Assembly (NCBI GenBank): GCA_025452255.1
Contig: CP104975.1
Location: forward strand, 310,001-374,000
Reading direction: 5' to 3'
Source: Devosia sp. A8/3-2
Lineage (GTDB): Bacteria > Pseudomonadota > Alphaproteobacteria > Rhizobiales > Devosiaceae
Length of the DNA: 64,000 nt
Shown: positions 1 to 64,000 of the stretch, piece by piece
Layout: each line of letters opens with the position of its first letter
Numbering within the stretch: the first letter of the stretch is position 1
Notes under the pieces: model-generated
The model's database searches: none
Told to the model about the DNA's origin: nothing
What the model saw: the letters and a program-made list of their open reading frames with translations, nothing else
Position numbers and translations under genes: made by a program

Positions 1-2
1 AA

Positions 3-80
3 GGCGTGCTTGCCCGAGTGGATGGCGAGGCGCTGGAGAGCGCAATCACGACACTCCAACGCTGGAGGCACTATGCCGAC
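3..80 (+). CDS. 3' end of an unidentified gene entering from the left edge
   Basis: Frame 3 is open from the window edge to a TAA at 78-80 and reads as a plausible protein tail ending in LQRWRHYAD. Its stop overlaps the ATG of the next gene at 73 by 8 bases, as expected for translationally coupled genes. The family cannot be told from 25 residues. A methyltransferase partner for the downstream nuclease-like gene would fit the context, but that is a guess. Confidence 0.4.
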
Positions 81-993
81 TAACTCAGAGGCAAAAACCT
101 GCCAGTGGACCAATCAGGCTGGGGCTCTGGCCGCTTTCGCTGAATTCACCGGCAAGACTCAGAGTGCCAGTCACATAAAGCCTTTGCACTGGTTTGTGGC
201 GTGCAGATTGGTGATCGAGGGTGGTTTTGACCCCGCCGATATCGTGCCGCGTCCGCCTTTCAGGCTGGAGCGCCGGGCAGGCCGGGCGCCGGTACTTCAT
301 TATGAGCCCGCTCTAGCAGGCGGTGGAGAGCGAACCGTTCTGGGCGGGTTAAAGACAAAGAACGTCGACGTTGTCGTGACGCGGGAAGGAATTGGTCCGG
401 TTCTGGCCGTCTCCTGCAAGGGCGTGACGGGCGCTTTCCGAAACCTCACCAACCGCATGGAAGAAACGATCGGCGAGTGTACCAATCTGCATATTACATA
501 TCCCGCGCTCGCGCTTGGCTATCTTGTGTTGCTCCGGGCCAACCGTCTGGTCGAAGCAGCGCTCGATGACGCCGCTGATGTCGCGACCGAGATGGAGGGT
601 GCGGCCGAGGGCGCCAAGACACTGGCCGCCAACGATATCGCCATGACGGAGGGCGGCGAACCTGTGGCGGGCATCGTCCGATTTCACAACGCATTACGCG
701 AATTGGTGGGCCGCCGCGGTATCCGCAACGATGTAAGCCGATATGAAGCTATCGGCTTTGGTCTGGTTGAAATGCACGGACCGCAGCGAAGCGCGCTGCT
801 CGACAGTTTCCCTTTTTCCGACAGTCCGCTCAAATTGAGCGACTTCTTTGACACGCTCTATGCCCGTTATGACGAGCGTTTCGTGGTGAGCGCACCTGAT
901 CTGTCACGGGTGACACGACGGTTGGAATGGGACTCTACCTCGCCGGCCTTTCAGCTCCCAAATCTGGATTATTCCCCGCGGACCAGCGGGTAG
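73..993 (+). CDS. PD-(D/E)XK nuclease-like protein, possible restriction endonuclease
   Basis: The start at 73 is chosen because GGAGG lies at 64-68; an in-frame TTG at 10 has no such site. The 306-residue product is not recognised with certainty. Around residues 95-120 it has a V-D-V-V-V strand followed by a G-P-V-L-A-V-S-C-K-G strand. This resembles the D...(E/S)xK core of PD-(D/E)XK nucleases, with Ser in place of the usual Glu. The next segment, with ITYPALALGYLVLL, looks like a hydrophobic core helix. The gene overlaps the end of an upstream gene, a layout typical of restriction-modification pairs. Function is inference; a general DUF with the same fold is the alternative. Confidence 0.45.
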   Translation: MPTNSEAKTCQWTNQAGALAAFAEFTGKTQSASHIKPLHWFVACRLVIEGGFDPADIVPRPPFRLERRAGRAPVLHYEPALAGGGERTVLGGLKTKNVDVVVTREGIGPVLAVSCKGVTGAFRNLTNRMEETIGECTNLHITYPALALGYLVLLRANRLVEAALDDAADVATEMEGAAEGAKTLAANDIAMTEGGEPVAGIVRFHNALRELVGRRGIRNDVSRYEAIGFGLVEMHGPQRSALLDSFPFSDSPLKLSDFFDTLYARYDERFVVSAPDLSRVTRRLEWDSTSPAFQLPNLDYSPRTSG

Positions 994-1166
994 CTCCTAA
1001 CCTCAACGCTTGGGCATGCTCGCCGTAGAAGGCCGTAGCTACATACTCCGACAGTTATCTAAGCGCCCAATTCATAAATCAGCCGCCAGCAATGTTGTCA
1101 CAGGAGTCCCGGCTAGGCATAGTTCACAAGCCGAACTGTTCGCGAACCTGAAGGGGGCGTCCCACA

Positions 1167-2080
1167 ATGAAGATCAGCCTCGATCACCTTCCCGAAAGCA
1201 AACAGCGCAACGTCGCGCGCATCGTCGAGATCATCCACGAGGAATTCGAGGACGCGCTCAAGGAAGCCAAGTCGGAGGCCAAGCGCCGCGGGCGTATTCT
1301 AAAAATCATTCTGTTCGGATCTTACGCCAAGGGCACTGGGTCGATGAGCCTCATACGATGAAGGGCTATCGTTCGGACTTCGACATTCTGGTGATCGTCA
1401 ACGAGAGCCGTTTCGTGGGATTTGAGTATTGGGATCGAGCCACGGACCGGCTAAATCGCGAGCCGACGATCGGCGTACCAGTGGGCCTGATCGTGCATTC
1501 GGGCCGCGAGGTGAACAATGCCTTGCGTAATGCACAGTACTTTTTCACCGACATCCGCAAAGAAGGCGTCCTTCTTTATGAAATGGATGATCGAGAACTA
1601 GCTGAACCGGGGATTCTTTCACCGCAACAGGCATTGGAAATCGGTAGAGAGCAGTTTGGACAACGCTTTCCCTCGGCAATCAATTTTTTGGATACAGCTC
1701 GATACGAGATGTCGAAGAGCATGCTGAACCATGCTGCTTTCCAACTCCATCAATCGATAGAGCAGACCTATTCCACCGTGCTATTGATCCTGACGAATTA
1801 CAGCCCGCCCTCGCACAATCTGAAATTCCTTCGCATGCTCGCTGAGGATCGTGACCGTCGCCTGATTGACGCCCGGCCACGTGACCAGCACCGTCACAAC
1901 TCCCGGTTCAACGTTCTCAACGAAGCCTATGTAAAGGCTCGCTATTCCAAGCACTATGAGATCAGCGACGAAGCTTTGAAATGGCTCATAGATCGCACCG
2001 AGCACCTGCACGCGCTTGTCCGGACGGTGTGCGAAGAACGCTCGGAAAGCCCGGAACAGGTCGCGATGGCTAAGCGCTAG
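1167..2080 (+). CDS. Nucleotidyltransferase-HEPN domain protein (frameshifted)
   Basis: The N-terminal half starts at 1167 (MKISLDHLPESK) after an AGGGGGC-type ribosome site. It carries the minimal nucleotidyltransferase motif ILFGSYAKG, and the catalytic pair SDFDILV follows in the other frame. One base appears to be missing near 1334; after it the frame runs on to 2080. The C-terminal half (from about residue 160) is an alpha-helical HEPN-type domain with an R-x4-H-like segment (ARPRDQHRH). MNT and HEPN proteins form toxin-antitoxin or nucleotide-modifying modules; here both are on one chain of about 304 residues. The family call is firm, the cellular role is not known. Confidence 0.7.
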
Positions 2081-2311
2081 TCGTGAAATCGTCGTAGCTG
2101 AGGGCGGGAGATTTCGTGAGCATGCAAAGACCAGAACTGGTCACAAGTCCGCCGGGCCGATCCGACTCTCTTCATGCAGAAGCGAGGTTCGTCGCTCACG
2201 ATCGCAAAGCACCGGGATAGGCAGTCATACGAACTCAGCATTATGTTGGTTTCACTGTTGAGGACTGGAGTTGTTAAACTTGTTCCACGGCGATCCTGCC
2301 TCAGGAGGCTC

Positions 2312-2359
2312 ATGCAATAAAACTTGCATGAAAATCCCCTATTGCGCGCAAACTTGCAT
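2312..2359 (+). promoter_or_regulatory. Putative RpiR operator upstream of its own gene
   Basis: A perfect inverted repeat ATGCAA-N6-TTGCAT lies at 2312-2329, followed by another ACTTGCAT half-site at 2352-2359, directly upstream of the RpiR gene. The same half-site recurs upstream of the importer at 3265. Autoregulation is inferred from position and repeat sharing. Confidence 0.5.
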
Positions 2360-2388
2360 TACCCTAATCTCCTTTCATGGAGGAACAA

Positions 2389-3223
2389 TGTCGGTACTAG
2401 AGCGCGTCAAGGAAGTTGCAGAGGCGCTGACGCCTGCTGAACAGTTGTTGATCAAACAGGTCATTTCCAGCCCGCGCGATATTGCCTCGGGTACTGCGAG
2501 TGAGTTTGCACAACGCATCGGCGTCCACGAGGCGACCGCATCGCGGCTAGCCAAGAAACTGGGCTATCCCAACTATGCCGGATTTCGCGCGGCGATCCGA
2601 GAAGAATTCATCGTCCGCACCGACCCGGCGACCCGCATCCGCAACACCTTGCAGCAGGCTAGCGATGCCGGACTAGTCAGCGATCTGGTCGGTCGCGAGA
2701 TGGAGGCGCTTGCCGGGCTGCAGCGCTATGTTGATGATGCACAGGTGTTGGCCGCGGCACGAGCCCTGATCAAAGCGCGGCGCATCTACATATTTGCGCG
2801 CGGCAATGCCGAAGCACTCGCCGTGCTGATCGATCGTCGTCTCCGCCGCATGGGCTGTGACACCGTGATGCTGCATGGCGAGGGCCGCGACCTTGCCGAG
2901 CAAGTACTGGGCATGTCATCGGCCGACGCCATCGTTGGATTCGCCTTTCGGCGGCAACCTACACACTATTCCGCCTTGGTGAACCATGCCTGTGCCATGG
3001 GCGCCGCTTCGATTGTCATTTCCGGCAGCGTTGGCCCATCCCCGGTGCCGGCCGCAGATCACCTGTTGTTCGCCCCCGGACCGGATCGCAGGAGGCGTTC
3101 CAAACGCTTACCGTACCGATGGCCATTTGCAATGCGCTCGTGCTGAGCATGGCTAAGGAAGACCCCAAGTCCTCGCTACAGCACCTCGAAGCCCTAGGGC
3201 AGCTGATCGACGCCTTCGACTAA
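2389..3223 (+). CDS. MurR/RpiR family transcriptional regulator (frameshifted near the 3' end)
   Basis: The start at 2389 follows GGAGG. Residues 1-75 form the RpiR helix-turn-helix domain (SEFAQRIGVHEATASRLAKKLGYPNYAGFRAAI). Residues 110-250 form a SIS phosphosugar-binding domain (RIYIFARGNAEALAVLIDRRLRRMG, then AIVGFAFRR). The reading frame breaks near 3080; the tail SQEAFQTLTVPMAICNALVL then continues in another frame to TAA at 3221-3223. The gene precedes an ABC importer and a histidine phosphatase, so it probably senses a phosphosugar and controls them through the repeats at 2312 and 3265. Confidence 0.85.
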
Positions 3224-3264
3224 GGACCGTGCGACCGAGGAGGAGATTTTCGCACGTCCTATTT

Positions 3265-3312
3265 ATGCAAGTTCACATGCATGTTGCAAACATAATGCAA
3301 CAACATGTGCAT
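3265..3312 (+). promoter_or_regulatory. Putative RpiR operator cluster upstream of the ABC importer
   Basis: The gap between the regulator and the importer contains ATGCAAGT (3265-3272), the reverse complement of the half-site at 2352. A nested palindrome TGTTGCA-N7-TGCAACA lies at 3282-3302, flanked by CATGTTG and CAACATG. Several TTGCAT-type half-sites overlap here, so cooperative binding of the RpiR protein is likely. Confidence 0.5.
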
Positions 3313-3354
3313 CCAACAGGACGCATGACGCGTCCGTTCCTGAGGAGGAAATAG

Positions 3355-4481
3355 ATGGACCACAAGACGCTACTGCTCTCGACCGCCTTCATGGCGCTCG
3401 CCCTTCCCGCTTCCGCTCAGCCCCCGGCCGCGCTTGACGCGATGACGCCGGAAGAACTCTTGCCGCTCGCGCAGGCTGAGGGCACGGTGACAGTTTACGC
3501 CTTCACGAGCCGCATCGCCGCTGTGGAAACCGCTTTCGAAGCCGCCTATCCCGGCATCGACATGATCAGCCACGACATGTCCTCGACCGAGCAGATCACC
3601 TGTATTAAGGCCGAAGCCAGCGCCGGCATCGCCAGTGTCGACGTCGTTTACATTTCTGATGCACCCGTTGTGTTCACGGAGCTTCTTGGGCCAGTCTTGT
3701 TACCCAATATGTCCCACCGCGCGTCGTCTCACTGCTTGACGACAGCGAGAAGAACCCATTGCTGGCCCAACGGCTGTCGACCAAGGTGCTGATGTACAAC
3801 GAGGAGGCCAATCCAGATGGCTCCCCGGTCAATAACCTTTGGCAACTCACCACACCCGATTGGACCGGTCGTGTCATCATGGTGGATCCACTACAGCGCG
3901 GCGACTATCTCGACCTGATGACCGAAATTGTGTTGCGCGCCGACGAGATGGCGACAGCCTATGAAGCAGAGTTCGGTCGGCCCATCACACTCGATGAGGG
4001 GGTCGAGAATGCTGGCCAGCAATTCATCGTCGATCTGTTCGAGAACGACCTTATTCTCGTCTCCTCAACCGACGACGTGAACGCGGCTATTGGCCTAAAA
4101 GGTCAGGACAATCCCCCAGTCGGCTTCACCTCTTATTCGGACCGCCGTGACAATGAAGACGAGGGTTGGGCCTTGCAGGTGGCCAATGACGTAGTGCCGG
4201 CCAATGGCATCATCTTCCCTGCGGTGCTTGCCGTATCCACGACCGCGACCCATCCGGCCGCCGCATGACTTGCCATCGACTTTTTGATGGGCGACGCGAG
4301 TGAAACCGGTGGCGATGGTTTCAAGCCCTTCTACGTGGCCGGCGACTACGCCACCCGCAGCGACATTGTCAGCCATCCCGATGCCGTGCCGCTGGCAGAC
4401 TTCGCGGCCCGGTCGATCAATCCGGCGGCCACAGCCCAGATTCGCCGAGACGTTGGCGATCTAGTTCTGTCGCTGCAGTAA
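3355..4481 (+). CDS. Fbp/AfuA-type periplasmic binding protein of an ABC importer (frameshifted, in-frame stop)
   Basis: An AGGAGGA site precedes the ATG. A Sec signal peptide ends at about residue 22 (LPASAQ). The mature part has the type II binding-protein start EGTVTVYAFTSRIAAVETAFEAAYPGI, found in iron- and hexose-phosphate-binding proteins of the FbpA/AfuA kind. The frame breaks near 3700 and resumes with TQYVPPRVVSLLDD. A TGA at 4266-4268 then interrupts the ordinary HPAAA-x-LAIDFLMGD segment, after which the same frame continues to 4481. Expected length is about 375 residues. The RpiR regulator and phosphatase neighbours favour a sugar phosphate over ferric iron as ligand; this is inference. 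Confidence 0.8.
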
Positions 4482-4532
4482 ACCTCGCAACGGCTCCCGG
4501 CCCTTGCCGGGAGCCCATAGGGCCATTCCATC

Positions 4533-6276
4533 ATGTCCATCGCTCCGGCCCGCCCTATCGCGCGCCCTTTCCCGATCAATGGGCGCTTGGCGCTCAAACT
4601 CTTTGTGCTGGCCATTCTCGCGGTGCTCGTCGCCGCGCCGCTATTGCGCATCCTCGCTGACACACTGGGCCCTAACGCCATTGTCGCATGGAGCGATGTC
4701 ACCAGCGGGAGGCTATCGCGCAACCTGCTCTGGCTGCCGCTCAGCAATACGCTCATTCTGGGCGTCGGCGTCGCCTGTGGTTGCGTGCTGATTGGCGGCT
4801 TCCTCGCCCGGCTCGTGGTGATGACCGACATGCCATTCCGACGCAGCATCGGGCTTATGTCCACCTTACCCTTCATGATCCCCAGTTTCGCTACCTCGCT
4901 AGCTCGGGGCTCCCTGTTCCGTAACTCACGGGTTGGCGGCCGGGCGGGGTTTCTTGAAGGGCTGGGCCTCACCATTCCGGATTGGCTGGCCCGGGGCATG
5001 GTGCCAACGCTGATCGTGCTGATCGCCCATTATTATTCATTGGCGTTCACGGTCATTGCTGCGGCGCTGGCCACGATCAATTCCGACTTGGTTGAGGCCG
5101 CCCAAATGGCCGGGGCAAAGCGCGGCCGTATCTTGCTCGGTATCGTGCTTCCCGTTGCCTTGCCGGCGGTCGTGGCCGGCGCCTCGCTGACCTTCGCCGG
5201 CGCCGTGTCCAATTTCGCCGCCCCAGCTTTACTTGGTCTACCGGTGCGCATGCAGACCATGGCGACACGCCTTTATGGCCTCATTGAAGTCGGCCAGACG
5301 GCGCGAGGCTATGTCATCGCCATCCTGCTGATCGTGGTCTCCGCATTATTCTTATGGCTAGGCAACAAGGTCATTTCCAGGCGCCGATCCTATGCCACTA
5401 TTACGGGCAAAGGCGGCCGGGCTAAGCGGTTCGAGTTGCGCTGCGCGCCTACCGTTGCTGGCGATCGCCGGACTGATCTGCCTTGCTACCACCATCGTCC
5501 CCGTCGTGATCCTCATCGCCTCGTCACTTGCACCGGCCTCGTCCGCCTTGTTTTCGAACTGGACGCTGCACTACTGGGGCGGTCTCTCCAACCCCTCGAT
5601 TGCACAGGGTCAAGCCGGTATCTGGTCCAACCCGTTCATCATCTCCGCAACGGGACTAACGATCGGGCTGGGCATAGCTGTGGCGGTCACGACCACTGTC
5701 ATCGGGCTCATCGTCGCTTTCGTGCTGGCGCGCGATGGCAAGGGCCCGTTGGCCGGGATCATAAACCAGATCAGCTTCCTGCCACTGCTCGTGCCGGGCA
5801 TAGCCTTTGGTGCAGCCTATATCGCACTGTTTGGCGCTCCGATGGGCCCCTTCCCTGCCCTCTACGGCACGTTCCCACTCCTGCTTCTTGCAGGCACGGC
5901 CTACCTCTTGCCCTTCTCGGTACAGACCGGTCGTGCCGTGATCCAGCAAGTTTCCGGCGACCTAGATGAAAGCGCCCGCATGACCGGCGCCGGCTTCCTT
6001 AGGCGTCTGACGGCCATAACTGTACCATTGGCCAGCCGCGGTCTGGCGGCGGGTGGATTGATTGTCTTTGTCAAAATCATGCGCGACCTGTCGCTCGTGG
6101 TCCTGCTGTTCACGCCGACCACGCCGCTCCTGTCCGTTCTGGCCTACCGTTACGCCTCCGAAGGCTTCACCCAACTCGCCAATGCCATAACCGTCGTGAT
6201 CCTCGTGATCTCGATCGCGGCGACCCTGCTGGCCAATCATTTGCAGGCCAAGTCGCAGCCCCGGCTCAAATCGTAA
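4533..6276 (+). CDS. Two-domain ABC permease, FbpB/AfuB type (frameshifted)
   Basis: This inner-membrane subunit of about 580 residues carries two permease domains in one chain. The first domain (residues 1-290) has the EAA loop VEAAQMAGAKRGRILLGIVLPVALPAVV; the second has LDESARMTGAGFLRRLTAITVPL. About 12 hydrophobic segments are visible. The frame shifts near 5440, in the linker between the domains (SYATITGKGGRAKRFELR), after which LPLLAIAGLICLATTIVPVVI continues in the other frame to 6276. I therefore treat it as one fused gene rather than two permeases, as in FbpB and AfuB. It lies between the binding protein and the ATPase. Confidence 0.8.
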
Positions 6277-6285
6277 GACCCCACC

Positions 6286-7319
6286 ATGATCCGCATCGAA
6301 AATCTGACCAAATCCTTCAGTACCTTCCGGGCCGTCGACCGCATCTCCCTCGAAGTGCCGCAGGGCTCATTCCTTGTACTGGTCGGCCCCTCGGGCTGCG
6401 GCAAATCCACCATGCTGCGCATGCTGGCTGGGCTTGAGCTACCCAGCAGCGGACAGGTCCACTTCGGCGACGACATCGTGTCCGATGGTGACCGCGGCTG
6501 GATGATTGATCCAACCGAGCGCAATGCGGGCCCGGTGTTCCAATCTTATGCGCTGTGGCTGCACATGACCGTGGCCGGCAATGTCGACTGGCCACTCAAG
6601 ATCGCTGGTATGACCAAGCCTGATCGGCTGGCACGCATCAGCGAAGTGCTGAGCATGTTGGGCATCGAAGCACTCGCCGCTCGCTACCCCAATGAAATCT
6701 CGGGCGGCCAGCAGCACGCGTCGCCATCGCTCGGATGATCGCCCCACGACCAGCCATTCTGCTCTTCGACGAGCCCCTGTCCAATCTCGACGCCAAGCTC
6801 CGTGTTGAGATGCGCACGGAATTGTTGCGCGTGCACCGCGCCACCGGTGCAACCTCTGTCTATGTCACCCATGACCGTGTGGAGGCCATGACCATGGCTA
6901 CCCATGTCGCGGTGCTCAACGGCGGAAGAGTCGAACAATTCGGCTCACCCGAGGATCTGGTGCGTAACCCCGCTACCGCCTTTGTCGCTACCTTTGTGGG
7001 CACGCCACCGGCCAATCTCGTGCCGGTCTCGTCGCTGCCGCGTGAACGCGCCGTGGACCTGCCTGTGGATGCCCCGGCGATGTATCGCCCCGAAGACCTG
7101 AGTGCCAGCGCGGAGCCCTCGGCAGTTAGCATGGCGTTCGACTTTGCGGAGGCTAGTCCCGTTGCCGGACGCACTATGCTGACTGGCACGCAGGGAGCAC
7201 TTCGGCTCACGGCCGTAGTCGATGCCGCACCACGTCGGCAGATCGGAGACAAGGTTCATTTCACCGTGCCGAAGATCCCTGCTGCGCTATTCGCGCAGAA
7301 TGGGGAGCGACTGTCGTGA
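6286..7319 (+). CDS. ABC importer ATPase, FbpC/PotA type (frameshifted)
   Basis: Walker A is [16 protein letters not shown] at about residue 36. The signature ISGGQQ is followed by a frame break near 6715, where one base seems lost, and the sequence resumes as [29 protein letters not shown] (Walker B), with the switch histidine in YVTHDRVEAMTM. A C-terminal regulatory TOBE-like domain follows, giving about 344 residues in total. It starts 9 bases after the permease and ends overlapping the phosphatase start (7316-7319). It energises the importer encoded at 3355-6276. Confidence 0.85.
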
Positions 7320-7914
7320 AACGCTTGCTGCTGGTGCGCCATGGCGAGTCCGAATGGAACGCCGCTCGCCGATTACAAGGACAGGCCGATATCGGGCTGT
7401 CCGAAAGGGGTGAGGCGCAGGCCATATCGCTCGCGCCGACCATCGCACAACTGGCCCCTGACCGGGTCATTACCTCCGACCTGCGCCGCGCGAAAGACCG
7501 CAGATTTGTTGGGCTTTCCTCAAGCCTTAAGCGAACCGAGCCTGCGCTGAAGTCGATGTGGGTGTATGGACAGGCCGCGAGATCGAAGCGATCGCCGCCG
7601 AAGAGCCAGCGCCTATCGTGCTCGGCGCGCCGGCACCTTCGCACCAGACGGGGGGAAGACTGGGAAAGCTTCGCAACGCGCACAGCTACAGCGACCAAAG
7701 CCGCTTTCGAGACCGCGAACCGATTGCTCGTCGTGTGCCACGGCGGTGTTATCCGCGCTTTGCTGCAGACGCTCCCGGAACTGCCCCCAGACGGATCATT
7801 CCTGTTGGGCCGGCTAGCCTCACCATCCTTGCCACCAAACCGAATGAAGGCGAGATGCGTCTGGAAGTTTTCAACTTTACTCCCGGCGGCGTAGTTCTCG
7901 ACGCGCCTGACTAA
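7316..7914 (+). CDS. Histidine phosphatase (phosphoglycerate-mutase-like) family protein (several frameshifts)
   Basis: The N-terminus MKRLLLVRHGESEWNAARRLQGQADIGLSERGEAQA contains the phosphohistidine motif RHGES. The second catalytic histidine lies in LLVVCHGGVIRALLQTL, and a typical TILA...E...LEVFN tail ends at 7914. At least three frame breaks (near 7497, 7550-7625 and 7795) divide the gene. It overlaps the ATPase stop by 4 bases, so it is the last gene of the importer operon. With an RpiR regulator and an Afu-like importer, a role in dephosphorylating an imported sugar phosphate is plausible. Confidence 0.7.
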
Positions 7915-8043
7915 AGGGCGCAAGCGACAAACTTCCGGCACTTTAGGGGAGGTAGAACGACCGCCATAGGGTCGGCATGGGTCATCGAAGCAGCTGATCC
8001 CGCCCGTTGGCCGGCTCTTAGTATGCAGGCTGAGAGCGATATA

Positions 8044-8153
8044 TGATAGCGTATCAACTAACCATTTCGATCACTATCCGATATCAGTCGTGAAATCAGT
8101 ATGTGACTCCTGATAGCGCATTCTGTATCAAACAACTGTACGGATATAGGATA
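8044..8153 (+). promoter_or_regulatory. HipB-type operator cluster
   Basis: Between the phosphatase and the hipB-like gene are two inverted repeats, TGATA-GCG-TATCA (8044-8056) and TGATA-N10-TATCA (8111-8130). There are also a TATCC half-site at 8075 and two GGATA half-sites at 8142 and 8149. E. coli HipB recognises TATCC/GGATA palindromes, so autorepression of the pair is likely. Confidence 0.45.
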
Positions 8154-8160
8154 ATGCATC

Positions 8161-8748
8161 ATGGGGTACAAAAGTGAGCATCTGGTGAGCCAAGTCCGAG
8201 AAGTGCGGGAAGCATCCGGACTAAGCCAGCGTGCGCTAAGCGAGCGGACCGGCCAGACACAGAGCCACATTTCTCAGATTGAAAGCGGCAAGATGGAGCC
8301 GTGGCTGTCGAGCTTCATCGATATGGCCCGCGCGCTCGACCTCGAACTTGTTCTGGTGCCGAAAAAGCTGGTGCCGAGCGTGGCAGCCCTTATGAGGTCG
8401 CAGGCTACACCCGAGATGCATGTTCATGCTGGTCATCCTAACGACAAGCGCTTGGCGCGCCGAGCGCCTTGTGAAGAAGCTCAAGCAAGTCTATGGCAGC
8501 TCGGCCGACCTCGACCGCATCGAGGAGTACCTGCGTTTCCTGCGCCGCATAAACCTAAGCGATCAGGAGATGCAGTTGGTGCGTGGCGAGATGGACCGCC
8601 TCGAACGCTACCGGGGAGCCCGCAGGCTGATCCGGTCGTTCATGATATCGCGCAGACCCTGCAACGGCTACGCAACTCGGTCGCCCCCGGCGTACCCAGC
8701 GAGCCGCGCCCTGCCTATGCGCTTGATGACGGTGACGAAAATGCCTGA
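8161..8748 (+). CDS. HipB-like XRE antitoxin/regulator with a C-terminal extension (two frame breaks)
   Basis: Residues 8-70 form a clear XRE helix-turn-helix (QVREVREASGLSQRALSERTGQTQSHISQIESGKMEPWLSSFIDMARALDLELVLVP). The single open frame reaches 8748. Its middle part, however, looks like shifted sequence: a better helical segment (ERLVKKLKQVYGSSADLDRIEEYLRFLRRI) is present in another frame between about 8440 and 8620. Two compensating indels are the simplest reading. The length, 195 residues, exceeds typical HipB (about 90). Its TGA overlaps the hipA-like start, so the two are translationally coupled. Confidence 0.7.
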   Translation: MGYKSEHLVSQVREVREASGLSQRALSERTGQTQSHISQIESGKMEPWLSSFIDMARALDLELVLVPKKLVPSVAALMRSQATPEMHVHAGHPNDKRLARRAPCEEAQASLWQLGRPRPHRGVPAFPAPHKPKRSGDAVGAWRDGPPRTLPGSPQADPVVHDIAQTLQRLRNSVAPGVPSEPRPAYALDDGDENA

Positions 8749-9971
8749 CGTCTCGATTCTCGATGTCCGGCTAAACGGGCGGGCCATTGGCACCCTCACC
8801 CACCTGCAGGGCGACCGCACCATCTTCGCGTTCAACGAGGACTATGTTGAGGACGCCAGTCGCCCGACTTTGAGCCTGTCGTACAAAGACAATCTTGGCG
8901 GCCTGATTACAAACTCACGGCCCACGCAACGCGTGGTGCCTCCGTTCTTTTCCAACCTCCTGCCCGAAGGCCAATTGCGCCGCTATCTCGCCGAGCGCGC
9001 CGGAGTGAATCCACAGCGCGAGTTTTTCCTGCTCTGGATGCTGGGCCAGGATCTGCCCGGCGCTTTGTCTATCCACCCGGTTGAGGGCGACGCATTGCCA
9101 CCGGGCGTCACCCGAGAACTGCCCGCAGAAGCGCGGCCCAACGCCTATCGCTTCTCCCCGGCGGGTGTTCAACTCAAATTCTCGGCGCTGGAAAATGGCC
9201 GCAAGGGCGGCGGCCTCACCATCCCGGCCGAGGGCGTCGGTGGCTCCTGGATTGTCAAATTTCCTTCACAACAATTCGCGGGCGTACCCGAGAATGAATT
9301 CTCGATGATGCGGCTGGCCTCCATGATTGGCATGGACGTGCCTTCCATCGAACTTATCGACATAGATGCTATCTCCGGGATGCCGGAAGGCATTGGAGAG
9401 CTGAAAGGCCGTGCGCTCGCCGTCAGGCGCTTCTGACCGCACGGCGGATGGCCCCGTGCACACGGAGGACTTTGTTCAGGTGTTCGGTGTCTTCCCTGAC
9501 GACAAATACAAGCGGGCGAGCTACGCGAATATCGGCCGCGTCATCGGTACGGAAACCGGCGACGCCGGCACGGCTGAGTACATTCGCAGACTGGTTTTCA
9601 GTGCGCTGATCGGCAACGGCGACATGCATCTCAAGAACTGGTCGCTGATCTATCCCGACGGGCGTACCCCGGCTTTGTCCCCCGCCTATGACCTCGTCTC
9701 CACCACCCCCTATATCGAGGGCGAGGACACGTCCGCCCTCAACTATTCGCGCACCAAGAAGATGAGCGAGCTCACTGCAGACGAACTCCGCTACATGGCG
9801 GCCAAAGCGCTCCTGCCAGAAAAGCTCGTCATCGACACTGCGACCGAGACAGTGCGACGTTTCCGTGAGGCGTGGGAGGCCGAGAAGAAAAACCTGCCTC
9901 TTGCAAGAAAAGTCGCAACGGCGATCGACGCACACGCCCTGAAAGTGCCTCTGTATCGCGAGTTGGCATAG
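8741..9971 (+). CDS. HipA-like Ser/Thr kinase toxin (frameshifted)
   Basis: The ATG at 8741 overlaps the hipB-like stop (8746-8748). The N-terminal part has the HipA N1 domain (LDVRLNGRAIGTL, then PPFFSNLLPEGQLRRYLAERAGV). A nucleotide-binding strand pair follows (GVQLKFSALENG, GGSWIVKFPS). After a one-base insertion near 9434 come the catalytic loop GNGDMHLKNWSLIY and the metal-binding segment ALSPAYDLVST. Total length is about 409 residues. HipA proteins phosphorylate glutamyl-tRNA synthetase or other targets and cause dormancy; the target here is unknown. Confidence 0.8.
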
Positions 9972-10078
9972 CGCCGATGTACCAGAACGTGCTTGGGACG
10001 ACACTGCACCCTTTCCAACGGCCGGGGCTATCGGATCATACCGGACGCAGATTATGTCGAAACGCCTTTCTTGACTTC

Positions 10079-10096
10079 CCAGTCCAAAATGACTAG
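10079..10096 (+). promoter_or_regulatory. Putative operator of the TetR regulator, autoregulatory copy
   Basis: AGTC-N6-GACT half-sites occur just before the regulator's start codon. They match the more regular palindrome GGACT-N4-AGTCC found upstream of the SDR gene at 10731. Both are probably bound by the TetR protein encoded at 10106. Confidence 0.4.
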
Positions 10097-10105
10097 TTGA
10101 GTGGC

Positions 10106-10690
10106 ATGGCTAGAAGCAAGGAATTCGATCATGACGTAGCCTTGGCCGGAGCACTGGAGGTGTTCTGGACCAAGGGCTACGAAGGTGCGTCAACGGACGA
10201 TCTGCTCAAGAGCATGAAGATCGGCCGCCAGTCGATGTACGACACCTTCGGCGACAAACAAGCTTTGTTCCTCGAAAGCCTGCGCTGCTACCACAAGCTC
10301 GACAACAAGAACTTCTTCGATCACCCGGGGGACAATCCTTCCCCGCTTGACGTGCTTCAGGGTTTTCTCGCCATCTTCACTCGACGCAGTGCCGAGGAGA
10401 ATGCGCGCGGCTGCATGGGCATCAATGCCACCACAGCCTTCCGCAACGCCCAGCCGGAGGTCACCGCCTTGGCGCGCGGCACGGCGACCAGCGTCCAAAC
10501 CATGCTGGCCGGACTGGTTGAGGCGGCCAAGGAACGGGGCGACCTCGCCAAGTCGGTGAACGCGACCGCGGCGGCTAGCTTTCTCTATGCCACGCTGCAG
10601 GGCCTAACCGTCCGGGCCCGGGCCGGCGCCAGCCGTGATGAGTTAGCAGTTGTCGCCGACTTCGCCATCAAGGCGCTCAAAGCCATGTAA
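10106..10690 (+). CDS. TetR/AcrR family transcriptional regulator
   Basis: This intact 194-residue protein starts at ATG 10106; an upstream TTG start at 10097 is less likely. The N-terminal DNA-binding domain is ALEVFWTKGYEGASTDDLLKSMKIGRQSMYDTFGDKQALFLE, typical of TetR. A C-terminal ligand domain contains GCMGINATTAF and ATLQGLTVRARAGASRDEL, as in the YcdC/TetR_C subset that senses small electrophiles or drugs. The SDR gene begins 92 bases downstream behind a matching palindrome, so it is the likely target. Confidence 0.9.
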   Translation: MARSKEFDHDVALAGALEVFWTKGYEGASTDDLLKSMKIGRQSMYDTFGDKQALFLESLRCYHKLDNKNFFDHPGDNPSPLDVLQGFLAIFTRRSAEENARGCMGINATTAFRNAQPEVTALARGTATSVQTMLAGLVEAAKERGDLAKSVNATAAASFLYATLQGLTVRARAGASRDELAVVADFAIKALKAM

Positions 10691-10730
10691 CCCTCGAACA
10701 AGTTCGCCATCTCCCAGCACGGCCAATTCC

Positions 10731-10744
10731 GGACTGACCAGTCC
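10731..10744 (+). promoter_or_regulatory. TetR operator upstream of the SDR gene
   Basis: The perfect palindrome GGACT-GACC-AGTCC (10731-10744) stands 37 bases before the SDR start. Related half-sites lie before the TetR gene (10079-10096). A TetR dimer bound here would repress the SDR promoter. Confidence 0.55.
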
Positions 10745-10781
10745 AGAATTTATCTCACCTTGCCTGACGAAAGGAACTATC

Positions 10782-11522
10782 ATGTCAGCCTATCTTCCGC
10801 TTCTCAACAAACGCGCCGTGGTCACCGGCGGCTCACGCGGCATCAGGGCCGCCATTGTCCGCAGGCTTGCTGCGGAAGGCGCCTCCGTCGTCTTTACCTA
10901 TTCGGCCAGCCCAGATGCCGCCATGACCCTAGTCCAGGAGATCATCACCGCAGGCGGCAGAGCATTCGCCCTGCAGGCAGACAGCGCTGACCCCGCAGCT
11001 CTACAGGCCGCAATCCGCCGGGCCGTCGAGCGGCTGGGTGGGCTGGATATTTTGGTCAACAATGCCGGCACACTGGTGCATGCGCTTATCGACGACTTCA
11101 GCCAAGCCGACTTCGACCGGACACTGGCCATCAATGTGCGTGCCCCCTTCTTTGCCATGCAGGAAGCTGCGCGGCACATGAAGGCAGGCGGGCGCATCAT
11201 CAATGTCTCCAGCAATGTCGCGGTCAGCGCCGCCGTGCCCGGCGCCAGCGTCTATGGGCTGTCGAAATCGGCTCTGACAGCCATGACACGCGCACTGGCA
11301 CACGAATTTGCTCCTAGGGGCATCACCGTCAACGCCATTCAGCCCGGACCGACGAGCACCGACATGACTGCGGGTATGGAAGACTATATCATCGGCAGGG
11401 TGCCGGCCGGACGCATGGCCGATGCTTCAGAACCCGCTGCGCTCGTTGCCTATCTTGCTGGCCCCGACGCCAGCTTTATCAACGGCGCAGCCATCACCAT
11501 CGACGGCGCAATGACCGCCTAG
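10782..11522 (+). CDS. SDR family NAD(P)-dependent oxidoreductase
   Basis: An AAGGAA site precedes ATG 10782, giving 246 residues. The Rossmann motif reads TGGSRGIRAA at about residues 14-23; the last glycine of TGxxxGxG is replaced by Arg, which is unusual and may be a base error. NNAG is intact, and the catalytic Ser/Tyr/Lys are seen in NVSSNVAVS and VYGLSKSAL. The C-terminal PGPTSTDMT and FINGAAITIDGAMTA segments are typical of 3-oxoacyl-reductase-like SDRs. The substrate is unknown. Control by the adjacent TetR protein is likely. Confidence 0.9.
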   Translation: MSAYLPLLNKRAVVTGGSRGIRAAIVRRLAAEGASVVFTYSASPDAAMTLVQEIITAGGRAFALQADSADPAALQAAIRRAVERLGGLDILVNNAGTLVHALIDDFSQADFDRTLAINVRAPFFAMQEAARHMKAGGRIINVSSNVAVSAAVPGASVYGLSKSALTAMTRALAHEFAPRGITVNAIQPGPTSTDMTAGMEDYIIGRVPAGRMADASEPAALVAYLAGPDASFINGAAITIDGAMTA

Positions 11523-12103
11523 TCCGCTCGCCGCTGCCTTGCCGCTTTTGGATGCTGCAGAGCTGCGCCCGCGTGGAAACGATCAGCGTCTTGGCAAGGT
11601 CCCGCTCAATCTCATGCACCGATGCACGCCACTCAGGCGGCACTGAAATTATGACGCCACGTGGGCGGTAGAGGCGTCGTAAACGTCGCCTCTACGCCGG
11701 CCTCGGATACGAGGCCTATGGGTCTCCCGAATGCCGCGGCAAAGGCAAGGCTCGTCCGGTTCACCAGTTGCTTTTGCCAACCAGAGTTCGGTTCGGGTTA
11801 GACGGGTTCTGTCGTCGTGAAATGTACAGCGGCCGCCAGGCAGCCTTTTCGTATCTTCGCGTATGTGAATACGCGAAAGTTGGAATTCTTGTCATTCCCA
11901 ACTTTCGGTACTCCGTTATTCGCTTTGCCGAACTGGGAACGGTCGGTCTGGAAACGCCCCTTGCCACCATTCATCAGGATCCGGGCAGCGGCAAACACGG
12001 GGCCAGGAGCCCACTGTTGGCTTTTGTAGTGGTTCAACTGATATCGGGGAAGCCGATGCAGTAGTTTTGGATCGTTTTGGCGCTCAGAGCACAATACAAG
12101 TTC
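11523..12103 (+). repeat. Gene-free stretch with three strong hairpins
   Basis: No convincing gene lies between the SDR gene and the kinase. A long hairpin occupies 11664-11698, with arms GTAGAGGCG (11668-11676) and CGCCTCTAC (11687-11695). At 11856-11877 the arms TTCGCGTAT and ATACGCGAA pair perfectly around a 4-base loop. At 11874-11907 CGAAAGTTGGAAT pairs with ATTCCCAACTTTCG with one bulge. The last two share 11874-11877 and cannot fully form together. It may be a palindromic repeat, an RNA element or a mobile remnant; I cannot decide. Confidence 0.5.
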
Positions 12104-13099
12104 CTAGGCGGCCAACCGTTGGGCGCTCATTTTCACAGAGACGATGATGCCACCCTCGGACCATTCCGTTTCTATCGAGCCTCGCAATTGCCCCGTTATG
12201 ATCCTGTTGAGAAGCTTGCTTCCATACCCTGCCTCCGCCTGCGGCTTCACCGTCGGACCGCTGCGCTCAGTCCATACAAGACACACTTCATCGTCCGTGG
12301 CGGACCCAGAAATGTCCAGCATGCCTGACTCGGCGGAAAGCGCCCCATATTTTAGGGAGTTGGTCGCCAATTCGTGGATGACCAGTGCCGGGGTTGTCGT
12401 GGCCTGTTCACCGATTCCCATGCGGGGAACGGCCACACGAATTCGCCCGCTGAAGGCCCCGGCATCGTCGTAAGGCGCCAGAGTACGGAAATTAGATCGC
12501 CTAACAGTGCGGCACGCCCTTGCTCGTCCGGAAGAGGCCTAACAAGATTATGTGCTCTGCCCAATGCAGTTAGCCGACTGGTCAGTTCCTTGGCCATCTC
12601 TTCAACAGATGTCGCCGAGCGGGAAGTCAGATTGGTGAGACCTGCCGCAATCGCCAGAAGGTTCTTGACCCGGTGGCTCATCTCGCCAGCAAGGAGTTCG
12701 TGACCTTCCTCTGCCTGCTTGCGGCCGGTAACATCGAGAAAAACGCCCGACATTTGCCCCTTATGCAACCCCTCATCGTTACCCAGTCCGCGGGCTGATA
12801 TCCACCTAATTTCTTCGCCGAGAAGGATACGGAAATCGATCTCATAGGCGCCAACGAGGGCGCGTTGCAGTGAATGCCGCCCGAACCCGATCTCGGTCAG
12901 CGGGGTGGATGCGTGAGGAGAGGTCCTCAAACCTCACTGAGCCTTCTGCCGGCAATCCCCAGAGCTCGAAGGCCCGCTCGTCCATAGCGAAATCGTCGGT
13001 CTCAACCGTCCACGACCACAGAGCTACCCCGGCTGCATGCAGCGCCCGCTTAAGATTTTTCACTTCCCAAAGGGGATGGCTTTCGTCGAACAGCGGCAT
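12104..13099 (-). CDS. PAS-domain HWE family sensor histidine kinase (frameshifted)
   Basis: The start at 13099 is preceded on its strand by GGAGG. The N-terminal PAS domain (LKRALHAAGVALWSWTVETDDFAMDERAFELWGL, then ISARGLGNDEG...GVFLDVTGRKQAEE) is followed by the phosphoacceptor box ELLAGEMSHRVKNLLAIAAGL, the N box VIHELATNSLKYGAL and the W-x-E motif VWTERSG. Together these define the HWE family, common in alphaproteobacteria. The frame breaks near 12880 and 12440; reconstructed length is about 331 residues. There is no transmembrane segment, so it is a cytoplasmic sensor. No response regulator lies beside it. Confidence 0.85.
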
Positions 13100-13339
13100 G
13101 TGGCCTCCTAGCCACCGTTTGAGCAGGTTACGAAGGTTCACGCCATCCTCTGTGTAAGATGTCAACCATCTACGCACTTTAGGGGCTATGCAGTCGCCCG
13201 AGCAGGCAACGCTCGTGCCCGACTAAACCTACAATCCGGCAGTCAACGTCCAGCAGGGCAACAACACCGAGGTTCTCACAATCCCGCACGGCCAAATGGG
13301 CCTGTGGACTCCATGTGGATTGCAGCCGTGGGCGCGAAC

Positions 13340-14551
13340 TCAAGACTTAGACGCGGGCTCAGTGCCGATCTGCAGATTCCGCCCAGCCCCTAAGGCAAGG
13401 AATGCCAACACTGCGCAGAGGGCGATGCACGCGATAAGGGCTGGTTGCCAGCTCCCAAGCTTGTCGCGCAATGCTCCAATCAAAACCGGTGCTGTGGCTG
13501 ACATCAGATAGCCGATAGACTGCGTCATGCCCGAAAGGCTTGCGGTTTGCTGTGCGGTCCGGGCGCGTAGACCGATGAAGGCCGGGGCCAGAATGAAAGC
13601 GCCGCCGATGCCAAAGCCGAAGAGCGCCACCCAAAGGAGCGCAAAAGTAGGCATCAAGAGCAGTCCGCCCGGGGCGACTAGACCCGATGCTGCAAGAACA
13701 ATAGCGAGACCGCGCTGATCCTTTGCTCGCTGGACAATGGGCACAATCACAATTGCTGGGAAAGCCGTAGCCAGTTGCATGATCCCATGCAGTGAACCTG
13801 CCTCGGTCGATGAAAAGCCCCGGGCGACCAGCATAGAGGGAAGCCGAGCAGTGATAGCGTAGTAGACGAAGGAATTGACACCAAAGAATAATGTGACCTG
13901 CCGAGCCAAGGGGGAACGCCAAACCGCGCCGCCATGGGGAGGCGTGGCGGTCCCGGCCGACACACGCGAGTGCCTGCAAAGCTGAGGTAGCCAGAATAAG
14001 ACGCTGGCAGCAGGTAGGACGACAAAGGCCGCTAACGAAATCTGCCAGTTGAAGTTGTGGGCCAGCGGTACGACCACTGCAGAGCCCACGGCAGAGGCAA
14101 CGCCCATGGCAATGGAGTAGATCGCGGTGACTTTCGTGAGTTGGTCAGGAAAATCTCGCTTGATCAGGCTGGGCAACAGAGTGTTGCCTAGTGCTATGCC
14201 GGCACCCAGAAGGCAGGTGCCAAGGAACAATCCCCACGAGGGCCCTGCCGATCTTACCAGGATCCCACCGATCATGACGAGCAGTGCCAGAAGCAACGCA
14301 CGCTCAAGGCCGTATTCGCGGGCCAGCAGCGCGGCGAACGGTGACACTATGCAGAAGACCAGCAACGGTAGGGTGATGAGAAGGCCTGCCTCGCCCGCGC
14401 CCATACCGAAGGTGTGCCTTAGCACGTCGAGCAAGGGACCAACGGCTGTGAAGGTGCCGCGCAGAGTGGTGGAGAAGACGAGGATACCGGCGATAACCCA
14501 AAGAGGGTTCAGGGGATAGGCGCGAGATGACATTTTGCTCAAAACCGACAT
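13340..14551 (-). CDS. MFS transporter of the CynX/NimT family
   Basis: This intact 403-residue protein has about 12 transmembrane segments. Its N-terminus is LWVIAGILVFSTTLRGTFTAVGPLLDVLRHTFG, typical of the CynX/NimT (cyanate/2-nitroimidazole) branch of the major facilitator superfamily. The loop LAREYGLERALLLALLVM corresponds to the MFS signature. The gene is divergent from an AraC-type regulator, as nimT is from nimR in E. coli. Export of a small toxic compound is likely; the substrate is not determined. Confidence 0.85.
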   Translation of the reverse strand: MSVLSKMSSRAYPLNPLWVIAGILVFSTTLRGTFTAVGPLLDVLRHTFGMGAGEAGLLITLPLLVFCIVSPFAALLAREYGLERALLLALLVMIGGILVRSAGPSWGLFLGTCLLGAGIALGNTLLPSLIKRDFPDQLTKVTAIYSIAMGVASAVGSAVVVPLAHNFNWQISLAAFVVLPAASVLFWLPQLCRHSRVSAGTATPPHGGAVWRSPLARQVTLFFGVNSFVYYAITARLPSMLVARGFSSTEAGSLHGIMQLATAFPAIVIVPIVQRAKDQRGLAIVLAASGLVAPGGLLLMPTFALLWVALFGFGIGGAFILAPAFIGLRARTAQQTASLSGMTQSIGYLMSATAPVLIGALRDKLGSWQPALIACIALCAVLAFLALGAGRNLQIGTEPASKS

Positions 14552-14571
14552 GAGAGATCACGTTCAAATAG

Positions 14572-14604
14572 AGCTATTGCCGACTACCGAATTTAGCTAT
14601 TATG
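14572..14604 (+). promoter_or_regulatory. Direct repeats in the MFS/AraC divergent promoter
   Basis: AGCTATT occurs at 14572-14578 and again at 14595-14601, followed by GCC and ATGCC respectively. The copies are 23 bases apart, about two helix turns. Direct repeats with this spacing are the usual binding pattern of AraC-type proteins. It is the probable site of the regulator encoded at 14636. Confidence 0.5.
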
Positions 14605-14635
14605 CCATTTAGTATCCAAAAGAGGCCAATCGCAT

Positions 14636-15433
14636 ATGGACTCCCTTCACGCGTGCCTCGCATCGTTTGATCCCGACTTATCCTTGGAACCCGCCTTTGC
14701 GGTTTCAGTGGGTGTAAAGGAGCATGAAGCCGAGCTTCCCATGCATCAGCACAGCAAGGGTCAATTGGTGATCGCGCTTCAGGGCGGTGTCATGTGTCGG
14801 GCGCAGGGTGGTCTTTGGATGGTTCCATCAGGGAGCGGCGTTTGGATTCCCGGCAACGTCCCACATTCCAATCACGTGGGGGCGAATGGCCGCATTTGCC
14901 TGCTCTTCGTTGATCCGGCCGCAGCCGCCCTGCCCGCGCAATGTTGCACGCTGTCGCTGACGCCCATGCTGATCGAGATGATCAAGCACATGGCCGCCGC
15001 TTCTGCAGGCAGCCCTGCCGGTGCCGATCCACATCGCGACATGATTGCGCGGGTGGTCCTCGAGGAGCTTCGCCGCATGGAAGTTGCCGCCCTGCACCTG
15101 CCTATTCCAGAAGATCCGACAATGATCGAGATTGCGAATGCCCTGATCGGCGATCCGGGGGACCGTAGCACTCTCGCGCAGTGGGCGGAGCGCGTTGCCA
15201 TGAGCGAGCGATCGCTTGCTCGGCTTGTGAACCGAAAGACGTCGATGAGTTTTGGTCGCTGGCGCCAGCAACTGTATATCATCATTGCCCTGCAGAGATT
15301 GTCTGCCGGAGCAACGGTGCAAAATGTCTCCGACGATCTCGGTTATGAATCGGTCAGCGCGTTCATCACCATGTTCAAGAGCGCACTCGGCAAGCCTCCG
15401 GGCCGATTCATAGCCGAAAGGATGGCCAGATAA
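14636..15433 (+). CDS. AraC family regulator, NimR-like
   Basis: This intact 265-residue protein has an N-terminal cupin (MHQHSKGQLVIALQGGVMCRAQGGLWMVPSGSGVWIPGNVPHSNHV) and a C-terminal pair of helix-turn-helix motifs (TLAQWAERVAMSERSLARLVNRKTSMSFGRWRQQ and VQNVSDDLGYESVSAFITMFKSALGKPPGRF). The HQH-x-KGQL start matches the NimR/YeaM group, which controls a divergent MFS exporter. The same arrangement is present here, so it probably regulates the gene at 13340-14551 through the repeats at 14572-14604. Confidence 0.9.
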   Translation: MDSLHACLASFDPDLSLEPAFAVSVGVKEHEAELPMHQHSKGQLVIALQGGVMCRAQGGLWMVPSGSGVWIPGNVPHSNHVGANGRICLLFVDPAAAALPAQCCTLSLTPMLIEMIKHMAAASAGSPAGADPHRDMIARVVLEELRRMEVAALHLPIPEDPTMIEIANALIGDPGDRSTLAQWAERVAMSERSLARLVNRKTSMSFGRWRQQLYIIIALQRLSAGATVQNVSDDLGYESVSAFITMFKSALGKPPGRFIAERMAR

Positions 15434-15603
15434 ATCCGGCGTATCCCTATAGCACCGATGCCGCCAACGTTATCGGGATCGCCCCCTTAACGCCTGGCAC
15501 GCTATGATTTTTCTTACTTCCCCTTCGGCTCGGAGCCTTCCCGAGAAACACAAGAACGGGTAATCTTGCCGTCCTAGAGCGGGGAGTAAGGAGATAATCG
15601 ACT

Positions 15604-15853
15604 ATGACTACAGAGCGCGAGGCGGACTTATTTATTGCCAATTATCGCGCTGCTAAAGCAGTGGGGCATGGTGGTGGCAGGAGCGGCAGAGGGCGACAGC
15701 GATGGTCTGTATCGCCAGCTCGATGAAGGTCAGGATACCTTGGCCACCATTGCGACACTGTTCCCCGACAAGGCCTATTCCATCGACGTGCTGATCAATG
15801 CTCGATCCACAACGCCCTATGATCGCGACATGAGCGGAGACGGCGCAAATTGA
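15604..15853 (+). CDS. Small protein of unknown function (frameshifted)
   Basis: AAGGAG at 15588-15593 precedes ATG 15604. The first 20 residues (MTTEREADLFIANYRAAKAV) are in one frame; from about 15660 the coding-like sequence (GAAEGDSDGLYRQLDEGQDTLATIATLFPDKAYSIDVLINARSTTPYDRDMSGDGAN) lies in another and ends at 15853. Reconstructed length is about 82 residues. I recognise no domain. It is followed 17 bases later by a helix-turn-helix gene, suggesting a two-gene unit. Confidence 0.45.
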
Positions 15854-15870
15854 ATGCTCATGGCGTTCCC

Positions 15871-16197
15871 ATGACCAAGGAAGATTTTAAAGCCTGGCGC
15901 GAGCATATGGGGTTCACCCGAACGCAGGCTTGTGACGCGCTGGGCCTTGGGCGAGATACTCCCCAGCGCTACGAGGACGGCAAGGCAAACATCCCGCTGT
16001 ATGTCGCTTTGGCCTGCGCCGCCTCGGCACATGGCCTTTCGCCTTGGGTAAGGGATGATGATGGGCGGGCCGGAAAGTCCGATCGGGAGACCGTCACGCT
16101 AAGCGTGACGCACCCTACCGTCGCCCGTTTTAAAGCTCTAGGCGATAACTGGCGCCCCATTATGGCCGATGTGCTGGAGCATGCCGACAATAAATAG
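15871..16197 (+). CDS. XRE-type helix-turn-helix protein with a BrnA-like C-terminus
   Basis: The ATG at 15871 begins MTKEDFKAWREHMGFTRTQACDALGLGRDTPQRYEDGKANIPLYVALACAA, a helix-turn-helix typical of small XRE regulators of plasmid or prophage type. After a short charged linker, residues 75-105 (ETVTLSVTHPTVARFKALGDNWRPIMADVLEHA) resemble the ribbon-helix-helix tail of BrnA-type antitoxins. The combination in 108 residues suggests an antitoxin or autoregulator. The protein at 15604 is the only possible partner nearby. The BrnA likeness is by eye only. Confidence 0.6.
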   Translation: MTKEDFKAWREHMGFTRTQACDALGLGRDTPQRYEDGKANIPLYVALACAASAHGLSPWVRDDDGRAGKSDRETVTLSVTHPTVARFKALGDNWRPIMADVLEHADNK

Positions 16198-16550
16198 AGC
16201 TTGGAAGGCCGGGCGCTGCTTGGATGACCAAGTTCGAACAGGCCAAGCGCTCAGCAAAGAGCAGCTGAAACGAGAGGCGTAACCTCCGCCGGGACAATGC
16301 CAGTCGGACTATCGTTCTATCGCGATGCTATTTTGGCGCGAAAGCGAGCTGGCAACTCTGAAGATGGTCGATCTAACTGTGGTCATGAAAAACCTCACTA
16401 TCGCTGTCCCGGGTCTGACTGCGTCGGATTCGTGGTTGCAAGCGTAAGTGTGGATCGCCGTTGGCGGGGCCTTGCCAGCAGATGCTTTGTGCCTTGCGCC
16501 AATCACCGTCGGAGAAACGGGCCGAGCACCGAAGTGCCCGGCCATTGCCG
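16198..16550. other. Gene-free stretch
   Basis: I see no supported gene, repeat or RNA in this 350-base interval. The open frames crossing it lack ribosome sites and recognisable domains. Confidence 0.4.
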
Positions 16551-16853
16551 TTATGCGGCGGTTTGTTGCGAAGAAGTGACCTGTCGAGTCCCTATCATGG
16601 CTTCCAATTCGTCCAGTGCCACCAAGGCTTCGCGAATTTCGGCAACCGTCGTGGTCGTCCGACCCGAGCTCCGTAGGCTAGGCGCGCTCGGCAATGCATT
16701 CGCATCGGATAGCCAAAAGGCCAGCATTTCCCGGCGGCGCTGTATCGAGACCGAGTTGTCGGATACGATTTCGCGGGGGTGGAAGTAAGCGATTAGGTCG
16801 CCACGACCAACAGGCAGATCGTCATCATAAGAGAGACCGATATTCGTCCTCAT
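16551..16853 (-). CDS. Conserved hypothetical protein, about 100 residues
   Basis: GAGG lies upstream of the ATG at 16853 on this strand. The product, MRTNIGLSYDDDLPVGRGDLIAYFHPREIVSDNSVSIQRRREMLAFWLSDANALPSAPSLRSSG..TTTVAEIREALVALDELEAM, is hydrophilic with no signal peptide. The segment RREMLAFWLSDANALPSAPSLR recalls small rhizobial proteins of unknown function. The start, length and composition are credible for a real gene. No function can be assigned, and it stands alone. Confidence 0.55.
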   Translation of the reverse strand: MRTNIGLSYDDDLPVGRGDLIAYFHPREIVSDNSVSIQRRREMLAFWLSDANALPSAPSLRSSGRTTTTVAEIREALVALDELEAMIGTRQVTSSQQTAA

Positions 16854-17034
16854 CTACATCCTCATTGAGCAACATAAATGTGGTGAACCAAAGGCTCGCC
16901 GGCTCTATCGGAGCCGGTGCTATCGATTTTGGTTTGGGCGATAGTCCTGTCAAGAGGGATACAAACGGCACACACACGTTTGAGGCCGAACCAACTCAAA
17001 CGAGAAGGATCGCCGAAGCGAGCCCTCAGATCAT

Positions 17035-17172
17035 TCAGTGGCAGTGATAGCCGCCAGTTTTTGTCTCGTTGTGGCACCCGTCTTTATTAAGACCGCCACC
17101 GTGAGCAAAAACTGCGCTTGAGATAGAAATACAAAGCAAAGCGGCCAAAAACACCGAGACGATATTCTTCAT
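17035..17172 (-). CDS. Small secreted YHYH-motif peptide (45 residues)
   Basis: This gene is shorter than usual calling limits. GGGGG lies 6 bases before ATG 17172 on this strand. The product has a signal peptide, MKNIVSVFLAALLCISISSAVFA, then HGGGLNKDGCHNETKTGGYHCH. The HGGGL-x4-GCH and GGYHCH pattern belongs to the YHYH family of small Cys/His-rich periplasmic proteins, usually found alone or fused to nucleases. Two cysteines and four histidines could bind metal. Function unknown; coding status is well supported by the motif. Confidence 0.8.
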   Translation of the reverse strand: MKNIVSVFLAALLCISISSAVFAHGGGLNKDGCHNETKTGGYHCH

Positions 17173-17264
17173 AGAAACCCCCAATATACAATTTAATCAC
17201 TATGAGCATTGCCTCACAATAAGCAACATCTACATATGCCGCCAAAGAGAGTGCTTCCAGATAA

Positions 17265-18672
17265 TTAAGGCCCGCCGCAGCGAGCCCGATTTGCGCTACA
17301 CCTTAAACAAGGTGTCGTCACCGCGCCAAGTCGGCTCTCACTTTTTGGGGTCGGTTTATCGAGGCTCCTTACAACATGCACGCTACCCCGAAGACCGTTG
17401 GTTAGGTGTACTTGATACCTCTCTGGTCGGCTGGCTAGCAGGTTGAACATCGTCGAACACGGTGCGTCCGCCAAACTGACGCGCGCCCGTTCGTTGGCAA
17501 TATAGGACTTGAGCGACGGACCATGAGCCGTGCTTTCCAATGTCCGGGCCTGCGCGTCCGAGCGCTTGAGGGCAGCGAGTTGCTCGTCCCGGCCAAGGCG
17601 CGACCGTCCGACGGCGTTCTTCAGTACTTGGATGGTCTGGTCATAGACGGTTAGCGGAACCGGGAAAGGATGCCCATCCTTGCCGCCATGCGCCATGGCG
17701 AAACGGGCGGGATCGGAAAAACGGTGCTGCGCGCCGTGAACGACCTCGGCGACCATGGCCAGCGACTCCACCGTGCGAGCCCCCACGCCGGGCACCAGCA
17801 GCAGTTGAGCGAAGTCCGTCGGCCCGCGATCGGTCGCCGCGGCGAGGCTTCCGTGCAGGCGCCGCAGCATGACATCGGGTGGCCTTATGTCATGATGCTC
17901 CGGCATCACCGAGTGCGGCAGCAGCGGCTCATCGTCGAGCGGTTCCGCCCTGCCCCGCAAGCGAGCGACCTCGCGGACGATTGCATCTGGGCCTAGCGAG
18001 GTCAGCAAATCAACGCTGCCGGCCCGCGCCCTATCAGCGCGCTTGTCGGTCAGGTTGATGATCTGTCCCCGGCCCTTGCCCTCGATGGCAGCGTGCGGAT
18101 GCTCGACAAAACTGCCCGAGCCCTGCGAGGTCCAGTGGTATCGGCGGGCATAGCCTGCATCGCCCTTCATACCCTGTTGCACTACCACCCACTTGCCGTC
18201 GTCGGCTACGATGAAGCCGTGCAGGTAGAGATCAGAAACCGTCCTGGACCGCTGCGCTATCGACCTTGGCAACCAGTCGGCTTGCTGTCGCCAGCGCGGC
18301 ACCGTCGAAACCCACCCGGTCGCCGATGGCTATCAGCTCGGTGGGCGTGTTACGCGAATATTTGCCTCTACCGCCACAGACATGGAGGCCGAGCTCCTTT
18401 TCCAGCGGCCCCAGCCCGCGCTTCAAGGCACCGATGACGCTGGTGGTGATGCCTGACGAATGCCAGTCCATCCCCATAACGGCACCAAAAGACTGGAACC
18501 AGAAGGGATGAGCCAGTCGCTGCAACAACTCGTCGCGTCCGTATTCGATGACGACCGCCTCGCAGATCAACGCTCCGAGTTTGGCCATGCGCTCGCTCAG
18601 CCAGCGCGGCACGCGGCCACCATGAAGCGGAAGGTCAGCACTGCCGGAACGACTGGTCACTCTTATCCTCAT
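17265..18672 (-). CDS. DUF763 domain-containing protein (frameshifted)
   Basis: The N-terminal part (LPLHGGRVPRWLSERMAKLGALICEAVVIEYGRDELLQRLAHPFWFQSFGAVMGMDWHSSGITTSVIGALKRGL, then CGGRGKYSRNTPTELIAIG) is the DUF763 signature. The frame breaks near 18260 and continues with LYLHGFIVADDGKWVVVQQGMKGDAGYARRYHW and RGPTDFAQLLLVPGVGARTVESLAMVAEVVHG, the latter resembling a helix-hairpin-helix. Full length is about 468 residues. DUF763 is widespread in archaea and found in some rhizobia. Its function is not established; the hairpin suggests nucleic-acid contact. Confidence 0.8.
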
Positions 18673-18780
18673 ATCGTGGCGCTCAGTCTATCACAGAACA
18701 AAGCATAAACGAATAGGCAGGCTTTAAAGGTGCCGGCAACTTTTCCAGAGGTAATGAATTGGAACCCAGAGGGAACCGCC

Positions 18781-19011
18781 ATGCCGTCCAGCTTGATCGA
18801 GAAGAGTGACTATAATCCCGACACTCGCGTGTTGTCGGTCTGGCTTGTGACGAACGGAAATCGCTACGACTATCAAAACGTGTCGCCCGAAACCTATGGC
18901 GCGTTCCGCGCCACTGTACCCAAGGCCGTTTTTTCAATCGGCGAATCCGGCCCAATTTTGGTGGCCGAGAAGGCAGGCCCGCTCTTGCCCGACACCCCGG
19001 CCGGGACATGA
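18781..19011 (+). CDS. KTSC domain protein
   Basis: The start at 18781 follows a GAGGGAA site. The 76-residue product MPSSLIEKSDYNPDTRVLSVWLVTNGNRYDYQNVSPETYGAFRATVPKAVFSIGESGPI matches the KTSC fold (S-x-I-x-x-x-x-Y-x-P, then YxYxxVPxxxYxxF). KTSC domains are small and often attached to lysyl-tRNA-synthetase-like or phage proteins. Its stop overlaps the start of the hydrolase gene (ATGA at 19008), so the two are co-translated. Confidence 0.7.
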   Translation: MPSSLIEKSDYNPDTRVLSVWLVTNGNRYDYQNVSPETYGAFRATVPKAVFSIGESGPILVAEKAGPLLPDTPAGT

Positions 19012-19871
19012 GCCCGTTCGAGGGTTTCCGTCTGGACGTCGTGACGGTTTCTAACGCCACCTTGCGCGTAAGGCATGGCGGCAGCGGTCCGCCGGTGCTG
19101 CTGCTGCACGGTCTTCCGCGCTCCCATATGACCTGGAGCAAAGTCGCGCCTATTCTTGCCGGTTCCCATACGGTGGTCTGCCCGGATCTACCCGGTTTCG
19201 GCAAATCCAGCAAACCGGCCGATACGCCCGATCATGCTGGTTCATCCAAGCGAGCCAAAGCGCAGGACTGCGTTGAGCTGATGCGGTCGCTGGGGCACGA
19301 GACTTTCGCTGTGGCCGGCCACGACCGGGGCAGCTACGTAGCCTTCCGTATGGCGATGGACCACCCGGCCGGGGTGAGCAAGCTAGCCGTACTGGACGGG
19401 GTACCGATTGCCGATGCATTGGCACGATGTGATGCGCGGTTCGCGGAACTGTGGTGGCACTGGTTCTTCTTTGCTCAACCGACTAAGCCGGAACGCGCGA
19501 TCCCGGCCGATCCGGACGCTTGGTATAACGTCTCCCCTCAGTATATGGGGCGCGAGGCGTATGAGGACCTACAGCAAGCCCTGCACGACCCTGAAACCGT
19601 GCACGCCATGGTGGAGGATTATCGCGCCGGTCTCGGCATCGACCGCCGGCATGACGAGGAAGACCGGTCGGCGGGCAGAACGGTACAATGTCCAACCCTT
19701 TGTCTCTGGTCCAGCCGCGACGACATGGAACTGCTTTACGGCGACCCCACGGCCATCTGGCGGAAATGGGCACCGTCCATTACAGGGCACGCGATCGAGA
19801 GCGGGCATCATATGGCCGAAGAGGCGCCCGTCGAGCTCGCCGAAGCGATCAAGCAATTCCTGAAGTCCTGA
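19008..19871 (+). CDS. Alpha/beta hydrolase of the haloacetate dehalogenase family
   Basis: This intact 287-residue protein has the oxyanion motif HGLPRSHMTW. The nucleophile elbow is GHDRGSY, with Asp106 as in haloalkane/haloacetate dehalogenases and epoxide hydrolases, and the catalytic His is in ESGHHMAEEAP. Cap residues HW (in LWWHWFF) and Tyr (in MVEDYRAG) correspond to the fluoride-binding trio of fluoroacetate dehalogenase. The second carboxylate-binding Arg, three residues after the first in that enzyme, is Tyr here. Dehalogenase activity on fluoroacetate is therefore uncertain; an epoxide hydrolase or other carboxylate substrate is possible. Confidence 0.8.
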   Translation: MSPFEGFRLDVVTVSNATLRVRHGGSGPPVLLLHGLPRSHMTWSKVAPILAGSHTVVCPDLPGFGKSSKPADTPDHAGSSKRAKAQDCVELMRSLGHETFAVAGHDRGSYVAFRMAMDHPAGVSKLAVLDGVPIADALARCDARFAELWWHWFFFAQPTKPERAIPADPDAWYNVSPQYMGREAYEDLQQALHDPETVHAMVEDYRAGLGIDRRHDEEDRSAGRTVQCPTLCLWSSRDDMELLYGDPTAIWRKWAPSITGHAIESGHHMAEEAPVELAEAIKQFLKS

Positions 19872-20376
19872 CTCCTATCGAATGCGCCCAGACGCCTATG
19901 AGGAGGATTGGATGACTGGCGCCATGGCTCAGTGCAGGTATGAGGTCAACGGCGAGCGTTTTAGGCCGGGCCTCTGCCGCTGAGAAACGGCGGGACCATT
20001 GGCTATGGCCGCTTGCAAAGCAGCAGGACGCCGACAGGATAGCCGCTGAGAGCCAAGCCCAGCGCCATCCGTCCAGAGCCGGCGGCCTCCTGCATGTCGG
20101 AAGTCGAGGATACCAACTGCCTAGCATGAGGGCGCAGGCGAAAAGGACGGGTGGGAGCGGATAGGAGGTCGCATAGGTCACTGAGTGCTTCGTCCGACGC
20201 GATCAACCCGGTCCACTACACACCGGTTCCCAGCCAAAACTCGAGACGGTTCCCCTTAGCCGAACCCGGGCCGATAGGGTGGGTTCTGCTACCGACAAGT
20301 GCAGGACCCAGTCCGCCGGGGGCCGGCAGGTGCGTAGCTGTCGGCCGCAGAGTTGCACTCGATCAAAGGGCAGGAC
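19872..20376. other. Gene-poor stretch with a possible small membrane ORF and a direct repeat
   Basis: On the minus strand a reading from 20181 (MTYATSYPLPPVLFACALMLGSW) could pass by frameshift into MALGLALSGYPVGVLLLCKRP ending at 20003, giving about 60 residues with two hydrophobic segments. Support is weak. GCAGGACC-x-AGTCCGC occurs at 20301-20316 and again at 20370-20385, the second copy covering the stop codon of the next gene. Confidence 0.3.
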
Positions 20377-20904
20377 CTAGTCCGCTTGTTCCACCGGGTT
20401 TTCAGGAGTGACGAGGATTTCTCCGTAGTCCTCGGCGTCCCCGGTGGAGAGATTAAAGAGGAGACCGTCAGCTGTTTCTCGGAAGTCGCAGTAGTCACCG
20501 GTAGCTGCATACCCACCTCCACCGGGAAGGATTTCGAGCAGAGTATCGCTGCGGTAGTGGTGAAGCTGGCTCACCGTATGGCTGTTGATTTCGACATCAA
20601 GGCAGAGCGAGCCGCGGTGATCGAACGGACGGATCACCATCCTGACTTCCCCTTCCGAGGTGCCTTCCACCGATTTGCCGTTTTCGCTTAGCGCGATATC
20701 CCGCTGATAGGGCGTGCTGAACGTCTGCTCGACGGTTGTTGTGCGGTCCATCACGCCAACCCAAGTCGCGGCCGTTACCAGCGCCTTCTTGGAGTAGATC
20801 GAAGCTCGTATGCGATAGGCCGTCTCCGCCTCTTGGGCCAGACTTGAGGTGGCGGTCGCAGCAGTCAAGGCAAGAGCAAAAAGGGTGCGGCTAGAAATAA
20901 TCAT
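20377..20904 (-). CDS. Secreted protein of unknown function
   Basis: This 175-residue protein has a Sec signal peptide (MIISSRTLFALALTAATATSSLAQEA, cleavage near residue 23). The mature part is rich in beta-prone segments and ends EDYGEILVTPENPVEQAD. Two cysteines (SLCLDVEI and GDYCDF) could form a disulfide in the periplasm. I recognise no family. It is divergent from the secreted-protein/OmpA operon at 21189 and may share the region between them. Confidence 0.6.
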   Translation of the reverse strand: MIISSRTLFALALTAATATSSLAQEAETAYRIRASIYSKKALVTAATWVGVMDRTTTVEQTFSTPYQRDIALSENGKSVEGTSEGEVRMVIRPFDHRGSLCLDVEINSHTVSQLHHYRSDTLLEILPGGGGYAATGDYCDFRETADGLLFNLSTGDAEDYGEILVTPENPVEQAD

Positions 20905-21188
20905 GTCTCTCCCTTGTCACAGAAGGCCGCGGGCACAGCATTGTCTGATTCTTGGTAGACTCTTGAACGCCAAATGTCTCCGTGCTTACGGCACAGCTAC
21001 GTGCTCCTTCAACATCGAAGTGATCTGCTCTTCGTTGAACCTGCTACCCATCCGATCGTCCCTTCACGAAAGTCAAATCGGGCGAAGGTCTAGGGGTTCA
21101 AGTCCCTCGTCTTGAAGCGGGCCTTGGTGCGCCACAAGTTTGCCCAGAACAGCGGGAACAGAAGATCCTCATTTGGGAGACACATAAA

Positions 21189-21638
21189 ATGTTGAAATCT
21201 TTAGTCGTCGTGCTGGCTCTACTTCTTCCCGCCTCCACCTTCGCCCGGGAGAGCAGCTACGATATCGCTGGCGGACAGGTTAGTATCCCCCTTGGGCTGA
21301 CAGTGCAGGTGAAAAGTGTAACGGTTGGCGAGGACGCCACCAAAGTCCGGCTGCTCGCCAGCTTTGACAGTGGTCAGACGAATTTTATCAACCTGAACGA
21401 CGAAGAAGACGCTTATCTCGCTCGGGGCGAGAGCGAGCAGGAGCGCATTTTCATGCGTCAGATCGCCGACAACAAATGGATGCGCATCTCCAATGGCCAG
21501 AGCATGGAAGGTGACCTCGTCTTTCCCGGTATTATCCCCGCCGACGCCGCCGAACTCACCCTCGTCTTCAATCCCGGGAACGACGCCGACGATACAAGCG
21601 CGCCCGGCGTGACAATCCCGCTGGAGATCGCCCAGTGA
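21189..21638 (+). CDS. Secreted protein of unknown function, first gene of an envelope operon
   Basis: This 149-residue intact protein has a signal peptide MLKSLVVVLALLLPASTFARE. The mature part is beta-rich and acidic (NLNDEEDAYLARGESEQERIFMRQIADNKWMRISNGQSMEGDLVFPGIIPADAAELTLVFNPGND) and resembles a small sandwich domain. A GGGAG site precedes the start. The stop overlaps the next start (21635), so it is coupled to the OmpA-domain gene. No family recognised. Confidence 0.6.
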   Translation: MLKSLVVVLALLLPASTFARESSYDIAGGQVSIPLGLTVQVKSVTVGEDATKVRLLASFDSGQTNFINLNDEEDAYLARGESEQERIFMRQIADNKWMRISNGQSMEGDLVFPGIIPADAAELTLVFNPGNDADDTSAPGVTIPLEIAQ

Positions 21639-22274
21639 TCAGAGGCCTCGTCGTTGGACTATTCCTCGCAATGCCGACCACGGCCCGGGCCTATACGGTG
21701 ACGGTAGGTGCAGGCTCTCTAGAAGACCAGCCATCCGAGTTTGCCGAAGTCGATCTTGGCCGCTCCAGCTTCACAGAGCGCCCAACCGACAGCGTCGCCT
21801 CAACCGCATCGGAAGGTTCTTCTTTCGGTCTGGTGAACATGGATTCTGAAACCCGCCTTGCGACGGAGAAATCTCTGACCGCGCTCGGCATGAAGAAAGA
21901 GGGCAACAAAATCGTCGTTACCCTTCCCGGCGATGTCCTATTCGACTTCGACAAATACGACATCCACGAGGATGCGCGGCCGGTACTGTCACAACTAGCC
22001 GAGGTGCTTTCGGCCATGCCCGATGCTTCGGTCACGATTGTCGGCCACACCGATTCCATGGGCAGCGATGATTACAATCAGAGCCTGTCGGAAGATCGCG
22101 CGAAGTCGGTCCAAGCGTGGCTGGCCGATGTCGACGTTCCCTCCCCCATGACCACCCGGGGCAGAAGGGGAAACATCGCCGGTTGCCCCTAACGAACAGG
22201 CCGATGGCAGTGACAGCCCCGGTGGCCGGCAGCAAAACCGTCGGGTCGAATTCGTAATAGGAGGACAGCAATGA
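21635..22274 (+). CDS. OmpA-domain protein (frameshifted near the 3' end)
   Basis: A signal peptide (MIRGLVVGLFLAMPTTARA) is followed by a low-complexity linker and the OmpA peptidoglycan-binding domain: VLFDFDKYDIHEDARPVLSQLAEVLSAMPDASVTIVGHTDSMGSDDYNQSLSEDRAKSVQAWL. The frame breaks near 22160. The expected NRRVEFVI ending is found in another frame with its TGA at 22272-22274, overlapping the next start. Length is about 212 residues. It anchors to peptidoglycan in the periplasm, probably together with the secreted partner encoded upstream. Confidence 0.8.
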
Positions 22275-22501
22275 CGTTGATGAATTGCCCCGATTGTCAG
22301 GGCAAACTATCTGACAAGGCCTTTACCTGCCCACATTGCGGCTTCCCTCTGGTGCAGCAGAAGGGCAGGAGCGCCTGGCCGGGTGTCATTGGTGGCGTGG
22401 CTGGCACCTATATCTCAAGTCAGGCACTGATCGCGATAGTCTTGGGATCCGTGATGTTCATCGCTTTTGCGACCATCATGATCGCTGCGATAATGCGATA
22501 G
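22271..22501 (+). CDS. Small zinc-ribbon membrane protein
   Basis: AGGAGG precedes ATG 22271. Residues 5-22 form a double zinc knuckle (CPDC...CPHCG), followed by a hydrophobic helix pair (IGGVAGTYISSQALIAIVLGSVMFIAFATIMIAAIMR). The 76-residue protein should sit in the inner membrane with the ribbon in the cytoplasm. It is the third gene of the operon starting at 21189 and overlaps the OmpA stop. Role unknown. Confidence 0.65.
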   Translation: MTLMNCPDCQGKLSDKAFTCPHCGFPLVQQKGRSAWPGVIGGVAGTYISSQALIAIVLGSVMFIAFATIMIAAIMR

Positions 22502-22536
22502 CGTGGCTTTCGGTCATCTGTTCGGTACCAACAGTC

Positions 22537-22573
22537 AGGCGGGCGGTATCAGATCGATAATTTCTGCCCGCCT
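22537..22573 (+). terminator. Hairpin between convergent genes
   Basis: AGGCGGGC (22537-22544) pairs perfectly with GCCCGCCT (22566-22573). It lies between the zinc-ribbon gene and the convergent lipocalin gene. The loop is long (21 bases) and there is no clear T-run, so a terminator role is only probable. Confidence 0.35.
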
Positions 22574-22579
22574 ATGAGA

Positions 22580-23088
22580 TCACTGGTTGTCGACCATTGC
22601 ATCAGTCACCTCGCGGCCCGTGTGCTGCGGGGTGATCAGGCCGGCCAAGTCAGAAGCCTTGAGCGCGGGCTTCATCCAGATATTCCCGCAAAATCGTATC
22701 GGAGAGGCGGGGCTCGCGCGATAAAACCCAGAGGTTTTTGTGGTCTGGCGTGCCCACAAGTGCGACTCTGTAGTCTGGGTCGAGCTTAAGGACCCAATAG
22801 TCCCCATGGGTAAACGGGATCCAGCGCATATATTCGGGAAGGAATGTGACCTTCAAGCGGGCGTTGGTCTCATCGATCGGCCTTGCCTCTCCAATCGCTT
22901 GCGACGGCTTCCCCTCGGCATCAGAAACAACGATTATGGACCCGGAGCTTTCCATCATTGAGCGAATAGTTGGCAGTGATGTCGGTTGCCGTCTCGTCCT
23001 CCCACTTTAGGGGAAGGCGGCAGATTTCATACCAGCGCCCCAGATAGCGGGTGAGATCAACATTCGGAACAGTGGTTACTTCGGTCAT
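22580..23088 (-). CDS. Lipocalin (Blc family) (frameshifted)
   Basis: The start MTEVTTVPNVDLTRYLGRWYEICRLP contains the lipocalin GxW signature. It continues with YSLNDGKLRVHNRCF, then in another frame after about 22940 DAEGKPSQAIGEARPIDETNARLKVTFLPEYMRWIPFTHGDYWVLKLDPDYRVALVGTPDHKNLWVLSREP, the usual Blc core. A second shift near 22655 leads to DLAGLITPQHTGREV and the stop at 22580. Length is about 168 residues. There is no lipobox or signal peptide, so it is probably cytoplasmic rather than an outer-membrane lipoprotein. Confidence 0.85.
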
Positions 23089-23598
23089 CCCGGGTCTCCG
23101 TTGAGCCGTCGAAACGCGACCCCGATGCCGAAGTTCCTGTAGGAGAGCCACTTGGCCGGATACGATACCGACGAGGCCTCGTCAGCCCGGCCGAGCACAT
23201 CGACGGGTGCGGCCGACAACGGGGCTCACGCAAAGCCGAAGGCGGTGCAATGCGAGAATCGCAGCCATGCCCTTCGGGGCCCTTGGCTATTGCCACCGGT
23301 CTAAGGCGCCCTGCTGAGTTCCATTCTTCATCGCTTTTAGATTGTACAATTAGGCCAAAAAGTCAATATTTCACAACGACTTAAGATACCGTGGCTAGCA
23401 AGGTTCCCGCTGCGCTTCGGCCAATACGGTACCAATCTCATGTCTGCGGTTTGCAAGGGAAATGCGTGGGTTGGGATACGGTGCTCCTTGCAAGTGATCC
23501 AGACCGAGCTCGATGTAGATCGGTCGGCCAAACCCACCCACACACCTCGGCCCGGACACGGGTCTTTCCGCGTTCGGGGATTTGTGGCGGTGCCATAG
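23089..23598. other. Stretch without a supported gene
   Basis: On the minus strand an unassigned reading ends at 23087 in YPAKWLSYRNFGIGVAFRRLNGDPG with its stop overlapping the lipocalin start (ATGA). It may be the tail of a small gene of about 60 residues beginning near 23270, but a frame change would be needed. From 23340 to 23598 I see nothing. Confidence 0.25.
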
Positions 23599-25008
23599 TC
23601 AACCAGCAGGTGGAATATTGAGGGTGCCACCGAATAGGTTCTGCGGGTCGTAATTGCTCTTGATCTGACGCAGACGCCGGAATGTCTCATTGGCGTAGGC
23701 ATCCGGCACGCGCCGCCCCCTCGTCGGCGGTGATAAAGTTGATATAGGTCGAGCCGGATGTAAAAGGCCTCGTCGCGGCGACCGAGTTGCGGGCCCGAGC
23801 GATGTGTCTCGCGTCCTCACTCGGCTCCGTCCAGTGCTTTGGAAAACAAGGCCATATTGTGCTTCTCGGATACCAACCGCGGTGTCGCCAAGGGGCACGC
23901 GCTGGTGCGCCGCCCATATGCATGCAAAGGATCGCCGAGAAGGGCGAGGTGATGGCCTGCGCCGCATTGCGCAGCTCTATCGCCAGTCCAGCATCGATCC
24001 TCTTGGCATCGTCGGACTTCCAGTAGTAGCGCCGCCCGAACGGCTGCCCCCATCCAGAAAGCTCTGGAAGCTAACGAAGCTCTTGGGCATGATGGTATCC
24101 GCCACGGGCTTACCGAAGTCCTTGAGCCGCTGCATCGTTGCGGCTCCCGCTTCTGGGCTGCCTGTCCAGTGCGCGACGATACCCACAATCGGTAGGCCGT
24201 GGTATGCCTCCGGTATCCACGGCGCGGGCGGCGCCTTCCTGAGTACCAGAAGGCAGGTCAGCTCGTCGGGCGCCTCGCTGGTAAGCCGCACATAGAACTC
24301 CATAACCTCCCTTGCCGCTTCGAGGGGGTACACGACCATTCCGGCCAGCACCTCGGGGCCGTGCCGGTGGCCGCGGAAGGTGAATTCAGTCACTACAGCG
24401 AAATTCACGCCACCGCCACGAAGCGCCCAGTAGAGGTCGGCATTCTCGGTCGCGCTGGCGGTGTGCGCCTGCCCATCGGCAGTGATCACCCGCGCCGACA
24501 GCATATTGTCTGCAGTGAAGCCGAACCGTCTCGATGTCCAGCCGAAGCCGCCGCCCAGCGTCAGCCCGGCTACACCAGTGGCCGAAATAATACCGGAGGG
24601 CACTACTATGCCATGCGGCTGGGTCGCAGCATCCACATCTTTCCATGTGGCGCCGGCTTCGACGCGCACCAGCATAGCATCGGCATCCACTGTGACGGTC
24701 CGGCGCTGGCTCATGTCGATGGTGATACCGCCATCACTGAGCGCCGCGCCGGCCACATTGTGCCCCCCACCGCGCACAGATAATGGCAGGTTGTTGTCCT
24801 TGGCGAAGGCGGTAGCAGACGATACGTCCGCCTCGCTGGCGGGCCGTACCACCAAAGCAGGCCGTTTCTCAATCATGCCGTTCCAGATAGCGCAGCATGA
24901 TTCATAAGCCGGCTCCCCCGGCAGGTGGCAGGTGCCGGTGAGCCGACCTGCCGAGTCGCTGACAGCGGATGAAGAGACGAGGCCGTTTATAGTGTGAGGT
25001 GCAGACAT
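23599..25008 (-). CDS. FAD-binding oxidoreductase, berberine-bridge (BBE) type (frameshifted)
   Basis: The N-terminal FAD-binding domain is clear: RPALVVRPASEADVSSATAFAKDNNLPLSVRGGGHNVAGAAL has the His that normally bonds FAD covalently, and ATGVAGLTLGGGFGWTSRRFGFTADNMLSARVITADGQ follows. The BBE C-terminus (RRLRQIKSNYDPQNLFGGTLNIPPAG) ends at 23599 in another frame; breaks lie near 24050 and 23800. Total length is about 469 residues. Such enzymes oxidise sugars or alkaloid-like substrates with oxygen. The divergent HxlR gene at 25157 is the probable regulator. Confidence 0.8.
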
Positions 25009-25156
25009 TTCATACTCCCAAAACAGGAATTTGTTGTCCTCTCCTTGGCCGGATGACGCTAGTTCAGGAAATGAAGCAATCCAGCTACTGAATCTGTACT
25101 GGTGACGAAGCTCGCTCGGCAGTATTCTGTATTCGAAAAACGCGGAGGAACGGCCG

Positions 25157-25859
25157 ATGACTGAAGGGAGTTACAAGCAGTTCTGTCCAGTCGCCATGGC
25201 ATCGGAGGTGCTTTGTAGTCGCTGGACTATGATCGTCGTGCGCGAACTGGTGTGCGGCTCGACACGGTTCAACGATCTCAAACGTGGCGTTCCCCGCATG
25301 TCGCCAGCGCTTCTTTCCAAACGCCTGAAAGACCTCGAGGCTCGCCGGTGTAGTGCAGCGAGTGGCCAGCAGCGCTAAAGGAGGCAGCTACGAATATCGC
25401 CTAACTTCTGCCGGCCGGGATCTTGAACCGATCGTTAAAGCGATGGGGTTCTGGGGTCAAAGCTGGGTCGAAACCGCTCCCACGCTGCAGAATCTCGATC
25501 CCGAGTTGTTGATGTGGGATATGCGCCGGAGCGTCAACGTCGCCGCCATGCCGCGCCAGCGCACGGTTGTTCAGTTCACCTATACCGATCGGCCAGAGAA
25601 AAAGCGTAGTTATTGGCTGGTTGTGGAGGCGAACGGGACGGTTGACGTCTGCTCCATTGATCCGGGTTTTGACGTCGACCTCTATGTCACCACGGACCTT
25701 CGCACCATGACTGCCATCTGGCTCGGTTTGACGACCATTCACGCAGAAACCCAAAGCGGGCGGCTTACGGTCGTGGGTGACACCGCGCTTAAGCGAACTA
25801 TGCCTAATTGGCTGGGACTGAGCTCTTTCGCAGCTACGCGAAAACTGGCGCTCGCATGA
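25157..25859 (+). CDS. HxlR family transcriptional regulator (frameshifted)
   Basis: The winged-helix domain is YKQFCPVAMASEVLCSRWTMIVVRELVCGSTRFNDLKRGVPRMSPALLSKRLKDLE, including the Cys near the N-terminus typical of HxlR. The frame breaks near 25355 and resumes with YEYRLTSAGRDLEPIVKAMGFWGQSWVE. A second domain of about 120 residues (VVQFTYTDRPEKKRSYWLVVEANGTVDVCSIDPGFDVDLYVTTDLRTMTAIWLG) resembles an SCP2-like fold found in a subset of these regulators. It is divergent from the FAD oxidase, its likely target. Confidence 0.85.
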
Positions 25860-26120
25860 GGCCGCCCCAGCATCGCTTACGTCTTGCTCGTCGACGCGGA
25901 GTATCGCCCCTACAGTTCTCAGAGCGCTCCCTTCGGAAGCAAATGGGAGCAGCCCGCCGCCACTCACGCGGCAACTGCAAATACTCGCCACCCAAACGTT
26001 TTTATGGCAAGGCAGCCCGACTATCGGCGCGTATCGTGCCCGAACCGCTGATGACTAGATATGGCAAGGGCAGAGCGGCATAAGGCGTCGAGGTATTTTC
26101 GGCCGGCACCGGCCTTGCAG
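25860..26120. other. Intergenic stretch, nothing recognised
   Basis: The space between the convergent HxlR and LacI genes has no supported gene and no clear terminator hairpin. Confidence 0.4.
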
Positions 26121-27124
26121 CTAGGCACTGTCCATCTTCTGAAGACTTCCAGTGAGCACCTTCGTCCGAGGGGGACCACTATAGGTGCCGTTGAGGCGTT
26201 CCAGCAGCATTTTAGTTGCCAAGTTGGCCTGCAGAGCTGGCTGCACCCCGGCACGGGTAAGGTGCGGGCGGATATAGTTCATCTGCGGCTGGTCGCCATA
26301 AACAGCGACAGCAAGGTCTTCGGGAACCTGAACGCCGTGATCGAATAGCCGAGCGATGCCGCCGAGTGTCATCAGATGATTGCCGAAGAACAGCGCCGTG
26401 GGCATGTCCTGCTTGTGCTTCTCAAGCAGCCAGTCGACCCCTTCAATTCCAGATGGCGCGAGGAAAGTACCCTCCCACTCCAGAATGTCATCCGCCGCCG
26501 AGCCACTGTCCAGCAGGCCATTGCGCAGACCGCGTGCGCGGTCCATCGCTTCGCTGAAGAAGTTCGGGCCGGTGATCTGGGCCACGCGGCGGTGACCGCG
26601 TTCTGCTAGATACTTGCCCATTTCATAGCACGCGCTCTCATCGTCGACCCGCAGGCTATCGACGGCCTGATTGGGGAGCTTACCGATAAACACCGTCGGA
26701 ATGTCGATGCTCAGCAAGGCGTCGTGCACGCCATGCAGGGCAAAATCGCCGATGATCAGGCCATCGACCCGCTTGTTGCGAATTTGCCGAAGGTATTCGT
26801 AGACGTGCTCCGGCTATGGCCGCCGGGGACATCGGTGTTGAAGATCAGTGTGTCTAGGCCAACCGCCTCCGAGTCCGTCTGTACTGTTTTGACCAGCTCC
26901 GGATAGAAGGGGTTGCGGATGTCGGGGATGAGCATGGCGACCATATTGGTGCGGCCAGTCCGTAGGCTCTGCGCCTGCAGATTTGGAAAATAGCCCAGTT
27001 CCGCCACTGCCTGCATCACGCGTTCGCGCAGATGCGGGGACACGCGGTCTGCATGATTGAGCACATGCGACACAGTGGTCCGGGATACGCCGGCACGTTC
27101 AGCAACCTTGGAGATCGTTGTCAT
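26121..27124 (-). CDS. LacI family transcriptional regulator (frameshifted)
   Basis: The N-terminal headpiece is MTTISKVAERAGVSRTTVSHVLNHADRVSPHLRERVMQAVAELGYFPNLQAQSLRTGRTNMVAMLIPDIRNPFYPELVKTV. The frame breaks near 26818 and the periplasmic-binding-like domain continues to 26121 (RVDGLIIGDFALHG, ERGHRRVAQITGP, AVAVYGDQPQMNYIRPHLTRAG). Length is about 334 residues. It is divergent from the GH172/ABC operon, with LacI-type operators between them, so it most likely represses that operon until its sugar is present. Confidence 0.9.
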
Positions 27125-27153
27125 AGGTTATTTCGCTAGCACCCATGCGCTGT

Positions 27154-27196
27154 GTTTGCAAATCGGTTTGTGAATGCATTTGCAAACCGATTTTTT
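27154..27196 (+). promoter_or_regulatory. Double LacI-type operator
   Basis: AATCGGTTTG (27161-27170) and CAAACCGATT (27183-27192) form a perfect 10-base inverted repeat. Each arm, preceded by TTTGCAA, is itself a CG-centred LacI half-palindrome. The pair lies between the lacI-type gene and the GH172 operon. Two dimers, or one tetramer, could bind. Confidence 0.6.
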
Positions 27197-27464
27197 GGTG
27201 CTACGGTTTGCTCGTCGGGAACCAATTCCCGGCGGCAGATTGGCTAAACTGACATGAGTGCAGTGCCGAATCGCCTTCAGGGAGAACGATGCATGAGCCT
27301 TTTCGACAGCGCTTAGCGGCGGTTCCACGACCGTAATCATTCATTGGCGACAGTCTCTCTCGACGTTTTTGCAAGCGTCGGTGGCTCCCGTCCTTTCACC
27401 CATGTGCCAGCACTTCGCTGGCCCGTGCTCGCCCTCGCTTTGACCCATTCACTCTGGCAATATC

Positions 27465-28579
27465 ATGAACGCACTCTTTTCCGGCCTCGACCTCAATCTC
27501 GGCAATCTCTACCGACTATCCGATGCCAGAACTCGCTCGATCTCCCCGAGAACTTCACCGGAGAGAAGGGCAAGGGAGGTATGGCAACGGAGGGTACCGG
27601 TGCCAGTTGTGCGCGGGGGTTGGGACGGGGCTGGAAGGTTTCGCCATCCATTCGGATCGAGCCCGGTGAAACCCGGGTGCTTGCCGATATTGAAGGTCCC
27701 GGCTCCATCCAGCAGATCTGGCTGACCACCGCAAATCTGCGCTGGCGCGACCTTATCCTGCGCATCTACTGGGACGACCGAGAGCATCCGTCCGTCGAGG
27801 CGCCAGTAGGGGATTTTTTCTGCTCGGGCTGGAACCGCTTCGCGCAGGTGACGTCCCCGGCGGTCTGCGTCAATCCAGGGCGCGCCTTCAATTGCTACTG
27901 GCAGATGCCGTTCCGCCAGCGCGCCCGCATCACGATCGAAAACCGCGATCCTGATGAACATGGCGTCATTTACTATCAAGTGAACTATGCGCTGACCGAC
28001 GTGCCCGAGGACGCCGCCTATTTTCATGCGCAGTTCCGCCGCACCAACCCGCTGCCGTTCAAGCAGGACTACACCATCCTCGATGGCGTGCAGGGAAAGG
28101 GCCATTATGTGGGCACCTACATGGCACGGGGCACCAATAATTCGGGCTGGTGGGGCGAAGGCGAGATCAAGTTCTTCATGGATGGGGACACGCAATTCCC
28201 CACCATTTGCGGCACCGGTACCGAGGATTATTTCTGCGGCGCCTACAATTTCGACGGCGGCGTGGTCGATGAGACCATGGAGAGCGCCTACCGCGAATTC
28301 ACCACGCCTTATGCCGGGCTGCCGCAGGTATTGCGGCCCGATGGTGTTTACCAGAGCCAGATGCGCTTCGGCATGTATCGCTGGCATATCCATGACCCGA
28401 TCCGCTTCGACACCGACCTGCGGGTCACCATGCAGGCGCTGGGCTGGCGCACAGAGAAGAAGGACCGGCGCTACCTGCCGCTGCAGGACGACATCGCCTC
28501 GGTCGCCTTTTGGTACCGGGTGTTGCCCACCGCGCCATTCTCGCAGCTTCCCGACCGCGACTATCTCGAAGTCATCTAG
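27465..28579 (+). CDS. Glycoside hydrolase family 172 (DUF2961) protein (frameshifted)
   Basis: The start at 27465 (MNALFSGLDLNLGNLYRLSDARTRSIS) is preferred over the long upstream frame because this N-terminus is typical. The frame breaks near 27545 and the protein goes on with PENFTGEKGKGG, LRIYWDDREHPSVEAPVGDFFCSGW, the hallmark GTGTEDYFCGAYNF, and YRWHIHDPIRF, about 371 residues in all. GH172 enzymes act on furanosides such as alpha-D-arabinofuranosides and difructose anhydrides. No signal peptide is seen, so it acts on imported sugars in the cytoplasm. It is the first gene of the operon running to 34085. Confidence 0.85.
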
Positions 28580-28582
28580 GCC

Positions 28583-29583
28583 ATGAACCTCCTCCGCTAC
28601 ATTGCCGGGCGGCTCGTGGTCTATGTATTGGTGATCGTCTTTGCGCTCACCGTACTGTTCTTCGTGCCGCGGCTTGGCCCGACCGATCCGGTCGAAGCCA
28701 TGCTGGCCAAGGTCGCCTCCCGGGGCGCTTACATGGATGCCGCGCAGGTGGACATGCTGCGCCAGTCTCTTGCCGACACGTTCGGGCTCGATGGCTCGCT
28801 GCTGGATCAGTATTGGGCCTTCATCAAGCGCATCGTCTTCACCGCCGATTTCGGCCCATCGCTATCGATGTATCCGACCCCGGTGATGGAACTGATCTGG
28901 AATGCGCTGCCACTGGACTTTCGGGCTGCTGCTGGTCTCTACGCTGATCGCTTCGGGTGCTGGGGAATTTCGTCGGCCTGCTCTCCGGCTGGCGCCCGAC
29001 CAGCACCAGTTCGCGGGTGATGGAGGGCATTGCGATCTGCCTCTATCCGATCCCCTATTACATCCTAGCGCTCGTGCTCTCGATCCTGTTTTCCTATGTG
29101 TGGAAGATCTTTCCGCTGACCACCACCATTCGCGGGGCGCCGTGGAGTTGGGACCTCATCGCCAGCATTGCACGGAATTCGTTCCTGCCTGCCATGTCCA
29201 TCGTCATCGTGGTGTTCGGCTGGTGGGTGATCTCGGTGAAGGCGCAGACCACAGCGCTGCGGGAAGAAGAATTCGTGCGCTATGCCCGGCTCAAGGGGCT
29301 CAGTGACGGAAGGATCCTCACCCGCTACGTGCTGCCCAACGCCATCCTGCCGCAGATTACGTTCCCGGCGCTGCAAATCGGGCTGATGTTCAACGGATCG
29401 CTGATCACCGAGATCCTGTTCGATTATCCGGGCCTCGGGCTGCTGATCTACTCGGCAGTGCTGCAGGGCGACTTCAACCTCCTGATGGGCACGATCAGCC
29501 TTTCGGTCATCGCGGTCGCCACAGCGACCATGGTGATCGACCTGATCTACCCGCTCATCGATCCCCGTATCAGGCACAGATAG
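28583..29583 (+). CDS. ABC permease, DppB type (frameshifted)
   Basis: It starts 3 bases after the GH172 stop. The N-terminal helix is RYIAGRLVVYVLVIVFALTVLFFVPRLGPTDPVE. After two breaks (near 28915 and 28955) the sequence GNFVGLLSGWRPTSTSSRVMEG...ALREEEFVRYARLKGLSDGRILTRYVLPNAILPQITFPALQIG contains the EAA loop. About six transmembrane helices and 333 residues. It pairs with the next permease to form the channel of an oligosaccharide or oligopeptide importer. Confidence 0.85.
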
Positions 29584-29586
29584 ACC

Positions 29587-30424
29587 ATGCGCAGCTTTTT
29601 CACTCATGCGCCGTTTCGACTGTATCTCGGCCTCGTTCTTGTCGCCGTGTTCGTGGTCATGGGCGTGATCTTGCCCCGGTTCGCACCATCGGACCCCCGG
29701 TCTGGTACACGGCACCCTGCAACCAGAACCCCAGCGCCGAATATCTGCTGGGTACCACGAGCCTTGGACAGGACGTGTTCTGGCTTTTGACCCATGCGCT
29801 GCGTAATTCGCTGCTGCTGGGGCTGATCGTGGCCGGGCTTTCTACCGTCATCGGCGTGTTCCTCGGCCTTGCGGCGGGCTATGCCGGAGGATGGCTCGAC
29901 AAGGTGCTGTCGTTCTTCATGGATGCTTTGTTGTGCATTCCCTCGTTGCCGATCCTGATCCTGATGGCGGCGCTGTTCGGCAGGCAATTGGCGCTGCCGA
30001 TCATCGGTCTCATCCCGGTGCTCTTCAACTGGCCGTATCCGGCACGCCAGTGCGGGCCGTTGCGCTGACGATGCGCGAGCGCGAGTTCATCAACGTCGCT
30101 CGGTTCAGCGGGGAATCCAGCGTCCGCATCCTGGTGCGTCACATCTTCCCCTATATTGCGGGGTGGTCGGCGGCCAACTTCATCAACACCGTGCTGGTGG
30201 GCATCTCGACCGAAAGCGCCGTCGCGGTGATCGGGCTCTCCAGCGCCCAGCAGGCGACGCTGGGCACCATGATCTACTGGGCCATCAACTATCAGGCGCT
30301 GCTGGCCGGCAAGTTTGTCTGGGTCGGCTCGCCGGTGGTGTCCATCGTCCTCTTGTTCATCGGCCTTTTCCTCGTGTCCTCGGGCCTGTCCATGCAGTCC
30401 GCAACCCGGAGGATGAGCGTATGA
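29587..30424 (+). CDS. ABC permease, DppC type (frameshifted)
   Basis: The N-terminal helix RLYLGLVLVAVFVVMGVILPRFAPSDP is followed by a break near 29700. Then come LGTTSLGQDVFWLLTHALRNSLLLGLIVAGLSTVIGVFLGLAAGYAGG, a second break near 30045, and the EAA segment REREFINVARFSGESSVRILVRHIFPYIAGW. About 278 residues. The stop overlaps the next start (30421), consistent with one operon. Confidence 0.85.
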
Positions 30425-31245
30425 TCACCATAGACAACGTCACGGTGGGCTACGGCACGTCCGGTTTCGTTACCGCTGTCGACGGGGTGAGCCTCACCAT
30501 CAACGACAACGAAATTCTGGGTATTGCCGGGGAATCCGGTTCGGGCAAGTCGACGCTCATGCGGGCCGCTTATGGTGATTTTTCCACCGGACTGCGCATC
30601 AAGAGCGGCACCGTTCGCGGGCGGTTCGAGGATGCACGGACCGGGCAGGTAATCGACGCGCCCTCGAGCGCATTCGGCAAGCTCTGGTGGGACCAGATTA
30701 GCTACATCCCGCAGGGCTCGATGAGTGTGCTTAACCCTCTGATGAAAATCGAGAAGCAGGTGATAGACGGACTGCCCGACCGCGAGCGGCAGGGTGGCAG
30801 CAGGGCGCTCAGGCAGCGGATCGTGGATTTCCTTGCCGGCTTCGGGCTTGAGGAAAACGTGCTCAACGCCTATCCGCACCAACTTTCCGGCGGCATGCGC
30901 CAGCGGGTGTTGGTGGCCATTGCCGCTTTCGTCAATCCCCGTCTCATCCTTGCCGACGAGCCCACCACGGCTCTCGACGTTGTGGTGCAAAAGAAGATCC
31001 TGCTGATGATGGTCGAAATCCAGCGCCGCCAGCGTAATACCACGGTGCTGGTCTCCCATGACATGGGCGTGCACTACCAGATCACCGATCGGTTGGCGAT
31101 CATGTACAAAGGCAAGATCGTAGAGGCCGGGCCAACGGCCGAGATCTTTGCCAACCCGCAGCACGACTATACCAGGAACCTCATCGCCTCCCTGCCGCGC
31201 CTGCATGGCAGGCGTTCGGCCGATATGGTGGGAGAACATGCATGA
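30421..31245 (+). CDS. ABC ATPase, DppD type
   Basis: This intact 274-residue protein has Walker A GESGSGKSTLMR, Q loop ISYIPQGSMSVLNP, signature LSGGMRQRVLVAIA, Walker B LILADEPTTALD and switch VSHDMG. The C-terminal YTRNLIASLPRLHG segment is typical of the Opp/Dpp group. It overlaps the upstream permease and the downstream ATPase by 4 bases each. It hydrolyses ATP for the importer encoded by 28583-34085. Confidence 0.9.
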   Translation: MITIDNVTVGYGTSGFVTAVDGVSLTINDNEILGIAGESGSGKSTLMRAAYGDFSTGLRIKSGTVRGRFEDARTGQVIDAPSSAFGKLWWDQISYIPQGSMSVLNPLMKIEKQVIDGLPDRERQGGSRALRQRIVDFLAGFGLEENVLNAYPHQLSGGMRQRVLVAIAAFVNPRLILADEPTTALDVVVQKKILLMMVEIQRRQRNTTVLVSHDMGVHYQITDRLAIMYKGKIVEAGPTAEIFANPQHDYTRNLIASLPRLHGRRSADMVGEHA

Positions 31246-32139
31246 GCGGCGTCCCCATTCTCGAGGTGAATAGCGTCAGCCGCGAGTACCGCAAGGGCGG
31301 ATTCTTCTCCGGCAACGCGTTCAAGGCGGTGGACAATGTCTCCTTCTCCTTGCCGGGGGCACCGCAGGTCTTCTCCATCGTTGGGGAGTCTGGATCGGGC
31401 AAGACGACCCCGGCCCGCATGGTGTTGCGTCTCGTCGAGCCCAGCTCGGGCAGCATCCGCCTGCTTGGCCGCCCATTGACCGGACGACACAAGGATCGCA
31501 TCGACGATCTCGAATTTCGCCGGCTAGTCCAGCCGATATTCCAGAACCCATTCGAGGCGTTCAGTGCCTATCTGACGATCGAGGATTATCTGCGCAGGAC
31601 GGCGATCAATCTTAAAATTGCCCATACCAACGCGGAGGTGGACCGAGTTTGCGATCGCGCCCTGCGCTCGGTGGGGCTCAGCCCGGAGCAGAATCCGCGG
31701 CAAGTATATCCGCCAGTTTTCCGGCGGCGAACTGCAGCGCATCAGCGTTGCGCGCGCCCTAATTCCGCGGCCAAAGCTAATCGTTGCGGACGAGCCGGTG
31801 TCCATGGTCGACGCGTCGCTGCGCATGAGCATCGTCAACCTCTTCCGCCAGATCGTGGAAGAGCAGGGCGTCTCTTTCATCTACATCACCCACGACCTCT
31901 CGACCGCCTATTACCTCTCCGACCGGGTCGCGATCATGAATAGCGGCCGGGTGGTGGAGAGCGGTGTGCCGACCGACATCCCGGACCATCCCACGCATAA
32001 TTATACCCGCGAATTGATGGCTGCCATTCCGACCGTCGAGGAACGCTGGAGCGAGTTCGCGGCTATCGACGCCAAATATCGAACCAACCCGACCGGGCAG
32101 GCAGGTGCGCCAACGCACCGAACTGACCGTCACGCTTAA
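31242..32139 (+). CDS. ABC ATPase, DppF type (frameshifted)
   Basis: Walker A is GESGSGKTTPARMVLRL, in which Pro replaces the usual Leu after the second Thr. The frame breaks near 31700, after SVGLSPEQNPR, and resumes as IRQFSGGELQRISVARALIPRPKLIVADEPVSMVDASLR with switch ITHDLSTAYYLSDRVAIM. Length is about 298 residues. It is the second nucleotide-binding subunit of the same importer. Confidence 0.85.
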
Positions 32140-32159
32140 CCAAGCAAGAGGAGGAGATC

Positions 32160-34085
32160 TTGTTGAAATATTCCCTACGAAACGGCGCCAGAAGCAAACT
32201 ATTTGCCCTCGGACTCGCGGTTGCCCTTGGCGGCACCATGCTCACAAGTTCGGCCCTGCCGGCCCGGGCGCAGCAGATGACCGATGTGGGCACTCCGCGC
32301 GAACAGACGCTCGTCGTGGACATGCTCAATGCTCGTGTCGGCAACCCAACCAATATGAACATGTACCAGCAGGGCGTGACCATCAATCAGGGTTATCACC
32401 AGTTGGCCGGCGCGCAGCTCTACGACATCGACACCGCCAAGGGAGTGCAAATTCCCGACCTCGCCGCCGAAATGCCGGTGCCGAATGAGGACTTCACTGT
32501 GTTCCGGTGAAGCTGCGCCGTGGCCTGACTCGGAGCGACGGCCAACCCTTCTCGGCCGACGACGTGGTCTTCACCGACCAGATGATCCGCAACACATCGG
32601 CGCTCGCCTATAGCGCCGCGTACAGCGACCAAATCGCATCGATCACCAAAGTCGACGACAACAACGTCGAGATCACCACCACACGGCCAACCCCGCGCCT
32701 GTCAGTGGTTTTGGGCTCGGTGATCTACGGGAATTCCTTCCACGTCGTGCCCAAGCATATCTGGGAGAAGCAGGATCCGGCGACATTCCAGAATTTCCCG
32801 CCGGTTTCTATCAGTGCCTACAAATATAAAGACCATGACCCAAATGGAACCTGGTTCCTGTGGGAGAAGCGCAAGACTGGCAGAACTCCGATGTCGGGCA
32901 GATCATCGGCGAGCCCAAGGCGCAATATGTGCTGTTCCGCAGTTTCGGCACAGAAGAGCGCCGAGTGCTGGCCATGGCCGCCAACGATATCGACATCCTC
33001 ACCGACATTTCGCCGGAAAGCCCGGATATCCTGCGCGGGCAAAACGATAAGGTGCGCGCTGGTTTACCGACTTCCCCTATGCCAATTTGGATGACCCGTG
33101 CGAGCGCGGGATGCATTTCAACACATCCAAGGCGCCATATGATGATGCCAAGACCCGTTGGGCGCTAGCGCTGGCGATCAACCTCGAGCAGGCCAGCATC
33201 GCCACCTTCTCGGGCATGCTGCGGGCTTCTCCGCTCGCCATCCCGCCGACCACCGTGCTCATGGACACCTATCACCAGCCCATGAGCCAGTGGCTCAGCG
33301 AGTTCACGCTGGAGGACGGCTACAAGCCGTTTGATGCCGACTATGCCCTGCGTCTGGGCGAACGGCTCCGCTCGGAAGGGGTGGAGAATATTCCCGAAGA
33401 CCCCGAGGCTTTGCGTGAGCTACTAGGTGTCGGCTGGTGGAAGCACGATCCGGCACAGGCCACCAAATTGCTCGAGGAGGCCGGCTTCACCAAGAACGGC
33501 AACCAATGGATGAAGCCCGACGGCACGCCGTTCACCATCAACATACTGGCGCCCGCCGATTTCGAAGTTCAGTCACAGCGTCTCGCCTTCGCGGTCGCCA
33601 ATGAGTGGACCCAGTTCGGCATCCCGGCCCGAGTGCAGCAGATGCAGGCGGGCGCTTTCTTCACCGCGGAGAACACTGGCGATTACGAGGTTGGCTCGTA
33701 TTGGGGCTCGTCCTGCGCCATCACGCCCGACCTGTTCGTGCGGATGGAAGGCTGGCACAAGGACTATGTCCGCGAGAACGGCGTGCCGACGTCCTCCAAC
33801 CGGGGCCGCTATGTCGATGAGGAACTAAGTGTACTGATCGACGGGCTCCGCGCCATGCCCGCCGATAATCCCAAGATCGTCGAGACCGGCACGGAAATTC
33901 TCAAAGAGCTGGTTGAAGGCCTGCCGGTGATCGAGATGTTCGGTACCTCCAAGTTCGTGCCAGTCAACGAGACCTATTGGACCAACTATCCTGCTGCCGA
34001 CAATTACTATGAAGGTCCCCGGTGGTGGTGGAGCAACTTCAAGTTCATTGCTGCCCAGCTGGAACCAGCCGCGGCCAGCCAGTGA
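32160..34085 (+). CDS. ABC substrate-binding protein, family 5 (Dpp-like) (frameshifted)
   Basis: AGGAGGAG (32149-32156) precedes tandem TTG codons at 32160 and 32163; either may be the start. The signal peptide ends near SALPARAQ. Family-5 features follow in pieces: KLRRGLTRSDGQPFSADDVVFT, NTSKAPYDDAKTRWALALAINLEQ, and a C-terminal YEGPRWWWSNFKFIAAQLEPA. Breaks lie near 32508, 32870 and 33060. About 641 residues. Its position behind a GH172 gene and a LacI-controlled promoter suggests an oligosaccharide ligand rather than a peptide. Confidence 0.85.
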
Positions 34086-34093
34086 ACCAATCT

Positions 34094-34121
34094 CCAACGG
34101 CGGGCGGATGCCCGCCGTTGG
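34094..34121 (+). terminator. Bidirectional hairpin between convergent operons
   Basis: A perfect 12-base stem, CCAACGGCGGGC (34094-34105) with its complement at 34110-34121, has a GGAT loop. It lies 9 bases after the binding-protein stop, and the next operon converges on it. No T-run follows, so the mechanism may be hairpin-assisted rather than classical. Confidence 0.6.
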
Positions 34122-34322
34122 AACCAGCCCGTGCCTCGAAATGGGCGCTATTTCTCGGTGTTGGCGCGCATCCAGTCTGTTGCCCATCCTGCTGTCCAGC
34201 CGCAGCGCCGTTGGGTGTCGAACACCACGGCGATATGGAGGCCGGCATCCGGTTAACCGATCATCGGGCAAGTTAATGGCCCCGGCAGGTACGATGGCTT
34301 CCGCTCCGCCGATCGAGCTCTA

Positions 34323-35420
34323 TTATGGCCGTAACGCCTGCTCTGTTTGGGGATCGAAGATATGGACCTTATCCATATCAATACTCAGCTTCGCCTGCTG
34401 GTTAGGCGACGGTGCGGTATCCGGGTCTACCCTAGCGCACACCACGTCGTTACCGACGCTGAAATAAAGCAAGGTTTCCAGTCCCAACGGCTCGACGATC
34501 TCGACATTGGCTAGGATCGGGGCAGCGCGCGGTCGGCCATTGGGTTGGGTGATCACTTCCGGCCGAATTCCCACAATGACCTTGCGCCCCGCCAAAGGCC
34601 CCGCGCTTGCCCGCATTGACGGTGGCACCGGAAGGCTCGTGCCGTCTGCCAGCACCAGTGTCAGTTCATCCCCAGCGGCAGCAACGCTCGCTGGCAGCAG
34701 GTTCATTGCTGGCGAACCGATAAAGCCGGCCACAAATAGGCTCGACGGGCGATGATAGAGCTCTTGTGGCGGTCCGACCTGCTCGATGCGGCCCTTGTTC
34801 ATTACCACGACGCGATCGGCCATGGTCATGGCTTCGATCTGGTCATGTGTCACGTAAACTGTGGTCGTCGGCAGGGTCTGGTGCAAGCGCTTGATTTCGG
34901 TGCGCATCTGTACGCGCAGCTTGGCGTCAAGATTGGAAAGTGGCTCGTCAAATAGAAACACTTTTGGATTGCGCACGATTGCCCGGCCCATGGCCACGCG
35001 CTGCCGCTGGCCACCCGAAAGCTGGCCGGGGCGCCGGTCTAGGAGTTCGGTAATGTGTAGGGTCTGCGCCGCCGCCACGATCCGTTGCTGAATGTCTGCT
35101 TTTGGCATTTTCTGCTGCTGCAGGCAAAAAGCGATGTTCTCACGCACGCTCATATGGGGATAGAGCGCGTAATTCTGGAACACCATGGCAATATCGCGTT
35201 CACCCGGTCCTAGATTGTTGACCACCCGGTCACCGATGGCGATCTCGCCGCCGCTGATATGCTCGAGCCCGGCGATCATGCGTAGTGTCGTCGACTTGCC
35301 GCAGCCTGAAGGCCCGACCAACACTACGAATTCATTGTCGGCGACTTCAAGGTTGATGCCCCGCACCACCTGATGCTCGTTATAGGCCTTGACCACGTTC
35401 CGAAGAGAAAGCTGAGCCAT
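34323..35420 (-). CDS. Carbohydrate ABC importer ATPase, UgpC/MsmK type
   Basis: This intact 365-residue protein has Walker [17 protein letters not shown], signature [19 protein letters not shown], Walker [21 protein letters not shown], switch [12 protein letters not shown] and a C-terminal TOBE domain ([12 protein letters not shown], then VGIRPEVI). It is the last gene of the operon read leftwards from 40470 and starts 9 bases after GH127. It drives the permeases encoded at 37382-39147. Confidence 0.93.
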
Positions 35421-35429
35421 GCTGGTTTC

Positions 35430-37356
35430 CTATTTCTCGCGCAACCAAACGAGCATGCCGCCGGCTTGTCGGTTGGCCCATAGGTGATAGGGGATCGCAT
35501 TGAGTGAAGTTGCTTCGGTTTTCGGTTGTTCGCGGCGATAAAGTTGCCCGGCCCAGTCCGCGTCGCTGGTTTTAGTAGCCAATGCCGAAAGCCGCACTGC
35601 GCCGCCGAGCAAGCCGGGGTCAAATGCCGCTGCGATTTCTGCGTCGGCCGGTAGCGCCAGCAATTGGGGCGCAAACCCCAGATCGGCCTCTTCCGCGCAA
35701 TAGACCACTGGCCCACGCTTCAACGCCACCCGCCCGGCATCCTCGCTGGCCAACGGATGAGCATAAAGTCGCTCGACCGGCATGTCGAAGCCGATCCGCA
35801 CCACGTCGCCGGCCGCCCATTGGCGAGCAATGGCCAGATAACCCTTTTCAGCGGCAGCAGTATCTATCCCCTCTCCGTTCACGGTCACGCTGGCCTTGTT
35901 ACACCAGCCCGGCATACGCAGACGTAGCGTGAAAGGCATCGGCGCCGCAGGTGCAAGGGTCAGCGCGATATCGCCATCCCAAGGATAAGACGTTTCTTGT
36001 GATATCCGTACAATCTGTCCACCGATCTCGGCTTCGGCCGTGTTGGCGCCGTACAGATGGACCGCCAATTCATCTGACTTGATCGTGTAAAAATAGCTGC
36101 CCAGCGAGGCGATCAGGCGGGCGATATTGGTGGGGCAGCACGGACAATAATGCCATTTCCAGCGCCGGTGCTGGCCATGGCTTTCCAGCACATTCTCATA
36201 AAAATAGTGCTCGCCATCGCGCGCAATGCCGGACAGCGCGCCGTTGAAAATTGCCAGTTCAACATGGTCGGTGAAGCGCGAGTCCAGCTCGATCTGGGCC
36301 ATGCGATGCCCCCAGAAGGCCAGGGCCACCGCCGCGCAGGTCTCGGCATAGGCAGTCTCATTTGGCAGGTCGTATTCGTGGGTAAACCCTTCATTGGCGC
36401 CCGAGGGCCCCAGCCCGCCTGTGACGTAAAGCTGCCGTCCGGTGAGGTTGTCGAAGAGCCTGTCACAGGCGGCCGAGGAGCGTTAGATCGCTAGTTTCGT
36501 AGGCGAGGTCCGCCATGGCCGAGAACAGATACATGGCCCGCACCGCGTGGCCCACCACCCGGTTCTGCTCGCGTACCGGCATATGGGCCCGGCTGTAGGC
36601 ATAGGTCTGGTAGTGGTAATTGGCAGGATCATCACCCCGCCGCCGCGCTTCCTCGTCGTAATAGGAGGGCATCTGGCCGCGCTCATCGACGAAATACTGT
36701 GCAAGCTTGAGATGCTTGGGATCCTTGGTCACGCGATAGAGCTTGATCAGCGCCAGCTCGATCTCCTCATGCGCGTCGTAGCCGCGCAATTTACCCGGCT
36801 CGCGGCCGAAGGTGGCATCGATATGATCGACCGCTTTGATCATCACATCCAAAAAAGCCCGCTTACCGGTAGCTTCGAAATAGGCCACCGCTCCTTCGAG
36901 CAAATGCCCCATGGAGTACATTTCATGCAGGTCGCGCAGATTGGTCCAGCGCTTGTCCGGTTCACGGCGAATGAACCAGGAATTAAGGTAGCCGTCCGCC
37001 ATCTGCCCTTGGGCGAGTTTTTTGACGATGTCATCGATCTTTGCTTCCAGCGCCGGATTGGGATGGGCCTTTAGCGTATAGCTCGCTGCCTCGATCCACT
37101 TGCCGAAATCGCTGTCGAAGAAGTGCTGCATCGAAAGCCCACTGGGTTGGATCGGCCGGGCCAATGGCCACGGTGGCTGGTCGAAATTGAGCACCTCGAG
37201 AAAGCGCTCTTCATCGAGCCGTCTGTGCTGGCTGGGCACCGTCACCTCGCGCACCGTTTGGCTCCAGCTTTCCCAGAAGCCGCCGGCGAAATCGACCTTG
37301 GCATGATCGACGGGAACATAGCGCTCAATGCGCGGGGGATTGGACAGATCGGTCAT
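35430..37356 (-). CDS. Glycoside hydrolase family 127, beta-L-arabinofuranosidase-like (frameshifted)
   Basis: The N-terminal catalytic barrel starts IERYVPVDHAKVDFAGGFWESWSQTVREVTVPSQHRRL, with GQMADGYLNSWF and LRDLHEMYSMGHLLEGAVAYFEATG. After a break near 36475 come LYVTGGLGPS and NETAYAETCAAVALAFWGHRM, then CPCCPTNIARLIASLGSYFY. These hold the Glu/Cys and CC residues that bind zinc and provide the cysteine nucleophile in GH127. Length is about 641 residues, with no signal peptide. GH127 enzymes release L-arabinose from hydroxyproline-linked beta-L-arabinofuranosides of extensin. The neighbouring importer presumably supplies the substrate. Confidence 0.9.
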
Positions 37357-37381
37357 CGGATTGCTTTCGAAACCGGGTGGA

Positions 37382-38242
37382 TCATTTGACGGCGCCAGCC
37401 GTCATGCCGCGCACGTAATAGCGTTGCAGCAACAGGAAGAGGACGAGGCAGGGGATCATGGTGACCGTGACGCCGGCCTGCAGAGCGCCCCAGTCGATAA
37501 TGCCGTAGATGCCGGATGAGACATTCACCAGCATGATGGGCAGAGTGAACTTGTTCTGGTCGGAGAGGAAAATCAGCGCCGCCAGAATTCGTTCCAAGAA
37601 TTGAGAAAGGCAAAGAGTGCCACCGTGGCTACCCCGGCAGGGCAATAGGCACCATGATGCGGCGCAGAATGGTCCATTGGGAGGCCCCATCGATCCGCGC
37701 CGCCTCGATCAGTGCCTTAGGCACGGCATCGAAGGCATTGCGCATCATGAAGATCGAAAAGGCAACTGGAACGTGGTGTAGATCAGCACCAGCCCCAACA
37801 GGTTGTTCTGCAGCTTGAGCAAGTTGAGGATCAGGAATAACGGCGTCAGAATGGACTGGAACGGAATCATCATTGTTGCCATCAAGGCGACGAATAGGAT
37901 TGTCTGACCGGGAAAGCGAAACTTGGAAAAGCCATAGCCGGCCGGCACCGCGATCAGCACGGTCAGCAGGACCGTCCCCAACGCGATCATCACCGAATTG
38001 CCGGCATAGACATACCAGCCCGCTCCCACCCCTTCGAGGCGACGGTAATTGTCGAGCGAAAAAGCTCTGCTGAACAGGGCAAGCGGATTGGCCAACGCCT
38101 CGGCGGGCGGCTTGAAGGAATTGGCAACCGACCAGATCATAGGCATCAGGAACAGCACGGCTAAAATACTGGCCACGACATAAAAGGCTGCCAGACCCAA
38201 CCGCTCCCGGCGCGAGGGACCATTGCTAATCAGATCGCTCAT
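37382..38242 (-). CDS. Carbohydrate ABC permease, MalG/UgpE type (frameshifted)
   Basis: The N-terminal half is FYVVASILAVLFLMPMIWSVANSFKPPAEA, VPAGYGFSKFRFPGQTILFVALMATMMIPFQSILTPLF. After breaks near 37755 and 37620 the EAA loop (ALIEAARIDGASQWTILRRIMVPIALP) and the ending QRYYVRGMTAGAVK are found in other frames. About 286 residues with six helices. The start overlaps the stop of the partner permease (38242). Confidence 0.85.
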
Positions 38243-39147
38243 CAGCTTTCCTCCGGGCGGACTTTAAGAAAGGTCAGTTGGATCGAGCTGATGGCTACCA
38301 GCACCACGAGCAGTACCAGCGACAGCGCTGAGCCATAGCCCAGCCGGTAGGAACTGAACGAGGCCAGATAAATCTGAAACACTGCGGTGATGGTCGAGTT
38401 CTGCGGCCCGCCCCAGGTGATCACGAAGAACTGGTCGAAGGCCAGCATTGAGGAGGTGACGTTAAGCACCAGCGCCAGCAGCAGCGAATTGCGCATCAGC
38501 GGCAGGGTAATGTTGCGGAACCGGCTCCGGGCATTGGCACCGTCGATCTTGGCAGCCTCGATCACCTCGGCGGGCACGCTTTGCAGACCCGTGAGCAGGA
38601 TCACCATGGTGAAGCCCGCGCTCTTCCACACCACCATCAGGATGATAACGCCCAGCGCCGGCCAAAAGCTCTCAATCGGGCGCGGCGCGGCCGTTACTAG
38701 ATGTAAGCTCTTGAGCAATTGCGCAAAAACCCCGCTATCGGGATTGAGCAGCCACATCCAAAGGGTCGAAGCCGCGCCGAACCCGATTACCACCGGCATG
38801 AAGAAGATGGTGCGGAAAAAGCCTGCAGCCCTCAGTGGCCGGTCGATTAAGATCGCCAGCGGAAAGGCCACAGCGAAGAGGGCCAGCGTCACCGGGACAG
38901 TATAGAGCATGGTGAAACCCACGCTGTTCCAGAGCTGACGGTCCCCAGCGATCTCAATGAAATTATCGAGCCCGATAAAGCTCGATTGGCCCAGCAACGG
39001 CCAGTCATGCAAGCTCATCCACACTGTCATGATGAGCGGCACGAAGAAGAAGAGTCCGATCATGATCAGGCTCGGCACGATGAAGGCGGCGCCCAGCCAT
39101 TGATGCGGCTCTTGCCGGATTGCCGGTTGTTCGATGGACACGGTCAC
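38242..39147 (-). CDS. Carbohydrate ABC permease, MalF/UgpA type
   Basis: This intact 301-residue protein has six hydrophobic segments, beginning WLGAAFIVPSLIMIGLFFFVPLIMTVWMSLHDW. The EAA loop reads VIEAAKIDGANARSRFRNITLPLMRNSLLLALVLN. The family-typical ending QLTFLKVRPEES is present. It stands between the binding protein and the second permease on the minus strand. Confidence 0.93.
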   Translation of the reverse strand: MTVSIEQPAIRQEPHQWLGAAFIVPSLIMIGLFFFVPLIMTVWMSLHDWPLLGQSSFIGLDNFIEIAGDRQLWNSVGFTMLYTVPVTLALFAVAFPLAILIDRPLRAAGFFRTIFFMPVVIGFGAASTLWMWLLNPDSGVFAQLLKSLHLVTAAPRPIESFWPALGVIILMVVWKSAGFTMVILLTGLQSVPAEVIEAAKIDGANARSRFRNITLPLMRNSLLLALVLNVTSSMLAFDQFFVITWGGPQNSTITAVFQIYLASFSSYRLGYGSALSLVLLVVLVAISSIQLTFLKVRPEES

Positions 39148-39216
39148 GGCGCGCTCCCTTTGCTGATCGAAAATCGGCGGACGGAACAGATCCCGTCCGC
39201 CACGCTCCGGGAGGAG

Positions 39217-40470
39217 TTACTTGGGGTTGGTGCGTTCCGGGATCTTGGTGAACCCTTCTTGCGCCGCGCTAATCGCGCCGTCGATATCGCCGTCGAAAAT
39301 GGCGGTTTGCAGCAGATTGACCCAAGGGCCAGTGCGGGCCACGAACAATTCGTCGGAAGCGAAAGTGTAGGGCGTGCGTGCGCTAGCCAAGATATCGTAG
39401 GCAATTAGATTGCGCGGATCGAAATCGGCATAGGCCTCGTCGGCTAAGTCGGTGCGTGGCGGCATGCCGGATTCAGCGGTGATCAGGATCTGCTGCTCGG
39501 GCTGCATGTAGAAGTCGATGAAGCTCTCGGCCACCGCCTTCTTTTCGGGGCTGATGCCCTTCATCAGGGCCAGCGTATCGCCACCGGCAAAGCTCGACGC
39601 GCCGCCTTCGGGACCGGGAATGGGTGCGACGCCAAAATTCACGTCCGGATACTGGCTGGTAAGCAGATTCACGATGTAGGACCCTGTCATCAGAATACCG
39701 ACCTTGCCCGAGGCAAAAGCCGCCACCGCATCGTTGCCCACGCCCGAGCGGGACGTGGGATGTATGGAGCCTGACGTCCACATATCGTTATAGGCGGCTA
39801 GCGTCGCTCGCATGGCCGGCGTGTCGATGGTTGCAGTGCGCCCGTCTTCGGAGAGCACATCGGCTCCGGCCGCCCAAATATGAGGCGTGAAATCATAGAC
39901 CAACCAACTGCCCGAGCTTGCGACGAAGAACAGGCCATAAGTGTCATTGCCCAGCGCAGTAATCTTCTTTGCGTCTTCAGCAATTTCGGCCAGCGAGGCC
40001 GGTGCCTTTTCTGGATCGAGCCCGGCCGCTGTGAACAGATCCTTGTTATAGGCGATGATCGAGGCGTCAGGCAGCGCCGGCACGCCATAGACCTTGCCCT
40101 CATAGGTGGCCGAGCGAATATGGGAGGGGCTGAGGGCATCCGCGTAAGGCAGGCCCTTGATGAAATCGGTCATATCCTCGAGGCTGTCGGTCGCCGCGAA
40201 GGTGGGCAGATAGATCAAATCCAGCACTGCGCCATCGGGCGCTGCGCCCGCCGCGATCGAGGTGCCAAGCTTGGGCACCATCTGTTCGGCGGTGATCGGC
40301 GTCACCACGACCTTGTCGTCATGGCTGGCATTGTAGAGATCGACGAGCTTTTCCAAGACGCCCGCCGAGGATGTCCGCACCCACAGGTTCAGCTCTTCGG
40401 CACGCGCCGACGACATGGCCATAAGGCCCGTCGCGGCAATCGCCGTGGTCATTAGCATCCACTTTTTCAT
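39217..40470 (-). CDS. Carbohydrate ABC substrate-binding protein, family 1
   Basis: The start at 40470 (MKKWMLMTTAIAATGLMAMSSARAEE) is chosen because it gives a proper signal peptide and follows a GGGAA site. The longer frame to 40515 adds an implausible leader. The mature protein has the family-1 features LVDLYNASHDDKVVVTPITAEQMVPKLGTSIAAGAAPDG, AYNKDLFTAAGLDPEKAPASLAE and FAGGDTLALMKG. It is intact at 417 residues. It delivers an oligosaccharide, probably a beta-L-arabinofuranoside given GH127, to the permeases that follow. Confidence 0.9.
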   Translation of the reverse strand: MKKWMLMTTAIAATGLMAMSSARAEELNLWVRTSSAGVLEKLVDLYNASHDDKVVVTPITAEQMVPKLGTSIAAGAAPDGAVLDLIYLPTFAATDSLEDMTDFIKGLPYADALSPSHIRSATYEGKVYGVPALPDASIIAYNKDLFTAAGLDPEKAPASLAEIAEDAKKITALGNDTYGLFFVASSGSWLVYDFTPHIWAAGADVLSEDGRTATIDTPAMRATLAAYNDMWTSGSIHPTSRSGVGNDAVAAFASGKVGILMTGSYIVNLLTSQYPDVNFGVAPIPGPEGGASSFAGGDTLALMKGISPEKKAVAESFIDFYMQPEQQILITAESGMPPRTDLADEAYADFDPRNLIAYDILASARTPYTFASDELFVARTGPWVNLLQTAIFDGDIDGAISAAQEGFTKIPERTNPK

Positions 40471-40550
40471 GATGTTTCCCTTCCCGTTTCCCTCATCCGG
40501 CAACGGACCCGTCACCAGATTGACATGAGGATTAACAGCAGGAATTCAGT

Positions 40551-40560
40551 TTGTCGACAA
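40551..40560 (+). promoter_or_regulatory. TTGTCGACAA palindrome, putative GntR site
   Basis: This perfect 10-base palindrome stands in the divergent region between the sugar-binding protein and the second LacI gene, 8 bases from a LacI-type operator. The same sequence occurs at 43601, 54214 and 60927. It may couple the arabinofuranoside operon to the GntR protein at 58497. Confidence 0.5.
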
Positions 40561-40567
40561 TATTTGC

Positions 40568-40579
40568 GAAAGCGCTTTC
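40568..40579 (+). promoter_or_regulatory. LacI-type operator
   Basis: GAAAGCGCTTTC is a perfect 12-base CG-centred palindrome of the LacI/PurR class. It lies upstream of both the sugar importer operon (minus strand) and the lacI-type gene at 40718. Confidence 0.65.
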
Positions 40580-40717
40580 TCATCGGTAATTTGTAACATA
40601 ATGGCCGGCCTTATTTGGATTGCAGCGCCCACGGTTTTCGAGTTCTGCGAAAACATGCGAAATCCGAACACGTCGCAGGGCTTTCGGCTCGCAACAATCC
40701 CTGTTAGGCAAACCGGC

Positions 40718-41746
40718 ATGAACGAGACAATCCCACCGCGTGACGCTCAAGACCCGGCCTGCGACGCTGGACGATGTGGCGCGCCGTGCTGGTGTGTCTC
40801 TCGCCACCGCATCCAAGGCGCTCAATGGCCGTGACCGGGTCAGTGATGCGACGCGCTCGGGTGGAAGACGTCGCACGAGCGCTCGCCTATGTCGGCAACC
40901 CCGGCGCGCGGGCTCTCGCAGGGGCTTTCCGGTACAGTGGGTCTGCTCACCTCCGATCTTGAAGGACGCTTCAGCCTACCTATTCTGATGGGGGCGGAGG
41001 ACAGGTTCGGGGCCGGACAGGTCTCGGTTTTTCTGTGCGACGCGCGAGGCGATGCAATACGCGAGCAGCATTACATTTCCGCACTTCTGGCTCGCCGCGT
41101 CGATGCCATCATGGTGGTGGGCAGCAAGACCGACCATCGCCCCCCATCGGCCGCGACCTACCCGTGCCGGTAATCTATGTCTATACCCCCTCCCAAGACC
41201 CGCGCGATCTCTCGCTGACCCCCGATAATGTCGCGGGCGGCCGAATGGCAATCGAGCATCTACTAGCCTCGGGCCGCTGTCGCATTGCGCATTTGACCGG
41301 GCCGCGTCACGAGCGCGCCGCAGCCGACCGCGCAAGGGGCGTTGCCCGTGTTCTTGCCGAAAGTGGAACCCAATTGGTGTTCAGAAACCGCTTACGGCGA
41401 ATGGTCTGAGCGTTGGGGCCGTTCATCCTGCGCCATGATGCTGGAACGGGGCACTAAGGTCGATGCCATCCTCTGCGATTCCGACCAGATCGCCCGCGGC
41501 GCCCTCGATGCTCTGCGTGAGCGCGCCATCCGCGTACCCGATGATGTCGCCGTTATCGGCTTCGACAATTGGGACATTATCGTGGAAGGCACACATCCAC
41601 CCCTCACCAGTATCGACATGAATCTAGGCATGCTCGGCCGCCACGCCGCCGAACGCCTGTTCCGTGCAATTGGCGGCGAGCCATTGGCCAGTGGCATCGA
41701 GATGTCCGATTGCCGCCCGGTGGTCCGCGGTTCTGACTGTATTGAC
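40718..41746 (+). CDS. LacI family transcriptional regulator (several frameshifts)
   Basis: ATG 40718 (MNETIPPR) and GTG 40740 are both possible starts; the headpiece RPATLDDVARRAGVSLATASKALNGRDRVSDATR is in the frame of the latter. Pieces follow in changing frames: ALAYVGNPGARALAGAF, TVGLLTSDLEGRFSLPILMGAED, MAIEHLLASGRCRIAHLTGPRHERAAADRARG, and VDAILCDSDQIARGALDALRERAIRVPDDVAVIGFDNWDII to PVVRGS near 41737. The open frame runs on to 41937 over the convergent peptidase gene, which is unlikely to be real. It probably controls the operon at 34323-40470. Confidence 0.8.
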
Positions 41747-41749
41747 GAT

Positions 41750-43545
41750 TTAGCTGGAGATCGGCTGAGCGCTGCGCTCCAGAAAAGCGGCGGCACGGGG
41801 CGACAGGCGCCCCGCCAATGCCTTGTGAACCCGTGCGTGATAGGCGTTGAGAAAGCCAATCTCCACACTGGTCAACGCTTCTATATCGACCATGGCCAGA
41901 TCGATGGGCACCAGCGTCAGCGTCTCGAACCGTAGAAAGCCCGCAACGCCCGTGACCACTTCGACTCGGTTCTCCACCCGCAACCCGAAGGCGCCTTCCC
42001 GATAATAGCTCGGCTCGATGGTCATCACCACGCCGGGCTCAAAACCATGCGCATTCACCGCCTTGCCGAAACGGTGCGGGTGCTCGTGCACAGACAAAAA
42101 TGCCCCACCCCGTGTCCCGTGCCATGATCATAGTCTAGCCCGAGATCCCAAAGTGGCCGTCGCGCCGGGGCATCGAGATGATGGCCCTGAGCGGTGGGGG
42201 AAACTGCGCCGTCATCAGCGCCACAAAACCTTTGAGCACGGCCGTATAAGTCTGCCGCACATCCGCGCTGGCCGGACCGAAATTCATAGTCCGCGTGGCG
42301 TCCGTCGTGCCACCCCAATATTGCCCGCCTGAATCAATTAGATACGGCAGCTCGCCCGTCAGCGGGGCGTTGGTTTGCGCCTTGGAGGCATAATGGCACA
42401 TGGCGGCGTTACTGCCTGAGGCCGAGATTGCTGCGAAGCTATCTTCGACAAAATCGGCGCCACGGCGTCGGAAGTCGAGCAATCGCGACTGTGCCTCAAG
42501 CTCGGTGATGGCATTGCCCACAGCCAGCCGCGCCAGCACTTCTGCGTCGAGCCGGGCCAGAAATTCCGTCCGAGCGACGCCATCTTGGATGTGGGCTTGC
42601 CGAAATCCTTCCAATTCGACTTCGTTCTTGATCGCCTTGGCGAGTGTCACCGGGCTGAACTGCAGCAGCGGCGCACCCCCGCGGCCTCAACGGCTAGGCG
42701 TACCGCCACCGGCGCAAAGCCCGGATCGACCAATACCGTCTTATCCGCCGCCCGCTCTCGCACCGTCGCGATTAGCCCATTAGCAGGCTGGATCACCAGC
42801 CCTTCGGTCTCGATGCCGCTGCGGTCATTGGGAAGCTTGCGCTCATCCACGAACCAATCCACCCGGCCGTCGCGGCCGACGATGGCCGCCGAATGGGCGA
42901 TCGGCGTATGGGCGATGTCACCACCCCTGATATTGAGCAACCATGCAATATTATCCGGCTGGGTCTCGACCAAGAAATCCGCTCCAGCCTGCTCCAGCCT
43001 AGCTCCAATACGTCCGCGTTTGCTGGCGCTGGCCTCCCCTGCCCAGCGCAGCGGGAAGGCTTGGATCGGCGCAAGTGGCGCCGGCGGCTGATCGGGCCAG
43101 ATGGCGTCGATGAGATCTGTTTCCAAAAGGACCAATTCGCCCCCGGTCCGGCTCATGGCTGCTGCCAGCTTTGCGTAAAGCGCTCGGCACCAGCATGGGA
43201 TTGATGCCGATGCAGCTGCCCGCAGGGCATTTTCTGTTCGAGCCGAGTCTCGATTGGAAAGTCGAAGAAATGTGCGATCTCAAACACATTGGTATCCACC
43301 TCCGCCCGCACTTGCACCTGATAGCGCCCGTCTACGAAAAGCACGGCGTGATCGGCCGTCACCGCCGCGATCCCGGCAGAGCCGCTAAAGCCGGTGAGGA
43401 AGGCCAGCCGCTCGTCATGGGGCGCCACGACCTCACCCTGATAGGGATCGAACCTAGGTATCACCACACCATAAAGGCCCGCTTGGGTCAGTTTTTCTCG
43501 GAGTTGGCGCAGCATGGCATCAGTTCGGCTCGTTGCATTAGGCAT
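41750..43545 (-). CDS. M24B metallopeptidase, Xaa-Pro aminopeptidase-like (several frameshifts)
   Basis: The N-terminal creatinase-like domain (GVVIPRFDPYQGEVVAPHDERLAFLTGFSGSAGIAAVTADHAVLFVDGRYQVQ) and middle domain (DNIAWLLNIRGGDIAHTPIAHSAAIVG) are typical of eukaryote-like aminopeptidase P. The catalytic domain shows the metal ligands: Asp in LIDSGGQYWGGTTDATRT, His in GTGHGVGHF, Glu in MTIEPSYY and RVENRVEV. Breaks lie near 43155, 42648, 42170 and 42075. About 598 residues, cytoplasmic. It would remove N-terminal residues before proline or hydroxyproline. It is divergent from the peptide importer at 43707. Confidence 0.85.
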
Positions 43546-43599
43546 ATCGGCAGCTCCTCATTTCCCCGTCGCGGCAGTGTTCTAAGTCGGTGTATTTAG

Positions 43600-43611
43600 T
43601 TTGTCGACAAA
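43600..43611 (+). promoter_or_regulatory. TTTGTCGACAAA palindrome, putative GntR site
   Basis: This 12-base perfect palindrome contains the TTGTCGACAA core and lies midway between the divergent peptidase (43545) and peptide-binding protein (43707) genes. One bound regulator could control both directions. Confidence 0.6.
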
Positions 43612-43706
43612 TTCGTTGACTTAGGCGATCGCATCTGGTGTCCTTTATAACTTCCGCCGGGAACCAGAGGGGTCTGGTCCGGCAAATAAAAGCTCGGAGG
43701 GAGCTC

Positions 43707-45460
43707 ATGCACCACATGACCGGTATTACTCGATTGGCCTTGGCGGGCCTTATGGCAACGACCGGCATCCTCGCCCTGCCCCATGGGCTCGCGGCGCAGG
43801 AAGGTCAGCCCGGCGGCACGCTGCGTATTCTGGGTACCGAGGATCTCGACCACTTCGATCCCACGTCCGCAGCACTTGTCACGACCAACAATTTCCTGCG
43901 CGCGACAACACGGCAGCTTATTTCCTATGCGGCCTCCACGGACGAGTTGGTACGCGTAACGCCCGCCGGCGATCTGGCCACCGAAGTCCCCCAGCCCACC
44001 GATGACGGGCTGACCTATACGTTCAAGCTGCGCCGGGGCGCACAGTGGAACGCGCCCTCTGGCGCCCGCCAGATCACCTCGGCGGACTTCGAACGCGGGG
44101 TGAAGCGCATGTGCAACCCGGCGCTGGGCTCGGCCGCATTGACCTATTACACCGATCTCATCACCGGTCTTGCAGCCTTCTGCAGAAGGCTTCGCCGCCG
44201 TGGAGCCGACGGTCGAGGCCATGAAGGCCTATGTCAGAAAGCAACGACATTACCGGCATAGAGACCCCAGATGACGAAACCATCGTTATCAAGCTGACCC
44301 AGCGCGCAGGCGACTTCATCTTCATGCTGTCGCTGCCGACATCAGCACCGGCACCGGTCGAGGTGCTCGACTATCTACCCGATAGCCCCGACTACCGCAC
44401 CAACTTCATCGCCAGCGGACCCTATACACCGGCCGCCTATACGCCTGACAGTTCGCTGCAGCTCGTCCGCAACCCGGCATGGTCGGCGGAGACCGATCCG
44501 CTACGCAAAGCCTATGTCGATGAAATCCAGCTGACATTCGGCCTGCCGGTCGACGCCATCATGCAGCAATTGCAGTCCGGCGACGGCGACATGACTTATG
44601 ACGTGACCATCCCGCCCGCCGTGTTGCAGTTGCTCAAGGCACAAGGGGACGAGAAACTGGTGACCGTGTCATCGGGCAATACCAACTTCATCTTCATCAA
44701 CACCGTCTCGGAGAACAATAATGGCGCGCTGCAGGATATCCGCGTTCGCCGGGCGCTGAACTATGCCGTCGACAAGGCGGCCGTGGTGCAGCAGCAGGGC
44801 GGGCCCGAGGTCGCCCAGCCGATCCACGGCATCTTCGGGGTCGGCGTGCTTGGCTATCACGAGTTCAACCTCTACCCGTCGGAAGGCGACAAGGGTAACA
44901 TCGAGAAGGCCAAGGCGCTGCTTGCCGAAGCCGGCTATCCCGATGGTATTACTCTCAAGATGCCGTATCGCAACAAAGGCATCGAACCAACCATCGCCCA
45001 GACCATTCAGGCCTCGATGGCAGCGGCCGGGATTACGCTGGAACTGACCCCGGTGGCACCCGCCGACTATTATTCCAAGTTCATGACCAACCCGGTGAAC
45101 ACCAAGGAAGGCACACAGGACATCGCGCCGGTTGGCTGGACGCCCGACTGGGCCGGCGGCGCCGCGCGCTCGGTATTCCAGCCGCAATTCACTTTCAACG
45201 GTACGCACCAGACCTACAACTACACCGACTACAACAATGAAAAGGCCAATGAGCTGGCCGACCAAGCCATCAACGCCCCGACGGCCGAAGAAGTCGGCAA
45301 TCTTTGGGGGCAGGTCGATGAACTGGTGATGGCCGATGCACCGGTGGTACCGCTGATCGCCAATCTGATCGTGCTCTATCACGGCGCCGCCGTGCAGAAC
45401 TTCCAGCCCTACTCCATTGGTGTCCGGGGCGACTGGACTAATGTCTGGCTGCAGCGCTAG
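43707..45460 (+). CDS. Peptide ABC substrate-binding protein, family 5 (frameshifted)
   Basis: GGAGGGAG precedes ATG 43707. The signal peptide ends near LPHGLAAQE. Family-5 landmarks are GGTLRILGTEDLDHFDPTSA, PQPTDDGLTYTFKLRRGAQW, ITSADFERGVKRMCNP, and INTVSENNNGALQDIRVRRALNYAVDKAAV. A one-base insertion near 44185 creates an 18-base palindrome (AGCCTTCTGCAGAAGGCT) and shifts the frame; the rest continues to 45460. About 584 residues. It heads a complete Dpp-type operon ending with a peptidase, so peptides are the likely ligand. Confidence 0.88.
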
Positions 45461-45528
45461 CCGATAAGCACCCGCGGCCCGAACCAGCACTGGTCCGGGC
45501 CGTTTTCATTTGCCTCTGTTAGAAAGCG

Positions 45529-46585
45529 GTGCGGGTTTTGCCAGTGCTCGAAGCGCGTCATCTCAACGTCTCCATTCCTACCGAAGACGGGACGATCCAC
45601 GCTGTCCGGGACGTATCGTTCAGGGTCGAGGCGGGCGATCTGTTCGGCGTTGCCGGCAGAATCCGGATCGGGCAAGAGCGTGATGATGCAGGCCATTTTG
45701 GGCCTGCTGCCCTTTGCCGATGTCACCGGCGAGGTGATGTTCGAAGGCCGCAACCTGCTGACCCTGCCACCAAAGCAATTGCAGAAACTGCGCGGCGCCC
45801 GCATCGGCATGATTTTCCAGGATCCTCTGTCAAGTCTCCACCCCTATTACAGCATCGGCGCCCAGATCACCGAGGCGATCCACGCCCACGAAAAGGTCAG
45901 CCCACAGGCGGCACGCAGCCGCGCCGTGGATATGCTGACCAAAGTCGGCATCGCTAATGCCGCCGAGCGCTTCGACAGTTTTCCGCACCAATATTCCGGC
46001 GGCATGCGCCAGCGCGTGATGATTGCCATGGCGCTGGTGCTCAACCCGCCGCTCATCATCGCCGACGAACCGACCACTGCCCTCGACGTCACCGTGCAGG
46101 CCCAAATCGTCGCCCTGCTCGACCAGATGCGTAAGGAATTGGGCAGCACCGTCATCATGATCACCCATGATCTGGGGCTGCTCTCCAGCGTCGCCGACCG
46201 GGTGATGGTGATGTATGCCGGCAATCGCATGGAATTCGGCCCCAGCGAGCCGGTATTCAAGGCTCCGAGCCATCCCTATACGGCGGGGCTGCTGGCCTCC
46301 TCGCCCTCGAACTACGCGGCGGGCGAGGAGCTGATCGCCATTCCCGGCCGCCCGCCCAGCCTGCTGCACAAGCCGACCGGCTGCGCCTTTGCGCCTCGTT
46401 GCAGTTATGCCCTGCCGAAGTGCGCGACCGAGCGCCCGCCAATGCGGCGCTACAGCGACAAGGTGGAGGCCCTGTGCTGGCTCGAAGAGCCACTCGATCC
46501 GCGCCACAACGAGCGCGTGGCACCCACTGGCCGCAATGCCGATGCTGCTGCGCCGTCGTGCTCAAGGTCGACAATGTCGAACTAA
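45529..46585 (+). CDS. ABC ATPase, DppD type (frameshifted)
   Basis: The start reads MRVLPVLEARHLNVSIPTEDGTIHAVRDVSFRVEAGDLFGVAG. The frame breaks inside Walker A near 45660 (ESGSGKSVMMQAILGLL in the next frame). Then come FQDPLSSLHP, signature YSGGMRQRVMIAMALVLNP, Walker B LIIADEPTTALD, switch ITHDLG, and the Opp-type C-terminal cysteine cluster (CAFAPRCSYALPKCATERP) that probably carries an iron-sulfur centre. It overlaps the next gene by about 28 bases. Confidence 0.88.
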
Positions 46586-47386
46586 GCTTCGCCACCGGTG
46601 GTCTCTTCGGCAAGGCGGGCCGCTTCGAGGTCCTCAAGGGCATCGATATCGAATTGCGGCGCGGAGAGACTTTGGGCCCGGTCGGCGAAAGCGGCTGCGG
46701 CAAGTCGACCACGGCCCGCGTCATCGCCGGCTCCGGTCCCGGCCAGCGGCGGCACCGTGCTGCTCGACGGCAAGGATATGTCGACACTCGATCGTGCCGG
46801 CTGGAAAGAGATGCGCAAGCGCGTACAGCTGGTGTTCCGAGACCCGTTCGGCTCGCTCAATCCCCGCCGCCGCGTCGGCGCCATTATCGGCGATCCGTTT
46901 CGCCTGCATCACGTCGCCAGCGGCGCCGATCGCAAGCGGCGGGTGCAGGAATTGATGGAAATCGTCGGGCTCAACCCCGAGCATTATAACCGGTTTCCCT
47001 CTGAATTCTCCGGCGGGCAGCGACAGCGCATCGGCATTGCCCGCGCTTTGGCGCTCAATCCGGCGCTGATCATTTTCGATGAGCCGGTTTCCGCGCTCGA
47101 TGTGTCGATCCGGGCGCAGGTGCTCAACCTGATGCGTTCGCTGCAGCAGGAACTGGGCCTGACCTATCTGTTCATTTCCCACGACCTCGCCGTGGTTCGG
47201 CAGGTTTGCGACCGCATCGCGGTGATGAACAAGGGGCGCATCGTCGAACTGGCGGAGGCAGAGACTGTCTACAACAACCCGCAAGACGACTATACCCGCA
47301 CCCTGCTCGCCGCCTCGGTGGTTCCGCCGCCGCAGCGGGGCGGCAGCATGCGCGAGCTGGTCAGAAACAACTCGGAGAGATCAGGC
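46558..47386 (+). CDS. ABC ATPase, DppF type (frameshifted, no stop before the next gene)
   Basis: GTG 46558 starts MLKVDNVELSFATGGLFGKAGRFEVLKGIDIELRRGETL with Walker [18 protein letters not shown] break near 46735 is followed by GGTVLLDGKDMSTLDRAGWKEMRKRVQLVFRDPFGSLNPR, signature FSGGQRQRIGIARALALNP, Walker B LIIFDEPVSALD and switch ISHDLA. The frame has no stop before the permease start at 47387, so the two read as one chain to 48316. A TGA overlapping that ATG (47388-47390) exists in another frame and would be the natural stop if one base is wrong nearby. Confidence 0.85.
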
Positions 47387-48316
47387 ATGAGCGCGCCAGC
47401 CACCACCCCGCCCACCGTTGTTCAGCGCGGCTCGTTCGACCTTACCCTACGCCGACTGATCCGCGACCGGGCGACCCTCGTGGCCTTCATCTTCATCGTG
47501 CTGCTGGTGATTTTCGCCGCCCTCGCCCCGCTTGTAGAGGCGTGGATCGGTCATTCCCCGATCGAGCAATTCCGCGAAACCGGCCTGTCGCCCGCTGGCC
47601 TGCCGGTCGCGCCCAATGGCGAGTTCATTTTCGGCACCGACCAATTGGGCCGCGACGTGCTGGTGCGGCTGGCCTATGGCGCACGCGTCTCGCTGCTGGT
47701 AGGCGTCGTCGCCTCGCTGCTGGCGGCGCTAATCGGCATCACCGTCGGCATGCTAGCGGGGTTCTTCGGCGGCTGGGTTGATACGGTCCTAAGCCGCGCG
47801 ATGGACCTGATTATGAGCGTGCCCTTCCTGCTCTGTGCACTGGCACTGGTCTCGGTCTCGGGGCCCAGCCTGTCGCTCAGCATCGGCGTCATCGTGTTCT
47901 TCAGCTGGACCACGATGGGCCGCGTCATCCGCGGTCAGGTCAAATCGCTACGCGAGCGCGAATTTGTCCGGGCCAGCCGCTCGCTGGGGGCGGGATCGCT
48001 GTCGATAATGATCATCGATATCCTGCCCAATCTCAGCGTGCCGATCATCGTCTACACTACTATGATGATCCCCGGCTCGATCGTCTTCGAAGCCACTCTG
48101 TCCTTCCTCGGCCTCGGCATCGTGCCGCCAGCGCCGAGCTGGGGCGGCATGCTTGCCGATGCTGGCGCCAATTCGATCTACCTCGTCGCTTGGTGGCTGG
48201 TGCTGTTCCCCGGCCCGGCGCTGCTGTTCACCACACTATCGTTTAATATCCTCGGCGACGGGTTGCGCGATGCGCTCGATCCCAAAGCGCGACCGATCCG
48301 CCGCCGCAAGCCGTAA
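47387..48316 (+). CDS. ABC permease, DppC type
   Basis: GGAGAG precedes ATG 47387. The 309-residue protein starts MSAPATTPPTVVQRGSFDLTLRRLIRDRATLVAFIFIVLLVIFAALAPLVEAWIG. It has GEFIFGTDQLGRDVLVRLAYGARVSLLVGVVASLLAALIGITVGMLAG, the EAA loop REREFVRASRSLGAGSLSIMIIDILPNLSVPIIV, and the ending GDGLRDALDPKARPIRR. It is intact, with about six helices. It is in the same open frame as the preceding ATPase. Confidence 0.9.
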   Translation: MSAPATTPPTVVQRGSFDLTLRRLIRDRATLVAFIFIVLLVIFAALAPLVEAWIGHSPIEQFRETGLSPAGLPVAPNGEFIFGTDQLGRDVLVRLAYGARVSLLVGVVASLLAALIGITVGMLAGFFGGWVDTVLSRAMDLIMSVPFLLCALALVSVSGPSLSLSIGVIVFFSWTTMGRVIRGQVKSLREREFVRASRSLGAGSLSIMIIDILPNLSVPIIVYTTMMIPGSIVFEATLSFLGLGIVPPAPSWGGMLADAGANSIYLVAWWLVLFPGPALLFTTLSFNILGDGLRDALDPKARPIRRRKP

Positions 48317-48327
48317 GGAGCCAAGCC

Positions 48328-49279
48328 ATGATCCGCTTTCTCGCCGGCCGCCCGGGCTTTGCCGCGCTAATCCTATTGGTGCTCAGCACCTTCGTCTTCT
48401 TCCTGTTTTTCGTCGCGCCGAGGATCCGGCACGCATGGTGGCCGGCGACAAAGCCACCGAGGCACAGTTGATCCAGATTCGCAGCAATCTGGGCCTCGAC
48501 CGGCCGATCCATGAGCAATACCTGAGTTTTATCGCCAAGGCCGTACAGGGCGACACGGGTTTTTCCTATCGCAACCAGCAACCCGTCATCTCGCTGATCG
48601 CCAATCGTCTACCCGCGACACTGTCGCTGGTCGCCGGTGGCGTAATCCTATGGCTGGCCGTCGGCATTCCCATCGGCATCATGTCGGCGCGCCATCCCGG
48701 CGGGTTCCGTGACCGGCTGGGCCGTGGCTTCATCCTGATCGGGCTGAGCTTTCCCACCTTCGTGCTAGGCATGATGTCGCTCTACATCTTCTATTTTTTG
48801 CCGCGCCAGTCCGGGTTCACGCTGTTTCCGCCGGCGGCTTCAAACCCCTCCTGCCCAACCCGGCGATCTGGGCTCGGCACATGGCACTGCCTCAGGCGAC
48901 GCTGGCGCTAACTACGGCTGCGGTCTATGCGCGGCTGACGCGCGGCCAGATGCTGGAGGTGATGGGCGAGGACTATATCCGCACCGCTCGCGCCAAGGGC
49001 CTGTCCGAACGGCAGGTCGTGTTCAAGCACGGCCTGCGGGCGACCCTGACGCCGCTGGTGACCCAGCTGGGCGCCGATATCGCCCTGCTGTTGGGCGGCG
49101 CCATCGTCATCGAGCAGGTCTATGGCCTGCAGGGCGTCAGCGCGCTGGCGGTGCAGGCGGTCAATAATCAAGACCGACCGATCATCATCGGTGTGGTGCT
49201 GCTGGGCGGCTTCTTTATCGTCCTGTCCAACATCATTGTCGATATCTTGTACGTGCTGCTTGATCCGCGCGTGCGCTAG
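48328..49279 (+). CDS. ABC permease, DppB type (frameshifted)
   Basis: AAGGAG precedes ATG 48328. MIRFLAGRPGFAALILLVLSTFVFFLFFVAP is followed by a break near 48420. Then come LIQIRSNLGLDRPIHEQYLSFIAKAVQGDTGFSYRNQQPVISLIANRLPATLSLV, another break near 48840, and QMLEVMGEDYIRTARAKGLSERQVVFKHGLRATLTPLVTQLGADIALLLGGAIVIEQVYGLQGV, containing the EAA loop. About 317 residues. It completes the channel of the importer begun at 43707. Confidence 0.87.
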
Positions 49280-49288
49280 GAAAACCAG

Positions 49289-50591
49289 ATGCTCATCTCG
49301 CAATACACCATTCCCGGCCGGCATATTCGCGACCACCTGATCGATGTGCCGCTGGACTGGTTCGCCAGCCGGGGCGGTCCGACCATCAAGCTGTTCGCCC
49401 GTGAGGTGGTAGATCCGACCAAGAAGGACGAGAAGTTACCCCTGCTCGTGTTCCTGCAAGGCGGGCCGGGCGGTAAGTCGCCGCGGCCGACGGCGACCAG
49501 CCCGGCCTCGGTTGAACGAAGCACTCAAGACGCACCGCGTCATCCTGCCCGACCAGCGCGGCACCGGCCGCAGCAGCTCGATTAACGCCGCTACCATGGC
49601 CGGCTTCAACGACCGGCAGGCAGCCGGCGACTATCTCGCCCATTTCCGGGCCGATTCCATCGTGGCCGATTTCGAGCATTTGCGGAAAACCGTGTTTGGC
49701 GGCATCAAATGGCAATCGCTCGGCCAAAGCTATGGCGGTTTCCTGACGCTGACTTATCTGAGCCAAGCGCCCGAAGGCCTCTCAGCCTGCTACGTTGCAG
49801 GTGGGCTCGCCAGCCTCACCCCATCCGCCGAAGAAGTCTATCGTCGCACCTATCCCCGCGTCGAAGCCAAGACCACCCGCCATTATAAGCGCTATCCCGA
49901 TGATCGTGACACGATCGGCGCCCCGGCCGATTTCATCACAAGCAACGATGTCCGCCTGCCCGATGGCGACCAACTCACGGTGCGCCGGTTACAGAGCATA
50001 GGCATCGACTTTGGCATGGCCCCGGGCTTTGAAAACATCCATTGGCTAATCGACGAGGCTTTCGTCACGCCCGAGCGCAACCGCCTTTCTGACCAGTTTC
50101 TTGCCGATGTGATGCGCATGACCAGCTATGACGGCAACCCGCTCTTTGCCGTGCTGCAGGAATCCATCTATGGCCATGGACCCGGCGCCACCGGCTGGGC
50201 CGCTCAGAAAGTGCGCGACGGCTTACCGCAATTTGCCGAGAATCGGCGCCCGCTGTTATTCACCGGCGAAATGATGTTTCCCTGGATGTTCGAGGAGATC
50301 CGCTCGCTGCGCCCCTTCCGGGCTGGAGCCGAAGCGCTCGCGCGGCGTATGGACCATAGTCCACTCTACAATCGTGAGCGGTTGGCGGCCAATACGGTCC
50401 CTGTCTCGGCCATCATCTATCACGACGACATGTATGTTGACGCAGCGCTCTCACTCGAAACGAGCACCTCGGTCGGCAACCTCGAACATTGGGTCACTAA
50501 TGAGTTCGAGCATGACGGCATCCGCCAAAACGGCAATGTTTTCAAACGCCCGGTCAGGATGACCCAAGATCGTGGCGGCCCGTTGAGCTAG
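49289..50591 (+). CDS. S33 alpha/beta hydrolase, proline iminopeptidase-like (frameshifted)
   Basis: The oxyanion motif LVFLQGGPGGKSPRP and, after a break near 49495, DQRGTGRSSSI precede the nucleophile elbow GQSYGG. These are hallmarks of the S33 proline iminopeptidase group. The C-terminal part has VPVSAIIYHDDMYVDAALSLET with the acid residue and NEFEHDGIRQNG with the catalytic His. About 433 residues with no signal peptide. As last gene of the peptide importer operon it probably cleaves N-terminal proline or hydroxyproline from imported peptides. Confidence 0.87.
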
Positions 50592-50788
50592 TTCGGCTCC
50601 GCAGCTGGTGGAGGCCAGCAAGGGGCGTCCAATGCCCCGACGACCGGAAAGCTGGAACCCAGTTCACAGCCAGCTGGGGCTATCGGTTGATGACATTCAA
50701 GTGGTGAACGAATAGTCGTTCGCGCCGCCGAGGATGGGAGATGCCCTTCCCCGCAATTGCGGATAGGGCAACCCTAACATTTGGAGTG

Positions 50789-50968
50789 CTATTGATAGCT
50801 AGTTTGACCGGGCTCTAGCGGCGCATCTGGGATAGCGCCCGGGCCAGAAAACGTAGTCTGACCCGGTTCCAGCGGAGCATCATCATGTGTGGGAGAGGTG
50901 CTACTGCAACCAGCGAGTACCGGGGCAGAAATTGCCGCGAAAGTAAGCAGGCGAAGGTTCTTTTGCAT
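50789..50968 (-). CDS. Small lipoprotein with a tandem DAPLEPGQT repeat (59 residues)
   Basis: This gene is too short for routine calling. GAGG lies 11 bases before ATG 50968 on this strand. The product starts MQKNLRLLTFAAISAPVLAGCSST, with a lipobox VLAGC, so it should be lipidated. The mature 38 residues contain DAPLEPGQT twice (near residues 31 and 49), separated by TFSGPGAIP. Such Pro/Gly/Glu repeats suggest an extended surface linker. I know no family for it. It lies between the peptide-uptake operon and a secreted-protein gene. Confidence 0.65.
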   Translation of the reverse strand: MQKNLRLLTFAAISAPVLAGCSSTSPTHDDAPLEPGQTTFSGPGAIPDAPLEPGQTSYQ

Positions 50969-51102
50969 TGAAATAGGCCTCTTTTGGAAATTATGCGGTA
51001 CCCTGCTAGTCGTTCAAATAAATGTGTCAACTGAGGGGCCTCACGCCCTTCAGTCGGGGTTTTATGAGCTGAGAACTGGGCCTCTCCCAAGAGACGCTAT
51101 GA

Positions 51103-51540
51103 CTATTCGTCGTCTTCATCGCTGGCAGCGAGGCTAGCAAAGCAGGCAGAGAGGTCAGCGGGTGCGCCCAGCGTTTCAGCCCATTTTGCAGTTTCTGGCT
51201 GTTCTGAAACAGTGGCGAAACCGCCCCAAACATCTTTGAATTCCTTCTTGCCACCTGCCTTTTCGAAGAACATATAGCCGGGTTCCATCTCTGGTGGAGT
51301 GACATAGGCCACGCTCCGGGCACCACTTTGCAAAATGGTGTCCACCTCGATTTGGTCAGGGGTTCCACCCCCATCTAAGGCAGCGGCCGCCAGACCGGCA
51401 TATTCCTGCTTAAGAGCATCGGTCAAAGGCTGTTCAATGTTCGCGCAAACGTCTTGCGCCGCGGCTGCACCCATGGCGAGGAGAAGGGACCCTATTGCTA
51501 GACCGACACGCGATCGGCGGAAAACATTAGAAGTGAGCAT
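51103..51540 (-). CDS. Secreted protein of unknown function
   Basis: This intact 145-residue protein has a signal peptide (VGLAIGSLLLAMGAAAAQ). The mature part has cysteines in DVCANIEQPL and LSACFASLAAS near its two ends, which could bridge. It contains no motif I recognise; the tail is acidic (SDEDDE). It is on the same strand as the small lipoprotein and upstream of it, so both could be in one transcript. Confidence 0.6.
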   Translation of the reverse strand: MLTSNVFRRSRVGLAIGSLLLAMGAAAAQDVCANIEQPLTDALKQEYAGLAAAALDGGGTPDQIEVDTILQSGARSVAYVTPPEMEPGYMFFEKAGGKKEFKDVWGGFATVSEQPETAKWAETLGAPADLSACFASLAASDEDDE

Positions 51541-51750
51541 GGCTGTTTCTCCCGATTTTCGCCCCTCAGTCGGGGCAGGTAAAATCTATGCTCTTTGGGC
51601 GTCCTTACAAACCCGTAGTTTTCGAGTGGTGAAAGAAGCCCTGCTACCGACATGCGATTCCGCATTTGGATCAGGTTTTCGCGTTATCGCGAGGACCTGC
51701 GTTAACAGGTCTTTTTGCCTAACCTCAACGGCATATGTGACGTTTTCGAA

Positions 51751-51768
51751 TTCTGTCGACAAACAGAA
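51751..51768 (+). promoter_or_regulatory. Degenerate GntR-type palindrome before the DapA-family gene
   Basis: TTCTGT-N6-ACAGAA is a perfect inverted repeat at 51751-51768. It contains the core TGTCGACA (51754-51761) shared with the TTGTCGACAA sites, and lies 73 bases before the start at 51841. It fits the proposed regulon but differs at one flank. Confidence 0.45.
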
Positions 51769-51840
51769 TACAGAAAATGTATGTTGGACAAAAGCGCAGC
51801 GGGCGGTCGATCGACCGTGCTGTTTATGGACAAGGATACA

Positions 51841-52798
51841 ATGAACACTGAGATCTTTACCGGCGTAATCCCGGCCCTGATGACCCCATGCAAGCTCGAT
51901 CGTTCGCCCGACTTCGATGAACTGGTGCGCAAGGCTCAGGAGCTGATCGCAGCCGGCATGTCAGCCGTGGTCTATTGCGGCTCGATGGGGGACTGGCCAT
52001 TGCTGACCGATGCCCAGCGGCAGGAAGGCGTCGAACGTCTGGTACAGGCTGGCCTGCCGGTAATCGTGGGCACAGGCGCCGTCAATTCCGCGTCGGCCGT
52101 GGCTCTTGCCACCCATGCCCAGAAAATTGGCGCCGCTGGTCTGATGGTCATCCCGCGCGTCCTCTCACGCGGCAATTCTGCGACCGCGCAACGGCACCAT
52201 TTTGAGGCCATCCTGGCAGCGGCACCGGACTTGCCGGCCGTGATCTATAACAGTCCCCATTATGGCTTCGAGACCAAGGCCGACCTATTCTTTGCCCTGC
52301 GCGCCAAATACAGGAACTCGGTGGGCTTCAAGGAATTCGGTGGCCCGGCCACGATGACCTATGCTGCCGAGCACATTACCAGCGGCGATGACACCGTCAT
52401 CCTGATGGCTGGTGTCGATACCGGCGTCTATCACGGCTATGTCAAGGCAGGCGCGACCGGCACGATCACCGGCATAGGCAATGCCCTGCCCAATGAAATC
52501 CTCCATCTGGTGGCCTTGTCCAAGGCCGCCGCTGCCAGCGATACCGATGCGCGGACCCGCGCCCGGGAATTGGGCGAGGCACTCGATGTGCTGTCGAGCT
52601 GGGACGAAGGCACCGACACGGTGCTCTATTACAAGTATATGCTCGAGCTGAAAGGCGAGGCTGCCTACAAGCTGCATTTCAATGCGACCGACGAACTGTC
52701 GGCTAGCCAACGCGCCTCGGGCCAAGACGCAGTTCGAGCAGTTCAATACACGGTACGCCGCACTGGAGCCAGTTACCCGGCGCCGTCCAGACCACTAA
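51841..52798 (+). CDS. DapA-family protein, probable 1-pyrroline-4-hydroxy-2-carboxylate deaminase (frameshifted tail)
   Basis: ATG 51841 begins MNTEIFTGVIPALMTPCKLDRSPDFDELVRKAQELIAAGMSAVVYCGSMGDWPLLTDAQRQEGVERLV. The Schiff-base lysine is in SVGFKEFGGPA. The segments GVDTGVYHGYVKAGATGTITGIGN and SSWDEGTDTVLYYKYMLELKGE resemble the hydroxyproline-pathway deaminase (HypD-type) more than true dihydrodipicolinate synthase. The tail shifts frame near 52725 and ends KTQFEQFNTRYAALEP..RPDH at 52798, giving about 318 residues. This enzyme would turn 1-pyrroline-4-hydroxy-2-carboxylate into 2-oxoglutarate semialdehyde. Subfamily assignment is from memory of motifs. Confidence 0.8.
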
Positions 52799-52827
52799 GC
52801 CGTAGCCTCCCTCCCTGACCTGCGGCG

Positions 52828-52860
52828 AAAGGCCCTCCCATACCGGAGGGCCTTTTCTTT
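52828..52860 (+). terminator. Strong bidirectional terminator
   Basis: AAAGGCCCTCC (52828-52838) pairs perfectly with GGAGGGCCTTT (52845-52855) around a CATACC loop, and TTTTCTTT follows. It separates the convergent DapA-family and Ldh-family genes. Confidence 0.85.
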
Positions 52861-52867
52861 GCCTGTG

Positions 52868-53904
52868 TCAGTCGATTGCCGCCAGCCCGAGCGCCGCCAG
52901 GGCAATCGAGATGCTGCAGCTCGGCTTCCGTCAGCACGATGCCATCGGTCTGGGCCTTGCGCCGCGCCGCGAACCGGCGGTGCGACGGCAGTCGGGCGCC
53001 CTGCCCTGCAATGGCTTCGAACAGTGTTTCAGCGCGGGCAAACGGGGCCCCGGGGCGATCGGCGGCGAAACGCTCCGGAGAGAACGCGATGATCAGCTCG
53101 CCATGGGCGGGCGATAGTGTTGTTGTCCCAAGCGCCTCGAGCGCACCGGCACTGGTCAGATCACCGATCATCACGCCGGCGAGAAGCTCGATCATCGTGC
53201 TCATCGCCGATCCCTTGTGTCCGCCAAACGGCAGCATGGCGCCGGCAAGGGCCGCTTCGGGCGAGGTGGTGGGCTCGCCCTGTGCGTCGATGGCCCATCC
53301 CTCCGGGAGCGGCTTCCCGGCGCGGCGATACAGCTCGATTTCACCGCGCGCCGCAACCGACGTCGCAAAGTCGAAGACATAGGGCTCGGCCCGTTGCCGA
53401 GGCCAGCCAAAGGCAAAGGGATTGGTGCCGAACAACGGCTCGCTGCCGCCCTGAGGGTGCGACGGTGGCATAGCTGGGGCACATGACCATGGCCGCCAAA
53501 CCGTGGGCCGTCACGGCTTCCACTTCCGGCCACAGCGCTGAAAAATGCGTGCAATCGTTGATCACCATCGCGGCAAGGCCGAGCGTCTTGGCCCGTTGGA
53601 CCAGCAGCGGGAGGCCTAGTTCGAAGGCGGGGCTGGAAAAGCCGTGCTGTCCATCAATCCGGACAATGGCGCCGTCTCCGAGATCGGCAATCGTCGGCCG
53701 GACATCGCCCCGGACTTTGCCCGCCTTGAGCGTGCGCAACACGCCTTCGATGCGAAAAATGCCATGCGACTTGCAGGCATCTCGTTCGCCGGCGGCAATA
53801 ACCCGGCTCACGGCATCGGCCCGGACATCACTCATGCCGGCGCCAATAAAGATTGCGGAGATGCGGTCATGCAAGTCGGCAAAGGCAATCGCGGTGCCGC
53901 TCAT
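52868..53904 (-). CDS. Ldh2/malate-L-lactate dehydrogenase family oxidoreductase (frameshifted)
   Basis: The N-terminus is MSGTAIAFADLHDRISAIFIGAGMSDVRADAVSRVIAAGERDACKSHGIFRIEGVLRTLKAG. The middle part GLAAMVINDCTHFSALWPEVEAVTAHGLAAMVMCPSY is typical of this NAD(P)-dependent family. After a break near 53465 come GGSEPLFGTNPFAFGWPRQ, YVFDFATSVAARGEIELYRRAGKPLPEGWAID and MLPFGGHKGSAMSTMIELLAGVM. The natural end ALAALGLAAID lies in another frame at 52868. Family members include delta1-pyrroline/piperideine-2-carboxylate reductases, which fits the proline-related context. Confidence 0.85.
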
Positions 53905-54082
53905 GCAACGCTCTCCCCGGCAAGATAATCGACCGGCATGCGCAGGCCGAAGCCGCGCTCGATTTGGGCGGCCGATGTGACGAAGCTGCCAAGGCTACCC
54001 GGGTTCAGGATCTTGGTCACGGTGCCCGCTGCGCCGGAGGCTCCGGATGCCCCAAAATTACGTCCATCTGTTCCTCACGCAT
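53901..54082 (-). CDS. Short unassigned gene or remnant coupled to the Ldh-family gene (frameshifted)
   Basis: A reading from 54082 (MREEQMDVI) shifts frame near 54055 into GASGASGAAGTVTKILNPGSLGSFVTSAAQIERGFGLRMPVDYLAGESVA, whose TGA overlaps the Ldh start (ATGA, 53901-53904). The coupling and composition suggest a real 60-residue gene or the 3' end of a deleted one. I do not recognise the family. A TGTCGACA core at 54117-54124 lies just upstream. Confidence 0.4.
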
Positions 54083-54213
54083 CACGATATCGAGCTCATC
54101 GCATAAGTATGCACAATGTCGACAGTGGATTAAAGGCCATGCTAGATGTCTTTTGGAGGTTGCACAGCAAACAGTCACATCGGAATGCTGAGACAAAAAC
54201 GATGCATAGCTAC

Positions 54214-54242
54214 TTGTCGACAATTTGGATACGAGCTAGCAT
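54214..54242 (+). promoter_or_regulatory. Promoter with TTGTCGACAA operator over the -35 box
   Basis: TTGTCG (54214-54219) and TAGCAT (54237-54242) are spaced by 17 bases. The palindrome TTGTCGACAA covers the first box. The 19 bases CTTGTCGACAATTTGGATA are identical to those at the hydantoinase promoter (60926-60944). A repressor bound here would block the operon that starts at 54265. Confidence 0.65.
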
Positions 54243-54264
54243 CCGGCCGAAATGAGGGCATAGC

Positions 54265-54774
54265 GTGATTAGTATAGGCCTTATCGACGAGTTCATGGCG
54301 AGCGTTCGCCGCCCCGGCGTGACTGCCTTCGACCTGATCGGCGGCGTCGGCAGGATGCTGCATGAGACGATCGGCACTAGGCTCCTAACGGCGTCGGTCT
54401 ATGACATGGAGGCCGGCCAGTCCAAGCGCGTCTATTCAGAAAATCTCGACGCCTATCCACTGGCCGGGCTCAAGCCCATCCTGGAGAACCGCTATACGGA
54501 GATCGTGTTGCGCCGGCACCAGATCTTCCACACTATGCGCATCGAAGAGATCGCCGAAGTCTTCGCCGACTGGCCGCTGATTCAGTCGCTGGGCAACGAA
54601 TCCAATGCCAATATTCCTGTTGTCGTCGATGGCAAGGTCATCGGCACCCTGAACCTGCTGCATAAGGCCGGCTACTATACCGCCGAGCGTCTCGCGCCGG
54701 CCGCCGCGCTGTTGCCCTACGCCACCATCGCCTTCCAGCACTCGGCAAAGTCGCTCCACGAGGCGAGCGATTGA
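54265..54774 (+). CDS. GAF domain protein
   Basis: This intact 169-residue protein comprises MISIGLIDEFMASVRRPGVTAFDLIGGVGRMLHETIGTRLLTASVYDMEAGQSKRVYSEN...GNESNANIPVVVDGKVIGTLNLLHKAGYYTAERLAPAAALLPYATIAF, a complete GAF fold. It has no output domain, so it may bind a small ligand and act as a sensor or as an enzyme of the small GAF reductase type. It is the first gene behind the promoter at 54214 and precedes an Rbs-type importer. Confidence 0.8.
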   Translation: MISIGLIDEFMASVRRPGVTAFDLIGGVGRMLHETIGTRLLTASVYDMEAGQSKRVYSENLDAYPLAGLKPILENRYTEIVLRRHQIFHTMRIEEIAEVFADWPLIQSLGNESNANIPVVVDGKVIGTLNLLHKAGYYTAERLAPAAALLPYATIAFQHSAKSLHEASD

Positions 54775-54878
54775 TGCTGTCCACGTCCGCCTAAAGCAAA
54801 GGACTGGCACCCCGCCGGCCTCAATCAGGAGAATGTCGGTGGGAATTGGGAACCGCCGATCCAACAAGGGAAAGAACC

Positions 54879-55874
54879 ATGAAACTACGTGCTGCATTGC
54901 TGACCAGCGTTGCATTTGCCGGTGTCGCGGCCGTCCTGCCTGCCGCGGCGCAGGATCCGTTCCACATCGCCTATCTCGCCTCCTCCAGCCAGAACGGCTA
55001 CAATCAGGCCATCTTCGCCGGCATCCGAGAAGCGGCGGCCGAAAAAGGCGTCGAAGTCGAGATCTTTGACGGCGCGTTTGACTCCACAGTGCAGTTTTCG
55101 CAGGTCGAAGACGTGGTGGCCGGCGGCCGTTTCTGACGCCTTCATCGTCACCCCCAACGACACTGTGGGCATTGCCCCAGCGCTGGAAGACGCCACCGCT
55201 GCAGGAATCACGGTCGCCACGACCCTGTTCCCGGTCGGCCCCGACCTCACCAATATGGAACCGCAGGTTCCGAGTCTCACTACCACGGTTGCCGCCAACC
55301 CTGCCGACGGCGCGTGCCCGAGGCCGAGGCGGTTGCCGAATACTGCGCCGACAAGGACCCTTGCCGGGTTGCAGTCATCATCGGCCAGCTAATCTATCCG
55401 TTCGACAACCTGCGCAACGAAACCTTCAAGGAAGTGCTGGCGCAGCACTCGAACATCCAGATCGTTGCGACCGGCGAGGGAAATTACGATCCTGACGCGT
55501 CGCTGACCGCCATGCAGGACATCCTGCAGGCCAATCCCGAAATCGATGCCGTGCTGTCCAACGCCGACCAGCACCTGATCGGCGCCGAAATCGCGCTCAG
55601 CGACTTCGGCTACGAGCCCGGTTCGGTCTACATGATCGGCGGCGGCCTCAACCAGATCACGGTCGACGCCATCCGCGCCGGCACCGTTTCGGCCACGCTG
55701 GCCGAAGTGCCGCACAGCATGGGCAAGGCTGCGCTTGAAGCGGTGGTTACCACGCTAGAAGGCGGCACCGCGCCGACGTGGATCAACCCCAATGATCTGG
55801 TCGAAACGCCGGTGATCGTCACCAAGGAATGGCTCGACGCCCATCCGGATTTCGTCGCCGAATGGCAGGGCTGA
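54879..55874 (+). CDS. Rbs-type ABC substrate-binding protein (frameshifted)
   Basis: A GGGAAAG site precedes ATG 54879. The signal peptide MKLRAALLTSVAFAGVAAVLPAAAQ is followed by DPFHIAYLASSSQNGYNQAIFAGIREAAAEKGVEVEIFDGAFDSTVQFSQVEDVVAGG, the standard start of a periplasmic-binding-protein-4 domain. Breaks near 55128 and 55315 precede EAVAEYCADKDPCRVAVIIGQLIYPFDNLRNETFKEVL and NADQHLIGAEIALSDFG. About 331 residues. The ligand may be a sugar, polyol or cyclic metabolite; it cannot be read from sequence. Confidence 0.87.
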
Positions 55875-55944
55875 CCGCCTTTGCAACAGTCGGGCGGGAC
55901 CACGTGGCCCCTCCCATTCTCCACCCTAGCGGAGGTTCGTTGCC

Positions 55945-57488
55945 ATGGTAACAAACGGGACGACGACGTCGGTGCGGCTGTCGGGTGTCGAGAAGAGCTT
56001 CGGCTCCAGCAAGATACTGCATGACATCACGCTCGATTTCCGGGCCGGCGAAGTGCATGCTCTGATCGGCGAGAACGGCGCGGGCAAATCCAGCGTTGGC
56101 AAGATCATCGGCGGCTATTATTCGGCCGACCGCGGCGAGGTCGAAATCTCGGGCACCCCGCTCGACCAGTCGACACCGCGCCGCGCGCTGCAACTGGGCG
56201 TGGCTATGATCCACCGGGAATTGCAGCTCGTGCCGCAACTGTCCGTGGCTGAGAATGTGTTTCTCGGCCTCGAAGCCAATGTCGCCGGGCTGCTGAACGG
56301 CTCTGACAACAAGCGCTTCGCCGTGCTGGAAGAACGGTGTCGCTTCGGTCTCGATCCGCGCCGCAAGGCCGAGGACCTCTCCATTGCCGACCGACAGAAG
56401 GTCGAGATCATGCGCGCCATTGCGCGCGATGCCCGCATCATCATCATGGACGAGCCGACCTCATCGCTGACGGCCGACGAAGCCGAGCGACTGCACCGGG
56501 TCATCGCCGATCTTCGGGCGCAGGGGCGCACCATCATCTACGTCACCCATTTCCTTGACCACGTGCTAGCCGCCTGCGACCGCGTCACCATCATGCGCGA
56601 CGGCCGCGTGGTGCGCACCGGCGATATTGCGGGCGAGACTAAGCAAAGTCTCGTGGAGGCCATGCTCGGCAAGAGCGCCGAGGTCGCCTATCCCGACCTG
56701 CCGGCGCGGCCCGATGCATCGGCTGCCCCGCGCATCGCCATGAGCGGCGTCAGCACCCATGCCGGCATTCGCGATATCAACATCGCCATCCGTCCGGGCG
56801 AGGTCGTGGGCCTCGTGGGCTCGGTCGGTTCGGGCCGCAGCGAAGTTGCCCGCGCCCTGTTCGGTGCGGACAAGACGCTGACCGGCACGATCACCCCGGA
56901 CGGCGAGGACCTGCCCAAGCTGACCCCTAAGGAAGCGGTGCGGCGCGGCATCGCCTTCATTCCAGAAGACCGCCGCAAGCAGGGCCTCAACTCGGTACAG
57001 CGCACAAGACCCAATATGAGCCTACCCCATCTCGGCCAGATCAGCCGCTTCGGCTTTCTCGACATGGGCGAGGAACGCCGCCGCACCAAGGCGATGATCG
57101 AGCATTTCGGCATCTCCCCGCCGGCATCGATGGCGAAGTGGCCTATTATTCAGGCGGCAACCAGCAAAAGGTGCTGCTGTCCAAATGGGCCTATGGCAAG
57201 CCGCGCGTCGTCATCCTCGACGAGCCCAGCCGCGGAGTCGATATCGGTGCCCGCCGCCGTATCCACGATTTCATCGTCGAACTCGCACAGACCGGCGCAG
57301 CCGTGCTGCTGATCTCCTCCGAACTGGAGGAGGTGCTGAACCTGTCGCATCGCGCTTATCTGATGAGCCGGGGCGAGATCATCGGCGAGGTCGAGAGTGA
57401 CGCTATCAGTGTTGAAGATGCGCTGTTCCGCCTCTTCAACGTCCAGAAGGCACAAGAGCAAGCTGCGCTTCTGCCCGAACAAGGTTGA
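55945..57488 (+). CDS. Rbs-type ABC ATPase with two nucleotide-binding domains (frameshifted)
   Basis: The first domain has Walker A GENGAGKSS, a signature-like LSIADRQKVEIMRAIA and Walker B IIIMDEPTSSLT. The second has the usual degenerate Walker A GSVGSGRSEVARALFG, EDRRKQGL, then after a break near 57120 YYSGGNQQKVLLSKWAYGKPRVVILDEPSRGVDIGARRRIHDFI. About 514 residues, as expected for RbsA/MglA. It stands between the binding protein and the permease. Confidence 0.9.
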
Positions 57489-57493
57489 AACCC

Positions 57494-58468
57494 ATGGCCG
57501 AACCCCAAGTCACCGCCCCAGCCGCGCCGACCCGCAGCACTTTCGTGCTCAGCGACTTCCTGCGCGAATATGGCATTCTCATCATCATCGCGCTACTGAT
57601 GATCGGCCTGACCCCGGTCAGCCCGTCCTTCCTCTCGTCGCGCAACCTGCTCAACATCCTCAACCAGAGTGCGCCGCTGGCCCTGATTGCCGCGGCACTG
57701 ACCCCGGTAATCATCAGCGGCGGCTTCGATCTGTCGACGGGCGCCATATTCGGAGTGGCCAGCGTCTCTGCCGCCCGGCTTGCGGTCAACGTCGACCCCA
57801 CCCCGGGCATGATCGCCGGACCGCTGCTCGGCATGATGCTCGGCGTGATCAATGGCCTCATCATAACCGGCTTCAACGTTCACTCGTTTCTGGCCACCCC
57901 GGCATCGAGCATGGTCTATCGCGGCATCGCGGTCCTGATCACCGGCGGTGCGCTGATCCCGGTGCGCATGGAGGAATTCACTCGGCTGGGCCGTGGCCGC
58001 GTGGGCGTGGTCAACGTCGCCGTGCTCATTCTGCTGGTCTTCACCGTAGCCATGATGGTCCTGCTCAACCGCACCACGTTCGGTCGCCGTGTCATCGCCG
58101 TGGGCGGCAACGAGGAAGCCGCGATCTTGTCCGGTGTGCGGACCAAGCTGGTGCGGATCGCCTGCTTCGGCCTCACCGGCTTTGCCGCCGGCCCGGCAGG
58201 CATCATTGCGGTGTCGCGCATTTCCATGGGCCAGCCCCAAGCCGGCGTCGGCCTCGAACTCGAGGCCATCGCCGCCGTCATTCTGGGCGGCACTAGCATT
58301 TATGGTGGCGCCGGCGCGGTCTGGCGGTCCATTGCCGGCGTGCTGCTGCTGGCCCTGATCGGCAACGGCTTCAACATCCTCAACGTCAACCCGTTCTTCA
58401 AAGACCTGACCACTGGCGTCATTATCGTGGTTGCTGTTGCCCTGAGCGCAGGTAAAAAGCGCAGATAG
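57494..58468 (+). CDS. Rbs-type ABC permease
   Basis: ATG 57494 is preferred over the TTG at 57485, which overlaps the ATPase stop. The intact 324-residue protein has the RbsC pattern: FLSSRNLLNILNQSAPLALIAAALTPVIISGGFDLSTGAIFGVASV, GVINGLIITGFNVHSFLATPASSMVYRGIAVLI, GRRVIAVGGNEEAAILSGV and AVILGGTSIYGGAGAVWRSIAGVLLLALIGNGFNIL. Eight or more hydrophobic segments. Confidence 0.92.
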   Translation: MAEPQVTAPAAPTRSTFVLSDFLREYGILIIIALLMIGLTPVSPSFLSSRNLLNILNQSAPLALIAAALTPVIISGGFDLSTGAIFGVASVSAARLAVNVDPTPGMIAGPLLGMMLGVINGLIITGFNVHSFLATPASSMVYRGIAVLITGGALIPVRMEEFTRLGRGRVGVVNVAVLILLVFTVAMMVLLNRTTFGRRVIAVGGNEEAAILSGVRTKLVRIACFGLTGFAAGPAGIIAVSRISMGQPQAGVGLELEAIAAVILGGTSIYGGAGAVWRSIAGVLLLALIGNGFNILNVNPFFKDLTTGVIIVVAVALSAGKKRR

Positions 58469-58496
58469 GCGGACGCACGGCCATGCCGGGGGAAAT

Positions 58497-59222
58497 ATGA
58501 AGGCGAAGGATGACGAAAACGGCTCCGTGAAGGGCCGAGTACGGGGGCAAGGCGCTCGCACCGTCTATGACACGTTGCGCACGGCCATTCTCGATCTCAG
58601 CCTCGAACCGGGCAGCCCGCTCGACGAAATGACGCTGTCCGAGCGCTTCGACATGTCCTGTACCCCGATCCGCGAGGCCCTCGTGCGGCTGGTGGCCGAG
58701 GGGCTGGCCAAGACCCTGCCCAATCGCAATACGGTGGTGGCCACCATCGATTTCGATCAATTGCCGGTCTATTTCGAAGCGCTGACTCTAATGTATCGCG
58801 TGACCACGCGTTCGGCAGCGGTGCATTGGCGCGACGAGCATATGCACGACATCCGCCAGCATGCGGCCAGTTATGCCGAGACGGTCCGGCAACATGACGC
58901 GCTGGGCATGATCCAGACCAACCGCGATTTCCACATGGCCATCGCCACGGCAGGCGGAAATTCTTATTTCACCGCACTGTTCGGGCGCCTGCTCGACGAA
59001 GGTCGCCGTATCCTCAGGCTCTACTACCGCTCCTTCGACGACAACCTGCCCCGTCGCTATGTCAATGAGCATGAGGAGATGCTCCTCGCCATCGAAAGCC
59101 GCGATGCCGAGCGGGCCGATACGCTGGCTGCCGAACATGCCGCCCAGATCGTCAAGCAGATCCAGAGCTATATCGCTCGCGCGACGGTCACGGGCATCTC
59201 CCTCGAAACGGATCGGATCTGA
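58497..59222 (+). CDS. GntR family regulator, FCD subfamily
   Basis: This intact 241-residue protein has the winged helix TVYDTLRTAILDLSLEPGSPLDEMTLSERFDMSCTPIREALVRLVAEGLAKTLPNRNTVVATI. The FCD ligand domain follows, with metal-binding positions in TNRDFHMAIATAGGNSYFTALFGRLL, RYVNEHEEMLLAIESRDAERADTLAAEHAAQI. FCD GntR proteins commonly bind TTGTNNACAA-type palindromes, matching the TTGTCGACAA sites in this window. The stop overlaps the start of the FAD oxidoreductase, so the regulator is co-expressed with a probable catabolic target. Ligand unknown; a hydroxyproline-derived compound is plausible. Confidence 0.92.
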   Translation: MKAKDDENGSVKGRVRGQGARTVYDTLRTAILDLSLEPGSPLDEMTLSERFDMSCTPIREALVRLVAEGLAKTLPNRNTVVATIDFDQLPVYFEALTLMYRVTTRSAAVHWRDEHMHDIRQHAASYAETVRQHDALGMIQTNRDFHMAIATAGGNSYFTALFGRLLDEGRRILRLYYRSFDDNLPRRYVNEHEEMLLAIESRDAERADTLAAEHAAQIVKQIQSYIARATVTGISLETDRI

Positions 59223-60454
59223 TGGTGAGGATAGCAGTCGTCGGCGCAGGCATTGTCGGCGCCACCATCGCCGCGCGCCGGTCAACGATGGTCACGCGGT
59301 CACGGTCTATGAGCCCGAGATCGACGGCCTGCCCACCTCATCGGGTAATGCGGCGCTGATCGCCCTACCCGAGATTGCCCCGATCGCCAGCCCGGGCATT
59401 CTGACCGCGGTGCCCAAGTGGCTGCTGGATCCGCTCGGGCCGCTGACCGTGCGCTGGACCGACGTGCCGGCCTTGCTGCCCCGGTTGCTCGCCTTCCTCG
59501 CCTCCGCGACTCCGGCCAAGGGCGCCAAGGCCCGCGCTGCGCTAACACTGCTGATGCGCACGGCCCTGCAGGACCATCAGGCGCTGGGACAGAGCATCGG
59601 CCTCACCGACCATCTGCGCCAGACCGGCTACATCGCCCTGCACGACAACGAGGGCTCGCTCGCATCAGGGCTGGGCGAAGCGGCAGCGGTAAGGTCGCTG
59701 CTCGGCTACGACTATGAGCGCCTGTCGGCCGACGCCGCGCGCAAGCTCGTGCCGCAGCTCGAGGGGATGTTCGCGGGCGCGATCTACCAGCCCTACTATT
59801 GGGCGGTGACCAACCCGCTGACTGTGTTGCGCGCCTATCAGAGCTATCTCCGCGACCGGGCAATTCTGGTCACAGAGAAGGTCTCGCGGCTGTCAGCGCG
59901 ATACCGAAGGTATCCTGGTTCACACGCCCAGAGGCCAGTCGCGGTTCTGACAAGGTCGTCGTGGCGGCAGGGGTGTGGTCACGCGACTCGGTGCGCAGCC
60001 TCGGCGCCCGGGTGCTGCTCGAGACCGAGCGCGGCTACAATACGACCTATACTGACCTCGACTGGAATTTCGCCATGCCGGTCGGCTTTGCCGATCACGG
60101 CTTCATCGCCACCCCCCGGTCGATGGCCTGAGGGTCGGAGGCGCGGTCGAGCTCGCCAAACCCGATACCGGTCCCAATTTCGGCCGCGCCAAGGCCATGC
60201 GGACCAAGATGCGCCGCTATGTCCCCAGCCTGCCCGAAGGTGGCAAGGAATGGATGGGACGTCGCCCATCGACGCCGGATTCGCTGCCGGTGATCAGCAC
60301 GCATCCCGGCGACGAGCGCATCATCTATGCCTTCGGCCACGGCCATCTGGGCCTGACGTTGAGCGCGGTGACCGCGCGGCTGGTTGCGGAATTGGCAGGC
60401 GAAGGACCCGCCAATCCCGATGTGGCGCCCTTCAGTATCGGGCGCTTCCAGTAA
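59222..60454 (+). CDS. DadA-like FAD-dependent oxidoreductase, candidate D-hydroxyproline oxidase (frameshifted)
   Basis: ATG 59222 overlaps the GntR stop. The dinucleotide motif VVGAGIVGATIAA is followed, after a base loss near 59278, by RRVNDGHAVTVYEPEIDGLPTSSGNAALIALPEIAPIASPGIL. FAD-domain segments KVVVAAGVWSRDSVRSLGARVLLETERGY and, near the end, GRRPSTPDSLPVISTHPGDERIIYAFGHGHLGLTLSAVTARLVAELAG are characteristic of D-amino-acid dehydrogenases. Other breaks lie near 59905 and 60125. About 410 residues. In hydroxyproline pathways this family oxidises cis-4-hydroxy-D-proline to the pyrroline used by the DapA-family deaminase. Confidence 0.85.
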
Positions 60455-60457
60455 CGA

Positions 60458-60844
60458 TCAGGCACAAACCGCAGTGACCTGAATCTCGACGAAAATGTCA
60501 GGCGCGGCCATGCGTGATTCAACGCAGGCGTGTGCCGGCGTCTCGCGCGGCAACCCCACCTGTCCCAGACAGAATTCATCGCATCGAAATCAGCGATATA
60601 GCGCAGCCAGATCGTGGCTTTGATCAGCCGCGACTTGTCCGAGCCGGCTTAAGGCGAGCAAATGATCGATGCGCGCGAGGACCTGAGACGTCTGGTCGGC
60701 GACGGAGGTGCCGCGCGGCTCTCGGCGACAATGCCGGCCGGGTAAGCGACAGAGCGATATACCACGGTCGGGCTCATGCGCGGACCGCTGTCTATGCTGA
60801 AGGGGCATTTCTAGCCTCGTTCTTTGTGCAACGCGGATGGCCAT
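60458..60844 (-). CDS. RidA family enamine/imine deaminase (frameshifted)
   Basis: The C-terminal part is recognisable on the minus strand: ADQTSQVLARIDHLLA, then in another frame AGSDKSRLIKATIWLRYIADFDAMNSVWDRW, and finally ACVESRMAAPDIFVEIQVTAVCA with its TGA at 60458-60460. The arginine in ACVESRMA is the catalytic carboxylate-binding residue of RidA. The start at 60844 (MAIRVAQ) is probable. About 128 residues, with at least three breaks. RidA hydrolyses reactive imines, and its partner here may be the imine-producing oxidase encoded convergently at 59222-60454. Confidence 0.75.
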
Positions 60845-60926
60845 AGCGGCTGGCGCCCGTGACCAAGACTAGGTCGCAGTGGAATAGTTCTCACCGCACG
60901 GGCCATCGTGCATTACCCTGAATTCC

Positions 60927-60955
60927 TTGTCGACAATTTGGATATTCCATAGGAT
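60927..60955 (+). promoter_or_regulatory. Promoter with TTGTCGACAA operator over the -35 box, hydantoinase operon
   Basis: TTGTCG (60927-60932) and TAGGAT (60950-60955) are 17 bases apart. The palindrome and following bases repeat those at 54213-54231 exactly for 19 bases. It lies 56 bases before the hydantoinase A start and is the best sign that this operon and the one at 54265 share one repressor. Confidence 0.65.
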
Positions 60956-61010
60956 GATGGCTAGCAACCACCCGCCGGGGTGGAGGGAACGACGCAAACC
61001 GGATTATTGC

Positions 61011-63088
61011 ATGACCAAGCGCGACACGATCACCCGGATCGCCACTGACGTGGGCGGTACGTTTACCGACCTCGTCTATTTCAGAAACGGACAGGGCCAC
61101 CGGCCGCCAGACCGTACGGACCGAAAAGTCCGACACGACGCCTCCCAATTTCGAACAGGGCGTGCTCAACGTCATCAAGAAGGCCGGGCTCAGCGTCGCC
61201 GAAGCCGACTTCTTCGCCCATGGCACGACGGTGGTGATCAATGCGCTGACCGAGCGTAAGGGGGCCAAAGTGGGCCTGATCACCACTGACGGTTTCCACG
61301 ATATCCTCGAGATCGCGCGTGGCAACCGTCCCGATTTTTTCAATCTCTCCTACGAAAAGCCGACGCCATTCGTGGAGCGCTACCTGCGCCGAGTCGTGCC
61401 CGGCCGCATGAACTACAGCGGCGAAGAGGTCGCCCCGCTCGACCTGAGCGGCCTGCCCGCCATCCCGGAGGCCTTCCGAGCCGACGGCGTCCGGAGCCGT
61501 GGCCATCTGCCTGATCCACGCCTATGCCAATCCGGCGCATGAAAAGGCCGTGCAGGCCGAGATCGCACGCCTATGGCCCGAGGTCGCGACCGTCGCCTCG
61601 CACCAGATCACGCGCGAATGGCGTGAATACGAGCGCACTAGCACCACCGTGCTCTCGGCCTATGTGCAGCCCACCGCGCAGCGCTATCTGGAACGCCTCG
61701 AAGCCGGCCTGCAACAGGAAGGCTACGAGGGTCGCCTCTACATCATGCAGTCCAATTGCGGCGTCGACTCGCTGGCCTCGACCAAGGCCATTCCGATCAC
61801 CATGGTGGAATCGGGTCCCGCCTCCGGCTTCTGGGGCGCAGCGGAACTGGGGCGCATCATCGGCGAACCCAATGTGCTGGCGCTCGATATCGGCGGCACG
61901 ACCGCGAAATGCTCGCTGATCCAGAACGGCCGAGTCACCATCAAGACCGACTACTGGATCGAGCGCGACCGCCGGAGCGCCGGCTATCCCATCATGGTGC
62001 CGGTCGTGGACCCGGTGGAAATCGGCAATGGCGGTGGTTCGATCGCTCGGGTCGATGATTTCAGCAAGCTGCATGTCGGCCCGCAATCGGCCGGCGCCAT
62101 GCCCGGCCCGGCCGCCTATGGCCGCGGCGGCGCCAATGCCACCACGACCGACGCCAATCTGGTGCTGGGGCGGATCAACCGCGACTATTTCTGTGGTGGC
62201 TCGGTCACCGCCGACATGGCGTCGGTCGACAGCGCCCTCGGCACCCTAGCGGACAAGCTGGGCGTCAGCCAGCAGGAAGCGGCGCGCGGCATCGTGCGCA
62301 TCGCCAATGCTAACATGGTCAATGCGCTCAAGCTCGTCTCGCTCAACCGCGGCCACGACCCACGCGACTTTACGCTGGTGGTGTTCGGCGGCGGCGGCGC
62401 CATGCATGGCGTGGCGCTCGGTCAGGAACTGGGCGTCAAGAAGGTCGTTGTGCCGCGCGGCGCACCGGTTTTCTCGGCCCGGGGCATGATGATGAGCGAC
62501 CTGCGCCACGACTATTTCGTCACTCGCCTGATGGACGGCACCGACCGTTCCGGTCTGCAGGCACTGGTGAGCGAGATCGCCGGCCATGCCACCGAACAGT
62601 TCGGCAAGGAGGAGGTCGCGCCCGACGCGGTCAAGATCCAGCCCCTGGTCAAGATGCGTTACCGCAATCAGGAGCATTCGGTCGAGGTCCCGCTGCGGAC
62701 CGACCTGCTCGACGACGCCAGCATGGCGATCCTGATCGAGGATTTCCACGCCATCTATGAGCGCGAATACACCTATCGCCTCGATGTCGCCGTCGAGATC
62801 GTGGGCATCCACGTCATCGCCTCGGCCGAGGTCGGCAAGCTCGAAATGGTGGCCCAGCAGCGCACTAGCGCCGGGCTCGAAGACGCCATCAAGGGCAGGC
62901 GCGAGGTGGATTATGCCACCGAGGGCGTGTGCGAAGCGACAATCTACAATGCCGAACTGCTGGAACCGGGCATGAGCTTTACCGGCCCGGCCATTATCGA
63001 AGACCCCGGCACCACCATCGTCATCCATCCCGGTAACCGGGTCGAGATCGACGATTTCGGCAACACCCAAATCCATCTGCGGAGCTGA
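61011..63088 (+). CDS. Hydantoinase/oxoprolinase subunit A (frameshifted)
   Basis: ATG 61011 begins MTKRDTITRIATDVGGTFTDLVYF, the N-terminal phosphate-binding loop of HyuA. A break near 61095 precedes FEQGVLNVIKKAGLSVAEADFFAHGTTVVINALTERKGAKVGLITTDGFHDILEIARGNRPD. Another near 61495 leads to AICLIHAYANPAHEKAV and the second ATP-binding loop VLALDIGGTTAKCSLI, then LVVFGGGGAMHGVALGQELGVKKVVVPRGAPVFSARGM. About 692 residues. These ATP-dependent enzymes open cyclic amides such as 5-oxoproline or hydantoins together with subunit B. Confidence 0.92.
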
Positions 63089-63091
63089 TCG

Positions 63092-64000
63092 ATGAGCACG
63101 ATCTCCCACGATCCCGTTACCTTCGACATCATCCAGAACGGCCTTGAAGCTGTCGCCGACGAGATGTTCGCGGCCCAGCGCAAGACCTCGATGAGCGCCA
63201 TCATCTATGAAGTGCTCGATTTGGGCACCGGCATCTGCGACGCCTGGGGCGAGATCGCCGCCTCCGGCGCCGGCATCCCGGCCTTTGTCGGCGTGCTCGA
63301 CAAGGCCGTCAAACGCATGATCGAGAAACACCCGGTCGAAACCATCAAGCCCGGCGACCTGTTTGCCTCCAACGACCCCTATTGGGGCGGCGTGACCCAC
63401 CTCAACGACATGATCCCGGCCATGCCAGTATTTGCCGATGGCAAGATCGTCGCTCGGACGGCCAATATCGCGCACTGGAACGATGTGGGCGGCAATGTTC
63501 CCGGCTCGATGTCATCGGAAGCCACCGAAATCTACCGAGAGGGCATCCGTATCCCGGCGGTCAAGCTGATCGATGCCGGCGTCCCCAACCGAGCCGTGTT
63601 CGACATTCTCTACGTCAATACCCGTCTGCCCGACTTCCTGCGGGGCGACCTGTGGGCCGGCATTGCCGGCGTGCGGATCGGGGAAAAGCGCATTCTCGAA
63701 ATGATCGAGAAATACGGCTCGGAAACCTTTACCGCCGCCATCGCCGATTTCATGGATTTGGGGGAGCGCCGCGCCTGCGCGGCCCTCGCCACCATCAAGA
63801 AGGGCGTTTATCCATTCGAGGAAGAACAGGACAATGGCGACATTCACAAGATCGTCGTCGAAATCACCGATGACGCCTTCATCATCGATCTGCGCGACAA
63901 TCCCGACCAGAAAGGCTCGAGCAATTCGAGCCGCGAAGGCATCGAGATTTCCGCCCAGCTCGCCTTCAAGGCCTTCACCGACACTCAGGCGCCGGGCAAT
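63092..64000 (+). CDS. Hydantoinase/oxoprolinase subunit B, partial (runs off the window)
   Basis: ATG 63092 lies 3 bases after the subunit A stop. The frame is open for 303 codons to the window end with no break. It contains DPVTFDIIQNGLEAVADEMFAAQRKTSMSAIIYEVLDLGTGICDAWGEIAASGAGIPAFVGVLDKAV, KPGDLFASNDPYWGGVTHLNDMIPAMPVFADGKIVARTANIAHWNDVGGNVPGSM, and DDAFIIDLRDNPDQKGSSNSSREG, all typical of HyuB (normally 500-600 residues). It forms the catalytic complex with subunit A. Confidence 0.93.
   Translation, partial: MSTISHDPVTFDIIQNGLEAVADEMFAAQRKTSMSAIIYEVLDLGTGICDAWGEIAASGAGIPAFVGVLDKAVKRMIEKHPVETIKPGDLFASNDPYWGGVTHLNDMIPAMPVFADGKIVARTANIAHWNDVGGNVPGSMSSEATEIYREGIRIPAVKLIDAGVPNRAVFDILYVNTRLPDFLRGDLWAGIAGVRIGEKRILEMIEKYGSETFTAAIADFMDLGERRACAALATIKKGVYPFEEEQDNGDIHKIVVEITDDAFIIDLRDNPDQKGSSNSSREGIEISAQLAFKAFTDTQAPGN

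Follow-up and report, generated by a model that had tools for sequence, protein, structure and literature searches.

The window, as we call the whole 64,000-nucleotide stretch of Devosia sp. A8/3-2 DNA that was analysed, probably carries most of a catabolic regulon under HypR control whose substrates would be arabinosylated plant peptides rich in hydroxyproline (glycopeptides of the extensin type). Devosia is a bacterium of soil and roots, and extensin is the most likely source of the arabinosylated hydroxyproline (Hyp), other sources being possible. The earlier note had proposed one regulated system; this holds for arabinose removal, peptide cleavage and Hyp catabolism, because a HypR-type operator is shared, the same genes are re-linked in other arrangements and a negative control agrees, but does not extend to GH172 or RidA. 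Gene content, protein families, operator sharing and recurrent linkage were computed, and we infer substrates, HypR binding, inducer and flow. Many window genes are frameshifted, as are genes elsewhere in the same assembly (84%-complete), and most of those in the window have intact copies in relatives. Part of the identities come from tblastn with D. neptuniae orthologues, and Pfam, PDB and NCBIfam scores were partly obtained on orthologues from genomes G055, G043, G006, G070 and G023.

Gene content

Table 1. Features of the predicted regulon (window numbering).
Feature	Position	Strand	Remarks
MsmX/UgpC-type ATPase of CUT1 importer	34329..35420	-	97.5% to D. neptuniae gene, annotated UgpC there
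GH127 beta-L-arabinofuranosidase-family enzyme	35433..37356	-	One frameshift in assembly; no signal peptide apparent
Two CUT1 permeases	37385..39147	-	tblastn with D. neptuniae orthologues as queries
CUT1 sugar-binding protein	39220..40470	-	D. neptuniae orthologue 99% identical
Predicted HypR-type operator TTGTCGACAA	40551..40560	.	Upstream of CUT1-GH127 operon
LacI-type palindrome GAAAGCGCTTTC	40568..40579	.	7 bp from HypR-type operator at CUT1-GH127 promoter
LacI-family regulator, frameshifted	40749..41734	+	Divergent from CUT1; tblastn 61-65% to G070 orthologue, which has Pfam LacI
M24 Xaa-Pro aminopeptidase (XPNPEP1-like), frameshifted	41756..43545	-	G055 orthologue: Pfam M24 + Creatinase_N + C
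Predicted HypR-type operator	43601..43610	.	Divergent M24 / SBP5-Dpp promoter
SBP_bac_5 peptide-binding protein	43707..45457	+	Domain call on G055 orthologue
DppDF (fused ATPases), DppC, DppB	45538..49276	+	G055 orthologues
S33 alpha/beta hydrolase, prolyl-aminopeptidase type	49289..50588	+	Pfam Abhydrolase_1 above cut-off (G055 orthologue)
Predicted HypR-type operator, one mismatch	51753..51762	.	Upstream of HypD
HypD, pyrroline-4-hydroxy-2-carboxylate deaminase clade of DHDPS family	51841..52716	+	G006 orthologue 93% to window
Ldh2-family reductase	52905..53904	-	Orthologue 73-75% to S. meliloti/Paracoccus hyp-locus Ldh proteins
Predicted HypR-type operator	54214..54223	.	Upstream of GAF-RbsBAC-GntR-DadA run
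GAF-like protein + RbsB/RbsA/RbsC-type importer	54265..58465	+	GAF_2 just under cut-off
HypR-type GntR/FCD regulator	58497..59219	+	Pfam GntR + FCD (G055 orthologue); G006 orthologue 94% to window
DadA-type FAD oxidase (putative cis-4-hydroxy-D-proline oxidase), frameshifted	59222..60451	+	Pfam DAO (G055 orthologue)
Predicted HypR-type operator	60927..60936	.	Upstream of HyuA-HyuB-epimerase
HyuA/HyuB pair (caprolactamase/oxoprolinase-like)	61011..64000	+	Followed by epimerase past window end
Predicted 4-hydroxyproline epimerase, proline-racemase family, Ser/Cys dyad	64807-65812		Right of window, 3' of HyuA-HyuB

The GH127 enzyme of the earlier note does adjoin an ABC importer, of CUT1 type (Table 1). 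Its G055 orthologue has the catalytic, middle and C-terminal domains (PF07944, PF20736, PF20737) above cut-off, with E322, E338, C340, C404, C406 and C407 (G055 protein numbering) invariant across six orthologues. The best PDB match is 4qjy, presumably the Geobacillus enzyme; HypBA1 (3wkw) scores 393 bits, with aligned Glu and Cys residues that we take to be its catalytic and metal residues. For the CUT1 sugar-binding protein (D. neptuniae orthologue), the nearest solved relative is 6LCE (194 bits; next, 102 bits), the beta-arabinobiose-binding protein of B. longum (PMC8106489). With its LacI-type and HypR-type sites so close, the GH127 promoter may therefore read sugar and imino acid together.

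The proposed Xaa-Pro aminopeptidase-like protein, Dpp importer and proline-iminopeptidase-like protein are likewise present. The M24 protein has 3ctz as top PDB match (370 bits), and the S33 hydrolase combines a weak NCBIfam prolyl aminopeptidase match with 8jgn (Arabidopsis AT3g61540; 327 bits) as best PDB hit, both measured on G055 orthologues. On the other hand, the DUF2961 protein at 27.7-28.6 kb, which we take to be of GH172 type, has the expected importer (a peptide-type ABC system) but was rejected as a regulon member, having neither a HypR-type operator nor synteny in common with it. RidA had been listed in error: none of the 11 PF01042 matches of the genome falls in the window.

A shared operator

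The shared palindrome of the earlier note is real at the GH127, M24/Dpp and Hyp-block promoters, but has no match near 27 kb that would tie in GH172. Allowing one mismatch, the window holds six matches where 1.21 would be expected, and none of 100 shuffles gives as many; five of the six are at promoters of GH127, peptide or Hyp genes. The operator is exact at the GH127, M24/Dpp, GAF/Rbs and Hyu/epimerase promoters, with one mismatch at HypD. We read it as a predicted HypR-type site; it fits the FadR-subfamily pattern TKGT/ACMA given in PMC6608401. S. meliloti has the exact motif upstream of both hypR and hypD, and Paracoccus has it upstream of hypD.

The form WTTGTCGACAA has six distinct places in the 4.55-Mb genome, four in the window and two around a second Hyp (epimerase) locus, while base composition predicts about 2.4 exact operator 10-mers. 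Specificity is lower in relatives, where the places at promoters in these loci number 6/11 in G006, 3/8 in G082, 2/6 in each of G023 and G055, 3/14 in G043 and 0/7 in G065, whose Hyp-GH127 cluster has no exact copy. No operator was found in Kaistia L176.

Linkage in other genomes

Synteny with related genomes takes the form of re-linkage. Two Devosia genomes have the genes as one divergon (M24-GH127-epimerase / GntR-DadA-SBP5-Dpp-S33), Marinibacterium has a single co-directional run (GntR-HypD-ProR-DadA-like-CUT1-GH127-ATPase-S33), and three Kaistia link GH127-DadA-ProR. GH127 genes of the window clade lie within 3.3 kb of PF05544 in 7/19 genomes; for GH127 genes of other clades the count is 0/18, even out to 10 kb. 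Proline-peptidase or Hyp genes occur within 10 kb of 52 of the 80 window-clade GH127 loci (44 with Devosia-only references), against 1 of 61 paralogue loci, the single positive adjoining the system itself. In G006 and G082, 80-150 kb separate the Hyp genes from GH127.

These data also bear on a different reading, in which the HypR regulon serves Hyp/Pro peptides, GH127 and its importer act on beta-L-arabinofuranosides unconnected with these (pectin, free beta-Ara2), and their co-location marks a hotspot of plant-polymer catabolism on a secondary replicon. Consistent with it, 28 of the 80 clade loci lack a neighbouring Hyp or proline-peptidase gene, many Rhizobium GH127 loci hold just LacI, CUT1 and the ATPase besides, and the top solved relative of GH127 is 4qjy. 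Moreover, in G070, where both the GH127-CUT1 locus and a HypR gene exist, the promoter shows no operator even with up to two mismatches, and a HypD orthologue is lacking. Even so, we consider this reading unlikely: the HypR-type operator sits directly at the CUT1-GH127 promoter in Devosia sp. A8/3-2, D. neptuniae and Martelella, a relaxed motif is intergenic 5' of the CUT1 gene in 19 cases, GH127 has M24 on one side and the epimerase on the other in G023/G055, GH127 and HypD/ProR share a single run in Marinibacterium, and the paralogue control stays at 1/61.

The hydroxyproline branch

The HypD-like deaminase, DadA-like oxidase and Ldh2-family reductase were all recovered. Of the two proteins that could have fallen outside the hydroxyproline clades, HypD groups with hyp-locus proteins, its G006 orthologue being 72% identical to that of S. 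meliloti and 83% to that of Paracoccus (by identity comparison); the oxidase, whose window pieces are 79-89% identical to G043, reaches only 39% with theirs. For the G043 HypD, PDB entries 4mpq, 2hmc and 5czj score 501-510 bits versus 81 for the next. The GntR regulator (G006 orthologue) shares 58% identity with HypR, the GntR of the S. meliloti hyp locus, and 61% with its Paracoccus counterpart.

An epimerase, suspected to lie beyond 64 kb, was indeed found 0.8 kb to the right of the window; the aldehyde dehydrogenase expected with it is neither in nor beside the cluster. The best PDB match of the epimerase is 4LB0, a 4HypE, and its gene is the sole PF05544 gene in G055 and in G023. According to PMC4113996, 4-hydroxyproline 2-epimerases have a Cys/Cys or Ser/Cys dyad (Ser/Cys in the 4HypE of 4LB0), not Ser/Thr, as in t3HypD, or Cys/Thr; Ser and Cys were found in 9/9 copies read. 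The G023 copy falls under the curated NCBIfam 4-Hyp epimerase cut-off (238 bits vs 376), and therefore the window-type protein is classed as working like a 4-hydroxyproline 2-epimerase, not as a proven member.

The same protein scores higher for trans-3-hydroxyproline dehydratase (373 bits, also below cut-off) and is 45% identical to an S. meliloti protein annotated t3HypD, versus 35% to S. meliloti 4HypE. The branch might thus take trans-3-hydroxyproline, through a dehydratase and an Ldh2-type pyrroline-2-carboxylate reductase, instead of or besides trans-4-hydroxyproline; PMC4113996 describes MLD2/Ldh2 enzymes near such genes that reduce the proline ketimine, as well as one functionally mixed Ser-type cluster. 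We hold this improbable given the dyad, the company of DadA and HypD (not needed for trans-3-hydroxyproline) in G075, G067, G054 and G043, and the C4-hydroxylation of extensin Hyp reported in PMC5371791. Furthermore, the same operator marks the second Hyp locus, whose epimerase has a Cys/Cys dyad and, in its intact G006 copy, passes the NCBIfam 4-hydroxyproline-epimerase cut-off (563 bits).

The locus thus provides a predicted epimerase, oxidase and deaminase for the trans-4-hydroxyproline route, with no gene for the final dehydrogenase (KGSADH) in the cluster: all 25 PF00171 matches are on contig C1 and none on C2, and the sole KGSADH-like candidate, a remote gene, scores 488-540 bits against a cut-off of 770.

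That unrelated catabolic operons stand side by side on one replicon by chance is very improbable, since all six operator places of the genome fall in these loci, the genes are re-linked in at least three other arrangements and the control is 1/61, although the arrangement is not conserved (pieces lie apart in G006, G078 and G082) and relatives have operator places outside these loci.

Proposed mechanism

Under the favoured extensin-type reading, HRGP fragments and beta-arabinosides would be made outside the cell. The CUT1 importer would take in beta-arabinobiose or small Ara-Hyp pieces and the Dpp importer (glyco)peptides; cytoplasmic GH127 would strip beta-linked L-arabinofuranose, and the Xaa-Pro aminopeptidase and the S33 prolyl-aminopeptidase-type hydrolase would free Pro/Hyp. 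The 4-Hyp epimerase, DadA-type oxidase and HypD could then convert trans-4-hydroxy-L-proline to 2-oxoglutarate semialdehyde. HypR presumably keeps the promoters repressed via TTTGTCGACAAA until a Hyp-derived signal comes.

Known systems and significance

The HRGP beta-arabinooligosaccharide system of B. longum comprises HypAA, HypBA2, HypBA1 and the ABC importer BLLJ_0208-0210 (PMC7263609). In both systems the genes of a CUT1 importer directly adjoin that of an intracellular GH127, with the Devosia binding protein nearest to 6LCE (PMC7263609, PMC8106489). As described in PMC7263609, that of B. longum covers arabinose use only, with Hyp catabolism, proline peptidases, a Dpp importer and HypR control on the Devosia side alone. 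As to its extracellular GH121/GH43 debranching enzymes, no GH43 was found among the window genes scanned, and GH43 domains occur only elsewhere in the genome. The S. meliloti hyp locus and HypR regulon share the HypR-type GntR, HypD, Ldh2, oxidase and epimerase (PMC5343134), besides the identical palindrome, but have an amino-acid (PAAT) importer, with no GH127 or peptidase listed in 29 kb of an incomplete PLSDB gene table. Alteromonadales HypR regulons, as presented in PMC5343134, also reach upstream to polymer and peptides, including collagenases, proline peptidases and a peptide permease; they address animal collagen, whereas the glycosidase and sugar importer of Devosia suggest a plant glycoprotein version. 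In Xanthomonas euvesicatoria (XeHypBA1/BA2/AA), GH127 acts on Ara-Hyp, as predicted in Devosia, and a prolyl-oligopeptidase gene adjoins xehypAA, but GH127 is extracellular, L-arabinose is not used, and the account in PMC6085000 describes no importer or Hyp catabolism. Latescibacteria single-cell genomes have GH127 assigned to extensin arabinose and ABC importers for sugar and oligopeptides, in a gene list for HRGP degradation; for them, PMC4454575 describes neither Hyp catabolism nor a common operon or operator.

The HRGP systems that we found described harvest arabinose, and described Hyp regulons have free Hyp or collagen as their starting point. Removing the sugar, cleaving the peptide and catabolising Hyp, steps which we found described only as separate systems, appear here as one co-regulated set. 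Since a single operator ties the three together, this would give a genetic definition of possible extensin carbon and nitrogen use. The fate of extensin at roots thereby becomes directly testable, with a specific operator and knock-out targets in laboratory rhizobia, and the large Hyphomicrobiales GH127 clade, so far annotated by domain alone, gains a candidate role.

In Rhizobium johnstonii (leguminosarum) 3841, this GH127 importer locus recurs on plasmid pRL10, the carrier of most nodulation genes, together with proline peptidases, a regulator of HypR type and a HypR-type operator that has one mismatch. Because of this location, we tentatively raise the rather doubtful idea that rhizobia and nodule Devosia may feed on or disable hydroxyproline glycopeptides bearing arabinose at the plant interface. 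The targets would be either infection-thread extensins, as food, or the tri-arabinosylated CLE peptides that are reported to suppress nodulation in pea (PMC8012813), and the trait would then be a symbiosis function, beyond mere scavenging.

Organization of the Locus

The window occupies bases 310001-374000 of a 515-kb contig (C2) in a genome totaling 4.55 Mb. This assembly is 84% complete, and frameshifts cut many of its genes, the pieces being colinear with the relatives' genes at 71-99% identity (61-65% for LacI). Such frequent frameshifts in otherwise colinear genes, seen over the whole window and in the extracted loci L109 and L110, suggest an error-prone assembly rather than decay, and the gene copies of relatives (genomes designated by G-numbers) were therefore used for annotation. 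D. neptuniae A18/4-1 (G006), a root-nodule isolate of Vicia, has the two halves of the system on a plasmid of 532,786 bp. The epimerase that, in the earlier note, might lie to the right of the window has a counterpart there, since a proline-racemase-family (ProR, PF05544) gene starts 0.8 kb beyond the edge.

Features of the window and of related loci (window numbering unless a locus is named)
Feature	Coordinates	Strand	Content or position
HipA-like protein fragment	8420-9436		
Operator, up to one mismatch	22587		Outside the blocks below
GH172-type (DUF2961) enzyme	26121-34085		Accompanied by a separate LacI-type regulator and an ABC importer of the peptide type
Block A	34.3-41.7 kb		LacI / CUT1 binding protein, two permeases, GH127, ATPase
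Operator, exact	40551		CUT1-GH127
Block B	41.8-50.6 kb		M24 Xaa-Pro aminopeptidase / SBP_bac_5, DppDF, DppC, DppB, S33 hydrolase
Operator, exact	43601		M24/SBP5
Small protein	51103-51540	-	Between S33 hydrolase and HypD; signal-peptide-like start
Block C			HypD, Ldh2, GAF-like, RbsB-RbsA-RbsC, GntR, DadA-type oxidase, HyuA, HyuB; then the proline-racemase-family gene
Operator, one mismatch	51753		Before HypD
M17 leucyl-aminopeptidase gene, absent	~53955		Between Ldh2 and GAF gene in relatives; ~1.28 kb missing relative to G006
Operator, exact	54214		GAF/Rbs
GAF-like protein and Rbs-type importer	54265-58465		Downstream of HypR-type operator
Operator, exact	60927		HyuA
HyuA/HyuB pair	61011-64000; L097:4442-8173		After HypR-type operator, directly before epimerase gene
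Proline-racemase-family gene	64807-65812		Outside the window
Tryptophan-halogenase-family gene (Pfam, G023 copy)	L107:8892-10433		Adjoins second HypD-like gene; also in the matching G055 locus (L108)
GH127 paralogue	L283 (G082:C1:25401-45300)		Own CUT1-type importer; the system's S33 gene lies ~5 kb away

Identity of Enzymes, Importers and Regulator

All three GH127 domains of the predicted beta-L-arabinofuranosidase score above cut-off, and its comparison with HypBA1 (3wkw; 393 bits) reveals conserved Glu and Cys residues, which we take to have the catalytic and metal roles that they have in HypBA1. The solved structure nearest to the CUT1 binding protein is 6lce (194 bits; runner-up, 102 bits), the beta-arabinobiose-binding protein of B. 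longum, reported to bind beta-Ara2 only (PMC8106489). The M24 peptidase is nearest to human XPNPEP1 (3ctz, 370 bits), and the S33 hydrolase to Arabidopsis AT3g61540 (327 bits) and, weakly, to proline iminopeptidases. HypD shares 72% identity with the S. meliloti protein and 83% with that of the Paracoccus hyp locus, compared with ~27-33% for other DHDPS types (304 aa on contig C1; 303 aa in Rhizobium), and the GntR protein is 58-61% identical to those encoded beside hypD in both organisms. The DadA-type oxidase belongs to the DAO family and shares 39% identity with the oxidase of the S. meliloti hyp locus, its G055 copy being 73% identical to the oxidase of a second hydroxyproline (Hyp) locus in Devosia; the cluster copy is absent from G006 and G082, where a second DadA is present at that other locus.

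Some further members have less defined relatives. The nearest curated families of the Rbs-type ATPase and permease are L-arabinose AraG/AraH, and those of HyuA/HyuB in NCBIfam are caprolactamase CapA/CapB (also oxoprolinase-like), in both cases below cut-off; these two sets of genes and the GAF-like protein stand near a HypR-type operator and are kept in G006, G043 and G082.

The racemase-family protein probably acts on trans-4- rather than trans-3-hydroxyproline. Its best solved relative is 4lb0, a 4-hydroxyproline 2-epimerase of Agrobacterium vitis with a Ser/Cys dyad, a t3HypD having Ser/Thr instead (PMC4113996, which interchanges its UniProt labels in places), and Ser and Cys were found in 9/9 cluster copies read, G075 included. 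Against the 4HypE reading we counted the NCBIfam ranking, which places the t3HypD family first, with scores below cut-off. In G055 and G023, two other Devosia, the cluster gene is the sole PF05544 match in the genome, so that the protein should be the epimerase if 4-Hyp is used via DadA. The second Hyp locus of G006 and G082 is arranged as DapA-like / 4HypE-DadA-GntR / LysR; its 4HypE in G006 reaches 563 bits, over the cut-off of 376, and carries a Cys/Cys dyad.

A Shared, Predicted HypR-Type Operator

A palindrome scan of 31 chosen upstream regions, from this genome and its relatives, ranked TTTGTC/GACAAA first, with presence in 17/31. With up to one mismatch, the window has 6 matches to the palindrome TTGTCGACAA, vs. 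1.21 +/- 1.17 expected, and 0/100 shuffles reached 6. WTTGTCGACAA has 6 distinct places in the strain's whole genome, namely the 4 exact window sites and 2 on C1 that flank the second Hyp locus; at the same locus in G006 and G082, one of the two sites precedes the DapA-like gene and the other lies in the interval from GntR to LysR. Specificity of the motif is lower in relatives, where the places at promoters of these loci amount to 6/11 in G006, 3/8 in G082, 2/6 in G023, 2/6 in G055 (one more inside GH127), 3/14 in G043 and 0/7 in G065; among 14 inspected places outside the clusters, 11 were within genes and 3 intergenic, a permease-like gene following one.

The exact palindrome also precedes hypD in Paracoccus and, in S. 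meliloti, ends 12 bp ahead of the GntR (HypR) gene, with a second copy between that gene and hypD. The S. meliloti hyp genes have been described as repressed by HypR and induced by Hyp (PMC5343134), and regulators of the FadR subfamily as binding TKGT/ACMA (PMC6608401), a pattern that TTGT-CG-ACAA fits. We infer that HypR is the regulator binding TTGTCGACAA. At the GH127 promoter, HypR-type and LacI-type sites stand 7 bp apart, an adjacency that suggests joint sensing; in G070 the LacI-type site is kept and the HypR-type operator is missing there, although the HypR gene is present.

Recurrent Linkage in Other Genomes

The three blocks are fused in G023 and G055, with M24-GH127-epimerase on one strand (gaps of 31 and 55 bp in G023), GntR-DadA-SBP5-DppDF-DppC-DppB-S33 on the divergent strand, and the HypD-like gene elsewhere. 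Other arrangements include GH127 beside DadA-GntR-HypD (G065, where a further PF05544 gene lies at a distance of 3.2 kb), HypD divergent from the CUT1-GH127 unit (G063), and contiguous blocks A and B with block C elsewhere (G006, G078); CUT1 is not adjacent to this GH127 in G023, G055 and G082. Beyond Devosia, a Marinibacterium has a co-directional GntR-HypD-ProR-DadA-like (37%)-CUT1-GH127-ATPase-S33 series with an operator ahead of HypD, and a Martelella locus (L167) contains HypD, ProR, CUT1-GH127 and SBP5; HypD, CUT1 and SBP5 each have an exact operator there. GH127-DadA-ProR is found in three Kaistia, one of them also with a 310-aa gene and a divergent GntR, and CUT1-GH127-ATPase-SBP5-Dpp-S33-M24 in Brucella endophytica. 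Plasmid pRL10 of Rhizobium johnstonii 3841, reported to carry most of the strain's nodulation and fixation genes (PMC3333776), encodes LacI-CUT1-GH127-UgpC, a DHDPS-family protein, a GntR (60% to S. meliloti HypR), an alpha/beta hydrolase and an Xaa-Pro peptidase, with CTGTCGACAA between the GntR and DHDPS genes. The arabinofuranosidase of the R. leguminosarum rhizosphere transcriptome is a different gene, pRL110282, on another plasmid (PMC3333776).

The linkage was compared between the clade of window GH127 orthologues and other GH127 genes. A PF05544 gene lies at most 3.3 kb from GH127 in 7/19 clade genomes (G055, G023, G065, G446, G314, G434, G387), vs. 0/18 within 10 kb in genomes with other GH127 clades only (nearest, 19.7 kb; some pairs on separate contigs); the seven cases fall into three or more arrangements and do not count as seven separate events. 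Of the 68 genomes positive in the GH127 search, 31 entered this comparison, together with 6 from the Devosia search, clade membership being set at >950 bits or at least 84% identity, depending on the source search. Within 10 kb of GH127, 80 named clade loci (of 81 confirmed) showed a proline peptidase in 48, a Hyp catabolic gene in 11 and either in 52; a cluster-based recount gave 51/80, and Devosia-only references 44/80, the number that remains once references drawn from the case set itself (M24 of L123, ProR/DadA of Kaistia and the Martelella ProR) are dropped. Among Devosia paralogue loci, used as controls and picked before their flanks were read (61 of ~69), such neighbors occurred in 0/20 of a first set and 1/61 of the enlarged one, the lone positive (L283) being a paralogue beside this very system. 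Fisher's test for 52/80 vs. 1/61 gives 8e-17 with kinship ignored, the case loci spanning the order and being phylogenetically non-independent.

For the operator, the same loci gave 22 exact matches to the palindrome in 14/80 cases (21 intergenic) and 1 match in the 61 controls. The relaxed YTGTCGACAR gave 62 matches in 44/80 loci, 52 of them intergenic though the sequence is 89% coding, vs. 6 matches in 5/61 controls; they adjoin the starts of CUT1 (19), LacI (14, divergent from CUT1), GntR (13), DHDPS (9), M24 of two kinds (8), SBP5 (7), HypD (4) and a few other genes. A HypR-type GntR is present in 19/19 genomes with the GH127 clade, a count taken without background comparison. In Devosia, the GH127 orthologue (at least 84%) occurs in 9/75 genomes, and a HypD orthologue (at least 66%) in 8 of these 9 vs. 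8/66 others (Fisher, 6e-6), G070 being the one carrier of GH127 without HypD.

Proposed Route and Relation to Known Systems

Extracellular enzymes would release arabinosylated fragments of Hyp-rich plant glycoproteins, of which the CUT1 importer would take beta-arabinobiose-sized pieces and the Dpp importer peptides; the latter could import glycopeptides directly where CUT1 is not beside GH127 (G023, G055, G082). GH127 would deglycosylate them in the cytoplasm, as its N-termini display no apparent signal sequence when judged by eye. The peptidases would then free Pro and Hyp, and epimerase, oxidase and HypD would convert Hyp to 2-oxoglutarate semialdehyde.

The semialdehyde dehydrogenase (KGSADH), which the earlier note also listed as not in view, was not found in the cluster, with no Aldedh match anywhere on C2; a gene of 482 aa that adjoins Ldh2 in relatives, considered for this role, encodes an M17 leucyl-aminopeptidase-family protein. 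The best KGSADH-like candidate lies on C1 (488 bits; 540 in D. neptuniae; cut-off 770), is 90-97% conserved in six relatives and is 28-30% identical to the Paracoccus hyp-locus dehydrogenase. In D. neptuniae it is directly preceded by an FAA-hydrolase-family gene, a pair that we take as suggestive of pentose oxidation, not of a hyp locus. Oxidative pentose pathways, one for L-arabinose included, end in 2-oxoglutarate semialdehyde; as this product is shared with the Hyp route, a single dehydrogenase could serve both halves of arabinosyl-hydroxyproline.

Among the literature matches listed (titles and abstract starts, mostly of open papers), none links Hyp catabolism or HypR to GH127 or to the removal of arabinose. 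The nearest known systems are that of B. longum, the hyp locus of S. meliloti and, in Alteromonadales, the HypR regulons of the collagen type.

Neighboring and Related Genes

Two genes that the earlier note had assigned to the system were set apart from it. The GH172 locus has no HypR-type operator near 27 kb and no similarity in the relatives' stretches compared, and the GH172 papers among the literature matches listed concern alpha-D-fructofuranosides and D-arabinan; the locus is a separate system, perhaps for alpha-fructofuranosides or D-arabinofuranosides. RidA was not found in the window, where the small ORF preceding HypD matches no Pfam family. In a plasmid collection, three Escherichia records also encode a protein resembling this GH127, with E no higher than 1e-150.
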